Source: Chlorella sorokiniana | Lineage: Eukaryota > Chlorophyta > Trebouxiophyceae > Chlorellales > Chlorellaceae | Reading direction: 5' to 3' | DNA: 64,000 nt | Assembly (NCBI GenBank): GCA_025917655.1 | Contig: CP084620.1 | Location: 3,100,001-3,164,000 of the forward strand | Shown here: piece by piece, positions 1 through 64,000 of the stretch | Layout: every line of letters starts with the position of its first letter | How positions within the stretch are numbered: the stretch's first letter is position 1 | Translations under genes and position numbers: made by a program | Notes under the pieces: model-generated | Databases searched by the model: none | What the model saw: only the letters and a program-made list of their open reading frames with translations | What the model was told of the DNA's origin: nothing

Positions 1-121
1 GGCCTGCTGCGCCCGCTAGGCCGGTGTCAGCATCTCACTGTTCAGGCAAGCCAGTGCTTTGCAGACAACAGTGAACGAATTGGTGGAACATCAATATAAA
101 TAGCATGCCGCCGAGATAAAG
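1..121. other. 3' flank of the THYN1-like gene
   Basis: No gene was seen in the first 121 bases. They lie directly downstream of the stop codon of the minus-strand EVE-domain gene and probably hold its 3' untranslated region. Confidence 0.4.
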
Positions 122-1246
122 TTAGCCCTCCTCCTGGCTGCTGCCCGCTGCTTCCATGGCTAGCACCGCCTCCCACTCGGTTGCGGTCACATGCTGCACC
201 GATAGCCGGCCAAACTTGACCAAGGCCATGCTTGCCAGTGGGCCGCCGGATGCTGCTGCCTGCTTCAGCTCCTCCAGCGGTATCAAGCGGGACAGCTTCC
301 GCACCAGCTTCACATCCACCATGAACCACTTGGGGCTGTCGGGCTTGGCGGCGGCATCATAGTACTCGCTCTTCTGGTCAAACTGGGTGTGGTCAGGATA
401 TGCCTCCCGCACCACCTGGAAAAGGTGGCAGCAGAGAAACATGCAACACGGTATGAAAACGCTTATACATCAGCATCCAGTGTTGGCATGTGCCTCGCTG
501 ACGACGGGCAGCCGGCCGCGAAGAGCTGGCTGCTGCCGGGCATGCTCACACAGCACAGACAGAGCGGGGCTCTAGAGCGCCGCTTGCCGCACCTCGACAA
601 CACCGACGATGCCAGGTGGCTTGGCATTTGAGTGATAGAAGAAGGCGTGGTCGCCCACCCGCATGCTCTGCAGGACCTTCTTCGCTTGGTGGTTGCGCAC
701 GCCTGCACCGAAGGCGGCGACTCATCAGCCTGATCAAGGAGGCTGCAGCCCGGCTGGGCAGGGCAGCGCTCGGGAGCGACAGCACCGATGGCCCTGCCAC
801 AGCGGCACTCACCGTCCCAATGCTCGGTTTGCTGCGGCTTGGCTGTCAGGTCGTCAATGCTAAACACGTCTGGTTCAGACTGCGGGGTTGCAATGCTTGA
901 TGAAGCGTGTAGCATGCGGGAGTGCAAAGCAGCTTACTGAATCATGGCGCAGCCTGCTCCCTAGCTGATGCAACCGCCAGAAAAAGATCCAAGAAAGGCT
1001 TGAAGTCAGCACCCACCTTCATGAGGTAGTATGCGCGCTCGCCTGGCTGCCTCTCCTGTGCCGCTGTCTGCTGCGGAGCTGCTGCCTTCTGCGGGGCCCG
1101 CCGTCGGCAGCAGCGCCACCACCATCTTGTCGCGCATTGCTGCGGGTCGCCTTCTTTGGCCGTTTGGCCGTTGGAGCAGCAGCCTGCTCTTCAGCAGCGC
1201 CGTTGGGGGCAGCGGCAGCTGCCCGCCTCTGCAGGGCACAAGACAA
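122..1246 (-). CDS. THYN1: EVE-domain protein, THYN1-like
   Basis: Four coding exons can be joined: one ending at 1017, then 879-813, 702-593 and 415-122 (stop at 124-122). The joins give family motifs: YYLMK|SEPDVFSIDDL, EHWDG|VRNHQAKK, AFFYHSNAKPPGIVGVVE|VVREAYPDHTQFD and KWFMVDVKL. These are the hallmarks of the EVE domain of thymocyte nuclear protein 1, a PUA-like fold thought to bind modified nucleobases. All four junctions have GT-AG introns in the right phase. The N-terminal exon is uncertain. A basic, nuclear-signal-like stretch (AKRPKKATRSNARQ) lies upstream in a different frame from GERAYYLMK, so either a tiny intron or a base error sits near 1100. The start at 1246 is a guess. The EVE core is confident; the biological role is inferred from the family only. 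Confidence 0.82.
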
Positions 1247-1618
1247 GGTGGGGGCACGAGATCGGTTTATTGTATCTTTGATTCAGCTTTATTATAATCT
1301 AGGAGATGACAGATGTCAGCGCACCTTTGGAGCCATCCCGGAAATCGACAGAGCAATTCTACTGGTGTTGAGCCTGGCGAGTCTTCCCCACATGCAATAA
1401 ACGTTGATGGACGTATTGAGTCGATAACATTGCCGACAGCAGACAAAGCACTTACAGCAAGTGGTCCAAGCGAGGCGCCGCCCAGCGCCTGCTGAGAGCG
1501 ACGCGTGGAATGCCATTCGCCGCATGGTCAGAATCTGATGTTTGAGCACAGAGCTACATTGCCAAAGTAGGAGCCTGAAATCGTTAACATCAAAGGAACC
1601 ACACAGGCCGAGTTTGCT
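1247..1618. other. Intergenic: 3' end of receptor kinase A, promoter side of THYN1-like gene
   Basis: This stretch lies between two minus-strand genes. A TGTAA polyadenylation-type word on the minus strand (TTACA near 1453 on plus) lies about 165 bases past the stop codon of receptor kinase A. No other feature was seen. Confidence 0.4.
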
Positions 1619-4600
1619 TCAATCAGCATCCTCCTGCAGCCGCTGCAGCACTTCTGCCGCGCTGGGGCGCCGCTCCAGCTCGGTGGCAGTACACGCTTCC
1701 ACCAGCTCAACCACAGCCTGAGGGAAGAAAACAAGAAGGGGACATTGCAAAAGGTGAGGGAGAGCAGCTTGCAGGCGCGAGTGCCTCTGCCAGTGCAGAC
1801 TCTGGCCATGCCGACCGAAGCAACCAGCAAGCACACAACACCGCAGGATACGATCACCTGTGAGCACTCCAGCGGCGCCCGCGGCAGCCGCCAGGCGCCG
1901 CGCCGCATCACCGCCTGCCCCGTGGCCAGCTCCGCGAGCAGTACGCCCAGACTGTACACGTCGGCGGCGGCGGTACAAGGCTCCCCCAGGACCTGCTCCG
2001 GCGCAGCGTGGCTCAGCGTGAAGCCGCCCGCACTGACGGGGCGCCAGCGGCGGCCAGCCGCGCCAGGCCCAGGTCTCCGACAAACGCGTTCATCTGCCCG
2101 TCAAACATCACGTTGCTGCGCGCAGCCGGGAAAGACGGGCTGGGCTGTGCGTCTTGGAAAGAACTGGGGAAGCAACGCTCATCTGCTGATGTTGCATGCC
2201 GTAGCCCAGGCACCAGAGCGCTGCGCAGCCGTTGCAGCCCGGCCAGACTGGAAAGAAAGAGGGAGCCGGTGATGCAGGCGACAGGGCGGGAGGAAGCCAA
2301 GGAGACGAATGAGGACCGCCCAGGAACCAACCACAGCTTGGCAGCGCCGCACTTGCTGCTTAGGTCTCGGTGCACGACGCCCCGCCGGCGGTGCAGGTGG
2401 TCCAGCGCCGCCGCCAGGCGCAGCGCCACGTGGCGGCCCCTGCCAGCCGGTACAACGGCACAGCGCAGCGCAACGCAGCGCAGCGTCAGCACCATCGGCC
2501 AGGTGGCGCTGCAGTCAACTCGGCTGCCGCGGTGCTCCGTTCCATTGCGCCCCATACTTCAGGGAAGAAGCGGCATGCAGGGCGGCTTGTGGGAAGCAGG
2601 TGCACGATCGCCCACCTGGCCCGCCAAGCCAGCACCCGCTGCCCCTCAGGCTGCAGCAGCGCCGACCGCAGCGTGCCGCCTTCCATCAGCTGCATGGCCA
2701 GCAGCAGCACGGGCCCCTGCGCGGCGGGGAGGAATGCAACGCCGCTCGTCAAACGCAACACCGACGGGCGGCCTGCATCGGCGGCTTGGCTGCCAGCCTC
2801 CCTGCGGGAGGGGGCCGAGCAGGACACATGCTGCCGCCGCTGAGCCGGCACCAGCAAGCCGCGGAGACCTCTCCCAGCTGGCCTGCCCGCCGTCGATGCA
2901 GGCGGCGTCGCCGCCATGGCGGCCCTCAGGAGGCGCCGAAGCATCGGTCCCGTGCTGCTGCAGCTGCTGCTGCCGCTGCTCCTAAACAGGGCAGCAGCAG
3001 GCGCGGCCACTCGCCTGCACCGCCACCCCCAGCAGCGGCACTATCGCTTCGTGGGCGCAGTCGCGCAGCAGCGCCGCCTCGCGCCACACGCGCGCGGGCT
3101 GGGCGCCGGGCCCAACCTCAAAGGCCTGCAGCGCGGAAGGCGGCGGCGGCAACGGAAAAGGGCGGATGCGGGTGATTGGGTGGGCGTGGGTGGGTGGGGC
3201 TTCCGTCTGCGGGCCGGGTGCAGCTGCGTGACATGGTGCTGTAGAGCTGAAGAAAGAATGGGAGAAGGAAGGAAGAGCCTGAGGTTCCGGAGCGGAGCGC
3301 AGCTGGCGAGCCAGCTGCTCTGTCGCCGCCGCGCCGCTTCAAGGCACAGCCCAGGGAGGGGCGAGCAGGGGCAGAAGGGGCCGTGGCTGATGGCTGCAGG
3401 AGCAATTCAGTCCAAGCCGCGGCGGGCCGAGCAGCAGCCGCCACCCACCTTCACCGCGACTTCCAGCCCGCTGAGCACGCCGAGGTAAACCACAGCGTGT
3501 GAGCCCTCGCCCAGCACGCGCAGCAGGCCGTCGCTGCCCACCACCAGCTGCGACGAGCGAGGCAGGCAGCGCAGTTTGGCCGTGCCGAGGGTAAGGCTTT
3601 GATGCGGCGGAAACGAGCAGAGGTGCCACGCAGCAAGCGGAGAAGCTGCCCAGGCAGACTTTGCAGCTCTGGAGACGGCAGCGCGCACGGGAATGAGGAA
3701 GGGTTGTGGAGCAGCAGCACAGGAAAAGGAGGGGCAGCACGTCCGCCAAGCATGCCGAGCTGAGTTGAGCCGTGCATTGCCCACCTGCAGCTCCCCCTCC
3801 TGCAGCTGCAGGGAAGCTGTATCCAGCCCCCAGCGCTGCTCGTCGCCGTTGCTGCAGCCAGCAGCAGCCCACCCCGCGGGCCCGAGCTCCACCTCGCCCG
3901 CAGGGGCCCCAAACGGTGAAGCGGGGCGCCGCCGCGCCGCCGAGACGCCAGCTGGTGTGCCAGCTGCGGCGGCACGGCCTGCACCGGCCGCATGGTGATG
4001 CAGCGGCTGCCGCTGAGCGTCTCGCGCTGAAGCACGGAGTCCAGGCGGCGACGGCGCGTGGGTGGCAGCGCAGCGGAAGGCTGCACCTCCACGCAGCGTG
4101 TGCCGCTGCTGCGCTGCGCCCGCTGCGACGGGGACGCCAGCAGCGGCTTTCTGTCGAGAGGCCGCAGTGCTGGGCGCCGCAGCCGCCTCCACACCAGCCA
4201 GCCGGCCGCGGCCGCCGCGACAGCTGCAGCTGCCACCACCGCGGCTCCGGCGCTGCCGCCCGTCGGCGCGCGTGGCTGCGTTGCGGCTGCTGCTGCGTCG
4301 GTGCTGTACTTGCCCATATTGATGCTGAACATGCCATCTGCTAGTCGGGTGCCGCAGCTGGGCGGTTCAGGGCTGACGGAGGTGTCGGCCACCAAACTGC
4401 AACGCGAATGCTCGGTTGCATCAGCATTCACAGCAAACACAGCAAAACAGGGCCCACACACAACGTGGCGTACGGCACTGCGAGGCCTTGCAATCAATTC
4501 AGCGCAACGCGGCTCAGCGCGTCGCAGCGCGCGGCGGCTACGGCGACGTCTCTCACAGCGAGCTGATGACGACCTTCGTGCCGCCGCTGCACCAGGCCTC

Positions 4601-7600
4601 TGGGATGCTGCCAGACATGCTGGTGCCGTTGAGTGCGCTGCGGCAAGCGAGAAGGAAGGAGGAGAGGAGAACCCCGGGGGCGGCTGCTCAGTGCGGCAGG
4701 AGGTGCAGGGTGGGGGTGGGCAGTGCGGATGGGACCACCAGCGATGTGCGGCACTGCACAGCAGCAGCGGCAGCAAGGACAATGGACGCCAGGACAGGCA
4801 ACGCTGTCAACCAGGTCGACGCTCACAGGATGTTGAGAACGGTCCAGGGGAGCTTGGCAGGCAGAGTGCCGGTGAGGCCCCGGTTCCCTGCCAGCTCCAA
4901 GTCGGTTGCCCAGTCGATGAGGGCACCCTCTCGCTGCCAGGCGGGTGGCAGGGCGGGGCCAGTGAGCGCGTTGCTGCTCAGCAGCAGCGTCGTCAGCTGC
5001 GGGGGAGGCGGTAGGGGAGCATGCAAGCGTGCGTGGTTCTAAACTTTCTGAGGTGTGCCTTTGCTTTCTGTGTCTCCGGTTTGTAGGGAAGTGGTGCGGG
5101 TGGGGGCCGGGATGTGTGCGTCTGTGTGCCGAGGGTGGACGAGGGGAGCAGGTGCGCACCCGCTTGCGGCCCTGCTCACCGGTGCATCTGCCCACTCTGG
5201 CGGCAGCGTTCCACTGAACAGGTTGTCTCGCAGCTGCAGGAGGGCCAGAGGGGAGGGGTGGAGTTAAGGTGCACGCGCAGGCAGAACGAGTTCAAGATGA
5301 GGTGCCAGCCTGAAGGGTGGGCGGGCTCACAGCGGCCTTGCGCCTGCGGGCCCCCCCCCCCCGTGTCCCACCCACACATCCCGCCACGCACACATGCACC
5401 AGTATCCCACAAAACACGCTCCGACTGACATCAAGCAGCGCAGCTCAGACACGGCAGGGCGGCACAGCGCAACCAACCAACCCTGCTCGCCATGCAGGGA
5501 GCGGCCTGCGTGGAACGCACCGACAGGAAGGGAAAGGTTCTGCGCCCTTGAAGGATCGAGGCTGGAAGCGGGCCAGACAGGCGGTTGGAGGAAAGGTCTC
5601 TGCAGGAGTGGCGGGCGCAAGGGATTTCAGGGTGCTTGCTGCCCTGATCGACGGTGGTGCCGCGAACGCGGCTCGCCGACTGCACGTCCCATTGTGTGGT
5701 TGGCTTTCCAACAGCTCCCGTGCACTGTAACCTTCCCATCCGTGGCTTCAGGGGCCGCAGATCAGGTCTGTGCACGGCTCGAGAGGCAGCAGCAGCCACG
5801 CCTGGGCGGGGCTCCGCCACGGCTTGCAGCCGTGCAGGTGGCAGGTGGCAAAACCAGCAGGCGAACTGGCATGCTCAGCGCGCCCCAGCCCCCTGCACCC
5901 CTCTCCCCCCCCCTCCCCAACCTTCCAAAACAAAGACACACACTTCACAACGCACACGCATTGCAAACCCCCAAGGCCGCCAGGCAACCAAGCCAGCTCA
6001 CAGCGTGGAGAGGTGGGGAAAGGCGCCGCCGCGCAGCCAGGCGGCGGGAAGGCTGCCGGTGAGGCCAAGGCCCGACAGCGTCAGAGTCTGCAGCGCCGGA
6101 AAGGCGCCCGCCCAGCCCGGTGGCAGCCCGGCTGCTTGACGCCGTGAGGCGTCGGCGGCGCAGGCGGGGCCCTCTCGGTCTTGTGTAGGGAGGCAAGTGT
6201 AATCGGATGATACGTGCAGCTGCAGGCAGCGCACAGCAATTTGTGGATTCAGAGCTGCAACTTTGCAGAGGCAGGGGTGCAGCCTGGCTCCCGACAGAAG
6301 TTTGCATGCAGCCGCCCCCCCTCCCCCAATACAAAAACAAAAAAATCAACAACAACAGGTTGGCCGCACCCCATCAACGGGACGCCAGAGCTGCTCGGAA
6401 GCAGCGGCGCAAGCGACGCAGCGCGGCGCCTCACCCCACGCAAGCGTCGAAAGCCAAGGGCCCACTTGGGCGGGAGGCCCCGCGCACTGACCACCGAAGA
6501 TGGAGGATCTCCAGCGCTGGCAGCACCCGTGGAGAGGCGCCCCAGCCGGCGGGCAGCGCGGCCTCCAGGCCGGGCAGGATGAGGAAGAGGCGGCGCAGCG
6601 AGGGCAGCGCACCGGCCGCAGCGGCGGCGGTGGGGGCTGCCCGGGGAACAGCGCCTTGCACGTCCAGACTGCGGACAGCAGGCAGCCAGCCAGCAACCGC
6701 CACTGAAGGCCCCAGAGGGTGCTAGGCTCACCCTTCCCAGATCGATGGCAGTCCAGCCGTGTCACCCAAGCGCGGCAAGGCAAGCAGGACTGAAAGGGGA
6801 AGAGAGCGACTGCAGCGCAGGCAGCAAGTGCGGGGCAGGCCGCCCCCCCCCCCCCCGCCAGCCCCAGGCTCACATTCGCAAGCTGGGGAAGGCACCCTGC
6901 TGCAGCCATTCCCACGGCACGCCCGACGGCAGCGGCAGATCCTGTGGCAGGTCCAGCTGCAGCCGCACGAGTCGAGCGAGCCGCGCCAGCGCAGGCAGCA
7001 GCGGGCCGGGATGCTGCTTGGCGGCGGCGCCGCCGCCCGCTGCCGCTGCTTCGCCCGCCGCCGCCGCCGCTCCTCGGGAGAAGTTGAGCTGGGTGCTGGC
7101 CAAGTAGTTGCGTTCGTTGAAAATTCCCGCGCCCTTCAACTCGCTGCGTACCGGAGCAGCAAGGGAAGGCGGGTCATCAGGGCAGGGCTGCGGTGTGACG
7201 CGCAGCAGAGGAGGCGGCGCAGCACGCTGGCCCCAAAGGCAGCGCGCGCCCTCCCTTTGGCCGCCACTCACAGCACCTCCACTCGCCCCTCCTCATCGCA
7301 CTCCACTCCCGACCAGGAGCAGTGCGGCAGCGCAGCGCCCGGAGCCAGCCGATGCCGGAGCCGGGGAGCCAGCCAGAGAAGTTGGCGGCGCCGCCGCCCC
7401 ACGCCACCACCGCCGCCCGCAGCTGCTCCATGATGCCCGCCTCATCCGCCACACCTGCAGGCGGGATCGGCCGGCGCGTTGCAAGCACCCGCTCGCTTGG
7501 GTGCACGGGCAGAAGCTGAAAACTGACAAGCTGGGGGTGTGCGCAACGGCTGAACATGGCTCGGCGACGCGGTCTCACCCTCCACGTCAGCTTGGGCGAC

Positions 7601-7678
7601 TGCTGCTTGCCATGCTGCCAGCAACAGCAGAATTCCACCTATGAAACGGATGATGGCGGGCCAGCTTGAATGGGCCAT
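1619..7678 (-). CDS. LRR receptor-like protein kinase A (RD type)
   Basis: Start ATG at 7678 opens a signal peptide (hydrophobic core IIRFIGGILLLLAAWQA) ending at a GTGAGA donor. The LRR cap (HCSWSGVECDEEGRVEVL) is near 7270-7330. Leucine-rich repeats follow in small exons, for example near 6000-6230 and 4830-5001 (LTGTLPAKLPWTVLNIL). The exon 3785-4396 holds one transmembrane helix (about 4190-4255) ending in WRRLRR. Kinase exons: 3449-3547 (P-loop GEGSHAVVYLG, Lys in EVAVK), 3015-3125 (alpha-C, WREAALL), 2616-2716, 2353-2439 (VVHRDLSSN), 1858-2115 (GDLGLAR, APE) and 1619-1717 (RPSAAEVLQRL, stop). The catalytic loop is HRD, unlike copies B-D, and DFG is replaced by DLG. The 1858-2115 exon is out of frame by one base at 2038-2041; another shift is needed in the juxtamembrane region. 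Probably a plasma-membrane receptor; ligand and substrate unknown. Confidence 0.82.
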
Positions 7679-8391
7679 AGGTCGACTGCGAGCCTATGGA
7701 AGCCACCGGCGGGGCCGCCGCCGCAAACTCCCAGCGGCGGCCAGCAGCATGGCGCCCTTGCCGGGACGGTTTGAACACGCCGCCGCTTCTTCAAAATGGG
7801 TTGATACGTTGGCTATTGTTGCCGGACGGGTGCGAACAGCACAGCGATCGAGCGGGGCAAGTTGCGAAAGAGCTTGTTTGGTCAATCTGGTGCAGTTGTT
7901 AGCCTCCGAGAAGCGGCATGCCGCAGGAATGCCGGCAGTTCCATGCCCCCGCAATGCCCAACCCTCCTTGCCTCCACGTCAGCAACCAAACCCCCACGTG
8001 CCTTGCTTTTCATCTATGGGAACAGATTGCAGTGCAGTGAAACACGTTTGGTTGCAGGTGAAAATTGGAATAAGTCAGAAACACACAGGACTTTATGTTT
8101 CCGGGGCCCTAATAATGTGAAGGTTGCTGAGGGTATTGGCACCGCTGATGGTCATAGCCTGGCAGGGCATCCTCTGGAGAAGGCTGGGTGAGACCTGCAG
8201 AAAGCAGCATCCGCTACCTGAGTTAGGTCCACCCGATGATCCCCTTGCAAACAAGCAGTGATGTGCACAGCAACTCCCAGCACGACTGGCAACACAAGGG
8301 CCTGCCTCACCTCAACGCAGGCCTCAATGTGTCGTGAGTAGCATTCGTGGCGGCGCGCTCGATCCGTGCACATCGGTCGCGACGGCTGTCG
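7679..8391. other. Intergenic between receptor kinases B and A
   Basis: About 710 bases between the stop of copy B and the start of copy A, both on the minus strand. It must hold the 3' untranslated region of B and the promoter of A. Open frames here have no recognisable protein features. No clear TATA box or repeat was seen. Confidence 0.35.
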
Positions 8392-11300
8392 CTACCTGCA
8401 GCCTTGCTCCAGCTGCTGCAACACGGCCTGTGCGGTGGGGCGATCCTCTGGCTCAATGGCCGTGCACAGCTGAATCAGCTCCACCAAGTCCTGCAGGGTA
8501 ACAGTGCATTGCTTCTGCTTGCAGGAGCGGAAGAGAAAATGCCCCGCTCACTGGGCCCCACAGCACCCGTCGGAGGAACAGCAGAGCATGTTCCTATGCG
8601 TTGTGCAGCAGCATCGCCGAGTCACGCGGCATGCTTGCCTGCGAGCACTCGCCGGGCGCCACAGGCAGGCGCCAGCTGCTCCGCCGCGTCACCGCCTGCC
8701 CCGTGGCCAGCTCGATCAGCAGCACCCCAAAGCTGTACACGTCGGCCGCCAGGGTGCACCGCTGGCCCAGCACCTGCTCGGGGCGGCATGCGTCAGGCTG
8801 AAGGCGTGCGCGCTGAGCGTCCCGCTGCCCACAAAGCGCGCCAGACCCAGGTCGCTGATGTGTGCACCCAAGTCCTCGTCCAGCAGCACATTGCTGCATG
8901 GCATGGTGCGCCCAGGGAGCAGGGAGACAGTCAGCCTCCACCCCTGAACCACAAACGGTCCGAACCAGCAGCAGCATCACCAAGATTCCCCTGTTCACGC
9001 CGGCAGACCAGCCGCACCTGCTGCTCAGGTCGCCGTGCATGACGCCCAGCTGGCCGTGCAGGAAAGCCAAGGCCCCGGCCAGCGCCAGTGCGACCTCGCG
9101 GCCCCTGCGCTTGCAACCATTCATGGTTGGAACGGCGACGTGGGAAAGAGCGCTGGAAGCAGCACCCAGCGCTCTCCACTGCACTCCGGCAGCGCAGCTT
9201 GCCTGGCGCTCCAAGCGAGGAGCCGCTTGCGCTCTGGATGCAGCAGCGCCGCGCGCAGGCTGCCGCCGCGCATGAGCTTCATCGCGAGGAGCAGCAGCTG
9301 GCTCTGCGCAGAATGGAAGCAGGAGGAACGGCCCTGCACGCCGTCAGCCAGCCAAGTGGCATGGCAGCTTGCAAGATGGCGCAGCACAGGCTGCAGGCCT
9401 CACCCGCACCGCGATGCCGTACAGCGGTACCACGTGCTGGTGGGAGCACTGCCGCAGCATGGCAGCTTCCCGCCAGATGCCGCCCGAGTCGGTGCCAGCG
9501 TCCAGCTCAAAAACCTGGGGTGGGATGGGTGGGTGGGGAGCGCAGCAGCAAGCTCAGGGAACGCTGCTGGAGCCGACCCCTCCCCCACCCCCCACCCCCC
9601 ACCCGTCGGCTGCCTGAACTGCCTGCGGCGCTGGAGGGAGCGCTGCCAGCCGGCGCCGCTCACCTTCACCGCCACCTCCGCCCCACGCAGGCGCCCCAGG
9701 CACACGACGCCGAAGCCGCCCTGCCCCAGCACAACAGGCAGCCCGTCCTTGCCCATCACAACCTGAGCAATGCGGGGAAGGGCAACGAGTCTGGTTGATG
9801 TGAGCATGGGAGCGAAGGCCGCCACACCAGCGTGTGGCTTGCTGGCCAGCGGCGGCTGATGGCAGCGTCCCACCCCTCGCCTCGTGGACCCCGCCTGCCC
9901 AGCCCACCTCCAGCTGTTCCTCCGGCAGCTGCAAAGAAGCTGTGTCGAGGCCCCAGCCCCGGCAGCTTGATGCAACGTCGCGGGATGAGAGCTCCAGCTC
10001 GGAGGCTGTGCAGCTGACGCCGCCGCCGGGTGACCGCCGCTCGCCACGGCTGAGCAGCTGGTGCGTCAGCGCCCTCGGCAGCGCGTGCACAGGCAGCACG
10101 CCCAGCGGGCGGCTGCCGCCGCGCGTCTCACGCAGGAGCGTGGCTGCCAGCTGGCGCCGACGGCTGAGCCACAGCTCGGATGCAGCGGCGGAGGCGCAGT
10201 CGCTGCCGCTGCAGCCCAGCTGCATGTCGCTGCTGCCGGTTGGGGGCTGGCTGTGCAGCAGCGGGCGGCGCTCGTGCGTTTTCAGCACACGCTGCCGCCG
10301 CCAGACCACCCAGCCGGCTGCTGCCAAGGCTCCCACAAGGACTGCTGCCGCCGCCACGTAGGCACCCACAGCGGGTCCGCCCGCAGCCGGGGCTGCTCGT
10401 GGCCTGACCAGCTGCCCATCAGCTTCCACCAGCTTCCACGGGTGCAGCAGCTGCGTCGCGCACGCAGGCAGGGCTGGCTCTACCGAGGTGTTCCCAATCC
10501 CGCTGCAGCAGGAGCAGCGGGGCAGCAGCCAGCTCGAAGGACCCTCCCCTCCTGCCTTGCTTGGCATCTCTGCCAAGACCGGCTCCCAGCGCAAGGGCAC
10601 GCAGAGCGGGCGCTACCGCGCATGCCGCTGAGGCAGACGCCCGCGCAGGCGCGCCCCCAACACAAGAAGCAGCGCATGCTGCAGTGCATGCAACGCATCC
10701 TGCCGCTCACCCTTAAACGAACGCACACAGTGGGTGGACCACGCAAGCACCCACACACCCACACACTCACACATGCATCCCAAGCACTCCCACAGCCGCC
10801 ACAGGCATCCACCGACCACCCACCCACACCCACACGCCCACACACTCACTCTGCATCCCAAGCACTCCCACAGCCGCCACAGGCATCCACCGACCACCCA
10901 CCCACACCCACACGCCCACACACTCACACATGCTCCAGTGATTCCGCAAACGGCGCGGAGCACCAGGCTGCAGGAACGGTGCCGGACAGGCCGGTATCCC
11001 ACAAGTCCCTGCAGGGCACGCAGCCGCGGCAGGGTTGCATGGCCAGGCAACAGGGTCACGAGCAGCAGCCGAGAAAACAACCCGCGTGGGTGAGCGCCGC
11101 CAGGCAAGCCGTGTTGGGCAGCAGAGTGGGGTCAGGAACGGGCAGCTGTCAGGAAGCTGCGGCGCCGCCCAGCAAGGCCCACATGAACTGCAGCCGGGGC
11201 CAAGCCAGCTGTTCCGGAAGCGTGCCCGCCAGGCCCGTGTTGCCGCCCAGCTTGAGGTACTCAAGTTGCGGCAGGGCCCCGCTTTCCAGCCAGGCGGGCG

Positions 11301-13699
11301 GGAAGGCGGGGCCGGTGAGCGAGTTGCGAGCAAGAAACAGCGTCGTGACCTGCCGGGGGAGGGGCGCACGCCAGTCGAGTGGCGTTGCTTACCGCGTTTC
11401 CCCTGTGCATGTGGCTGCATAAGGACATCGGAACACAGGGGCTGGCAGCTGCAAGGGCTAGTTCAGACTCAAAACAGACTCAGACACAATCTGAAGAGGT
11501 TCTGCTCCCCGTGCCTCACCTGAGAGTGCGCCCAGGTGGCGGGCAGCGTGCCGCTGAAGCGGTTGTCGTCCAGCTGCAGTGCGCAGCATGCGCAGCGGGC
11601 GGCAGCATGAGACCCGGCAGCCCCGGCGCTGTGCCGCTCCTGCTTGCCATGGAACCGTGCCGCTTGCCTCTACCAATCTCAGGCAACAGACACCACAGGC
11701 ACACAGCTCACCTCTAGGAATTGCAGGGCAGGCAGGGCATCAAACAGGCGCGGCGGCAGCGTGCCGCTCAGCTCGTTTTGATCCATCGCTCTGAAGGTCA
11801 GCAGCGTGGGGTGGGGTGGGGGCAGCGCCCACTTGAATGTGCGCGATCCAATGGTCCCCCACGTGCCACAGACACGCTGCAGGCTGCACCGGCGGCGCGG
11901 CGTGCGATGCAGGGCGGCGCCCAGGCAGCTTCAGAGCGCCGTCTCACATGGTGCTGAGCCGGGGAACGCGCCTGTCTCCAGCCAAGCGGTTGGAAAGGTC
12001 CCCTCCAGGCCCATGTTAGTGAAAACGAGGGCCTCTATCGCGGGGAAGCCGCTCGCCCAGGCCGGCGGCAGGCGACGTCCTGGCGGCGGCCGCGGCGGCG
12101 GCAGTCGCGGCAGGCTGCCGTTGCCGGGCGCTGCTCCACCCTCCAGGCTGGCGCCGCTCTCGTTCCGGCACTCCTGCCCCGCAAATCTCCACGGCACGCA
12201 GGTGGTGCGGGCATCCATGCCAAACAGCGTCAGCTGCGCCGGAGGGGTGGGGGCATCCATTCCGTTGCAGTGAGGGTGGGCGGTCGTAAGTAATCCCCCT
12301 CCCCCCCCAAATTAGAAAAGAAACTAAGAAACTCCCTAGATTCACTCACAAGACAACGTGAACTACTGCTCACACAGCTTGCTTTGCAAACGCAAAAAAA
12401 TGACAGCGGTGCACACAACCCCCAAAACCTGTCCTTCACCTGCTTCAGGCCGCGGAAACCGCCCGCCCACTCTGGCGGCAGCGGCCCCAGCGCCGACATC
12501 CGGAGATCCAAATCGACGAGGGCCGGCAGGGCGGCGGTTTCCGCGCTCCAGCCAGCCGGCAGCGGCGAACGAAGGCCCGGCAGGTGCAGCTGGAGCCTTT
12601 GAACGGCGGGCAACGCCCTGGCGGCAGAGCGTGCGGCAGCGGCGGCGCGCTCTGCGAGGGAACAGCTTCAAACTGCAACCTGCGCGCGTGTGGATGTGGG
12701 TGGGCGGCGGGATGTGCGTGTGTGAGTGGGGGGGGACGGGGGTGGCGGCGGGGGCGCAGGGCGATAGAACAAGAGCAGTTAGTGCAGAGGAGATGGGCGG
12801 GGCAATGGTAAGGCCCTCCCGCTGAGACGGCGGCACCAACGCCGCTGCTGCACAGCGCACCATTCAAGCCGCGGGAAAGCCCCCGGCTGCCACCACTCTG
12901 GCGGAATGCCGGCCACCGTGCGCTTTGCAGGGTGCAGCGTCAGTCGCATCCAGCTCAGCTCCGCCAGCTGCGCCAGCTCGGGCGGCAGCGCCACTGGGCC
13001 AGGCGGCGGCGAAGCGGCACAAGCGGTGGCTGCCTGGAAGCCGCCGGGGTAGTCTTCTGCAAACACGTCGCCCAGTACCAGGGCATCCACGGTGCTGCGG
13101 TACCAGCCGGGCGAGGGCGGTACAATGCATCGGTGCTGAAGCAGCCAAGCCTGGCAGCTGTGGCGGCAAACAGAAACTGGCAGCCCACGCAAGCTGCAGG
13201 CGCAAGCTGTGCAGTTTGCAAGCTGGGAAAGCATGCTCGGCAGGTGCGTAGCATGGCTTGATGCTCGCTCCCTTACTGCAAATGCTGGCATGGCAGGCAG
13301 GCTCACAGCTGGGTGACGCGCCGCCGCACGTCGCATTGCACTCCCGCCCAAGCGCAGTGGTGCGGCGGCGGCCCGGGCGGCAGCCAGCCGGGCCAGGCGG
13401 CCGCCGGAGGGAGGTCCAGCACTTGAAGCACTGACTCACGCAGCTTCCACATTATCTCCTCCTCTGCACGGCAGGGTGCTGCGCCTCTACTGATGAGCAG
13501 CACACATTGCCTCAGCAGTATCGGGGCTGGGTTTCATTGTGGGCGCTGCCCACAGTCTGGCGCGATTACAAGGCTCACCGGAGAGGGGGCTCCTAGCGTA
13601 ACAGGGAGGCCCCAGGGCTGCGAGCAGGGCTGCCAACAGGATCCAGGGCAGAGGCCGCGCCTGGACCATTGTGAGGAAGCACACAGCCGCGGCGCCCAC
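8392..13699 (-). CDS. LRR receptor-like protein kinase B (non-RD, HGD)
   Basis: The signal peptide is PLPWILLAALLAALGPPCYA, with starts at 13699 or 13669. The first exon ends at a GTGAGC donor and joins EEIMWKLRESVL, then the LRR cap HHCAWAGVQCDVRRRV (13310-13480). LRR exons include 11140-11350 (LAGTLPEQLAWPQLQ), about 11515-11575 (RFSGTLPATW) and 11715-11790 (ELSGTLPPRLF). Exon 9908-10502 carries the transmembrane helix (about 10300-10375). Kinase exons: 9664-9762 (GQGGFGVVCLG, EVAVK), 9404-9514, 9203-9303, 9018-9104 (VMHGDLSS), 8639-8893 (SDLGLAR, APEQ) and 8392-8490 (stop). The catalytic Arg is Gly, so this is a non-RD kinase, and DFG is DLG. Exon 8639-8893 is 255 bases where copies C and D have 256; one base is missing near 8779. 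Two introns use GC donors (8638 and 9202). Membrane receptor role is inferred. Confidence 0.82.
9429..9511 (-). repeat. 83-bp block identical in receptor kinases B, C and D
   Basis: This stretch of the alpha-C exon of copy B matches 15484-15566 (C) and 22126-22208 (D) at every base, wobble positions included, while flanking bases differ. It encodes part of the segment TDSGGIWREAAMLRQCSHQH. Perfect identity over synonymous sites suggests gene conversion among the paralogues. Confidence 0.75.
10743..10930. repeat. Intronic 78-bp tandem duplication, CA/CCCA-rich
   Basis: Two near-perfect copies of a 78-base unit start at 10775 and 10853 (GCATCCCAAGCACTCCCACA...), with a partial copy before them from 10743. 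The unit is rich in CCACA. It lies in an intron of receptor kinase B between the LRR exons and the transmembrane exon. Long open frames across it on both strands are by-products of the repeat. Confidence 0.85.
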
Positions 13700-14076
13700 C
13701 GCCGCCGCGGCCTAACGCTGAGGCGGCGTTAGGCCCGCTGCACTCCCGCTCTGACGATAATCATGCTACGATGCTATCAGCGCCGACATCTGACCGGGGA
13801 GACCCAAACGACGGGAAGTTTCACGCTACAGTGCGGGAGTCGCTGGAGGCGCCGTGCCCTTCATAAAATACAATGCAGTTGCCGCCACGATTGCGCGAGC
13901 CCCGGCAGCTGCACCGAACATGGCGCTGGGCAGGCTTCAACTGGACGCCAGCATGTCGCAGAGCGTGCTGGGTGCCAGCACCTCCCTCTCCATCCCCCAT
14001 CAATTCCAGCCCCACTCATTTACAGGAGGGCATTACAGGCCGCTGCATGTGATTAGAATGCGGCATTAAAAGCTGC
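13700..14076. other. Intergenic between receptor kinases C and B
   Basis: About 380 bases separating two minus-strand genes. Near 14020-14037 there are two TTACA words on the plus strand (TGTAA on minus) 40-60 bases past the stop of copy C, fitting its poly(A) signal. The remainder should hold the promoter of copy B. Confidence 0.4.
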
Positions 14077-17000
14077 TCAGCCCACTGCCTCCGCCCGCAG
14101 CCACTCCAGCGCCTGGGCTGCGCTGGGGCGCCCCTCCGGCTCGGTGGCGGTACACGCTTCCACCAGCTCAACCACAGCCTAGAGGAGGAAAGCAGGAAGA
14201 AAGACACCGGCGGTAGGGTCTCAAGTTTGCGCACAGACAGCGGCTTGGCCGGCAGCTCACACCGCCAGCCCGCATGCCGGGGCCCCTGGCCGGCTGTATG
14301 CCCACCCCACCTGCGAGCACTCCTCCGGCGGCCGCGGCAGGCGCCAGTCGCGCCGCCGCGTCACCGCACGCCCCGTGGCCAGCTCGATCAGCAGCACGCC
14401 GAAGCTGTACATGTCAGCAGCCAGGGTGCACCGCTTGCCCAGCATCTGTTCAGGGGCAGCGTGTGTCAGACAGAAAGCGCCTGCCGACAGGTCGCCGCCG
14501 CCCATGAAACGCGCCACTCCAAGGTCGCCGATGAAGGCGTTGCAGCGCTCGTCCAGCAGCACGTTGCTGCAGGAAAAAAAGGGGGACGGTGGCGGTTGGT
14601 GGTGGGTGGGGTGGGTGTGTGCGTGTGTGTGTGGTGGTGGTGGTGTGGGTGGGTGGGTGTGGGGGGGGGGGCAGAAGGGTTCTCACAGCTGGTGAGCAGG
14701 CAGGAACTTGCATGCAGCTGCACATGCTGGCCGTAGTATGCAAGAATGCGGGCAAGCCGCCGATCGCACCGCGTGCCCTCCCCCTCCCCCCTTTTCCCCG
14801 CCGCGCCTGCTGCTCAGGTCTCCGTGCATGACGGAGCGGGCGTGAAGGAAGGCGAGGGCGGAGGCCAGCTGGGTGGCGGCGGTCAGGCCCCTGCGGGGAG
14901 GGGCGCACACCATGCAGGGCAAGGTGGAAGAAAGAAGAGGCCATGCCGCCATGCACCTTCACAAGTTTTCCTGCCAGCAGACAGACAGGCGGCTCCACGG
15001 CACGTGAGCACGCCGAGGCCCGGGCTGCCCAGCCTCTGCCGCCGCCGGCCGCCCCAGGGGCAGCCCCGCCCCGCCCACCCGCCCCGCCAGCGCAGCCGCT
15101 CCCTCTTGTCGGGCTGCGCCAGGGCGGCCCGCAGGCTGCCGCCGCGCATCAACTCCATTGCCAGCAGCAGGACTGGACCCTGCAGGAAGGTGCGCGTGTG
15201 TGCACAAGGCTGAAGCCAAGGGCCGTAAAGGGGTGCAAGCGGCGCTGGCGCAAGCTCCCACCGAGGCTTCCTCGAGTGAGGACATGGGGGCCCCTGCTTG
15301 CAGCAGCACACGCGCGTGCCCCCTCCCCCTTCTAGTAACACCTCAACCATCCACACAAACACACACAACACATCCCCTCCGCATAAGATACACACATGCA
15401 CACCCACACCCACCACCCACAGCCACCAGCGCTCTGATGCGCCGCCACCAGGCCTCACCTGCACTGCCACTCCGAGCAGCGGCACCACGTGCTGGTGGGA
15501 GCACTGCCGCAGCATGGCAGCTTCCCGCCAGATGCCGCCCGAGTCGGTGCCAGCGTCCAGCTCAAACGCCTGGGGTGGTGCGTGAATGCCGTGGGCGGGT
15601 AGGGAGGGCGTACTTCACGACAAGATGGACAGGTCTGCTCCTGCTCTTGCGGCTCATCACAGCCTCACCATAGGTGCATGAGGCTTCCAATGAAAGTGGA
15701 CCTTCACACCTATAGTCGAGCAAGGCACGCCAGGCCCACCTTCACCGCCACGTGCGCCCCCCAGCCGGCCCAGGTAGACCACTGCGTAGGCCCCCGCCCC
15801 CAGCTCAACCAGCTGCCCGTCAGGGCCAGCCACCAGCTGCAGAGAAGCGGGGCCACCACGTGGGGCAACAGGGGGCACCTCGGTTTGAAGAGAGGGTGAG
15901 GGGCAGAAAGCCAATTGGGGTTAGCCAGAAGAGGGGTGGGACACCCCCGCTGTGCAGAAGCGCAGGAACAAAAGAAGCTTTGCGGCAGATCACAAGCTGC
16001 CACGGCAGCGTCTTCAGCCAGGGCCCCCATCCCTTCTTCCACCCACCAAAACAAAAACCAACGAAAACAAGAACCGACAGTCAAACCTCCACTGCCGCCC
16101 GCCCCTAAGCGCCACACACAGGAACCCCTCACCTCCAGCTCTTGCTCCTGAAGCTGCAGGGAAGCTGTATCCAGGCCCCATTGCCGGTCCTGCACCGCCA
16201 CACCACGCTGCTGCGCCTGATCGGATGGCTCCGTGGCCGTATCCGCCCCAAGGCCGCTCGCTGCGCCCGCAGCATTGCAGCCGCCGCCGTCGTTCATCTG
16301 GTGGGCAACAGCTGCCGAGAGCACTGGCAGGGGCAGTAGCTCTAGCCGGCCGCCGCCGCCCGCAGCGTGCCGCTGCAGCAGCTGCGCCAGCGGGCGCGCT
16401 GCAGGGGCAGCGCCGCCGCCACGCCCGCACGGCCAAGGTGTCCCTCTTGGCTGGCAGCGCCGTCGGCACGCTGGTGCGGCGGCGTGGGAGCGCCTCGCTG
16501 CGCCAGCGGCAGCAGCAGCAGCGGGTGCCGTTCGCCAGCAGGGCGACCCGCACGGCGGCGCGCCACAGCAGCGCAGCGGTTGCTGTTGCGATGCCTGTGC
16601 CGACCAGCGCTGCCGCCAGCCCCGCGAGGGGTGCAGTGGCGGCAGGGGCTGCCGCCTGACTCAGAGCGGCGCCCGGCAGCAGACGCAGCCCGCCATCCCC
16701 CTCGGGCTCCCCCGCCGCACTTCCAGCTGAGGCATGCTGTGGTTGGCGCAGCGCGGCAGCGTGCCGTTCAGCAGGCCGCCTCCCACCCAGCTGCAGCAGC
16801 AGGGATGCCAAACAGCGGGCGGCGAGCGGCTTTGTTGGCTGGCCAGCGCGGATGGCAGCAAGGCACGTGCGTGCAGCGGCAGTAAAGGGATGTGCGTCGT
16901 TGCCAGCCTGGCCGCACTCGTTGCGACGCAGGGTTGGGGCGCAGCGGAGCGCAGGAGGCAGGCAGCCCAGGGGCTCCCCACCGCCGCCGCTCACAGTCGC

Positions 17001-19983
17001 GTCAGGTGCTTTGCAAACGGCGCGTGACACCACTCGGCGGGTATGCTGCCCTGCACCCCGGTGCCCCACACATCCCTGTTTTGAGGGGGAGGGGCCAGGG
17101 TCGCTTCATCAGCCTGCTCCTCTCTCGTGTCGAGAGGGAGACGGGAGGCAGCCGCAGTGCCGCGCAGGCAGGGGGAGGGGAGGCAGCCGCAGTGCCGCGC
17201 AGGCAGGGGGAGGGGAGGCAGCCGCAGCGCTGCGCAGGCGGGCGGCAGCGGCGGCAGGGCAGCACGCGTGCCACGCAGGCCGCCGCCGCCTCCAGCCGGC
17301 CTCACAGCTGCTGCAGTTGGGGCCAGGCCAGCTGGGGAGGCAGGGAGCCCGTGAGCGCGGTGCCGCCCACAAGGAAGTACTTGAGGCTGCGCAGGGCCCC
17401 GCTTTCCAGCCAGGCGGGCGGGAAGGCCGGGCCCAGCAGGTCGTTGCGTGCCAGCGACAGCATCGTGGCCTGCAGGGGGTTGGGAGCGGGCAAAGGCGTG
17501 GTTGCGCGGCTGGTGGGGCCGATTTCTCCCTTCGCACACCTCTGCTGCGGATGTCATGGGGGCAGTGTGTGGTAACGCTTGTACCGCAAGAGCAAGAGGC
17601 GGCTACGACGGCAGCAGGAGAGCGCCATCATGGTGTGCGCCCCCACCCCCCACCCCGCCTCGCAGCCATGCCGCTGCCAGCAGACAGCTCACGCTGGACT
17701 GTGCCCACTCGCTGGGCAGCGTGCCGCTAAAGCAGTTGCTGTCCAGCTGCAGTTCAAGGGAAAGATCAGGTCAAGGGTAGCTAGCAAGGGCGGTGTGAGT
17801 ATGTGTGGGGGTGTGTGAGTGGCGTGGGTGGGTGGGAGGGGGGCATGCGAGAGTGTGTGCTGTTTCTCGGCGAGCCTGCCGGGAGCCACAAGCGCATGGT
17901 AGAAAGCGGGCAATCAAAAGCCCTGAGCAGGCCGATCATGCCCGGCAGGAAGGCGCCCCCCCCCCCCCAGCGCACTGCGGCGAAACACACCCCCACCCCC
18001 ACGTGCACACACCATCAGAGGGGGCTGGAATCAGCTTACCACCAGTGATCGCAGGGCGGGCAGTGCAGCAAAGAGCGTCGGAGGCAGCGTGCCGCTCAGC
18101 TGGCTCCCCACCAGCTGTCTGCGGCACAACGTGGCGGGGGGGGTGGCGGTGGGTTCATCAGCTCCAATACCGGAACCTTTCATCCTCGCATGGACCTGCA
18201 CCCCTACACCACATGCACATCCAGCTTCCCCTCACCATTGACTCCCCCACGCCCCCTCCCCCACACCCCTTCCCCCAAAGACACACATGTGCCCCCCCCG
18301 CCACACACATACACACACAAGCCCAGGCTCACAGCTGCTGTAGGCCCGGAAAAGCGCCAGGCGCCAGCCAGGCAGCGGGCAGCCCGCCGCCCAGCTGCAG
18401 CCCCACAAGCCGCATCGACTGCAGCGCCGGGAAGCCGGCCGCCCAGGTGGCATGCAGCAGCGGCGCCTGCTCCCGCCCGCTCCCCTCCATTTCCTGCGCC
18501 AGGCGGCGGCGCCGCCGCCTTGCCGGGCAGGCGCCGCGGTGCCGCCGCGGCGTGGTGTCTTCCACCCGCAGCTCCCGCAGGCGGCGGAAGCCGCCGCTCC
18601 ACGCGGGCCCCAGCCACCCCAGCAGGCGCAGGCGCAGGTGCAGGCTCTCCAGGGAGGGCAGCACATCGGGGAAAGCTCCCCAGGAGCTGGGCACCGAGGC
18701 GGCGGTGGCGGGGGCGCGCAGCGACAGGTGGCGCAGCGCGGGCAGCGCGCCGGGTGCAGCCCAGGCAGCGCCCGCCTTTGAGTGACAGCAACTCCAGGTC
18801 CAGCCTGCGCAGGGGAGATGACCGATGTTTTTTTGTGGAGAGGGGGCTGCTTCATGCTTGTGTGCACCCTCAGAGGGAGGCTCCCCCGGCCGCTGCGCGC
18901 GTGTGTGCCGCCAGTGCGGCGGGGGTTAGGCGGGGGACAGGGTGGGCATGCAGGGGCCGGCCTTGGTCGGCGAAAGTGCAGCGGCTGGCAACGCCGCCGG
19001 CCCTCGCAGCGACGCCATGCAGCGGCAGCCCGAGCGCACCGCTGCAGGCGGGGGAAGGACCCTGGAAGCCACCAATCGACGGGCGGCGGGAAGGGCGAGG
19101 GGGGGACGCCGGTACCGTCAGGCTCAGCTCCTCCAGCCCATCCAGCTGGATCAGCAGCGGCGGCAGCGGGTCAGGCAGCGCGGACACGTTGAGCTGGCCG
19201 CCGCCCCGCAGCCGAGTCTCTGCGCCCAACGCCACCAGCCTCCTGCGGGCGAGCTTGGGGGAAGCGCGATGGACGCGCAGCGGGCCTGTGGGTGCAGCAG
19301 GCGGCGCGGAGCGGGACTGCGGCACGGTCCTGGAGAGCCTGGATCCCCGCAGCCGGGGCCAGCCAGGTGACGGACCACACTGAAGCTGAGCCCACATGCA
19401 GCCATGCAGCCGGCTGCAACAAGCTGCGGCAAGGCGGCGCAGGGGGAGCCCGATGGCGGCGCTATAGATCAGCTCACAGGGCGACGACGCGGCGGGTGGG
19501 GCTGCACGTCACGCCCTCCCAAGCGCAGTAGTCGTCGCCGTCGCCGCCGCCCGGGTCCCAGCCCTGGGCTGGCATGCCGTCGGCGGCGCCGCCGTAGCCG
19601 ATGCCGCGCAGCGCCAGCATGGGCCCCAGCTCGTCAAACACTTGCACTGCGCACAATGCAGGAGCACATCAAGACAATCAATGCAATCATCAGTGCAGGA
19701 GCAGCACCAAGACAATCAATGCATTCATCAATGCAGGGGCAGCACCAAGACGGCGGGAAGCATTCACACGAGTGCACACCTCGCTAGCTGCGCTGCTGCG
19801 GCGCACGCTTGGCATGCAGCGCTGGCAACGTCAAAGGTTTGAGAGCCGGGGCCTCCCAACCCTTGCACCGACTGATTCGGGTGCTGAGCATGCAGGCCGC
19901 TCACCATCCGTGGGAACGGCGGCCAACGCCAGCATTGGCGATAACAGTGCCGCCATGAGCCAGAAAGCCTTCCCAGACGCCAT
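14077..19983 (-). CDS. LRR receptor-like protein kinase C (non-RD, HGD)
   Basis: Exon 1 (19983-19905) encodes the signal peptide KAFWLMAALLSPMLALAA. It joins in phase to exon 2 (19646-19478), the LRR cap with DDYCAWEGVTCSPTRRVV. LRR exons include about 18329-18694 and 17305-17466 (LTGSLPPQLAWPQLQQL). The membrane helix (about 16560-16650) is followed by a juxtamembrane stretch ending at 16133 in WGLDTASLQLQEQELE. Kinase exons: 15740-15836 (GAGAYAVVYLG), 15459-15569, 15079-15179, 14807-14890 (SVMHGDLSS), 14311-14566 (GDLGVAR, APEQ, intact) and 14077-14178 (stop). The P-loop exon is 97 bases instead of 99, two bases short at the C run 15757-15762. Other shifts are needed around 16700 and in the juxtamembrane region. 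The intron after HGDLSS uses a GC donor. Closest relative in the window is copy D. Confidence 0.8.
14581..14672. repeat. G/T-rich intronic tract with runs of GGG and GGT
   Basis: A strand-biased stretch of GGT, GTGTGT and GGGTGGGTGGG followed by twelve G, inside the kinase-domain intron of receptor kinase C. The plus strand has enough closely spaced G runs for G-quadruplex formation. The gene is transcribed from the other strand, so the RNA would be C/A-rich. Confidence 0.7.
17146..17245. repeat. 35-bp tandem repeat, three copies, in an intron of receptor kinase C
   Basis: Units start at 17146, 17181 and 17216. The first two are identical (AGGCAGCCGCAGTGCCGCGC then AGGCAGGGGGAGGGG); the third is diverged. 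It sits between LRR exons of copy C. Open frames across it (AALRLPPLPLPARHCG type) are repeat artefacts. Confidence 0.85.
19655..19755. repeat. 37/38-bp tandem repeat, about 2.6 copies, in the first intron of receptor kinase C
   Basis: Units beginning TGCAGGAGCA/TGCAGGGGCA start at 19657, 19694 and 19732 and contain CAAGACAATCAATGCA. They lie in intron 1, between the signal-peptide exon and the LRR-cap exon. Their base composition is more AT-rich than the surroundings. Confidence 0.85.
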
Positions 19984-20910
19984 TTTCGGGGCGCTGGGAG
20001 CGCCTAGGCGGCGCCTGGCAGCCCTCAGTGCACTGCGCAGGGAGATGCAGCTGCCTGCGGCATGAGCGGTAGCGGCGCCGGCGGGCTGCGGCAACACGTT
20101 GCAGGCTAAAGGTGCGGTCTCAGCGCCGGGTGCCCTCGACAGATCGCTTTGTCGATTTAGAAACGCCGGTGGGGACGCAACGAGCCTCAACCCAGGGCAA
20201 AGCAACAAACTATTCTGCGAACCGGCAGCCGCGAGGGAGTTTGGAGCTGTGAGCGCCACAGGACGGCCGCCAGCACAGCTGGTCTCCTGCAAACGTCGGC
20301 AAGTTGAACCGGGCTGCCTGCTGACACCCGCCACGTCACCGGCTTGCTCAGTCAGAGATCCCGTCAATTCCACAAGTGCCGGCTGTAGATGGAGGCAGGG
20401 GGACCCTCACAAGTTCAATGGTGTCCTTAAACACATGTAAGGGGACCGACATGATATAACACGGTTCATTTAAAGGCCCTTTGAAGGCCCGAGGATCCAG
20501 GTGGGTTTCCGCGTCAGCGTGCAACACATGAGGGCCAGCACGGCCACAGGTGGCGCTGGCAGTGACAACTACAGTAGCAAACAGCACATGCATTACTTCA
20601 GGGAAAAATAGTATGGCAAAAAATGTGTCTGAGACAATTGCGGTGTTGGTCAAGGGTTCCTGTTTAGTCAGGCCGTGTGTCCCGTCAGCCGAGTGGGGCA
20701 GCACACCCACGAGCCTGCAGAGGAGCACGGGCAAGCGGTCCACCGAAGGTCGCTCCGGTGCACGCCAAACAGAGCCTGACACGCTGCCATTCATGATGCT
20801 CCCACCTGGAGACAGCCTGCTCAAACAGATGGACGCCTTGGTCTTGCACAGCGTGATGGGGAAGCATTGCGAAAGCCACGTGCACGACGTATGTTGCCCC
20901 AGCTGCAGCG
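19984..20910. other. Intergenic between receptor kinases D and C
   Basis: About 930 bases with noticeably lower GC than the genes. It holds the promoter of copy C and the 3' end of copy D. A 158-codon minus-strand open frame (20824-20348) with some hydrophobic stretches overlaps it, but there are no recognisable motifs, no splice context and no family match, so it is not called a gene. Confidence 0.35.
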
Positions 20911-23900
20911 TCAGCTAGCCGCCTCCGCCTGCAGCCGTTGCAGCACCTCCGTGGCGCTGGGCCGTTGCTGCGGGTCAGTCGCTATGCACGCCTCAACGAG
21001 CTCCAGCGCTGTCTGCACAGAGATGGATCAGGTTGATGGATCACTTGAAGAAGGGCACGAAGACAGCCGCTCTGTGCGTTATTGCAGCACAGCACCTTCA
21101 TTCGCAGGTCAATGCAAACAAACTGCATGAAGCGTGATCATCTGATCCAGCCTACCTGCGAGCACTCGTCCGGCGGACGTGGCAGGCGCCAGTCGCTGCG
21201 CTTGAGCACCGCACGCCCCGTGGTGAGCTCGATCAGCAGAATCCCCAGGCTGTACACGTCAGCCGCCAGCGTGCACCGCTGGCCCAGCAACTGCTCAGGA
21301 GCGGCGTGAGTCAGGCAGAAGGCGCCTGCAGACAGGGCTCCACCGCCCACGAAACGCGCCACCCCCAGGTCGCCTATGAAGGCGTTGCAGCACTCATCCA
21401 GCAGCACGTTGCTGCAGGAAAAAGGGCGTTGCAAGGATGTGCCATCAGCGTTGAAGAGAGGCAGATGGCAGAGCAGCAAGGGGCTCAGATACCGGCAGGC
21501 AGCACGAACACGAGAGGGCTGGGCCTTGCGCCCATCCTTCGGCTCAGCGCAAGGGGCAGCCGCGCGCCTGCTGCTCAGGTCTCCGTGCATGACGGAGCGG
21601 GCGTGAAGGAAGGCGAGGGCGGAGGCCAGCTGGGTGGCGGCGGTCAGGCCCCTGCGGGGGAGGGGCAGGCTGGGGGTTGCTGCTTCAAACGCTTGCGCCA
21701 AGGGCGCAGGGCTCACGAGGAACACCGACTATCAGCATCAACCCGCGAGCAGCAGCCGCAGGCTTCGCACAGAGGCTGATGACCGCATTCCGGTAGATCG
21801 ACCGACAGAAATGGATGCTGCATGATTCGCCGGCAGCTGCGCATGCCAGGCTGCAACAGCCCGCGGCCACGCGCCTGCGCCACCAGCCAAACTCCTGCCG
21901 CCGCTCAGCGTGCAACAGCGCCGACCGCAGGCTGCCGCCCCTCATCAGCTGCATTGCCAGCAGCAGCGCGCCTCCCTGCCAGTCCCTCAAGTGGGGAGCA
22001 GGAACGGTGCGCTTGGGGAAGAAAGCACAGGCAGGCCTGCTGCCGTCCGCAAAGCGCTCCCCAACATCACCCATGAAAGAAACTCGGCGGCGGTCGTCAC
22101 CTGCACTGCCACCCCAAGCAGCGGCACCACGTGCTGGTGGGAGCACTGCCGCAGCATGGCAGCTTCCCGCCAGATGCCGCCCGAGTCGGTGCCAGCGTCC
22201 AGCTCAAACGCCTGGGGTGGTGCGTGGATGCCATGGGTGGGTGGGGAGGGCGCACTTCGCGACAAGATGGACAGGTCTGCTCCTGCTCTTGCAGCTCATC
22301 ACAGCATCACCACAGATGCATGAGGCTCCCAAGAAAGTGGCCCCCACAGCTCTTTCAATCGAGCAAGGCAAGCCCAGCCCACCTTCACCGCCACGTGCGT
22401 CCCCCCAGCCGTCCCAGGTAGACCACGGCGTAGGCCCCCGCTCCCAGCTCAACCAGCTGCCCGTCGGGGCCAACCACCAGCTGCAGCCAGGAAGGATTGT
22501 GAAAGGCGGCTGGGCCCCCAAATATGGCACTCCGGGTGATCAATCAGCTGGATGAGGGCGTGGGTGGCGAGGGTGGGCCGGCGCGCGGGTCGCGCTGCCA
22601 GCTGGCCATCTTGCCACCGGCGGGGCCCAGCGGCGAGTGCTGCTCAAACCGCAAGGCAGCTGGGTAGGGCAAACCCATGCAGGTGCTGAACGGGTGTGGA
22701 GCCGCGCTCGCGGCGCATGCCGCCCTCATCATCCGCCCCTGCCCGCTCACCTGCAACGCCTCTGGGTGCAGCTGCAGCGACAGGCTGTCCAGGCCCCAGG
22801 GCCTGGGAGTCGCCACATCGCCTCCGCCCGCCGCCACAGCGAGACGGCGGGGGCCTCGAGGGTGGGGCGCCTTGTCGCCCTCAGCCTGTGACGGGGCTGC
22901 CAAGCCCGGCGGAAGCAGCGCCCCTGCGTGGCTGCTGGGCAGGCCGCTGTCGGCGCCATGCAGCTGATGGGTGAGCCCGCTTGGCAGCCTCCGCACCGAC
23001 AGCATCTCTATGCCGCCGCCGCCGCTGCTGCTGTCAGGACTGCCAGCCAGCGGCCTGAGCAGCGCTGCAAGCTGCGCGCGACGAGCGGCCGGTACTGAAG
23101 CGCCCCGCCGCCCCTGCGGCAGCCGCCCTTGCTGCCCACCCAGCAGCAGCGGCCGCCGCTCGCTGCCGGCACGGCTCTGCCGCGCGCCGCGCCGCAGCAT
23201 TAGCGTGGCGGCTACGGCGGCGGCGGCGGCAACCAGCAGGACGCCAAGGCCAGCTGCAAGGCGAGGGCGGGCGTGCGGAGCTCCAGCGCCGCCGCCGCCT
23301 GTCAACCCTGGCAGCTCTTGGGGCATGGTGGCCGTCCCGGGCTCCCAATACATCACCTCCAGCTGAGGCATGCTGGCGTTGGCGCAGCGCGGCAGCTTGC
23401 CGCTCAGCTGAGTGTCGGCGATCCAGCTGCAGCGGCGAGGAGGCGCCGGCGAGGAGCGGGCGGCAGTGCCTGCCGTCAGCAGCAGGGCAGCAGCAGATGG
23501 CTCGGCCCCTGAACAGGCCTGCGCCCCCTGCTCCGCCAGACTGCCCCCTCCACCTCCAGAACAGCCGTTTGCCGGCCGCCGCAAACGGCATGCACAGGCA
23601 CATACAGGCGCCGCTCACAGTCGCGTCAGGTGCTGTGCAAACGGCGCCTGGCACCACTCGGCCGGTATGCTGCCCTGCACCCCGGTGCTCCATACCTCCC
23701 TTTACGTGGAAGAACAGGGGGGGGACCGCGGAGGCGCAGGGGGTGAAGGAGCCAGCACATAGGGATGCGGACAGGAGCATGAGAGCGTGAGGCTGGCAGC
23801 GAGCAAGGCGCACTGCAGTGGGGGAGCCCTGGGCGCCAGCAGACGGCCAGGCCCCGGCGCCACCCGTCGCGGCGGCGGCGGGCAGCAGGCGGGCGCTGCG

Positions 23901-26270
23901 CACGCCACGCTGCGCCTCACAGCTGCTGCAGATGGGGCCATGCCAGCTGCGCCGGCAGCGTGCCCGTCAGCCCTGGGTTCCCGCCCAGCAGCAGCATGGC
24001 GAGGCTCTGCAGGGCCCCGCTTCCAGCCAGGCGGGCGGGAAGGCGGGGCCGGTGAGCGCATTGCGCGTGACAGACAGGATGGCGGCCTGCAGCCGCGGCG
24101 GGGGAGAGTGGGGAGGGCGCTTGCATTGTCAGCGCGGGCGGGCTGGAAGGGGAAGACCAGCAGCCACGGCGCACAATGCACTTGAGGGGAGCGAAGCGGC
24201 GGCAGCGGCCGCACCCGAGACGCCGCCCACTGCTCCGGCAGCGCCCCGCTGAAGCAGTTGCCACCCAGCTGCGACGGGGGGCAGGTGCGCGTGCGCGCGT
24301 CAGGGGAACGGCACGGTTGGGCGCGAGGGCTGCCTGCAGGCAGCGCTGCCATGCCTGGCCCCCACCAGGCGGCTGCCCCTGGGAGGCGCCGCTCTGCTGC
24401 GCGACGCGCCACCCCGCTGCGCTTCCAGCCCACCTCCACCGTCTCCGGTGCGGGCACGCGACGGAAGAGATCCGCAGGCAGAGCACCGCTAAGCCCGCAC
24501 CCTATCAGGTTCCTGCGCGACAGACAGGGAGCAGGTGTGCGCGTGGAGACGACAAAGAGTGACCCTGTAGCTGGCCGAGCGGAAAGAAAGCGGTCAGAGC
24601 GGCCCCGTTACGGCAGAAACCCAAGCCCGCAGCCAGCTGCGAGGGTCCTGAGGCACACCCTGTGCCCCCCAACGCTGATGCTCACAGGTGCAGCAGGGCT
24701 GGGAAAGCGCCGGGCGCGAGCCAGGAGGGCGGCAGCCCGCCGCCCAGCTGCAGCCCCACAAGCCGCATCGACTGCAGCGCCGGGAAGCCGGCCGCCCAGC
24801 CTGGGGGAGCCCCGCAGCTGCTGCTGGGCTGACTCCTCCATTCGCTTCTGCTCCTCCCGTTGCTCCTGCTGCTGCCGCCCTGGTGGCGGCTGCGGCGGCT
24901 GCTCCTGCTCGTCCCCTCCCCCGCTTGTGAGTAATAACTGTGTTGCTCCTCATGTCCCGGGCTTCCACCCTCCTCCCGCTGAGCGCCGACAGGCGCCGCT
25001 GCCGCCGCTGTCCGCCCGGCTGGCAGGCCGCGGCAGTTGTGCCACTGCGCCGCAGTCCCCTCCACCCGGAGCTCGGTCAGGTGGCGGAAGCCGGCGGCCC
25101 ACTCGGGCGGCAAGCCCCCTGCACCTGCAGCTGCAAGTTCAGCCAGCCCAGGCCGGGCAGCGTGGCGGGGCGGCGCCCCCAGCTGGGCGGCAGAGTGGTG
25201 ACGAGGGATTCCAAATTCAGAGTGAGGTCGGTCAGGGCTGGCAGCAACCCAGGCTGAAGGTCGGGCAGGGCGCCCCCTGTTAGAGCCGGCGCCACCAGCA
25301 GCAGCCTGCATGCACGCGGTGGGGGCGGGTACAGATGCGAGGGTGTGTCTGTCGGGGCGGATGGGCGGAAGTTGCAGAGGGGGTTCGGGTGGAGTGGAGG
25401 GGTGGGCGGGTGGAGTGCGGGTGTGGGTGGGGCGAGAAACGCTCCATTCAATCATGCAGCTTGCCCTCCGTCAAAAGCGGATCCCCCAAGGCCCCAAAGC
25501 AAAGGAGCTCAGGCCCGCGCCGCCGCTCACCGCTGCAGGCGCGGGAACGCCCGGCTGCCACCACTCGGTTGGCAGGCCGGAGGGAAGCACGCGCAGCATG
25601 GGCAGCTCCAGAATGAGCCGCTCCAGGGACGGCAGCCTCGCCAGCTCAGGCAGCAGAGGGCTGTCCGGCGGCGCGTGCCCGGGACCCACGCCAACGTACT
25701 CGTCGTCTGTGGCACGGATGGCCATCACAGCACTGTGGGGCGGTACGAGGGAGGAGAAATGCGTGGGAGAGGAAAGGGACGCAGGAGCGGCGAGCCCGGC
25801 TGAGCGCGCAGCTGCCCCTCGCCGCTCGCAGGGCGTCAACGTGCAGCACCCAACGTGCAGCGTGCCTGTCCTGTCCCCCCCCCCCCCCTTGTGCCTCACA
25901 TCTCCACGACACGGCCGCTGGAATCGCACTCGATGCCGTCCCAGAGGCAGTGGGGTACCTGGGAGTCGGGCGCCAGCCGGAGACGTGCTGCGTGTGCAAG
26001 AGCTCCGGGTCAGGCTGCGTGGCCCGCAGGCGCAGCATGATGGCGGCCTCCTCTTGCGGTGATGCTGCGCACATGACAGAAGAGGTCAGGTCAGGCTTGT
26101 GCAATTGTGAGGAGCCAGAGAATCGGGAAGGGAGTGCAGCCACGCCAGGCTGCGCAAGGGGCCAAGAAGGCGACGACGGCAGGCGGGTGCTCACCAAGAC
26201 TGCCGGCGGCGGCAGCTGCGAACGCCGCCGTGCCGGCCAGCAGCAGGAGCAGCGCGAACGGCCTCAGCAT
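20911..26270 (-). CDS. LRR receptor-like protein kinase D (non-RD, HGD)
   Basis: Exon 1 (26270-26195) encodes a clean signal peptide, MLRPFALLLLLAGTAAFAAA, and joins in phase to SPQEEAAIMLRLRATQPD. The LRR cap (HCLWDGIECDSSGRVVEM) is near 25920-25960. LRR exons follow, including 23910-24060 (LTGTLPAQLAWPHLQQL). One 676-base exon (23426-22751) carries the last LRR (LPRCANASMPQLEV), the membrane helix LAAGLGVLLVAAAAAVAATL and the juxtamembrane region. Kinase exons: 22383-22480 (GAGAYAVVYLG), 22101-22211, 21875-21975, 21568-21651 (SVMHGDLSS), 21156-21411 (GDLGVAR, APEQ, intact) and 20911-21012 (stop). The P-loop exon is 98 bases, one short, at the C run 22401-22406; another shift is needed in the LRR cap. 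Two introns have GC donors (21567 and 21874). Likely a plasma-membrane serine/threonine receptor kinase; ligand unknown. Confidence 0.83.
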
Positions 26271-27588
26271 CTATGGCATTCTGCCGCAATCCCTGCTGAT
26301 ATGCCTCAGGCTTACAGCCAGGGGGACTGGGTGGCCTGCTACTGCCACGCTGGTGGGTGCGGCGGGTGCGGCCGTGGAGAAGGCAGTGGTTGGCCGGTCA
26401 TCGTCCGTCCAGCGCCGTAACTGTATTTGTGCCGCATCAGGAGCGACATCTATCATGCGTGGCCTCGCCCCGGAAGCGGGGCGAGGTGGGGGCGTGAGGC
26501 CGTCGAAAAGGGGCGTATCGTGGTGAGGTTCAAGCTACATGCTTCAAGAATACAGCTGTATCACTCATACTGCCCGGCGCTACAAGACCGGCAGGGTGGC
26601 TACCAGGACGGGTGACGGTTCCGCGCTGTATTCCTGCCTCCCAGTTCGGCTTTCAGTCAGTCGACAGGTGCATTTATGAACAGAACGCGGAACTGGGCAG
26701 GCTTGCTAGCTCCCGGCATGCTGCAGCAGCACTCCCACCTGCCGCCCTGCACGACATGTCGCGACACATGGAGGCTAGCTGCACGTTACCCATGCAGGAC
26801 AGCGGTGACACGGAGCACCCGGCTCACTGACTACACTGATGCCTGGATGCACAACATGCTCCTGCAGATCAGCATCGGCGTGCCGGCCTGCAGCGCGCCG
26901 CCGTTACGCCGTCCTGCTGGGGGCTGGGCTCATTAGGGCTGCCAGGCGCCCACTGGTGCGCAGCCCGCCAGAATGAGGATTGCCCACCCCAGCACACACA
27001 CACACACCTGCACACACGCCACTTTGCCGGTATGTGACGGCATGTGCAGTTACAATGTGCCGCGTTGAAAGAATGGCTGCAAGCAGCAGGCCGTCAGGCC
27101 GTGAACGGCCCAGGTTGTTCACTGCGGGAACAAAAGGAGGCATGAATGAATCGGTGGCTGAAGGGTGGAGGGGGTAGAGAAACAAAAGGGGGACAGGCAG
27201 TGCCAAAAGGAATACAGGGGTTTGACGCGGGGACATGAGGGGTGGTTCAAACGCAGCCGGTGTGGGAAGAGTGCAGCACGGCGCGAGCGGGATCCAGTTC
27301 TGCAAAGGAGGGCTGAGAGTTTGGGCATCGCTAGGACAGGGCAGGTACGGGCCATGAAGCAGGCCTGCTTCCTGGCCCGGGGGAGCCAGGCTCAAGAGAA
27401 CCGGCGGAAGGCAGGGGAGGGATTGGGTGCAAATGCGGGGGGGCGGCGGGGGGTTCAAAGCAGCGCTTGCGGCCAGAAAGGGTATGAATGTTGCGTTGCA
27501 GGCAGAGTACAAAGCCTAATTCAGTGCCCATCACAGGGCAGCACAGCAGGAAAAGGAAGTGCTCAAGGGGTGGGGGCAAGGCGATCAA
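26271..27588. other. Intergenic, no gene recognised
   Basis: About 1.3 kb between the start of receptor kinase D and the end of the lipase gene. It contains a short CA-dinucleotide tract (about 26991-27008) and purine-rich sequence from 27140 on. Open frames on both strands show no protein-like features. It should hold the promoter of D and the lipase 3' untranslated region. Confidence 0.35.
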
Positions 27589-30500
27589 TCAAGGAGACCT
27601 GGCAGCATCCGCCAGGCAGGGAACTGAAGAAAGGCAGGCAATTGCTGCGCAGAACGGCCGTTTGGAAACAACACGCTGCTGCTGCTGCGCTACTGGCCGG
27701 CAGCGGGCGAGCCGCGAGGCTGCCACTCCCACCAGGCAGCGCCGCGCTGCTGCGCGCGCTGGGCATGCTGCGCGGTCCGCGCGGCACCCCGCGTCGTGCC
27801 CACCGCGGCCAGGGCCAGCGGCGCGGCGCGGGGGGCCCACCTCCGCCGCCGCGCGGATGTCCAGCGGCAGCGAGCGGGTGGCAAAGTCGGTTTGCAGGCG
27901 CAGCGAGAGGCGCGGCCCCAGCTGCAGGCTCTGCAGCAGCGGGCCGTCGGTGACCTGGGTCAGCAGCGTGTTCTGCGGTTGCAGCCAGGAGAACAACCGC
28001 GGTCAGAGCGCGGGCTGACAAGGAGGAGCAAGCCAAGAGGAGCCAAGCAGCGCAGCGCCAGCCCGGCAGCAGCGTCGGCACGAACACAAAATACACCCCG
28101 GAGCAGCTGCCGCCCGGCTGGGGCGAGGAAGGGCGCACAAGCACAGCACGGCACATCACCAGAAAGCGCGGCAGCACAGCCCACAGGCCAGCCACACCTG
28201 AGCCGCGCGCTGAGCGTCGCGCACCGCCCCGCGGGCAGCCGCACCCGCGCCAGCAGGTAGTCCCTGGAGCCGGCGGGCTGCAGCTGGCGCAGCAGGGCCA
28301 CCCAGCCGAGGGTGGCGGCCAGCCTGGAGCAAGGAGGGGCAGGGGGAGGGGGAGCAGGGAGGTTCAGGAAAACAAGTCACGGGAGGGCAGGAGGGCAAAG
28401 GACAGGGGACAACAGGGCCCAGCAAGCCGGGCGGAAGCAGCAACAGGCGGCAGCAGCCAGGCAAGAGCAGCGGGGCTCACCAGCTGGCAAACGCCGACAC
28501 CTGGCCCAACGCCGGCAGCGGCGGCCGCTCCAGCGGCGGCGGCAGCGCCGTGTGCGGCTGCTCCAGGATCGTCACCTCTGCCGCTGCCGCGGCGGCACCA
28601 GCAGCGCGGCCGCCGACTGCGCCGCCCGCGGCTGCTGCAGGGACGCCCTCCACCCAGGCACGTGTGACGTTCGACAGCCCCCGCCCCTCCACTCGGATGA
28701 GCAGCTCCAGCGGCGCCTCGGCGCGCTGCTGTCCCGCGGCGCGGGCCAACAGGCGACCCCAGAAGCTGCTGCGCCGGGCCACTGGTGGCGCCACGCTGGC
28801 ACCGTCGCCGGCTGCCGGCTGGGACGCCGGCTTTGCTGCAGTAGGAGCTTCTTCAATGGTCGCCACCGCCCTCAGCGGGAAGGCAGCGGGGGCAGCAGCT
28901 CCGAGACGGCGACGTCGCCAGGGCGGGGCAGGGAGGGCAGCGCCGGCAGCGAGCGCTGCAGGAGGCGGCCCCGCACGGCGCCTGCGGGAAGGGAGGGGCG
29001 CAGGGGAGGGAGGGCAGGGCGCGGTTGTTCAACCGCTGGACAGGCGTGGCAGAATGCAGAAAAAAGGCAGCTGTTGAGCTGGGAAGGAGGCTGCCCCATG
29101 ACGAGGAGTTGTGAGCGAGCGACGCTGGCGCCCAAGGCAAGTGGGCCGGCAGCGGCACAGCGGGCCCGCCTAGAGGAAACGTCAGCCCCGCCTAGCAGAA
29201 ACGTCAGCAAGCCAGGCTGTCAGCACGCAACACTGTGCTTCCAGCTGCACACACACCTTGGCAAATGGCCAGCAGGCGGCGGCGGTAGGTGGCCATGCGG
29301 TGGGACTCGAAGAGCGCGGCGCGGCGCCGCCGCCGCGCACCCTCGTCGCCGCCATCCGCCGCAGGCAGGGGCTGCCGCCCAGCGCCGCCGCCGCCGCCAC
29401 ATCCACGTTGTCGTCGTCATCCAGGCTGCCGCCGCCGCTGGTGCTGCCCATGCCTGCTGCCGTGCCTGCTGCATCAGCGGCATGTGCTGCCGACGCGGCG
29501 GAAGAGGTGGCGCGCACGGCAGCGGAAGCGGCAGAGGCGGCCGGCATGGCCGCCCATAGGGGCCAGGTGTGCGATGCGGCTCGTGACGGCGCCGCTGCTG
29601 ACGCTGCCGCAGGGGGCGGAGCCGGACGGCTCGTCCCAACGCTCGGTTGGGGGCTTGGCGGCGCTGACGGCGGTCGGGGTGATGTACAGCTGGCGGCCGA
29701 GCGGGACGTACTGCGGCGCCGCAGCGCTGAGCGGCGCCGCCACAAAGCGCGCTGCCGACCCCGCCCGCTCGACCACCGCTCGCACCGGCGGCGCCGCCGC
29801 TGCCAGCGCTGCGCTGCGCGCGCTGCTTGCGGCACGCAGCCAGTCCTGGCGGCCAGACCTGGCCGCTTCGCACCCCCCCGCGCTCGCTGGGGGCGGCGGC
29901 GGGCTCTCCTGGCGCAGCATGGCAGCGGCGACGGCGGCGGAGGTGGCGGCGGCCACGTCGACGTGCTGCCCCAGCACCGCCGCCGCAACCGCCGCCGACG
30001 TGGCGGCCGCCACGCCCGCGCGCGCCAGCCTGCCGCCGCCGCCGCCGCGGGTGGCCGGGGAAGCGTCGGGCTTGCCTGCCGGCTCCGCCGCTGCTCCGGC
30101 GAGTGCTGCCACAGCCTGGGGGCTGCTGCTGCGGGACAGGCCGCCGCTGCGCACGATGTTGCTCACACCGGGGCGGTGGCCGCCGCTGCCGCCGACGACG
30201 ACATCGCCGCCGCCCCGGCGACAGCTGGCGCTGCTTCTGGATCGGCCAGGTGGCCTGCGACGCGCTGCAGGCGCTGCTGCGCGGCAGCCACATCAGCGCC
30301 CCCTGCCTGGCCGGTTCCAACGGCCAAAGGCGCCGCTGCACCCGCAGCAGGCGCCGCTGCGTCGGCGGCCACGCCGCCCTCTGCCGCAGCGGCGGCTGGC
30401 GGGCGGCGGAAGGAGAGCAGCTTGGGGATGGGGTCGTCTGCGGGTTGGAAGGAAGAAGGGAGGCAGGCAGCGTCAGTCACAGGCAGGCAGGCGGAGGGGC

Positions 30501-32727
30501 AGGCTATACCTCGGCTTGTGCTTAAATCACTCAGCAGCAAAGAGCCGCCAACATTTGCAGCCGGCTGCCCAGCCAGCCACGGGTATGCAACGGCCAGCAC
30601 CCTTCCTGCCCAGGCCAGCCACGGCTGTGACCCCCGCCGCCCCCCCCACACACACACACACAACACACCCAAACACACACTGAGCCCCCACCTGGGCTCA
30701 AGTAGTTGCGGATGCGCCCCTCCCAGCCCGCCTCCTTGACCGTCGCCGCCAGCGCCTCGTTGCCCAGGGCGGGCGTGGCGAAGCCGTAGCACGCGACCGT
30801 GTGGTGCAGGGTGGGGGCAGGCGCTGCAGCAGGCGCACGGCGCAGAGCGAGGCCACCGCCCCGCCCAACGAGTGGCCGCACAAGACGAGGCGCTTCCCCC
30901 GAGCGCGCGCCTCGGCATACAGCGCCAGGATGGGCACGCTGCGCGCGCGGGCCAGGAAGCCGCGGTGCGCGGCGGGGCCGGGACGGGCGGTGGTACCGCC
31001 GGCGGCACCGCCCGCCAACTCGTCCGCAGAGGCGGTGCCGCTGGACAGCATGGCCGCATCCAGGACCACCTCCTCCTGCGCAGGGAAAGGGCAAGGACCA
31101 GGCCGGAGGCAGGCTGGTGGGGAGTGGAGCGCGCCGACATGGCCGCGTGGCCTCTTGCGCAGCCCACCCAGCCTGGCGCGGAAGCCATGCCGTCAGCCAC
31201 ACGTGCACGCTCCGCCACAAGCTTCCGGCGCACACGACCCCTCTCAAGCCACGCATTTAAGGGCGCGGCGCACTGGAAGGCGAGCAATACTCTGTTGTGC
31301 TTAAAAACGCAGTGGTGGAGGCGCCCTGCAGCGCACCTGGAACAGGTTGGCGTTGGTGGCCATGTCGCGGGCCAGCTTGGTGCCCATAAAGGAGACGTAG
31401 AGGGCGTCGGGCGACTCGCCCAGCAGGTACCTGCAGGCACGGAACAGCGGTACAAATTGCGGTACAGACGGCGATGCACGCCGGGCGCAGGACGCCCAGC
31501 GGGCAGCATGCTGCTGGCTGGCAATGTGAGCTTGGCCCCCAGTGGCGGCATGGTGCCAGAGGGGCCGCTGCAAAGCATCGCAAGCTCCGCGGCGGGCCGC
31601 ACCTGTGCTTCACATGCGGCGCTGCCCAGCTGACCGCCTGCAGCGTGACCAGCTGCGGCGGGAACTCTGCCTTGATGGCGTTGATGAACCCCACGGAAGC
31701 CTCGGTGGTGTGGTCCACGATCTGGCAGTACAAAGCGGTGCACCAGGGAGAAGGGGCAGAAACAGGTTGAGAGGTGGCAAGGCGGGGGATGCGGGGAGCT
31801 GGCGGCTGTTACCTGCTAACTAAGCCGAAAGGGGACCAGCCCCCTGCCCCCAAGTGCCCCCTTTGCCAGCATCCACCTCTCGCTTTCTCGGCCAGCACCC
31901 AGCTGCCTGCCCGTCGGCCAGCACCCACCTTGTACACGTGCTCGCTGAGCAGCACGCAGTTGAGCAGGTCTTGCAGCTCCGCCAGCCCCTCCACCTGCAG
32001 CTGCGCGCACGCGTCGGCCACGGCGGACGTGGCGCCCAGCTGGCGCTGCAGGCGGTCGTGCAGCGGCGCCAGCGGCCGCGCCGCCAGGTTGGCCGCCAGG
32101 TTGGCAGAGTGCGCGACGAGTGCCTTCCAAAGGAAACCCCAGTGCCGCGCGCTGCGGGGGAGGGAGAGAGGGGGGAGGGGGAGGCCAAGCGTTGGGTACG
32201 GCGACGGCGGTGGTCAGGAAAAATGGCGGGAAACGTGCTTGGAAAGTTGAAACCCTAGAGGGCTGACAGAGGACACGCAGGCTGGTTGCTGGCCAGCTGC
32301 AGCCTAAACAGCCGCATGAATATTGAACAGTGCAAGGCTTGCCGTTCCCAGCCCGGGCACGGATGCCGCCTGCGCTGGCGAAGCGTGCTGACGCATTCCG
32401 GAACAGCTGCCAGACGCCCCCAAACTCAGGGCCTTGCCTGCTGAGGATGGCTGCTACGCCCATTGCGCCTGGCAGGGCTGCCACCGCCTTGCTGCCGCCC
32501 TGCTCAAGCGAGGAAGGGGTGCCCTCGCCTTCTGCCGGGCAGCCGTCGCTTTTGGCGGCTGCTGCACGCGCGGCTCGCCGCCGGCGCCGCTGGCGCTGCT
32601 GCCGGCTGGAGGGGCGGCCACCTGACGGCGGCGCTTGCCGCCCTTGTCCCTGGCCTCCTGGCTGGGCCGGGGAGGCAGGGGGGCGCAGCCAGCCCAGCAG
32701 TTGCACCATGTTGAAATTATTCGGCAC
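27589..32727 (-). CDS. Class-3 (alpha/beta hydrolase) lipase, HIL1-like, probably plastid
   Basis: ATG at 32727 begins a Pro/Arg/Ser-rich N-terminus that could be a transit peptide. Conserved segments in order: LQDLLNCVLLSEHVYK (about 31930-32000), EASVGFINAIKAEFPPQLV (about 31650-31720), YLLGESPDALYVSFMGTKLA (about 31370-31430), AAHRGFLARARSVPILALY (about 30920-30980), RLVLCGHSLGGAVASL with the nucleophile elbow at 30876-30859, CYGFATPALGNEAL, and EDDPIPKLLSF. Further on, PLGRQLYITPTAV and FESHRMATYRRRLLAICQ match in order the C-terminal part of the plant HIL1-type lipase (chloroplast galactolipid lipase), as I remember it. Family known; substrate inferred. One base is missing in the G run 30813-30817, right after the GHSLGG exon segment. 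The C-terminus is uncertain: three frames end at 27690, 27589 or 27563 depending on one base in the run near 27833-27838. Confidence 0.78.
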
Positions 32728-33369
32728 ACTTCATGCCGCAACCAAGAACCTGCACGCGCATAACGGAAGTTGAAGAGAGCGATCAGAGCAGCGCACTAGC
32801 GCAGAAGACCCGGCCTTGGATTGCCGCGCGCTGAAACCGAAGGGAGAGGAGGCGTTGCTAGAGGCCGGCCGGCGGGTCACGATGAATGTCCGGAGGACCA
32901 GCACAGACCTTTGACAGCGGACTCGGGCAGCTGGGCGAGGGCCGGGGCTGAAACGCCGATCGCCTGACGCCCAATGCGCTTGTCAGGCAGCAGTTGGGAC
33001 GTTCTTCAATGGCTTGGTAGTGCAGTTCGCGCACTGAAGCGCCGCAAACGACCTTGGAAGCCCTGCCTGCTGTGCTGTGCTTTGCAGCACACACTGGCGC
33101 AGTTTCAGCCTCACGCAATCGCGTCTCTTGTGCCTTTCAACCGTTGCAATCTCATTACCTGAATGATTTCCAGTTCACCCCCGTCATAGTTGTTTATCAG
33201 CACGCTTCCTTTGTTGCGCCTGCGCAGGCCTGGACCCGCCTGCTTTCGGCAGGCCTCCCCCGCATTTATCAACATCGCTGTTTCACACTTATTCAGCAGA
33301 CCGCACCGCCGCCGCCGCACCCAGCCGCCCTTCTGCCCACCTGCTGCAGCCGCTCGTGCAGCGGCGGCC
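32728..33369. promoter_or_regulatory. Divergent promoter region, lipase (-) and ABHD18-like (+)
   Basis: About 640 bases between two divergently transcribed start codons. No TATA box in a convincing position was seen. The half next to 33200 is more AT-rich than the genes. The shared-promoter role follows from the layout only. Confidence 0.45.
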
Positions 33370-36300
33370 ATGGAGTCAGCGCTGACTTCGGCCCTGACGC
33401 GCAGCGGTCGCATAGTGGACCTCGCCTACGCGGCACTGGTGCACCAGCTGGGCATCACGCAGCGCTTTTTCCCAAGGTTGGTGCTTGGAGCGCTGCCCTG
33501 CCTGGCGCTAGATGCCAGCGAGCGACGTGGTTGCCTGCTCACCAGCGCGCAGCCTGTCAACTTTCGAGGCAGAGCAGCCAGAGGCCCCTGCACACAACCT
33601 GGTAGAGCTTATGGTTGTGCGGACCGACCCATCACGCTGGGCATGCTGCAGGGTTTTGGCCGGCTGGACCTGATCGATTTCCACGAAGACGTCAGCCAGT
33701 TCCAGCGCTGGCCGCCAGAGCACTTCCCCACGCAGGCAGGTCGCACGCGCCCAGTGGATTGCACTGCAGGCTCTGCCAGCGTTGTGGGGCTGCAGGGTTT
33801 ACCAGCACGCAGCATGGTGGTGTGCCCTGCAAATGTTGGCTTCATTGCATGGCTAACGTTGCCGGGCTGGCAGCAGTGCCTCCTGCTGCACACAGCGACT
33901 GCTTCTGGCATCAATTTACACGGATTGGGGTGCTGCTCCCTGTGGACAGCCTGTGCTGTGCTGCGCCGCTGTCGGCCTGGTGCCGACGTGGCACCCCAGC
34001 TTCCCCCACACGTGCAGCTGCCCTGGAAGCAGCTGGTCCAGGATTCGTACGCGGGGCACGGCTACCGCGTCTACAAGGCCTCCTTCCCAACGCCCTGCCA
34101 GGGCCGGGTGAGCGATCCGTACTTCTTCTGTACTGCGTTGTCATTCTACCTGCCAGGGCCGGGTGAGCGATCCATAGCTCATCTGCAATGTGTTTGCTTG
34201 TTGTTGTCAGTTCATTTCCCCCTAACAAACTCACCCCATGCTGGCGTGGCTGCCGCAGGTGTACGACGCGCTGCCCCCGGAGAGCCGCAGCGCGCACGCC
34301 ATGCTGATCGCGCCCGACCGCCCCGCGGCAGGCGCGCCCTGCGTGGTGCACCTGGCGGCCACAGGGGACCACGGCTACGCGCGCAGGACCCACCTGGGGC
34401 TGCCGCTGGTGCAGCAGGTGGGGGCTGTTGAACATGTGTGCGGGGATCGAAGGGGCGTGGGGATGGGGGCGTGAGTGTGTGGGTGTGTGGAGGGTGTGCA
34501 GGAAAGGGGTGGGCCGGTCTATGCTCAGCGACGCTGTGCGTCTTGACAGCGCACCAGTCAGTGGCACTTCCACCCTCAGCATCCAGAACCACTCCGCCTG
34601 TGGTGCTCTCACCTGGACAGCTGAATGCCTGGAAGGCGGTGTGCTGCGCATGTCTGCCATGAAATCGAGCCACCCACCCTCGTATACACACCCAGCCACC
34701 CACGTGTGCTACCTTTCCCCGTCGCACCCTTGCTGCGCCGCAGGGCACGCCACCCTGGCGCTGGAGTCACCCTTCTATGGGCAGCGCAAGCCCCCTCACC
34801 AGCGCGGCGCCAAGCTGCTGCACGTGTCGGACCTGCTGCTGCTGGGCCGCGCCACGATCGAGGAGCGCTGCTGCTGCTGCACGTGATGGGGGCTTCGGGG
34901 CACGAGCGGCTGGGTGGGTGCCGGCTGGGTGGGGGAAGGGGGCCCTGTCGCTGCTGCGGCCGCCGCCGCTGCTGCTGCCTGCCCATGCTGCCCCTTCCTG
35001 TGGCGACTTTCCCTGACATCTATGGGGTGTGGGAGCTGGTGGGCACTGGACAGGCAGCCGCGCAAAGTATATGAGGGAGCGGGATGACTGCCGCAGTTGC
35101 TGAGAGTCGCTGCAGCTGGAAGGGAAGCAGACAGGGCGGTACGTGGGGACCGAGCCCTGCCTGCCTGCCTCCTGGCCTCTCTGCCTCCTGGCCTCCCGCT
35201 CACACTTTCCCCTTCATTGATGCTTCCCCCGTTGTAAACCCCCCAGGCCTGTGCGGGCTGTCCATGGGCGGCGTGCACGCCAACATGGCAGCCTCGCTCT
35301 TCCCCGGGCCCGTAGCGCTGGCGCCGCTGCTGGCGCCGCGCTCGGCGGCGGGGGCGTACTGCTCCGGGCGCTCTACCACGCCACAGCCTGGTCGCGGGTG
35401 GGTGGAGAGGTGGCTGGGTCAGGGGAGGGGCTGAGTGGATGGGGCTGCGACCGAATTCTGCAGCTGCACGTGCATGGGCGGTGGGGGGGTGTAGTGGTTG
35501 GTTTGGGGCTATGTGAGTGTGCGTGCACGTGTGTTGAGGGGGCTACAAGGGGGCGGGCGTCAGTCGGTGCAGCGAGCGGTGAGTGGCTTGCAAGGGCTCT
35601 GCACCTCTGACATGTAGCAGCTGTGCCGTGCTGTGCCGACAGCCATGCTGTGCCACGCCGTGCCGACCAGATTGTTGAGGACCTGAAGCGGCAGGAGCAG
35701 GCGGTGCTGGCGGCGGTACAGCAGGCGGGACGGGCCAGCGAGCTGATGGCCCAAGCCCGCTGGTGGGGCGACGCCGCCACGGAGCGCGGAGCGCAGGCGG
35801 CGGCTGCGGAGGAGCGCCGGGCGGCGGCAGCGGCGGCGGATGCCACACGCGAGGTGCAGGCGGCGGCGCACGCGGATGCGGTGCAGGCGGCGAGCCGCGC
35901 GGAAACCGCGGCGGCAGCTGCGGCGCCAGGAGGGAGGGGGCGGGGCGGCGCCGATCAGCGCCGGGCTCAGCCGCAGTCGCAGCAGCAGCAGCAAGCGGGG
36001 CTGCACCCTCCAGCGCCCAGCAAGCGCCCAGCACGGACGCGCCCGCCCCCGGCAGCAACGCGTGGCAGTGGCAGGCGGCGGGGCGCTGGGCGGCGCGGGT
36101 GTCTGCTGACCTTCGCGCCGCCGTGGGGCAGGTGGGGCCGCGGCCTTGCCGCTCGCCTGTCGTCCCGCCGCTTCCTGCTCGTTCCTCCACCCCCGCGTTG
36201 CCCCCACCGCTGCAGCAACCCGTTTCAGCACGCCAGCACTTACCTGTCTCATCCTGCCTGTCAGTGCCAGCGCCAAACCCACCCCCAGCCCCCTCCCCCT

Positions 36301-37149
36301 TCCCTCCCCGTCCAGGTGGAGCGGCTGCAGCGGGACCACCAGCACGCGGCGGCGGTGCAGCGCCTGCAGCAGGTGCTGGAGACCTTCACGGACGTCACGC
36401 GCTTCCCAAAGTGAGGGGGCTCTGTTTGCATCACAACCTTCTTCGTCTTTACTACTCGTTCTTGCGATGCCCCCCCCCCCCCCCCCACCCCGCGGTGGCC
36501 CTGCCTTGCCGACCGCCCCTGCGCCCAAGCAGTGCTGCCTGCGCGCTTCTCCCCCGCCCCAGCTGACTCTTCGCCAAGCGCGCGCGCGCTGGCTGCTCCC
36601 GCAGGCCGCGCCGCGCCGACGCCGCCGTGATAGTGGGTGCGGAGCAGGATGCTTATGTGTCGCCCGCGAGCGTGCTGGAGCTGCAGCAGCACCTGGAGGG
36701 GAGCGAAGTGAGGTGAGCGCGGGGGCGCGGTGTGGAAGCGGTCGCCACCCATAAAGTAGGGCGCGCGACACGACGGCCGCGCGCCTGGCTCCACTGTGGG
36801 CACACATCGCCCGCGCTGCACAAATGCCGGGCTTGCTGCTGCTGCCGAGATGTGCATGAGCGGCAGTAAGCCAGACGGGGAAAGCAAATCAACCGTGGCG
36901 GCTGCTGCTCAGGCGGGGCTGCTCAGGCACGGCGGTGGCCCAAGCATGCTGCATGCTCCGTACACCGAACGCCTCCTCTCCCCCTGCAATCCCTCCCCCC
37001 CCCTCCCCACCCACCCACCCACATTAAGCCCCCTCCCCCACCCATCCACCCCCACCCTCAGGTGGGTGCCGGGCGGCCACGTCCTCTCCTTCCTGGTGCA
37101 CCACTCCGCCTTCCGCGCCGCCATCGTCGACTCCCTGGCCAAGCTGTGA
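33370..37149 (+). CDS. ABHD18: ABHD18-type alpha/beta hydrolase (DUF2048)
   Basis: ATG at 33370 in a good context (GCGGCCATGG). Family segments in order: ALVHQLGITQRFFP, GFGRLDLIDFHEDVSQF, HGYRVYKASFPTPCQ, YDALPPESRSAHAMLIAPD, CVVHLAATGDHGYARRTHL, GHATLALESPFYGQRKP, HVSDLLLLGRATIEE, GLSMGGVHANMAASLFP (nucleophile elbow, about 35250-35300), FTDVTRFPK|RPRRADAAVIVGAEQDAYV, and WVPGGHVLSFLVHHSAF to the stop at 37147-37149. This order matches ABHD18; animal members have been linked to mitochondrial cardiolipin metabolism, and that role here is only inferred. An unusual Ala/Glu-rich, coiled-coil-like insert lies at 35670-35940, followed by a Pro/Gln-rich stretch. Two one-base shifts are needed, near 34866 and at 35366-35368 (giving SGALYHATAW). 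Confidence 0.8.
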
Positions 37150-37567
37150 CGGCGAGCCCCGCTGCGACCACGGCGGCGGATGGTGAGCTTGGCACACCGT
37201 TGAGCGTGGCAGCAGACGAAGACTGTCTGTGTGCGAGGGCATGCGCATGCAGCTGCAACGCTGCGGCGCTGTAGCGTCGGGCCTGACAGCCCGTCTTTGG
37301 GTCGACCTTTTTGCGTTCTTGCCGGCATCTGTACTTCATGGCCCTCCAGTTGAGCTGGCCTTCTTCTGGCAGCACGAGCAAGCAATGGCGGCATGCGCTG
37401 TAAACAGGGACACAGCATTTGCATCACCTCGACCATGCACTGCCTAACACCCAGTGTGTCGACTTGAATGTGGCGGGGATCACACACGGAATGCAGCGTG
37501 ACGCGGAATGCGGCGGGCACAATGCACGGCGATGCAGCGTGACAGGAAGCGGGAGGCGCCCAGCCCC
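37150..37567. other. Convergent 3' region of ABHD18-like and TFIIIC genes
   Basis: Some 420 bases between two facing stop codons. A TGTAA word on the plus strand near 37398 (GCTGTAAACAGG) lies about 250 bases past the ABHD18-like stop and fits its poly(A) signal. No other feature was seen. Confidence 0.45.
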
Positions 37568-40500
37568 CTAATCCTCCTCGCTCTGCGCCCCGCCGCCCTC
37601 CTCGGTTTGGTAGCCTGCACAGCGCAGCGGCGCTTGGTATCACATCACACAGCGCAACCAGCTGCTGCCCAGCAACGCAACGCCGCATGTCAGCTGTGCC
37701 TGTCACAGGTTGTCTCTGCGGCAGCACGCCGTCAAGCAGCCTGCCAACAGCCCCGCTTGCAGGGTGAGCCGTGCGTGTTGCCGCAGCGGAGGGGGCGGCC
37801 AGAGGGGCTGCGGGGCTGTGCAGGTGCCCTCACTCTGCTCACCTTCGTCAGACATGAACCCCGCACCATCCTCCTCCTCCTCGCCCTCCTCATCGTCGTC
37901 GTCCTCCTCCTCCTCCTCGCCGCCTTCCGCCTCCGCCTCCTCCTCGCCCCCGCCGCCGCCTCTCACGCCCTCGTCCCCTTCGCCCTGCCCCTCTCCCACC
38001 CCCGCCAGGTAGTCCCGCAGCTCCTCAAGCAGCTGCGTGGGCAGGATGGACTGCGGCGCCGCGCCACCGGCCGCCGCCGCAGCAGCCGCTGCCCCAGCCG
38101 CCGGCGTCGCGACGCGCAGCTGCCGCTGCGCGCTCGACGCCAGCTCGGCATCGGCTTGCGCCAGCGCCGGCCCCGCCCCGCGGCAGCCGCGCCTGCTTGC
38201 GGGTCGAGCTGCGGCACGGCCCGGCGGCGTCACTGCCGCTGCCGCCGCCGCCCGCCTGCATGTCGAGCGCTGCGGCGGTGGCGGCGCCGCCGTCGTCGGC
38301 CAGCGGCGCCCCCGCCAGCAGGGCGGCAAAGCGCTCCTTCACACGCCGCTTCACCGCGTCGTGCGCTTCCGACGTCAGCCAGCCGCCCACGTCCGAACAT
38401 TGCTGAGGGGCAGCAGGGGCAGGGGTGAGGGGGAGGGGCAGTCAGCGGTGCTGCGCGGCGCCGCGAGTGCCAGGTAGTGGTGGTGGTGTGGATGTGTGTG
38501 TGTGTGGCGCTGGGGGCTCACCGGCGCATGGCTGCCTGAATCTGCCAGCAGCTGCTGCACAAGCGAATCCGACAGGCCGCCCAGCTGCAGAAAGGGGGAG
38601 GAGGGCGGGGTGCAAGCATGTGCGGAAGAACAGCCACATACCGCAGGCATGGAGACAGGCAGGGTCACCAAAGTGGAGGGGCAGAGGCGGCGGCCGTGGT
38701 TGGCAAAGGCTGCATGGTGCGGCAGCGAAGCATGGCCCCCGCGCCAGGCAGCGCTTGCTGTCGCATGCCCCCTGCTCCCATCTCGTCCCACCTGCAGCGA
38801 GCAGCTCTGCGTGGCTGGCACCGCCTCGAAGCGCAGCAGCTGGCTGTACGTGGCAGCCAGAGGCGGCAGGGCACCGCCGCTGCCGCCCTCCCCCTCCGCC
38901 TGGCCCGTTGGCTGCTCCAGGGCCGCCGCCTTCTTGCGCTCGGCAATTTTGGAGTACCTGCGCAAAAGTTGCAAGCAACCCTGGCATGTAAGCAGCGTAT
39001 GAGCACCATACACGAAGAAAACCAAGCAAGCAGATCAGGCAGAAGCCTGCAAGCGGGCACCGTCACTGCAGTTGCGGCCGCAGCCCAGCCGCCGGTTTGA
39101 GAGCCGCTGCACCCGCGCGGTCAGCGCCACTCGCCGCTGCCACGATGCTGGAACACGCTTCACTGTGTCTGGCACCTGCTGCACGGCCGTGCCAATGTAT
39201 CCCTGTGTGTACCGCTGTGTGTGCCGCCCTCACCACTCTGTGGGCAGGTGATACTCAAGCACTGCCACCTCCGTGCAGCGGTGTCGCGCCGGGGTCGAAA
39301 CCGCGCCGCGTCCACGCGCCCTTCCAGGGGCCTGCAAACATTCAACAACTTTTTCAAGTATTGCATATTATTTCACGTTAATCACTGATCAGGGGTGCGA
39401 GTTGGGTGATAGCGCAACACAGGCGCCAGGCAGAGCACAGCGGCAGGGGCGGCAGAGCATGTGAAGAAGACGCACGAAGGCATTCAAGCCAAGTGAAGGC
39501 AGTGCCCACCGTTGCGGAATTTGTAGCAGAGCTTGGGCAGCAGCTCATCCAGCGCGCGGCCGGCGCCGGCGCCGCCCTCCCCCTCCTCCGCAGCCACAGC
39601 CTCGGCGAGCGCGGCGGGGGCCAGACGGCACGACGCGCCAGCAGGGCGCGCAGCACGCTCAGCAGGCGGGGCCGCGCCGTCGCCAGCGCCGCCACAGATG
39701 CCTCGGGAAGGGCGGGAGGGAGCTGCAGATAGGGCCGGCGGCGGGGGGGGTACAGGGGAGCAAGGCAGCAGCCGCATCAATATGAATGCTTGCACAAGCG
39801 GTGGCAGGCCGCTGTGCCCGTGAACGGGGCGCCAGTGCAGGTCTCAACCCTGATGCGCCTCAGACAACCACCTTGCTGCACAAAAGCCCAAAATTTTGAA
39901 TTTTCCAACACTGCGATTGGACCGACTTGCCTCCAGGTCGAAGTAGGAGGCCATCACCCCCAACCCGCCCCCCGCCGCGGTTTCTTGGCGGCTGCGGCGG
40001 CGGCGGCGCCTGCCGCGCTCAGCACAAAGCCCCTGCAACGCAGGAGCAGGGCGGCGGGGAGCGCGAAGTCAGCTTTGAATGACCAGCATCGCATGTGCCG
40101 GATCAGCAAGCAGGCACGATTGTTTGGAGAGGAAAACGCCAGCTCAGCAGCAGCCATGCCGAGATGCAACCGGAGCCCTGCAAGCGGCCACCGCCCATGC
40201 AAAGCGGCCGTCGAGGGAGGGACCGAGCCAGGAGGCGTATCGGTTGTTGCGCCGTTGCCGCCGCAGTGCCCCCACCTGAACGCGTAGTCAAACTGCGGCT
40301 GCTTGGCGAAGAGCGGCGGCGCGCACATGAGCGGCTGCGGCTGGAAGCCCGGCGGGTTCACCCCCTGCTGCTGCTGCTGCTCCAGGCCTGGCGAGAAACG
40401 CGGGGGCAGGGCGCACGGCGGCGCTCAGCCGCCCATAATAAATTAATGATGCACGTGACAGCGCCCGCAGGCAGCCAGTCTGCAAGCTGGAGCCAAGCGG

Positions 40501-41299
40501 GGCAGGGCACCTCCCCGCCTGCGCGGGCACACTGGCAGCCAGGCTGTCGCTGCGCTGTGCTCCGACCGCTGCGCGGCGCTGCAAGCAGCAGGTGAAGCCG
40601 CCAGCCGGACGCACCTTGGTCCTCCACGGGGCGGCTGTCGAAGCCCACATATTGGTAGTCGGCCGGGGTGGTCCAGCGGTACAGGCGCGGTACGGCCGCC
40701 ACCACCTCGGCGCTCCAGCCGCCGCCTCCATCAGTGGCGCCGTCAGTAGCGCCGTTGGTGCGGGCGACAGCGGCAGGCCGCGTGAGGCGCACCAGCAGCC
40801 GCGTGCAGGGCTCGCAGGTGGCAAAGGCGGGGTGGCAGTTGTGGTCGGTGGGCGCAGCCGCAGCGGCAGCGTCTTGGCCTGCTTGTCCTGAGGGCAGGGG
40901 CGGGCCAGGTGGGAAGCCACGCCCCGTAGTTGTTACAACCGTCGAGCTCGAGACACTGGAGCCTTCCGCACGGCTGCTGCATCCAGCTCCGGGAGACTGT
41001 GCTGGCGGTGCGCGCTGCAAGCGCTGAAGCGCAACAAGGTGGCCTGAGCAACAGGCGGGCTGGAGGCAAGGCAGCGGGCCGGCCCCGCCTCACCTGCAGG
41101 GTCCTGCCGATGGCTTCCAGCCCCCAAGAGTCTCCAGTACATTGTCAATGTCTCCCACGTACCCAGGATACTCGAGGCACACCGCCGCCTGGCCGACTGG
41201 AGTCGGCGGCACGACGAGCTCGCGAGCGGCAGCCGCGAGTTGCCCGCCGGGAGCGCTGTAGGCGCCGGCTGCAGCGCTGCCGCTGGCTCTTGCGCTCAT
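37568..41299 (-). CDS. RNA polymerase III factor TFIIIC subunit, tau95/GTF3C5-like
   Basis: ATG at 41299. The first exon holds the family signature AVCLEYPGYVGDIDNVLETLGG, split here for length: CLEYPGYVGDID and NVLETLGG. Then come LPLRLRPTDHNCHPAF, AVPRLYRWTTPADYQYVGFD, PPLFAKQPQFDYAFRW, RALDELLPKLCYKFRNGPWK and AWTRRGFDPGATPLHGG, the triple-barrel dimerisation and DNA-binding parts of this subunit. Further 3' are TYSQLLRFEAVPATQSCSLQ and LSDSLVQQLLADSG. The C-terminus is a long acidic tail (EEEEDDDDEEGEEEED near 37880). It splices from 37843 to a last exon 37614-37568 (GYQTEEGGGAQSEED, stop). Acidic tails are known in tau95 homologues. TFIIIC recruits TFIIIB to tRNA and 5S genes. Exon borders in the middle are approximate. 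Confidence 0.82.
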
Positions 41300-41803
41300 A
41301 GATACATGTGTCGCTCAAAGTGCGATATTTCCCGTTGCGGAGCAGGAGAGCACAGGTTCAGATTGCGATCATATGCTGCAGCTCAATCCGGCATCAAGAG
41401 ATACATCATCTGAGGACAAGAACAAATTGTGTACTTGATCAGCTGTCCACCTGCCGATTTGCGCTTCCCTCTTGGGCCTGCTGCGTACAGCGCAGCAGGT
41501 GATGACCGCTGGAGCCAACCCGATGGCTGCAGCGCTGACATGTTGTTCCACGAACTTCAATTTCTCATCGCAGACTAGGCCAGGGCCGTTGTGGGCTCGC
41601 TTGCTCGGGAAGCGCTTCCCGTCTAGCCGCCAGCAGCAGCACTTGCCACCTGCGCAGGCAGCATCCAAAAGTTGCTGTGCCTTGATACGATACCAGGGTC
41701 GTAGGCATCGCAACCAGCCAGACCAACTCCCCAACAACTTGAGCGGTGGCAGCGACGCCCGTGCAGCCACTGCCGGCACTGACTTGTAGCAGCATCTCCG
41801 GCG
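41300..41803. promoter_or_regulatory. Divergent promoter region, TFIIIC subunit (-) and small membrane protein (+)
   Basis: About 500 bases between two divergent start codons. No clear core-promoter element was seen, and the GC content drops near 41300-41460. The role follows from layout. Confidence 0.4.
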
Positions 41804-42226
41804 ATGTCTGCTCTGTTCCGCGCCCGTGTGTCTGCCTTCCTGGCGGGCGTGGCGGTGGCCGGCGTGCTTGGCGTGTACCAGCTGCGTGGGGACGTGGCGG
41901 AGGGGCAGCAGCGGCTGGTTGAGCAGGTGCGCCGGGTTGCACGCCGTGCACAGCACAGCACGGCGAGGATGCCGCTTTGGTGTGCTGGCTGTGAGGTTGT
42001 GACCAGCTGGGAATGTGTAGGGACTTGGACCAACAAGCACCCGCATGCGTGCCAGCACGTCTACTGGCTCGACTCCGCACACATGCGCTGCGCCTGATCA
42101 CCCTTCTGCACCTGCTGATGGACGGCGGTACACGCTGGTGCACTGCTGCAGACAAAGCAGTACGCATCTGGCCTGGAATCCCGGGTGGCGGAGCTGGAGG
42201 CGGCGGTGGCCCGCCTGTCCAAGTGA
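41804..42226 (+). CDS. 65-residue single-pass membrane protein with coiled-coil tail
   Basis: Two exons, 41804-41926 and 42152-42226, join in phase across a GT-AG intron (CAG|GTGCGC ... CTGCAG|ACAAAG) to give a 65-residue protein. It has an N-terminal positive patch, one membrane helix (VSAFLAGVAVAGVLGVYQL) and a heptad-like tail (SGLESRVAELEAAVARL). The intron is 225 bases. A TGTAA word near 42418 lies about 190 bases past the stop. I do not recognise the family. Size and shape recall small mitochondrial or plastid inner-membrane assembly subunits, but that is only a guess. Confidence 0.7.
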
Positions 42227-42660
42227 TTCCCGTTGGTGGCGCAGGGCGGACGCAAGGCTCAGGGCAGCTACAGCCTATGTGTGAGCCCTCAGCTGCTGCT
42301 GCGATAAGTGTGCAGCCCATGCAAATTTAGGACGCGCAGCCTCATGCCTGCGTGCTAGGCTGTTCCTCTGTTAGGTTGACCGCTGGCTGGGCCTCACTGG
42401 CCAGCCCCTCGTGTTGCTGTAAAGTTATGTACAATGCCCCCGCATCTCACAGCTGCAGTATGGGACAAGGCATGCAGTTTCCTGTGTTGCACCGGCCGAA
42501 GAAGAAAGGAAGGGGCGTGCAGCTGCAAGTCTTGCATGCACAGGCTGCTGCATCCACGGCTGGGAAGCGGCCCATTTATTGATCCCCGCAACCTGTATCG
42601 TGTTGCTCCCGATATCTCACCGCACCACAAACCACATTCTTCAGTATCCTGTCCGAACAA
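42227..42660. other. Intergenic: 3' end of small membrane protein, promoter of GS-like gene
   Basis: Holds the poly(A)-type word TGTAA near 42418. No open frame with protein-like features was seen. Confidence 0.35.
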
Positions 42661-45600
42661 ATGAGCGAGGACTGGCGAAGCGTGTTGGCGCCGTCAGGTG
42701 GGAGGCGCCGCAGCTTGCCCACCGTCGAATCAATGTCGGTGCCGTGTCGAAAACATTCTGAGACGCTGTGATGGCACGGTAAATGCCTATACACTGGTTG
42801 CGTCCCGCGGCCCCTCGCCAACCTTGCAGTGCAGTTTGTAAGGCTGTTATGGTGTGATGCGGCGGGAATCCGGCGCTGCAGGTGATCCGCAGCGCAACAA
42901 CCCAGCCCGCAAATCAGCCAGCCCGCCGCTGGCGCTACCGCCCGACCGCCGCTGCCGCAGGCACAGCATGCCACCTACCCCAACTGTTTGTTCAGGGTGT
43001 GCCGCGCCGCAAACTGGACTCGGTGGCCAAGAGAGGAGTGGGCCTGGCCTATGCGTGCATGTGGATGCCCGCCTGGGGCGACTGCTGCATCGACGACCCA
43101 GCCGGGGTGCCGGTCGGCGAGATGCGCCTCCTCCCGACATTGCAGGTGGGCCGCCGCCGCTGCCGGGCACTGGTCCAGCTGGGCCGCATGTCTTTCCAGC
43201 GAATGCAAATGCTTGAGATTGCTCTCTGACCTCGGGGCTCAACTCTCTCGGTTGCACCTTGCACTGCTGAGCACACCGGCGAAGGGGCAGGTGCATGCGG
43301 GAGGGCTGCCACCCCAAGTCTTGCACCCTTCCCCCTCTCGTTTCTTGCAGCTACATACAACCTGCCGTGGATGCCCAGCCACGCTATCGCGCTGGTCCAC
43401 ATGCGGCGAGATGAGGACGCCTGGGAGTGCTGCCCACGCAGCGGTGAGCTCAGCGCGTACCCCTGCTTTGCTGTTGCGCCCCTGCTGCCCAGCACCCAAG
43501 TATTGCGTGAATGCCCAGCTTTTTGTTGGACAGCAAGGCTGCCGGCACAAGCTTGAACGACCCCACAAACCTCTGCCGCTGTGAAGCCTGTCGGGTTCCC
43601 CCTTCTGCACACACCCTCCACCCAGCGGGCTTGCCGCAGCTGCTGCCGCCTGGCTCCCTTGCCAGCCTGCTCCGCCCCGATGCTGCCCTGCCTGCCGCAG
43701 CTTTGAAGCGGGTGCTGGAAGCTGCGGAGGCTCAGCACGGCCTCACTTTCCGACTGGGATTCGAGCTGGAGTTCTACTTGCTCAAATCCCCCAAGGACAA
43801 GCAGGGCAGCGAGCGCGAGGGAGGCAGCGGCGGCGGTGGCGTGCCGCCGCCCATCGACGGCAGCAACTACTGCCACAGCGGCGCCCTGGACGCGGCGGCG
43901 CCGGGTGAGCAGCACGAGGCGGGGGGTTACATGGGTCAAGAGGGGGGCCTGCAATTGCAGGCCGCTGTTTGCCTAATGAGTCCGCATGCTAGGGCAGCAG
44001 GCACAACAAGGGCCTTCTGTTGATGCCTGCCGCGCCTCCCCAGTGATGGTGGTCTCGGATCGTCTGGATCATGTCCTCAGTGCTGCCTGCCGCGCCCGCT
44101 GCGCCGTCCTGCGCCGCAGCCTTGCAGGAGATGTGTGCCGCGCTTTCCTCCCTGGGCATTTCGGTGGAGCAGCTGCACCCTGAGTCGGGTGGGCCTGCTT
44201 CATCTGTTTCTTTTGGTTCGCGTGCCACCAAGTTGCTGCTTGTGTCTACACAGCAAAACCTGCCATCAGGCGGATGCTCGTCTCTTTGCAGCAAACATCA
44301 CAATGGATCTGGCCGCAGACTGTAGGCTTGGCCTTCAACCGCTGTGTGCAGCTCTCCCCTGCCGCTTCCTCTGCTGCGCTTCGCGCACGACGGTTCTGCA
44401 TTGCACTGAAGGGCGCCCCCATCACTTCACGCCGCCCTTGTCTCCTTCCCCCTCCCTTCTTGCCAGGCCCCGGTCAGTTTGAGATTGCCCTGGGCCATGC
44501 CCCCGCCCTGCAAGCCTGCGACTCCCTCCTGCTGGCCATGGAGGCTGTGGCGGCGGTGGCCCGCAAGCACTCCATGCTGGCCTCCTTCCTGCCCAAGCTG
44601 CTGCCGGGCCAGGCGGCCTCCGGCCTGCACTGCCACTTCAGGTGGGAAGCATGGGTGGGTGGATGGTGTGTGTGTGTGGGGGGGGCAACGGGGGCGCGCG
44701 CACGCGCGCGGGGCGGGCAAGCAGGCTTGTGGCGGCAACGGGCTGCAGATGGGGCCCACCTGTCCCCGTGTCACCCTGGCGTATAAGAAGCCAGCTGGCA
44801 TGTTGCCTGTTGCTTAAGCCTCAGGAAAGTAGTGCCGCGTTTGGCACACATACGCTGCCTTGGCTGCTCCCTCCACGCCCATCGCCCCACAACCCATGTG
44901 CAGCGCGTGGCAGGGGGACACCAACCTGCTGCAGCACGAGCCGCCGCCAGCGCCCGCGGCCCATGGCGAGCACGCGCCGCCGCCCCGCATCTTCAAGCTC
45001 GCCGGCTCCGGCGACCCGCGCTGCCTGGGCTGTGCCAGGCTGGGGAGGCGTTTCTGGCGGGGTGCTGCGCCACGTGGCGGCGCTGGCCTGCCTGACCAGC
45101 CCCGCGCCCAACTCGTACCGCCGCCTCGCCCCACACGCCTGGACGGGGGCCTTCCAGTGCTATGGCCCCAACAACAGGGAGGCCGTGCTGCGGCTGTGCT
45201 CCGTTCCGGGGAGCCCGACGCCGCCAACGCGGAGCTGAAGGCGTTTGACGCCGCCGCCAACCCGCACCTCGCCGCCGCCGCCATCATCGGTGAGGCGGAG
45301 GCGGCAGGGGGCGCGCTCACCCTCGCTCCTCCTCCTTCTTTCTCGCCACTTTCTGCTGCCCTTAATCCTCAAAGACTCCTTGTTGATGCTGTCATCTACA
45401 TACTCGCAAGGCCCGCGGCTGTTGGGCCACTCCCGTGCACGTATCCGTCTCTGCCCCTTCTTTGCACCCCCTCTGCGTAGCTTGGCTGCTTGTTGTCTGT
45501 GCACAGCAGCACAGCCACCAAAATCGGCACCGTGGTCCCCCTTGCTCTGCCGCAGCCACCCGTCGCGCTGCCTGTCTGAAGGACCTGGCCGCTGATCAGC

Positions 45601-46173
45601 CTCCCCTGCGCTCCCACCCCTTCCCCGCTGTGCAGTGGCGGGCCTGCAGGGCTTGGCCGCCTCTCTGAGCCTGCCGCCTGCGCTGCAGCTGGACCCGGGG
45701 AGCCTGAGCGAGGCGCAGCGCAGCGCAGCGGGCATCCGCGCCATGCCGGCTACGCTGGGCGAGGCGCTGGCGGCGTATGAGGCCGATACAGGTGGGTTGC
45801 CTCGTTGCTGAAAGACCCTTGTCCTCCTTCGTGGCGGTGGTCATTGCGTGCCCCCCCCGGCCCCACCCCGCCCCGCTGGCAGGCAGCGGGATGTTGGCAC
45901 GCTGAATGTCGAAATTGCAGGTGGCGGCGGCGTCTGCTGTGTGTACGTACCTCCCTATCCAACGTCACACCCTCGCCCACCCCATCCACGCACCCCCTGT
46001 CTTGCACTCCCCACCCCTCACTGCCGCTCCATGCAGAGTTCCAGGCTGCTCTGGCAGCGGCGCTGGGCACCATGCTGCCGCGCGCATTCATGGCGGTACG
46101 CCGCTCTGAGTGGGACCACTTCAAGGGCATGTCCCTGGAGGAGGAGGCGGCGGCGCTGTACGAGCGGTACTGA
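42661..46173 (+). CDS. Glutamine-synthetase-like protein (FluG/NodGS C-terminal type)
   Basis: A plausible first exon starts at 42661 (MSEDWRSVLAPS) and joins in phase to QFVRLLWCDAAGIRRC, the GS beta-grasp start. Later exons give GVPRRKLDSVAKRGVGLAYA, YNLPWMPSHAIALVHMRRD, LTFRLGFELEFYLLKSP (metal-site Glu), PIDGSNYCHSGALD, EMCAALSSLGISVEQLHPES, GPGQFEIALGHAPALQACDS, GLHCHFSAWQGDTNLL (catalytic His), AFLAGVLRHVAALACLTSPA, NSYRRLAPHAWTGAFQCYGP, AANPHLAAAAII and the tail to the stop at 46171-46173. The order is that of the GS domain of FluG/plant NodGS, but the amidohydrolase half is absent. Activity as a true glutamine synthetase is uncertain. One-base losses at 45059-45062 and 45208-45211, and probably at 43003-43006 and near 45035, disturb the frame. 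Confidence 0.8.
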
Positions 46174-46691
46174 CGGCATTGCCTCAACTTTGCAGTACTG
46201 CCGAGGTACTGATCAGCACTCAAGCAGGGCTGCACACCTGCGGTGGCAGTGTTACTGGCGGGCCCTTCCGGGCATGCATGTGGGGGCCCTGCCGCACATG
46301 CGTTCGCGTCGTCAGACCTCTTGCAATGGCATTAAATCGATCAGGGTGTTCATGCAACTCCAAGGAAGCGGATATGCTGCAACAGGTGCCGATGAAAACT
46401 TGTTGTCGGTGGATACACCACAAGATCGACAACGGGGTACCAGAAGAGGGGCTCAGCCATCACATCGTCAGTGCTTGAAAGGAGGTTATAGTGGATGTGA
46501 CTGCAGCATGGAAGCGAGGAACAAAAACAAGAACATGCATGGGCTCTTCACACATTTACAGAGCGCAGCGGCTCGCAGGCTGCGCATTTTTCTGCCGGAG
46601 AGCACAACTGCTCAGCGGAAAACCAGCACCAATGTACACGGGCTGGATGCGGCGGCGGCATCCAGCAGTTTCAGAAGGGGCGCATGTGCGA
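46174..46691. other. Convergent 3' region
   Basis: About 520 bases between the stop of the GS-like gene and the probable stop of the next minus-strand gene. More AT-rich than the coding parts. No gene or repeat recognised. Confidence 0.35.
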
Positions 46692-48097
46692 CTATGGCAG
46701 CTGTGGAGTTTCGGGCCGCCAGGTGACGGGTTGCCCTGCCGCCGCCGGGCTGGCGCAATCGACCAGCCCCTCTTGGGGGATGCATGCCGCGCCGCTCAGC
46801 TCAGGTCCTGCCTGAAACCGAAGCAGCGCCGGGTCCCAGCATGCCGCCACCACAAGCGAAGCTGCCGCAAGCGCCGCCGCGGCTTGCAGGGTGCCGCGAG
46901 CCGTGTCGTCCAGCGACGTCCTTGGCGGCGGCCGCTTCGGCTGCGGCAGCCGGGGTTGGGCAGTAAAGCCATTCAAGTGATCCACAGACCTCCAGCTCAT
47001 GTTCATACATGCACATATTGCCTATGAAACAGGTTGCTTGCAAATGCTCGCAGCGAAGCTTGTAGCAACAAGCTGCAGCAGGAAGCAACAAAGCTGCCCC
47101 ACCTGCGTGGCAGCGGCTGGTGGCGGCAGCGGCGGCGGTGAAGACGGTGCCTGCTGCAGCGTGGGCTGCTGCGAATGATCGTCCGCCGCTCCCAGAAGAC
47201 TATTCAAGGTCTGCAGCGTTTGGTTGATAGAGGTGGCGGTGTCGGGGTTCTGCTCGTCGCGCTGAACCGCTCGCAGCACCGCTGGAGAACGTCGGACGCT
47301 CCTAAAAGCGCCGGATAGACGCTGTCGACATGCCGCACGACCCAAGTGAGGAGCGAGGCTACCCAGGGCGCCCTGCGGCACGCAGCAAGCCATGGTTTGC
47401 GTCCGATTAAGAACAAAATATTGTAGCCGAAGAGAAGCGAATTGAACACATTGAATACAAAGGCCAGTCGGCGCTGCACCCTACGTGCTTGCCACATGCT
47501 GCCGCCCGCCCTGGTTGGGGCGGCCTGCATGCTGGTGATTGATGTTACGTCTGCTGAGGAATCCAGGCCACTGTTTTCCCTGCGTTTTTGATTTGCAGTG
47601 GTCACCGCCATCCACCGTACAAGGTTGAGGCATGCGGGCAGCAGCGCTTTCCCATCGACGCCATCCCAAGACCGGATCCTCGTGCAGGTGCTGATAAGGC
47701 CGATGCTCAACTGGTTAGCCACCGCTCTCCCCCTCAGTGACTGATGGCAGCAATTGGCTGAAGCCGGAAGGAGGACACAAGGAGAGGAAAGTGTGCAAGG
47801 GTAGGGTGTGGGTCAGCCTGGGAGAGGGCGGGGGATGCCAACCGAATCCGGAGCCACATCCTACGTTGCTCCGAGAGCGCCAGGGCTCCCAGTCCATGGT
47901 GCTGGCCTGTACAGGGCATCGGGGCCCTCCAAACGCAAGAACATGCAAGGCCAAGCAGCCGGCGGAACGAGGACGCCAGCCTCGCCCTCCTCAAGCAGCT
48001 GGCTCACCTCTGCCGATTGAGGCGGCACCGCAGCGTGCGCGGCAGGAGCTCTGCTAGTTGTAGGGGTCGTGGTCTTCTGGCAACATGTGCCATACAA
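46692..48097 (-). CDS. Unrecognised membrane protein, approximate model
   Basis: Not a family I recognise. From 48097 a frame reads SAEVSQLLEEGEAGVLVPP and LRLEGPDALYRPAPWTGSPG. An exon after the acceptor at about 47740 continues with VANQLSIGLISTCTRIRSWD and a hydrophobic stretch, LAFVFNVFNSLLFGYNILFL, followed by WVASLLTWVVRHVDSVYPAL. The frame then changes to a Gln/Pro-rich segment (QNPDTATSINQTLQTLNSLL). The last exon may carry a second helix (TLQAAAALAAASLVVAACW) and stop at 46692. The frame change near 47290 needs a base correction or an unseen intron. The protein-like composition and helices support a real gene on this strand; exon borders do not deserve much trust. Confidence 0.45.
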
Positions 48098-48243
48098 CCC
48101 ATCTCGATCGCTGGGATTACAGAAGAGGCCTGTCGGCGTAGAACGAACTGGGTTTCACGAAAACCCCGCTTCCCTCCACCCCGGTGGTAGACCTGTCGAC
48201 CCCCACGAGGCCTTGAAAGGCCTCCCGACTGTCAGATCACACT

Positions 48244-51200
48244 ATGAATTGCGTCGCGGGCATCCAACAGCAGCGCATCAGCGGGGTTGGACTCACATCG
48301 CGCCATGGCGCTCGGAGCAGCCTGCTGGGCGCGCAACTGCCGGCGGGGCTCATTTCTCGGCCCGGCACCGCACACAAAGCGCGTCAAGGGACGCTGCGAG
48401 TCGCGGCGGCAGCCAGCAGCCCCCAGTGCCGCAGCTGACCGGCGACGACCTGAAGGAGGCCGAGCTCAAGAGGCTGCGCACGGTGCGTGCTGTACGCTGC
48501 AGCCTGGCTGGCTGTCGTGCGCCTTCTTGATGGGATGTGTAGATGGGGGCATGGATGAGGCTATGCTGGCCCATCTATTCCTTTCGCTGGCCCGCCGCCG
48601 CCGGGCTGTGCAGCGGTGTGGGTAGAGTCGCTGGCCCCTCACTACCACCGCCGCCCGCCGCCGCATGGCTGCTGCAGCACATGATAGTTTATGTTGCAGG
48701 CCTCCGTGCCTCCTCTGCACACCTAGGAACAGTATCATGCTGTGGAACACTCGCAGGTGGCGGACTTCGACTTCTGGAAGCGGCACCGCTCTAGCGCGCG
48801 CTACTGGCGCCACGTCACCGGCATCTTTGACTCGCGCACCGCCTCCTGGCTGGCGGGGCCCCTCTCCTACGTCATGCTGCTCACGACGGGCGTCTGCCTC
48901 TACTACACCCTGGCCGAGGTGGGAGCCAGGCTGCGGCTGGCGCACTGGGGATGCCTCACAAGGCGACCAAGTGGCTCGGGGCCTGACGAGCTGGCGGCGG
49001 CGGCCGACGGAGCCAGCAGCCTTGCCCTTCCAGCTCATCCAATCCCCATTCCTGTATATGTTACTGTCCCCGCATCCTACTGGCCATCTTTCCCGTGCTT
49101 TCAGGCCGGCATCGTGCCGGAGGTGATCCCCGAGATCCAGAAGTCGGCGGCGGCGCCTTTGGCCTTACCTCCTTCGCCCTGTCCACCCTGCTGGTGCTGC
49201 GGTGAGAACCCGGCGCCCCTTCACCCCTCCTCCCCAGTGCGCCATCTTGCAGCTTGCGGTGCTGCCAAGACTGCCGATGTGGCGCTCTCCAGCGCTTCCC
49301 CATCTGCCTCCCGTTCCTGGCTGACGCTCACTCCCTTGCCCACCTCTTCTCGCCTGTTTTCCTTCCCCGCGCGCAGCACCAACACCAGCTACCAGCGGTG
49401 GGACGAGGCCCGCAAGATGTGGGGGCTCATGGTCAACCGCTCGCGGGACATCACGCGCCAGGCACGCACCTCTCCTACCTGTAGCGCTCCCCGCACACGT
49501 CGCCCCCTCCTGGCCTGTCTCGCTAGGCCCTTTTCCATGCTCCCGCTTGGCACGCTCACCCCGCCCCAGGTTGCCATCTTGTTCATGCTGGTTTTGTTTT
49601 TTTCGTTCTTGCCTCCCTGCAGGCCCTGGGCTACATCCCCATCTCCCAGCCGGAGCTGCAGGACATGTTCTGCCGCTGGGCCGCCGCCTACCCGTGAGCT
49701 CCCTGCTGCTGCTGCACGGTTGCCTGTGCTGCACCGCTGCCTCCTCTTGCGCTCGATTTGGTTCAGCCCCGGGCGTCGGTTGAGCCTGCATCGGCCGCAC
49801 CGCAGCCTGCCAGGGCTGCCGCCTTGCAGACGGGAGACGGCGTCTTCCTCGGCCTCTGCCATCCCGCTGCGCCTCATCGCTGCGCGCTTCATTTCCATCC
49901 CTCAATGTCTTCGTTGGTTGCCCTGCAGCAAGGCGCTGATGTGCCACCTGCGGGCGGGTGAGGACCTGGAGAAGGAGCTGACTGGAAAGCTGCTGCCCGC
50001 GGAGCTGTCGGCGCTGCTGGCGTCGGCGCACCGCCCAAACTACTGCATGCAGGTGGGGAGGGGGATATAATGAGATAGTGACCAGCACAGCGGCAGTGCT
50101 GCTGCCCCGGCATACCTGTTCACTCCCACCTGTCGATCCCCCGCTGCAAACCTGCTCCTCCTGAGATGGTGCACACAGCGTTGTTCTGTGTGCAGATCGC
50201 CCAACCTGGGTGTAGATTGCTCGGCAACCCCAGGCACCTCACCTCCTGCCCACCCACCCCCACAGGTCATGACTGCCGTGATCCGCGCGCAGCGCAGCTG
50301 CCGGGGGCAGGTGGACCACCGCGACTCCACCGCCAACGTCAAGGCCTCCGCCGCCTTCCGCATGGATGAGAACCTGACCCAGTTCAGCGTGCGTGCGCTG
50401 CTCGACGCGTTTCTGCCTGCCTTGCCCGCTTTGTGGGCTGCCTGTCCTGCCCATGTTGTTGTTACTGTGTTTCTCCCGGCTTCCCGCGGCTGCCGCTTTC
50501 CTCGGAGCCAGGCTGCGGTGGCTGTTCTGCGCCCCAGGATGTCGCGCAAAGTTGCGGCGGGTCCAGGCCTCGTTGCCGCGCTGCCCCAAATGCAACACAC
50601 CTCAGCTCCTGCACCCTGGCACCCACCCTCTCTTGCTTACGCTGCCCGCAGGACGTGACGGGCGGCTGCGGCGCATCCTGCGCACCCCCGTGCCGCTCTC
50701 CTACTCACGCCATAACTCCCGCTTCCTCATCATCTGGCTCACCCTGCTGCCCTTCACGCTGTGGGACCAGGTGAGCCCCGGCAGGCAGCCCCGCCAGGCA
50801 CAGGGGCGCCCAGGGGGCGGGCTGACCCTGCAATCCCCGGCTGCTGATGGCATCGGCCCGGCAATTAAATCGGAATGCAACAGCGACGACCCTTATGGTG
50901 TCTCTGAGGCTCTGCCAGCCTGCTGCAGCGCCTGCTGCTGAGCGTTCCTGCCGGCATCTCGTCATCACTTCACAAGCTGCCTGGTCCCCCGCCCTCCGCA
51001 GTGCCACTGGTTCACCCTGCCTGTGACCACGCTGGTGGCGTTCCTGTTGCTGGGTGAGGCGCCGACGCTAAATTGCCAGGGGTCTTCGGTCGCTGAAGCC
51101 CGATTCGTGGCGCCTGCTGGCGCCCGCTGGCCCTCGCTGCAACCAGTGCCCCTTCAGGCCCTCCCCCTTGAAGACTGCCCCGCTTGACGCACCTGCCCGC

Positions 51201-51747
51201 TCATTTGCTTGTGTGTTTTGCAGGCATCAAGGAGATTGGTGTGGTGGTGGAGGAGCCCTTCTCCATCCTGCCGCTGGAGCGCATCGCGTGAGTGTACCGC
51301 CTTGTACCGCAGGGGCACCTGCGAGCATGAGTGCTCTGCTGCTGCCGGCGCCGGGCAGCGCCATGCATGCTTGCTGCCTGAGGCCGTCTTACCGGCCAGC
51401 ACTCAACCCAAACCTCAGCCCAACAACGCTTGAAGCTGAAGGGCCGCCCTGTCCCTGTTTTGCTCATTCCTGCTTCCTTCATGTCTCCCTCTTGCAGCGA
51501 CACCATCGAGACCAACGTGTGGGAGCTGCATGCCACCCACTCCGCCAAGGCGGTTGCAGAGCAGGCAGCGGCACGCGCCTCCGGCCAGCCCTCGCCCCTC
51601 GTTGACGCAAACGACCTTGTTTACACCGTGGTGCCCGCGGATCAGCTGAAGCAGGGCGGCGCTGGGGAGGGCGCGGCTGTGTACGGCGTGGCATGGAACG
51701 GCGTCGGCGCGACGGTGCGGGCCCGCGCCGCCTCCGTCGCCAAGTGA
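48244..51747 (+). CDS. Bestrophin-like anion channel (UPF0187), probably thylakoid
   Basis: The N-terminus from 48244 looks like a chloroplast transit peptide (Ser/Arg/Gly-rich, ending TLRVAAAASS), but a one-base shift near 48410 is needed to reach LTGDDLKEAELKRLRT. Next exons: VADFDFWKRHRSSARYWRHV (from 48760), LSYVMLLTTGVCLYYTLAE, AGIVPEVIPEIQKSAAA, TSFALSTLLVLRTNTSYQRW, DEARKMWGLMVNRSRDI, YIPISQPELQDMFCRWAAAY, SKALMCHLRAGEDLEKELTG, VMTAVIRAQRSCRGQVDH, RTPVPLSYSRHNSRFLIIWL, GIKEIGVVVEEPFSILPLE and TIETNVWELHATHSAKAV, with the stop at 51745-51747. This is the bestrophin/UPF0187 fold. Chlamydomonas relatives conduct bicarbonate into the thylakoid as part of the carbon-concentrating mechanism, and plant VCCN1 conducts chloride; which applies here is unknown. 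One base is missing near 49155. Its start lies only about 150 bases from the previous minus-strand gene. Confidence 0.83.
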
Positions 51748-52576
51748 GACCTGGGTCCCGCCCGACCGCACGGCCGTTCCTCTGCCTGTCCCCTCATTCG
51801 CGAAGGCAGAACCGCCTCCACGGCCTCTGTTTTCAACGGATTTTGCGCCGCCCGGCTGCGGCGCCAGTCCCGCCACAGCACCCCAAACGAACGCGCTTGG
51901 CTCCCGTTTTCCTGTTTTAGCCGCGCCCCCTCCTTCGCGGCGCTGCGTAAAATTGCCGCCAAATTGCTTCCCCGGCCGCTTCGCCTCGCCTCTTTTGTTG
52001 ACCTCGGCCGCCTCCGCCCTCTTCAGTGCACTGCACATCCCGTGTGCTTGTCCGCCGAACCCGTTTTCTGCTCCCTGGACCCATTCCAGTGTGGCTGCCC
52101 TGCATGGCCAGCCCTGTAGAGCCGCCTGTACCAAACAGCCGCCTCCTCTGTGCCTCCCCGCGGCCTTTTTAAAGGGCCCGGCGGTGCGCTTGTCCCGCCG
52201 GGCCACCCGCGCTGCTCCCCTGCACTGCGATGCCTGCTGCCTTGCTCGCTCCTGCGCACCGAGTCTACTAGAAAGTCTGATTGCACTGCCTTTCAATCCC
52301 GAATACTACGCCGTGTTAAGAAGCACTGCCGCCCGGCCCCGCATTCTCCCCATACTAAATCTTTCCATTCCTCCGATCTGATCGTGCTCCGAGAGTGTGC
52401 ACTCCGCCTGCCCCCGGGCCTGATCAAGGCCGCCCTGTGGCGAAGCGGAGGCCCCGCTTCCTCCCCTCGCCTCCCGCTGTGCGTTTGCTCCCTTTCAGCC
52501 CAGCTGCTGCCCGCAAACACACACACGCCATTCTTTGCCCACCTTGCAGCTTGCGAGCCAAAAATTTTACATGCCA
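51748..52576. other. Convergent 3' region of bestrophin-like and bTHX genes
   Basis: About 830 C/T-rich bases without a supported gene. A TGTAA word on plus (near 52609) could end the channel transcript, giving a long 3' untranslated region; one on minus (near 52566) could serve the bTHX gene. Confidence 0.4.
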
Positions 52577-53262
52577 TCAATTGCCCTGCAAGCCTCTTGC
52601 TTGCTCATGCTGTAAACAAGCCCTCGCACCCGCTGCAGCAGCTGCCTGCGCGTCACGTGAGCACTGTGCCACCCTCGGCGACGCTAGCAGGCTGCCAGCC
52701 TGGCGGGTAGGGGATGGGCGTCTGCTGCGGCTGCGGCGGCTGCAAGTAAGGGTTGGAGAGGGGGACTTCCGCGGCCGCGCCTGCAGCGCAAAAGCAAAGA
52801 AACGAGGACGACGGTGGGCAGCGCATTGGTACGAGGGCGGCAGCCATATCGGACCCGGGGGCAGCTGACATCGTCTGTGACAAGCGGAAGGGTGCTGCAG
52901 ACAGGGGTGGGCACCACGCACCTTGCCATACGAACCCTTGAAAATCTGCAGCACAGGGAGCCAGGGCAGAGAGCGGGGAGCTCGTGAACAGACGTGGCGG
53001 AGGCTTGGGCAGCAGTGGCGGCAGCAGCGGTGGGCCAACCCCGGCCCAATGGCTTGATGCGGCAGGTGTGAAAGCTCGTTCGGAATATGAAACAAACCTT
53101 GCCGCGCCGCGTCTTGGGGTCCCGCCTGCCCATTCGCAGCAAGACGTCTTCTAGCGCCGCTGCGAAGCCACCGCTGCTTGATGCAATGCTGCTGCATTCA
53201 CTGCTGCTCCATGCCAAGGACTGCCAGAGTCGTTGCGCCAAAGAGCTGCCCGCTTGCCGCAT
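52577..53262 (-). CDS. Ribosomal small-subunit protein bTHX (S31), organellar
   Basis: Exon 1 (53262-53098) starts MRQAGSSLAQRLWQSLAWSS, an Arg/Ser/Leu presequence of mitochondrial type, and ends in RMGRRDPKTRRGK. A 24-base microexon (52945-52922) adds IFKGSYGK between good splice sites. An exon starting near 52796 adds ARPRKS and a basic tail to a stop at 52577. GRxDxKTxxGKxFxGSYGxARP is the signature of bTHX, a short basic protein of bacterial-type small subunits found in plastids and mitochondria of plants. The alternative frame of the last exon (AAAEVPLSNPYLQPPQPQQ) also looks protein-like and resembles the C-terminus of some mitochondrial forms, so the tail is uncertain. The mitochondrial rather than plastid location is inferred from the presequence. 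Confidence 0.72.
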
Positions 53263-53447
53263 GTTGATTTGCAGCTGCCCGCCAGTTGAAGGGAGTGTGA
53301 GTCTTGAAGTAACGAGAGCGTGGATCAGCCCAAAGACGCAATCGACGAGACCTGCAGGCGAGCATCCACAGAGTGCGAAGGTACGCTGCTTTGCGAGCGG
53401 CGCGGCAGAACCCAACAGCTGGGTCCACGTCTGCTGCCTCTCCAGGA

Positions 53448-54501
53448 TCACACAGTACTTCCTTGCAACCGCTGTATGATTGACTCTACAATCTGCTGGA
53501 CTGAGGGGAACTCCTCCTCTTCGGCGTTGCCTTCTCGGCAGCCGCCACTGCTGCCGCCGCCGCCGCAGCTCCCTTCACCCGCCTGCTTGTCCCCTGCTGT
53601 GACGTGCAGGAGCAGCTCCTCCTCCTCACACTGCAGTGCCGCCAGCTGGGAGTCCAACAGGCTGGCCGGCATGAAGTGTGCTGCTGCGGCAAGCCGCGCT
53701 GCCAGCCGCCGCTGGAGCACAGCGCGAGGCGGGTCCAGCAAGACCTGGGCAGTGTGGGTGTAACAAGTGGGTGAGTTGGCCTCTTGTTTTGGTGGGACGG
53801 ACTTCCTCTTGTGAAGGAAGTATGCGTGCCCAAAGAGCAGGCTATGCGGGGCACGCAGGGTTCGCCGGCTGCCAGGTTGCCACCCAACCCGCAGCCACAC
53901 TCACAAACGCCATCGCGCCCGCAGCATCTTTTGCGCCTGCGTGCGCATCATCGCCGCCGCTTATGCCCGTGCGCAGCAGGGCTCGGTAGCTGGGCTTGAG
54001 GGCTGAGCAAGAGAGAACCGCAGGCTGGCGGGCGGCCGCGTGCCGCTGCACCACGGCCACCAGCCGCTCCAGCCACGGCTGTCGGTCGGCATCTGTGAGA
54101 GGCGTGCCAGCCTGTATGAAAAAATGGATAGGTTCTACGGTGTCAAGGCGTGCTTGCGCGTCGCGCAGGCGCATGCCGCAGCTGGCCGCTGCTTGACCAG
54201 CCCGCTGTTCGCGCCATGTTGAACGCTGCACAACCTCCTGACTGTCGCCAGCAAGCGCGCGGCGTGATGGCCCCAGCAGCCGCACACCTGCATTTTCTCC
54301 ACGTTTTCAGCGGGATGAAATTTGTCGCCCTCGTAAAAGCTCCAGCCTAGGCGTTTGGCAAGACGCTCGCCTACTGCGCTGCACGTCGAGAGGCAGGGGT
54401 TGTGGGCATCGGGAAGAGAACCAGCATTGCCTAAGACAGAATCGCCGTGCGCACCTCTTGCCGCAGCCAGACACTCCCATAATAACGATGATAAGAGGCA
54501 T
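53448..54501 (-). CDS. Gluconokinase (D-gluconate kinase)
   Basis: Four exons: 54501-54455, 54378-54288, 54111-53905 and 53744-53448 (stop). The joins yield IIVIMGVSGCGK|SAVGERLAKR (P-loop GxxGxGKS), FYEGDKFHPAENVEKMQ|AGTPLTDADRQPWL (gluconate-binding segment), VLSCSALKPSYRALLR and the LID part VLLDPPRAVLQRRLAARLAA HFMPASLLDSQLA. The protein phosphorylates gluconate to 6-phosphogluconate, feeding the pentose phosphate pathway. A Gly/Ser/Cys-rich insert (GEGSCGGGGSSGGCREG) near 53550-53590 precedes the C-terminal helix VQQIVESIIQRL. No organelle-targeting leader is evident with this start; an in-frame ATG at 54579 would add one. The gene lies 186 bases upstream of bTHX on the same strand. Confidence 0.88.
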
Positions 54502-55017
54502 GATATGCAGCAAGTCCCGGATGGCAGAGGTTACGTGGAAGGCGACTGTGGCAACGAGCGCAGGCGGGGCGGGTGGCAAGGCGGGAGGGGCCCGACCCTG
54601 GTCGATTCTGCAGATGCCGTGCGTATTAGCGACAAATTCATCTCAAAGATCATCAACAATTGCTAGCAGGCCAGCAGGACAGACAAACAGGTTGGTGATC
54701 GCTTCCGCACGGCCATGACAGAAACCAGGACTGGGTGAAAGTCCTTGAAGTGAAATTATGCTAGTCAAGATCCAGGAACGTGGGTTTGCCATGGACACAA
54801 GCCCACAATCCAGGCGGTCTCCTTTCTTGGGCGTGCTTTGTCCGCCCCAGCACACCAGTTTGGCCTCCTCCCAAGCTCACAGTCGTTTGTCCATCGCATC
54901 CGTTACCCCAACTCGCGCAGCAGCCCCTCCGTAGCCCAACATCACCTGGCGCAGCTTGAAACGACCATCACCGTTGGTCCCAGCAGCCTGCCCGCCCGGC
55001 CTCCAGGGCGCCAAACC
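54502..55017. promoter_or_regulatory. Divergent promoter region, gluconokinase (-) and MinE (+)
   Basis: About 515 bases between two divergent starts, more AT-rich around 54600-54780 than the genes. No convincing core motif was seen. Confidence 0.45.
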
Positions 55018-56485
55018 ATGCATCCGCAGGCGGCTCTCAGCAGCCTACAGCGACAGCGGCCCTGCAGCGCGCTAGCAGGGGTGGCTACCCGCCGCCCGCG
55101 GCGCCGCCTTTGCGCCTCTGCAGTCCACGCTTACCAGCAGGGCCCGCCCTACGAGTACGCTGCCGCACCCAGCCCCACCCCCAGCAGCGACAGCGATGTG
55201 GCGGACATCGTGTCGTACGCCAAGCGGCGGCTGCGGCACCGCGCGGCGACGCAGGGCGCGCCCACGGGCCCCGTGGGCGACTTCCTGCACAAGGTGCGCC
55301 TCGCGTGGCGCATCTTCTTCCCGAGCAGCCGCGCCTGCTGACCCCCAAGGAGGAGGGCAAGCACCGGCTGCGCATGATCCTTGTGGCGGACAGGTGCGTT
55401 GTTTTGGTTGTATTCTCGGGCCGAAGGGGCTGCTGCGTCCCCCTTGCCAGCGCTGCAGCCTTGGGCGCAGGGGGTGCAGCGCCGTGGCAGGCCAGCACCC
55501 GCGACACAGCCGTGCCCCTTTTCTCGCCGCGTGTCCGTCTTCTCGCATGCATGCGCACACGGCGTGACCACCGCTGCCCTGTTTGCCGACGCCACACCCA
55601 CCTGCCACCACCCCGTTTGGCGCCCGTGTTGCCCTTCAGGGTGGGCATGAACGAGGTGACGATGGAGGCGATGCGGGAGCGCATCATCGGGCGGTGTCCC
55701 CCTATGTGGAGATCGAGTCGCCAGACCTGGTGGAGGTGAGTGTGTGTCAAGTCGTGTGTTGGTTGCTTGGGATTATGTTCCCAGGGGGAAGCTGTGCACG
55801 TCCTTTCACCTGCTGTCCTCTGGGTTTGGTTGGCGAGGATGGGGGCACTGGGCAGCCCAGCTGCCAGCTGCTGCCGGGCGGACCCAACCCTCGGCGGTGT
55901 TGCACCCAGGCCCGCGCCACGTGCGCTGCCCTGCCTGCTGATGTGCCTGCCTAACAACGCTGCTGCCCCTGCCTCACCGCAGGTGGCTGTGACAACGGAC
56001 GTCGACCTTGGCGCGATCTACTCTGGTGGGCGGTGGCTGGTCGTTAAGAGGACTGCATGTACCAGCTACCCGTGAATTTCCCTGGCCTGTTATCGCCGCT
56101 GCTATCGATGCCACTCTGTTGGGCCCTGCACCGTCCCCCACACACCACACCCCTCCGCTCACCCCCCATCACAACCCCTGCCTCCAACCCACCTATCACC
56201 TGTGGCTGCCTGCCTCCCGTCCCGTGCTTCGTTGGTCTCACCCGACGGCCCGTTTCCTGCCTTTGTATACTGGTCTGTCCCCTCCCACCCATCCACACAC
56301 ATGCTGCACCTCTCTCGCCAACCTGCCATCGGTCCTGCCCCGCCCTTGCTGCAGTGGCGGTGCCCGTGCGGCGCGTCAAGCCAGCGGCTCGTGTGCCGCT
56401 GAACGAGGATGGGGACATCACCTTCCACTGGGACCCCTCGGATGAAAACGCCGACCCTTCCTCCCAGTTCCCCTTCGGAACGTGA
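55018..56485 (+). CDS. minE: Plastid division-site factor MinE
   Basis: ATG at 55018 opens an Arg/Ser/Ala-rich leader typical of a chloroplast transit peptide (to about SAVHAYQQGP). The mature part reads VADIVSYAKRRL, FLHKVRLAWRIFFP, then, after a one-base correction at 55320-55322, EQPRLLTPKEEGKHRLRMIL VADR. Next exons: VGMNEVTMEAMRERIIG, PYVEIESPDLVE, VAVTTDVDLGAIYS, VAVPVRRVKPAARVPL and a short acidic tail to the stop at 56483-56485. The LTPKEEGKxRLRMxLVADR and VAVPVRRVKP blocks identify plant-type MinE, which with MinD places the plastid FtsZ ring. A second missing base lies at 55689-55691 (expected IIGAVSPYVEI). Both sites are short C or G runs. Introns are GT-AG. Confidence 0.9.
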
Positions 56486-57284
56486 AACATTCAGCGACAA
56501 GAAGGGAGGCGAAATTGAAGCAAGGTGTGGGCGGTGGCGCTTGCGCCACCCACCAGGCAGCCTGCCGGGCGCTGCCCTCCCACGTCAGCCTTGCTTGAGC
56601 CGGCGACCGATTCCCATACCTACCACACCTGCTGTGTACCATCACCGCTGGACTCCGCTGCGCACACCCGGCGCAGCTCCCACCCGTGACCCTCACTCTC
56701 TCCTGTTGTTGCCTGGCCTCCCTCCCTAACCCCTGCACTGGGCCGCCCAGCGCACGCCCACCCTTAACCCCACCTCCCCACCCGTCGAGGGTTGCACCTT
56801 GGGAGTTAACGTTGCTGCGCCAGCCACCCGCTGATCTGAGGTGGCATCAAGGCTGCCTGTCCACACTGTGCCCCTGGCTCTCCTTCCCCCTTGCTTTCAT
56901 GTCTTCCGTCCTTTCCGTCGTTGCCAGCAGCCCACACATGCGGTCCCTCAGCCTTTGTAACTTGCCTCCTCCAGCTGCCCTCAGGCTCCGCTCTGCTCTG
57001 CACAATTCAGTCTCTTCAGCAGGCTGACGGCATCGCAGTGCAGGGGTGGCAGTTTTGGCAGCTGAAGTGGGGAGGTAGGATGAAATGTACCAGGAAGTTG
57101 GAGGTCTGAAGCTGTCACAGGCAATGAAATCGCATAGGGACCAGGCAGAAGGCCAGCCGCAGTTCTCATATAGACTGGGGTGGCGGCGATGCCCCCAGAC
57201 GGCAAAAGGTGGCTGGTCCCTCTCCTCCATCGCTTTTTCTCAGGGGGAGCGTTGACTTGAGGTGTTCCTCTCTCTCTCTTGCTG
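56486..57284. other. Convergent 3' region of MinE and NOL genes
   Basis: About 800 bases between facing stop codons. A plus-strand TGTAA at about 56956 fits the MinE transcript end. No gene recognised. Confidence 0.45.
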
Positions 57285-59926
57285 TCACTCCTCCGCAACG
57301 AAACGGTTCTTGCGCTGGCCGGCAAAGAGGCGTGCGAAGATCTGGGAGTAGGCCTTGGTCTGAGTGAGGTACCGAATGTACTGCAATTGAGGGGCAGGCC
57401 AGAGGGAAAGGGTGCGCGGATGGTGCAGGGCGGAGGCACTGACAGTACGGCAAAGCGCACAGAGAGACGAGACGTAGAGCAAGTAAGCGTTCTTGGCAGT
57501 GCAAGGCCCAGACAGAATCCGCTGGAGACCAAAGCTTCCAGGTGTGCAGCCCGGCGCAGCGCAGCAACCGGCTTGCCGGCCAGCACCCAGCGCCTGCCAC
57601 ACAGCACAGCAGGGCCAGGCCAGCTACGAGACAGCCTGCCCACCTGGCTGGAGCCCACGCCTTCCCCAAGCAGCGCACGGCTCTTCTCCGGGACCTGGCG
57701 AATGCGCGGTACCAGGTACTCGGCCACCGTCTCCGGCTCCTCCGCCAGGCAGTTGACGAAGAACCTGGGGGAAAAAGTGGGGCCGGAGCGGGGGCAGCGC
57801 AGTTTGTTAAAGCCGCTCCCAGGCCTGAGGCCCCCACGTAGACGCTAGGAACGGGGCAGCGAGCGGCGGCGGAGCGGCCTTGCCTGCCACTGAGGAGCTG
57901 AAGGGAGCGCCCAAACAATCCCAGCTCCTTGCTGCATACCGGCAGCAGAGCACAGAGCAGCAGGAGCGACAGGAAACCGCCCCCAGGGGCCCTCTCACTT
58001 GGCGATGGATGTGTTGGTGCCGGCCATGAGCAGATCCGTCGTCACCATGCCGGGCGACAGGTTGTGGATGCCCACCTTCTTCAGCCCCTCGCTGCGCAGC
58101 TCAGACTGCGGGGAAGGGGGGGGAAATCAGACATTGAAAGATGCGCAGATTATGGGGAACGGAGGAGCGAGGCTGGGGTCTTAGGCTGGGAGCTGACGCT
58201 GGGCCCAGCAGCGCTGCCGCTCAACACGCACACTGGCAGCCCTGAAGCCTCTTGGGTCACAGCAGAGCCGCCGTGGGGCCTTGCCCCCCTCCCCCTCCCG
58301 CAAACAAAAAGAATCGCTGGCGGTCTCTGCCACAGCACGCAGGTGCCCACCCCACCTGCAGCGACTTGCTGAGCTGCAGCAGGCCGCGCTTGGTGGCGCC
58401 GTGGCGGCAAAGCGCGGCGTGGCGTTGCCGTCGGCGCCTGCAGCACCAGCCGGCAGGGTGGGTCAGGCCAATGGCGGCAGCCAGGCGCATCACAGACAGG
58501 GAGGTGGCAAAGCGGCAGACAGTGGCAAATGGGTGCGCCCCCTGCCTGGCTGTAATCACACGCTCGTGCCCCCACAGCACCGCCGGCGCCATCCAAGCCC
58601 CATCCATTCAACCCCACCCCACCCCGAAAGAACACAAAAGCAGCCAGCCAAAACCCAGCGGCCCACCTGCTCCATCCATGAGGAAGACGTGCCCCCGAGG
58701 GCTGCCCCCGCATCACACGGATGGCCTCCTTACAGCCTGCGTGTGGGGTGGCGCAGCCGAAGGTTCGCAGCCTGGTGGCGGCAGAGCGCTGCACGGCACC
58801 ACCCTGTTCAGGGGTCACTGCTGAGGACTGCGGTGTGGCTGCAGCATGACCGCAGCGCACCCAGCATGGTGCCGATCACGTTGGTCTCGCAGATGGCGAT
58901 GATGTCGCTGGGGTCCTGGGAGGCCAGCGGTCCCACGCGGTACGCATTCGTACCGGCATTGCTGCAGTGGGCAGGGCAAGGGCAGAGCACAAGCAGCGTG
59001 GCATGTGGGCCCTGACAAACACACAGGCGGTGCAGGCAGACGTGGAAGGAAGGCAGGGAAGGCGCAGTAGGCAGCGGGCTGCCGCCGCAGCTTGAGGCCG
59101 CACACGGGCCATGTAGCGGCATGCGGCCCTGCGCTCCGGCATGGAGGAGCGGCGCCTGGCCGTGCCGTTGGCCGCGGGTGCAGGTGCACAGCGCAACCTT
59201 TCATTGCTGCCCGCACGGGAGCGCCGTCAGGCGGTTACTGCACTGCCTGTACCGCATGTACCGCCTACACTCACTTGATCCACATGTCCACGGTGCCCAG
59301 CTGCTCCTTGGCGAAGTCAGCGAGCGCCGCCACCTGCTCGGGCCGCGCCACGTTGCAGGGCAGCCCGTGCACGGCGCCGCCGCCCGCTGCCGCCGCCGCC
59401 GACAGCTCCTCCACCGCCGCGCTCACAGTGTCGCCTGCGCGGCTCGTAGTGGATTATGAGGGGCCAGTGGGCAAAAAGGCTGTGATACAGCGTGAGGAGG
59501 GAGGCAGGCAGGCATACGCTGTGGCCACGTGGAGCGTGTGCGCGATGGGACAACAGGGGGGCCCGTTCTAAGCAGCGTGTCAACGCACCCCAGCGCAGGA
59601 GGTTGTGTGGCGGCCCCAGTCAAGGCCTCTTGGCTGAAAACAGGGCCGCAAACCCTGGCGGGCAGCAGCGCGGGCGCAACGAGGGAACTAGCGGAGAGGG
59701 AGAGTGGCGCACCGTTGCGGCCGCAGATGACCACAGAGTCTCCTTCCCGCAGGAACCGCGCCGCCAGGGCGCGCCCCACGCCCTTGCTGCCGCCAGTGAT
59801 GACCACGTTGAAGGGCGGCACAATGTCGGAGCCGCGCGCCACTGCCTGGGGCCTGACGATGCTGCGGCTGCGTGGCGCGGCTGCCGCGGACCGACAGGGG
59901 GCGGGGCGGCGGGTGGAGGGTAGCAC
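57285..59926 (-). CDS. NOL: Chlorophyll b reductase, NOL-type short-chain dehydrogenase
   Basis: Exon 1 (59926-59713) has a transit-peptide-like start and the Rossmann motif FNVVITGGSKGVGRALAARF (TGxxxGxG) ending GDSVVICGRN. Exon 2 (59434-59275) joins in phase and reads DTVSAAVEELSA, HGLPCNVARPEQV and LGTVDMWIN. Exon 3 (from 58961) gives NAGTNAYRVGPL and CETNVIGTMLGAL. Later: EAIRVMRGQPSGGHVFLMDG, GADGNATPRFAA, GATKRGLLQLSKSLQ, SELRSEGLKKVGIHNLSPG, MVTTDLLMAGTNTSIAK, FFVNCLAEEPETVAEYLVPR, YIRYLTQTKAYSQIFARL and the stop at 57287-57285. This follows NOL, the stromal partner of NYC1 that reduces chlorophyll b in light-harvesting complex turnover. One base is missing near 58402, exactly where the catalytic Tyr of YGATK should be. 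The junction around 58730-58850 is unresolved. Confidence 0.87.
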
Positions 59927-60655
59927 AGCATGTCTTCCATAACGGCATTGACATGCGATAGGGCATCTGGCGCTACAGCAATTGCAATCAGGCAGGAGCG
60001 CTCCCCACCTGCACGGCAGCGGCTGCGGGCGAGGTCGAGGGCGGTGCCGCCACCTAGGCGGCCGCCCGTCGCCGGTCCCAGCGCCTGTGGGCGCGCTGCC
60101 ATGGCGCCGGCCGGCTGAAGTGATGTGGGGGTGGTTGTGAGCGCTGGGGGAGCGGCAGGCGAGGCAGGGAACGCGGGAAGGTGCGGGGCGAGCAGGGTGG
60201 GATGGCTCCCAATGGGCGCTTCCAGGGGACTCTCCCGGGCGGTGAGATCGACCTCAGCCAGCCGTCCCGGGGCCTCGGCGTCGTGCTGCGCCCGGCAAGG
60301 CGACCACTGCACGCAACAATTCCTGCTCCTTTCTAGCGACCCTGGGCGCGGGCTGGGGGCCGCTCACGCAGGCTTATTTGCCAAGGGCAGGCGCTGGGAA
60401 GGCGCGCAAACTCGGTTTCACGCGACGCCGCCCTTGAGAGCGGCCAAACACCACACATCCACCCCAACCTCGCCACAGCATCCACCCTCTCAGCGGTCTC
60501 CAGCCCGGCAGCTGCGGCTCCCAGCCCGCCAGCAGCTTGCCAGCAACAGGGCTGGGCTGCTGCCCCTTCCAGCCTGCCGCCGACCTGCAGCGGGCAACGT
60601 TCAAAGGCCGTGATCGACAGCCTCAGCGGTCCCTAGCACCCCCAACGTCACTACC
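59927..60655. promoter_or_regulatory. Divergent promoter region, NOL (-) and bromodomain gene (+)
   Basis: About 730 bases between divergent starts. Minus-strand open frames extend NOL upstream, but they lack a transit-peptide pattern and run against the likely start at 59926. No core motif stands out. Confidence 0.45.
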
Positions 60656-63600
60656 ATGAACGGCGTTGCGGGGTTGAACCCCGAGCAGCGGACAGCACGC
60701 AAGCGGGCGCTCACGGACGAGTTGGTGGCCATCCGCACGCAGAAGGCGGACGTTTTGCGGCAGATTCAGCAAATTGCCAAGCGACAGAAGACTGGAGGCC
60801 TCCCAACAAAGGCCAGCGAGCTGCTGGCCACCAACAACAAGTTGGTGCTGCAGATGGAGCAGCGCAACCGTGCGGAAAAGGTGCGGGTCTGCCCTGCAGC
60901 AGCGATCAGGGACGATGGCCGTCCACAGGGCCGCCCAGGGGCCAGCAGCCAGCGGGCGGCAAGTGCCGCCGCCGCCTCTCAGAAGCACAGCTCGGCAGAG
61001 AGCATGCAGCAGCGCTTGCGCGCCAAGCACCACCACGCCTCGCACCTTGGCATACCAGCCCTGCATGCAGCCTGATCGCGGGGGCTGCGCGGGGAAAGAG
61101 GACGCAATGACGTGCCAAGTCCCGCTCTCGTCCAACGCCCTTGCTGGGTGCTGCGCTCGTCCGCCCACCGCCGCCGCTGCTCGCCCCGCAGATCTGGGTG
61201 GACTGCGGCAAGATCGTGCAGGAGCTGTTGAAGAACCAGCAGACCAAGATATACTTTGGGGAGCCGGTCAAGGAGAGCTACGTGCCCAACTACTACTCGG
61301 TGATCAAGAACCCCATGGACCTCGGCACCATCAAGAGTGCGCTTCCCTGCTTCCCTGCTCTGTTCCTTGGGCTTGCGGCTGCTACGGGATGCATTCGGGA
61401 GGCTTTCTGTGCCTCTGGCTGTCTTTGCTTGGCTGCGCACCAGGGAAAACAGCGGCCGCGGCAGCAGCGAGCCGCCACGCGAGGAGCAGCAGAGGGCATG
61501 TTTGCCGGCCTGGACGCTGCCCTCATGCCGGCCCGCTGTCTCACTGGTCGCGCTGCAGGCAAGGTGGAGCAGCGGCGGTACAACAACGTGTACGAGTTTC
61601 GGGACGACGTGCGCCTCACCTTCAACAACTGCCGCATCTTCAATCCGCCGGGTGAGTGACTCACCTGTGGGCACGGCGTGTGGCTACCTGTCTGAGCGAA
61701 CCCACTGTGGCTTGCCGTCTGCTGCCGCACCACGCTGCACCTCATCCCCTGGCCTGGTCCCTCGTCGCGCCCACCTCTGCCTCCCCTGCCCACCTGCCCC
61801 AGGCAACCACGTGCGCATCATGGGCGACCAGGCCAGCGAGCGGTTTGAGAAGAAGTGGGCCATGTCGGCCATGGAGTTCCACTGGGAGGCCCACAAGAAG
61901 CAGTGCGCGCTGGAGGACGCCGCGCTGGAGGCGGAGAGCAAGGCGCTGCCCGACAAGCTGCAGGAGGTGACGGCGGAGCTGGCGGAGCTCACGCGCAAGG
62001 TGGGGCGGCGGCGCCCTGGCAGAGGGCTGCCGGCGCGCAGGGGCTGGCACGAGGGTTGCTGTGAGGTGGCAACCGAGCTGCGCTGGGCAAGTGTGCCCTG
62101 GGAAGCTTCTGTGTTGAGCGCAGGTCGGGCGTGAGCGTTTGGTGGTAGAGGGGTGTGCCCGCTGCGCTGTGGGTGGCGGTGGCTGCTCTGCGCTGTGGCG
62201 CTCTCGTTAGCACCGTAGCAGAGGCTGCCTCTCCTCCACACACAGCTCGGCTATGCCTGAACCCCCAGCCCTCTCCCCCCCACACACCCCTCAGGTGGAG
62301 GCGCACGGCCAGCCTCTGCCAGCGGGCCCCGGCCGCGAGATGACGTTTGAGGAGAAGCGACGGCTCAGCCACGCCATGGGCCAGCTGAGCGGCGAGCGCC
62401 TCGTCCACGTGCTGCGCATCATCGCGCAGGGGCCCTCCGCACCCGTGCTGGTGCGCCGCTCTCTTTTTATCTTTTTTGCGGCTGCCCGCGGCTGCTCTCG
62501 CCGCTGCGGCCAGCTCACCCTGCCTCTTTGCTGCGGCTCAGCACTGGAGGCGCAGGGGCATCCCGCTGTGCCCTGCCCACCCTGGCACGCACCTCCCTCC
62601 CCGCCCGCCGCCTGAATCGCATGTGCGTCACCCTGCCTTGAATGCTGCCCTTGTTCCTCTTTGTGTCCACAACTGCTCTGTGCAGGAGGAGGACGACGAG
62701 TACGAGCTAGACATAGATGCCCTGGATCCTGACACGTGCTGGAAGCTGCAGGCCTTTGTGGATGCGGTGCTGGCGGAACAGGCAGCCAAGCAGCCGGGGC
62801 AGGCGCCACCGCCCGCTCCCACGCCCGCGGCGGGCGCTGCCGCTCCCACCGCCCCCTCGGCCGGCGGCGGGCGGCCGCCGGCGCGGCCGCCCCGCCGCCC
62901 GGCAGCCGCCGGTGCTGCAGGCGACGCGGCCGACGGCCCTGCGGCGCCAACTGGCAGCGGTGAGCGGTGGCAGGGCTTTCGTTTTTGGCATCGCGGTTGT
63001 GTTCTCCATTCCGCGACACCCCTGCACCTGCCTGATGTGCTCGCTCTCATCCTTTTCTGCCGCCCACCTGTTGCTGCGCAGGCTCGGACTCCGATGAAGG
63101 CGTGGGCTCGAAGGGTGGCGCCGGCTCCACGCTTGCCGACCAGGGGGAGGCGAAGCAAAGTAATTCGCCCTTGCTGCCGCCTGAGGGGCCCGCGCCGCCT
63201 GCTGCCGCTGCCCACGCGCCGCCGGGCAAGCCCTCCCCCTCTGAAGCGCCGCCGGGCAAGCCCTCTCCCTCTGAAGCGCCGCCGGGCAAGCCCTCGCTCT
63301 CTGAAGCGCCGCCGGGCAAGCCTTCGCCCCCGAAGCGCCGCCGGCTGCCACCGCCGATGGTCCGGGCCCTTCAGAGGCTTGAGCCTCTGGGCTGCTGGCC
63401 CTTGCCCGCTTGCTCCCCATTCCGCTCACGCTCCGCTCGATCGGTTTCATTTTCGGGGAATGTGCCCGCTGCCCCCTTGTTCCTATGTGAACCTTACCAC
63501 TCATACGCTGCATATCCACACTGTTCTGACTGGTGTCTTTGACTAGTGACGGCAGCCGGCGGGTGCTACCAGCCCTGCCCTGGCAGCCCCGCCACTGCCC

Positions 63601-64000
63601 CTCTGCTCTCACACCCTGTTTGACACACGTACCGTCCCAACAATTGTTGAGCCCTCCGCCCCACTCCACACCTGCCCTCGTGCATGCCGCTGCGCCTGTG
63701 TAAGGCCTGCTCGCTCCCCCCCCGCTTCACACTTTCCAGCCCGCTCCCCGCACCCTTTTCCGGCCGGCGGCAGCGCAGCGGCGGCGCAGGCGGGGGTGCG
63801 GCGGGCGGCGGCGCCACCGGCTGCAGAGCCGGCCGACCTTGACACACTCCCTGTCAGTCGACTGACCTGCGCTGGGCGCCGCCGCCCGCCCCCTCCCGCC
63901 GCCTGCAGGGCAGCCCCACGACCTCACCACCTTTGTGTCGGCGACGGGCCCGGGCGCAGCCGCAGATCCTGAAGAACGCCACTCAGAAGAAGGTAGCCAG
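60656..64000 (+). CDS. BET/GTE-type bromodomain-NET protein, cut by the window edge
   Basis: Exon 1 (ATG 60656) encodes a coiled-coil start: RTQKADVLRQIQQIAKRQK and LLATNNKLVLQMEQRNRAEK. The bromodomain follows over several exons: IWVDCGKIVQELLKNQQTK, FGEPVKESYVPNYYSVIKNP, MDLGTIKS|KVEQRRYNNVYEF, DDVRLTFNNCRIFNPPG|NHV (acetyl-lysine-binding Asn in NNCRIFNP) and ASERFEKKW. Then MTFEEKRRLSHAMGQLSGER and LVHVLRIIAQ begin the NET domain, completed by EYELDIDALDPDTCWKLQAF VDAVL. This is the single-bromodomain plus NET layout of plant GTE/BET transcription regulators that read acetylated histones. The C-terminus is Pro/Ala-rich with a decapeptide repeat, then KRRR. At least one further exon (ILKNATQKK near 63970) probably continues past the edge. 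Confidence 0.87.
63216..63335 (+). repeat. 30-bp coding tandem repeat, four copies
   Basis: Units starting at 63216, 63246, 63276 and 63306 encode APPGKPSPSE-like decapeptides (S/L variants) in the tail of the bromodomain protein, in frame. Copies differ at only a few bases, so copy number may vary among strains. Confidence 0.9.

Follow-up and report, generated by a model that had tools for sequence, protein, structure and literature searches.

Four tandem genes predicted to encode LRR receptor kinases with a chlorophyte TKL kinase in a Chlorella-lineage alga

We found four tandem duplicates in a Chlorella-lineage alga that probably (we would put it at about 0.78) encode single-pass LRR receptor kinases, in which a chlorophyte TKL kinase would have been fused to the LRRs independently of land plants. 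The genes, A to D, lie head to tail on the minus strand of the window (the whole 64,000-nucleotide stretch of DNA that was analysed), and exon-by-exon comparison of minus-strand open frames revealed a common order of blocks in all four: leader peptide, W.G..C cap, plant-type LRRs, membrane helix, juxtamembrane region and protein kinase, with the best pair of blocks between copies matching at E 9.7e-58. The first-pass annotation had described a tandem array of four full LRR-TM-kinase genes and a locally expanded receptor family; the shared block order in four of four copies bears out both the array and its tandem expansion, while curated reading, Pfam and hydropathy together support the predicted architecture, confirming that the array of four LRR-TM-kinase genes is real.

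Gene A (1619..7678, minus strand, stop at 1619; about 15-16 exons) begins with the leader MAHSSWPAIIRFIGGILLLLAAWQAAVAQ and runs through cap, LRRs, helix and juxtamembrane region to a kinase with the motif HRDLSSNN. Genes B (8392..13669, minus strand, stop at 8392; about 16 exons), C (14077..19983, minus strand, stop at 14077; about 15 exons) and D (20911..26270, minus strand, stop at 20911; about 15 exons) have the leaders MVQARPLPWILLAALLAALGPPCYA, MASGKAFWLMAALLSPMLALA and MLRPFALLLLLAGTAAFAAAAA, respectively, followed by cap, LRRs, helix and a kinase with HGDLSSSN. Curated reading across frame shifts gives proteins of 887, 915, 866 and 943 residues for A to D. Gene building began from codon usage and splice signals, with a codon table from 58 training blocks, three of which were in the wrong frame (9406-9522, 9905-9980 and 10046-10250); the final models consist of hand-chosen blocks and peptide pieces placed in the window by script, their exon chain inferred from homology and splice signals, and some inferred splice donors have GC rather than GT.

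A hydrophobic leader is visible by eye in all four copies and passed the hydropathy threshold in A, C and D, but not B. The pattern of a cysteine cap, (H)C.W.G(V/I).C, is present in each; the corresponding Pfam model LRRNT_2 (PF08263) did not reach its cut-off for A, B or D, and is not among the models listed for C. LRR models exceeded the Pfam cut-off in A, B and C; in D, below it, the repeats were recognised by alignment with A-C. Ahead of the kinase, the pattern [LVIMF]xGx[LFIVA]P occurs 8, 5, 8 and 7 times in A, B, C and D, against a mean of 0.57-0.70 and a maximum of 4 in shuffled sequences. The array repeats are of the plant type (LxxLxLxxNxLxGxIP) of land-plant LRR-RLKs, and the chains best matched by an LRR profile in the PDB were plant LRR receptors, GSO1 at 1e-65 and FLS2 at 4.8e-60 (each over several stretches). 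A membrane helix ahead of the kinase was called in A-D by hydropathy alone, in a scan that also flagged kinase segments in all four. LRRs and juxtamembrane regions diverge faster than the kinase: C and D are 56% identical in the LRRs, 31% in the juxtamembrane region and 81% in the kinase.

Pfam recognises a complete kinase domain in every gene (PF00069 and PF07714, E 1.4e-31 to 7.9e-38). The motifs first quoted for it recur with some variation: C has DMYSFGVLL where the pattern is otherwise DVYS(F/L)G(V/I)LL, and HRDLSS occurs in A only, with HGDLSS in B, C and D. In an alignment read across the frame shifts, the catalytic lysine, the alpha-C glutamate, the HxD aspartate, the asparagine, the DLG aspartate and the APE glutamate are invariant, so that, when tested, the predicted kinases carried the residue set of an active TKL kinase. 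As a rule, a kinase that lacks the HRD arginine is not dependent on phosphorylation of its activation loop in the ordinary manner; with HGD in place of HRD, the kinases of B, C and D therefore probably follow this rule.

Frame breaks, which the first-pass annotation does not record, interrupt conserved exons of every copy: C and D are broken ahead of VAVK, A and B at the APE motif or close to it, and there are breaks at other points as well. In the first kinase exons of C (15740..15836, minus strand) and D (22383..22480, minus strand) the shift falls at a run of six Gs directly before VAVK, and in the activation-segment exons of B (8639..8892, minus strand) and A (1858..2114, minus strand) at a run of four Cs, within the APE motif in B and between DLG and APE in A. 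Shifts in every copy, two of them directly ahead of the catalytic lysine, and at the high density of 14 short-gap shifts in 3566 codons, are what an array of decaying pseudogenes would present. Thirteen of the 14, however, have a G/C run of at least four inside the examined stretch (13-48 bases), the other (in D, at ~25970) not being placeable; a fifteenth change, in A, spans a long gap and may conceal an intron. The window also shares with 22 other loci an excess of G/C runs of 5 and a deficit of runs of 6-7, although runs of 8 in the window (11 versus 3.2 expected) depart from this pattern. Three HSP70 loci and one glutamine-synthetase-family gene likewise have shifts within conserved stretches; the HSP70 loci were chosen and read by eye, C3 being picked for abutting matches in a changed frame, and do not represent an unbiased rate. 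The kinase dN/dS of 0.30-0.46 is below 0.5; that its exon pieces lack stops says little, because they were picked as open stretches. Since the shifts lie mostly at G/C runs, and HSP70 and glutamine-synthetase-family genes are shifted too, the evidence points to assembly errors rather than decay, and after these controls we judged pseudogenes unlikely.

The class of the kinase bears on a second alternative, in which the genes are true RLK/Pelle LRR-RLKs, whole-protein homologues inherited from a green-plant ancestor. Their domain order, plant-type LRRs and best PDB matches all resemble land-plant receptors, and BRI1 was the top single-sequence match of the B kinase (98.5 bits); Src nevertheless followed closely (94.4 bits) and led BRI1 by profile (111.7 against 110.3), with EGFR and JAK/TYK2 higher still (two stretches summed). 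This ranking could not separate RLK/Pelle from TK, so we built a tree of 13 reference kinases and otherwise only kinases of the alga's own genome, some of its branches being long. The array kinases and five paralogues, E, F, G, H and J, formed one clade (support 99/96), outside an RLK/Pelle clade of BAK1, BRI1, Pto and IRAK4 (100/99). Nesting of the array with plant RLKs was rejected (AU p 0.0039; also p 0.00016), whereas a position sister to all of RLK/Pelle is compatible with the tree test (74/45). The array kinases also have a short stretch between helices F and H, unlike RLK/Pelle kinases. Of the earlier label, TKL/Pelle-like, the TKL part thus stands and the Pelle part falls: judged from their sequences, these are TKL-type kinases in a chlorophyte TKL clade outside RLK/Pelle, and inheritance of the whole receptor from a green-plant ancestor is quite improbable. 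It follows that LRRs and kinase were probably joined independently of land plants.

Elsewhere in the genome, 7 of 11 other LRR places, taking the best-scoring candidates only, are followed by a kinase match on the same strand, at a distance of 1.7-5.4 kb; the paralogue kinases E, F, G, H and J are five of these. In total, at least nine LRR-plus-kinase genes belong to one kinase clade, with a helix detected in five of nine. The five paralogue models join up everything on their strand and, taken alone, say little for a single gene; of these, only H (L004) has a helix that passed the threshold between its LRR and kinase parts, and E, F, G and J do not. The HRD arginine is missing in 8 of 9 family kinases. 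Four of six family loci lie within ~120 kb of telomere-bearing contig ends, a pattern noticed post hoc.

LRR and kinase parts are very probably one gene, as far as reading frames can tell, because one open frame holds LRR end, helix and pre-kinase segment in D and B and because seven of the 11 other LRR places pair with a kinase. In D, a stretch read as one exon (22751..23426, minus strand, in ORF 22544..23614) runs from the last LRR (SGKLPRCAN) through membrane helix and juxtamembrane region to the pre-kinase WGLDSLSLQL, and B has a like stretch from LRR end through helix to pre-kinase (9908..10502, minus strand, in ORF 9554..10612); these linking stretches tie the ectodomain to the cytoplasmic part. 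In A, the frame is open throughout the pre-kinase exon, the intron and the first kinase exon, from WGLD to VAVK (3449..3851, minus strand, in ORF 3407..4366). Motifs TGTAA, which we take to be likely poly-A signals, lie past the stops of C (two, at 14020..14037, minus strand, 44 and 57 bases beyond) and A (1452, minus strand, 167 bases beyond) and are absent past those of B and D; one lies inside the first intron of B, and no copy has one between its LRR part and its kinase part, weak evidence given just six occurrences along 28 kb of this strand. That LRR proteins and kinases are instead separate adjacent genes, duplicated together, would suit the four of five paralogue models without a helix but not the single frames of D and B, the frame that enters the kinase in A, the lack of TGTAA between the parts or the pairing repeated at seven further places, and is very unlikely.

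The host is a green alga, as first proposed: nuclear PsaD is nearest to a Chlorella ohadii chain, and TTTAGGG repeats occur at all four contig ends read. The structures 6zzx, 6zzy and 7a4p are named as C. ohadii in the part of the source available (PMC11121529). Pfam supports two of the neighbours first listed, bestrophin and a bromodomain-BET protein, and the NOL-like gene matches short-chain dehydrogenase, which is consistent; no Pfam model matched the MinE-like piece (81 residues) at E 0.01.

In the proposed origin and mechanism, plant-type LRRs would have been fused to a chlorophyte TKL kinase and the product multiplied locally. The LRR arc would lie outside the cell and bind a putative ligand, a candidate microbial, wall or peptide cue; binding would bring a receptor together with a second receptor or with a partner, and the cytoplasmic kinases may then phosphorylate each other and downstream targets. 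More tentatively, and with considerable doubt, the lineage may have evolved, separately from land plants, a growing chromosome-end repertoire of mostly non-RD surface receptor kinases with plant-type LRRs, a candidate single-cell parallel to pattern-recognition systems.

Land-plant LRR-RLKs such as BRI1, FLS2, GSO1 and BAK1 share with the array the leader-LRR-helix-kinase architecture and plant-type LRRs, and non-RD kinases occur in some land-plant immune receptors. Their kinase, however, is within RLK/Pelle, and their LRR units end in IPxxLGNL, whereas array units often end LPxxW..(G)AFP. With its kinase half from a different branch, the alga seems to have reached the land-plant design on its own; if so, green plants arrived at this design two or more times, and the alga offers a single-celled system for studying what receptors of this kind detect before multicellular life and life on land. 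RLK censuses limited to RLK/Pelle kinases would miss receptors of this type.

Two papers, in the portions available (PMC10868138, PMC5296948), treat LRR receptor kinases as a hallmark of streptophytes: the first, a review, places the first canonical one in Klebsormidium, and the second suggests that LRR and kinase united after the green-algal split, from five genomes (Chlamydomonas, Volvox, Micromonas and Ostreococcus). The same review's excerpt cites Gong and Han 2021 for RLK/Pelle kinases in 9 of 18 chlorophytes; by that description they are classed as RLK, whereas the array kinases fall outside RLK/Pelle in our tree. Phytophthora, too, combines TKL kinases with extracellular LRRs apart from plant RLKs, a further independent invention according to the passages available (PMC3019232, PMC2939053), but in lineage-specific oomycete subfamilies with a much shorter LRR region of two repeats (PMC2939053).

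Open-access literature, searched mainly by listings, yielded no paper on this four-gene array. The first-pass annotation's view that such receptors are rare or absent in chlorophytes has printed exceptions in the excerpts available: two LRR-kinase receptors in Chlorella NC64A (Soanes and Talbot 2010, PMC2939053) and five LRR-RK genes in Chlorella variabilis NC64A (Dievart et al. 2011, PMC3268121). The latter excerpt places their kinases in their own clade within the receptor-kinase group, in a tree not fully resolved, and proposes an independent fusion. Chlorella LRR-TM-kinase genes have thus been known, from one species, since 2011; by these published descriptions, the C. variabilis genes resemble the array in their LRR-TM-kinase order in a Chlorella-lineage alga and in a lineage-specific kinase clade outside RLK/Pelle (the array tree being one of own-genome kinases). 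Beyond those five, earlier two, genes, what is new here is the tandem array of four, the membership of at least nine genes in one kinase clade, their mostly non-RD loops and their lean towards telomeres.

We compared the open frames on the minus strand across the array among themselves and found that the four copies (A, 1619-7678; B, 8392-13669; C, 14077-19983; D, 20911-26270) share one common series of coding blocks, arranged head to tail. Our curated models, with about 15-16 exons per gene, encode proteins of 887 (A), 915 (B), 866 (C) and 943 (D) residues that all begin with a hydrophobic leader; there follow a block that carries E..(I)M..LR, GW.P, (H)C.W.G(V/I).C and RV, and leucine-rich repeats (LRRs) of the form L..L.L....L.G.LP..W, often with GAFP next. 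A short C-terminal LRR segment closes the repeats, and beyond it lie a hydrophobic helix, arginines, the juxtamembrane stretch and the kinase. Pfam recognised the kinase domain in all four proteins, at E 1.4e-31 to 7.9e-38. Its LRR models exceeded the cut-off in A, B and C; the best LRR score of D fell under the cut-off, so that D's repeats rest on alignment with A, B and C. Identity to A in the LRR part is 49% for B, 45% for C and 48% for D. Such a receptor would hold its LRR arc on the outer side of the cell, a ligand would drive receptor pairing, and the paired kinases would trans-phosphorylate inside the cell.

LRR and kinase parts very probably belong to one gene. A single open frame in D (22544-23614) spans the last LRR, helix, juxtamembrane region and pre-kinase motif WGLDSLSLQL, another in B (9554-10612) covers the same span, and in A the frame at 3407-4366 stays open from the pre-kinase motif through an intron to VAVK. 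The usual chlorophyte poly-A signal is TGTAA. On the minus strand of the first 28 kb of the window it occurs six times: one copy lies 167 bases beyond the A stop codon, two lie beyond that of C (at 44 and 57 bases), one is in the first B intron (13566), and the last two are upstream of D; on that strand and in that interval, none lies between the LRR and kinase parts of any copy or shortly beyond the B and D stop codons. Elsewhere in the assembly (38.8 Mb, 15 contigs), the LRR part of C matched 11 places beyond the array at E 0.001; at 7 of these, counting best-scoring candidates only, a same-strand kinase match follows 1.7-5.4 kb downstream. Given 126 kinase matches across the 38.8 Mb, a rough estimate puts the chance of such a pairing at about 1% per place. 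LRR-to-kinase models were also obtained at five of these 7 paralogue loci (L001-L004 and L006) by a method that joins whatever lies on the strand; among these five, only L004 has an intervening helix over the hydropathy threshold.

The best PDB matches of the LRR profile (best 60 of 178), whose scores are inflated by repeats, are plant receptors, among them GSO1 (1e-65), FLS2 (4.8e-60), MIK2 and PEPR1; judged by sequence, the LRR class is clearly plant-type. By PDB match score, tyrosine kinases and BRI1 stand equally close to the array kinase. We built a tree of 27 kinases, comprising 13 references, the four array members and 10 others from the same genome. One clade (100/99) unites BAK1, BRI1, Pto and IRAK4 and excludes the array; another (99/96) unites the array with L012 and the own-genome paralogues E, F, G, H (L004) and J. 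CTR1 joins two further own-genome kinases (95/88). Joining the plant RLKs with the algal clade was rejected by the AU test (p 0.0039, or 0.00016 when the algal side is limited to A-F), so the Pelle-like kinase proposed in the first-pass annotation must be corrected; a sister relationship of the algal clade to RLK/Pelle (74/45) was neither shown nor rejected. In this tree several terminal branches are long and algal members come from this genome only; of the 13 reference sequences, 9 were confirmed against PDB, SRC follows the PDB kinase search, and BRAF, ABL1 and PKA are unconfirmed. Plant-type LRRs with a kinase outside RLK/Pelle amount to a plant-receptor-type ectodomain on a kinase of non-plant-receptor type.

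Reading over frame shifts, the catalytic residues are invariant across A-D. The HRD arginine is kept in A alone; B-D have HGD, E and F HSD, G HLD, and H and J HFD.

LRR matches also lie 4-5.5 kb upstream of different, CTR1-like kinases on the same strand at L005 (C1:3179000-3188000) and L007 (C3:3566000-3575900), possibly a second LRR-kinase fusion; the L005 kinase groups with CTR1 in the tree, and L007 is outside its sample. A second tandem cluster (L008 and L009, C3:546000-565000) holds at least four TKL-like kinases on the plus strand that closely resemble one another (GDLKPQNVLLKTA...GDFGLSRML); the one member in the tree falls outside the 99/96 clade, and the array LRR part had no match there at E 0.01.

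Every array copy changes frame inside conserved exons. In C and D this happens directly ahead of VAVK, in A and B within or close to APE, and other places are affected too. The 3566 codons contain 14 short-gap shifts; for 13, the examined stretch (13-48 bases) includes a G/C run of 4 or longer, and the remaining one, in D, could not be assigned a position. One additional long-gap change in A may conceal an intron. G/C homopolymers of 5 are over-represented across the window (232 versus 159 expected), and those of 6 (20 versus 48) and 7 (6 versus 15) under-represented; runs of 8 exceed expectation (11 versus 3.2), at odds with simple compression. At 22 other loci (L001-L022), observed/expected values are 679/474, 97/151 and 29/47 for runs of 5, 6 and 7, with no excess of runs of 8 (14/16.7). 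The assembly thus probably has systematic run-length errors that shift frames in many genes. A neighbouring plus-strand glutamine-synthetase-family gene (43626-46173; PF00120, E 7e-67 once frames are joined) changes frame within one exon, as do hand-picked HSP70 genes on C1, C2 and C3 within very conserved stretches, judged by eye. Since the alga could hardly dispense with these genes, assembly indels are the likely cause of the shifts, in the array too, and the array need not be dead.

The closest pair, C and D, shares 81% identity in the kinase, 56% in the LRRs, 31% in the juxtamembrane part and 24% in the cap. Values of dN/dS, rough at this high dS, are 0.30-0.46 for the kinase, 0.46-0.76 for the LRRs, 0.60-0.80 for helix plus juxtamembrane and 0.61-1.30 for the cap. 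One stretch of 104 bases (14802-14904 in C, 21563-21666 in D) is 99% identical, against 66-92% in other matching stretches of the pair, which suggests gene conversion. An intron of B (10774-10923) carries a tandem repeat whose two units, 78 bases apart, read as identical 24-residue stretches in a single frame.

On contig C4, which holds the window at 3100001-3164000, about 92-116 kb separate the array from the contig end; the corresponding distances are about 45-51 kb for E, 74-81 kb for F and 45-50 kb for J, and G and H are internal. TTTAGGG telomere repeats were present at all four contig ends read, those near the array, E, F and J. Counted post hoc, 4 of 6 family loci (the array; L001, C4:44500-52500; L002 on C12; L006 on C7) lie within about 120 kb of telomere-bearing ends.

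As to the host, nuclear PsaD is closest to PDB chains 6zzx, 6zzy and 7a4p (290.9 bits; next single-domain chain, 268.5), which a passage of PMC11121529 gives as Chlorella ohadii entries; 9vfj, with three PsaD-like domains, ranked top solely through summed domains of 156-161 bits. An 81-residue piece of the segment first annotated as plastid MinE (55124-55735) gave no Pfam match.

Passages of Dievart 2011 (PMC3268121) report five LRR receptor kinases in C. variabilis NC64A and none in five other green algae studied, and propose an independent origin for their separate clade from a tree described there as incompletely resolved; a passage of Soanes and Talbot 2010 (PMC2939053) counts two in Chlorella NC64A. 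The four array genes bear out the presence of plant-style LRR kinases in a chlorophyte, and the novelty first attached to it gives way, going by these passages, to publication in 2010-2011. With such kinases already published from C. variabilis, the receptor type is known, and the array is a new, locally expanded member of it.
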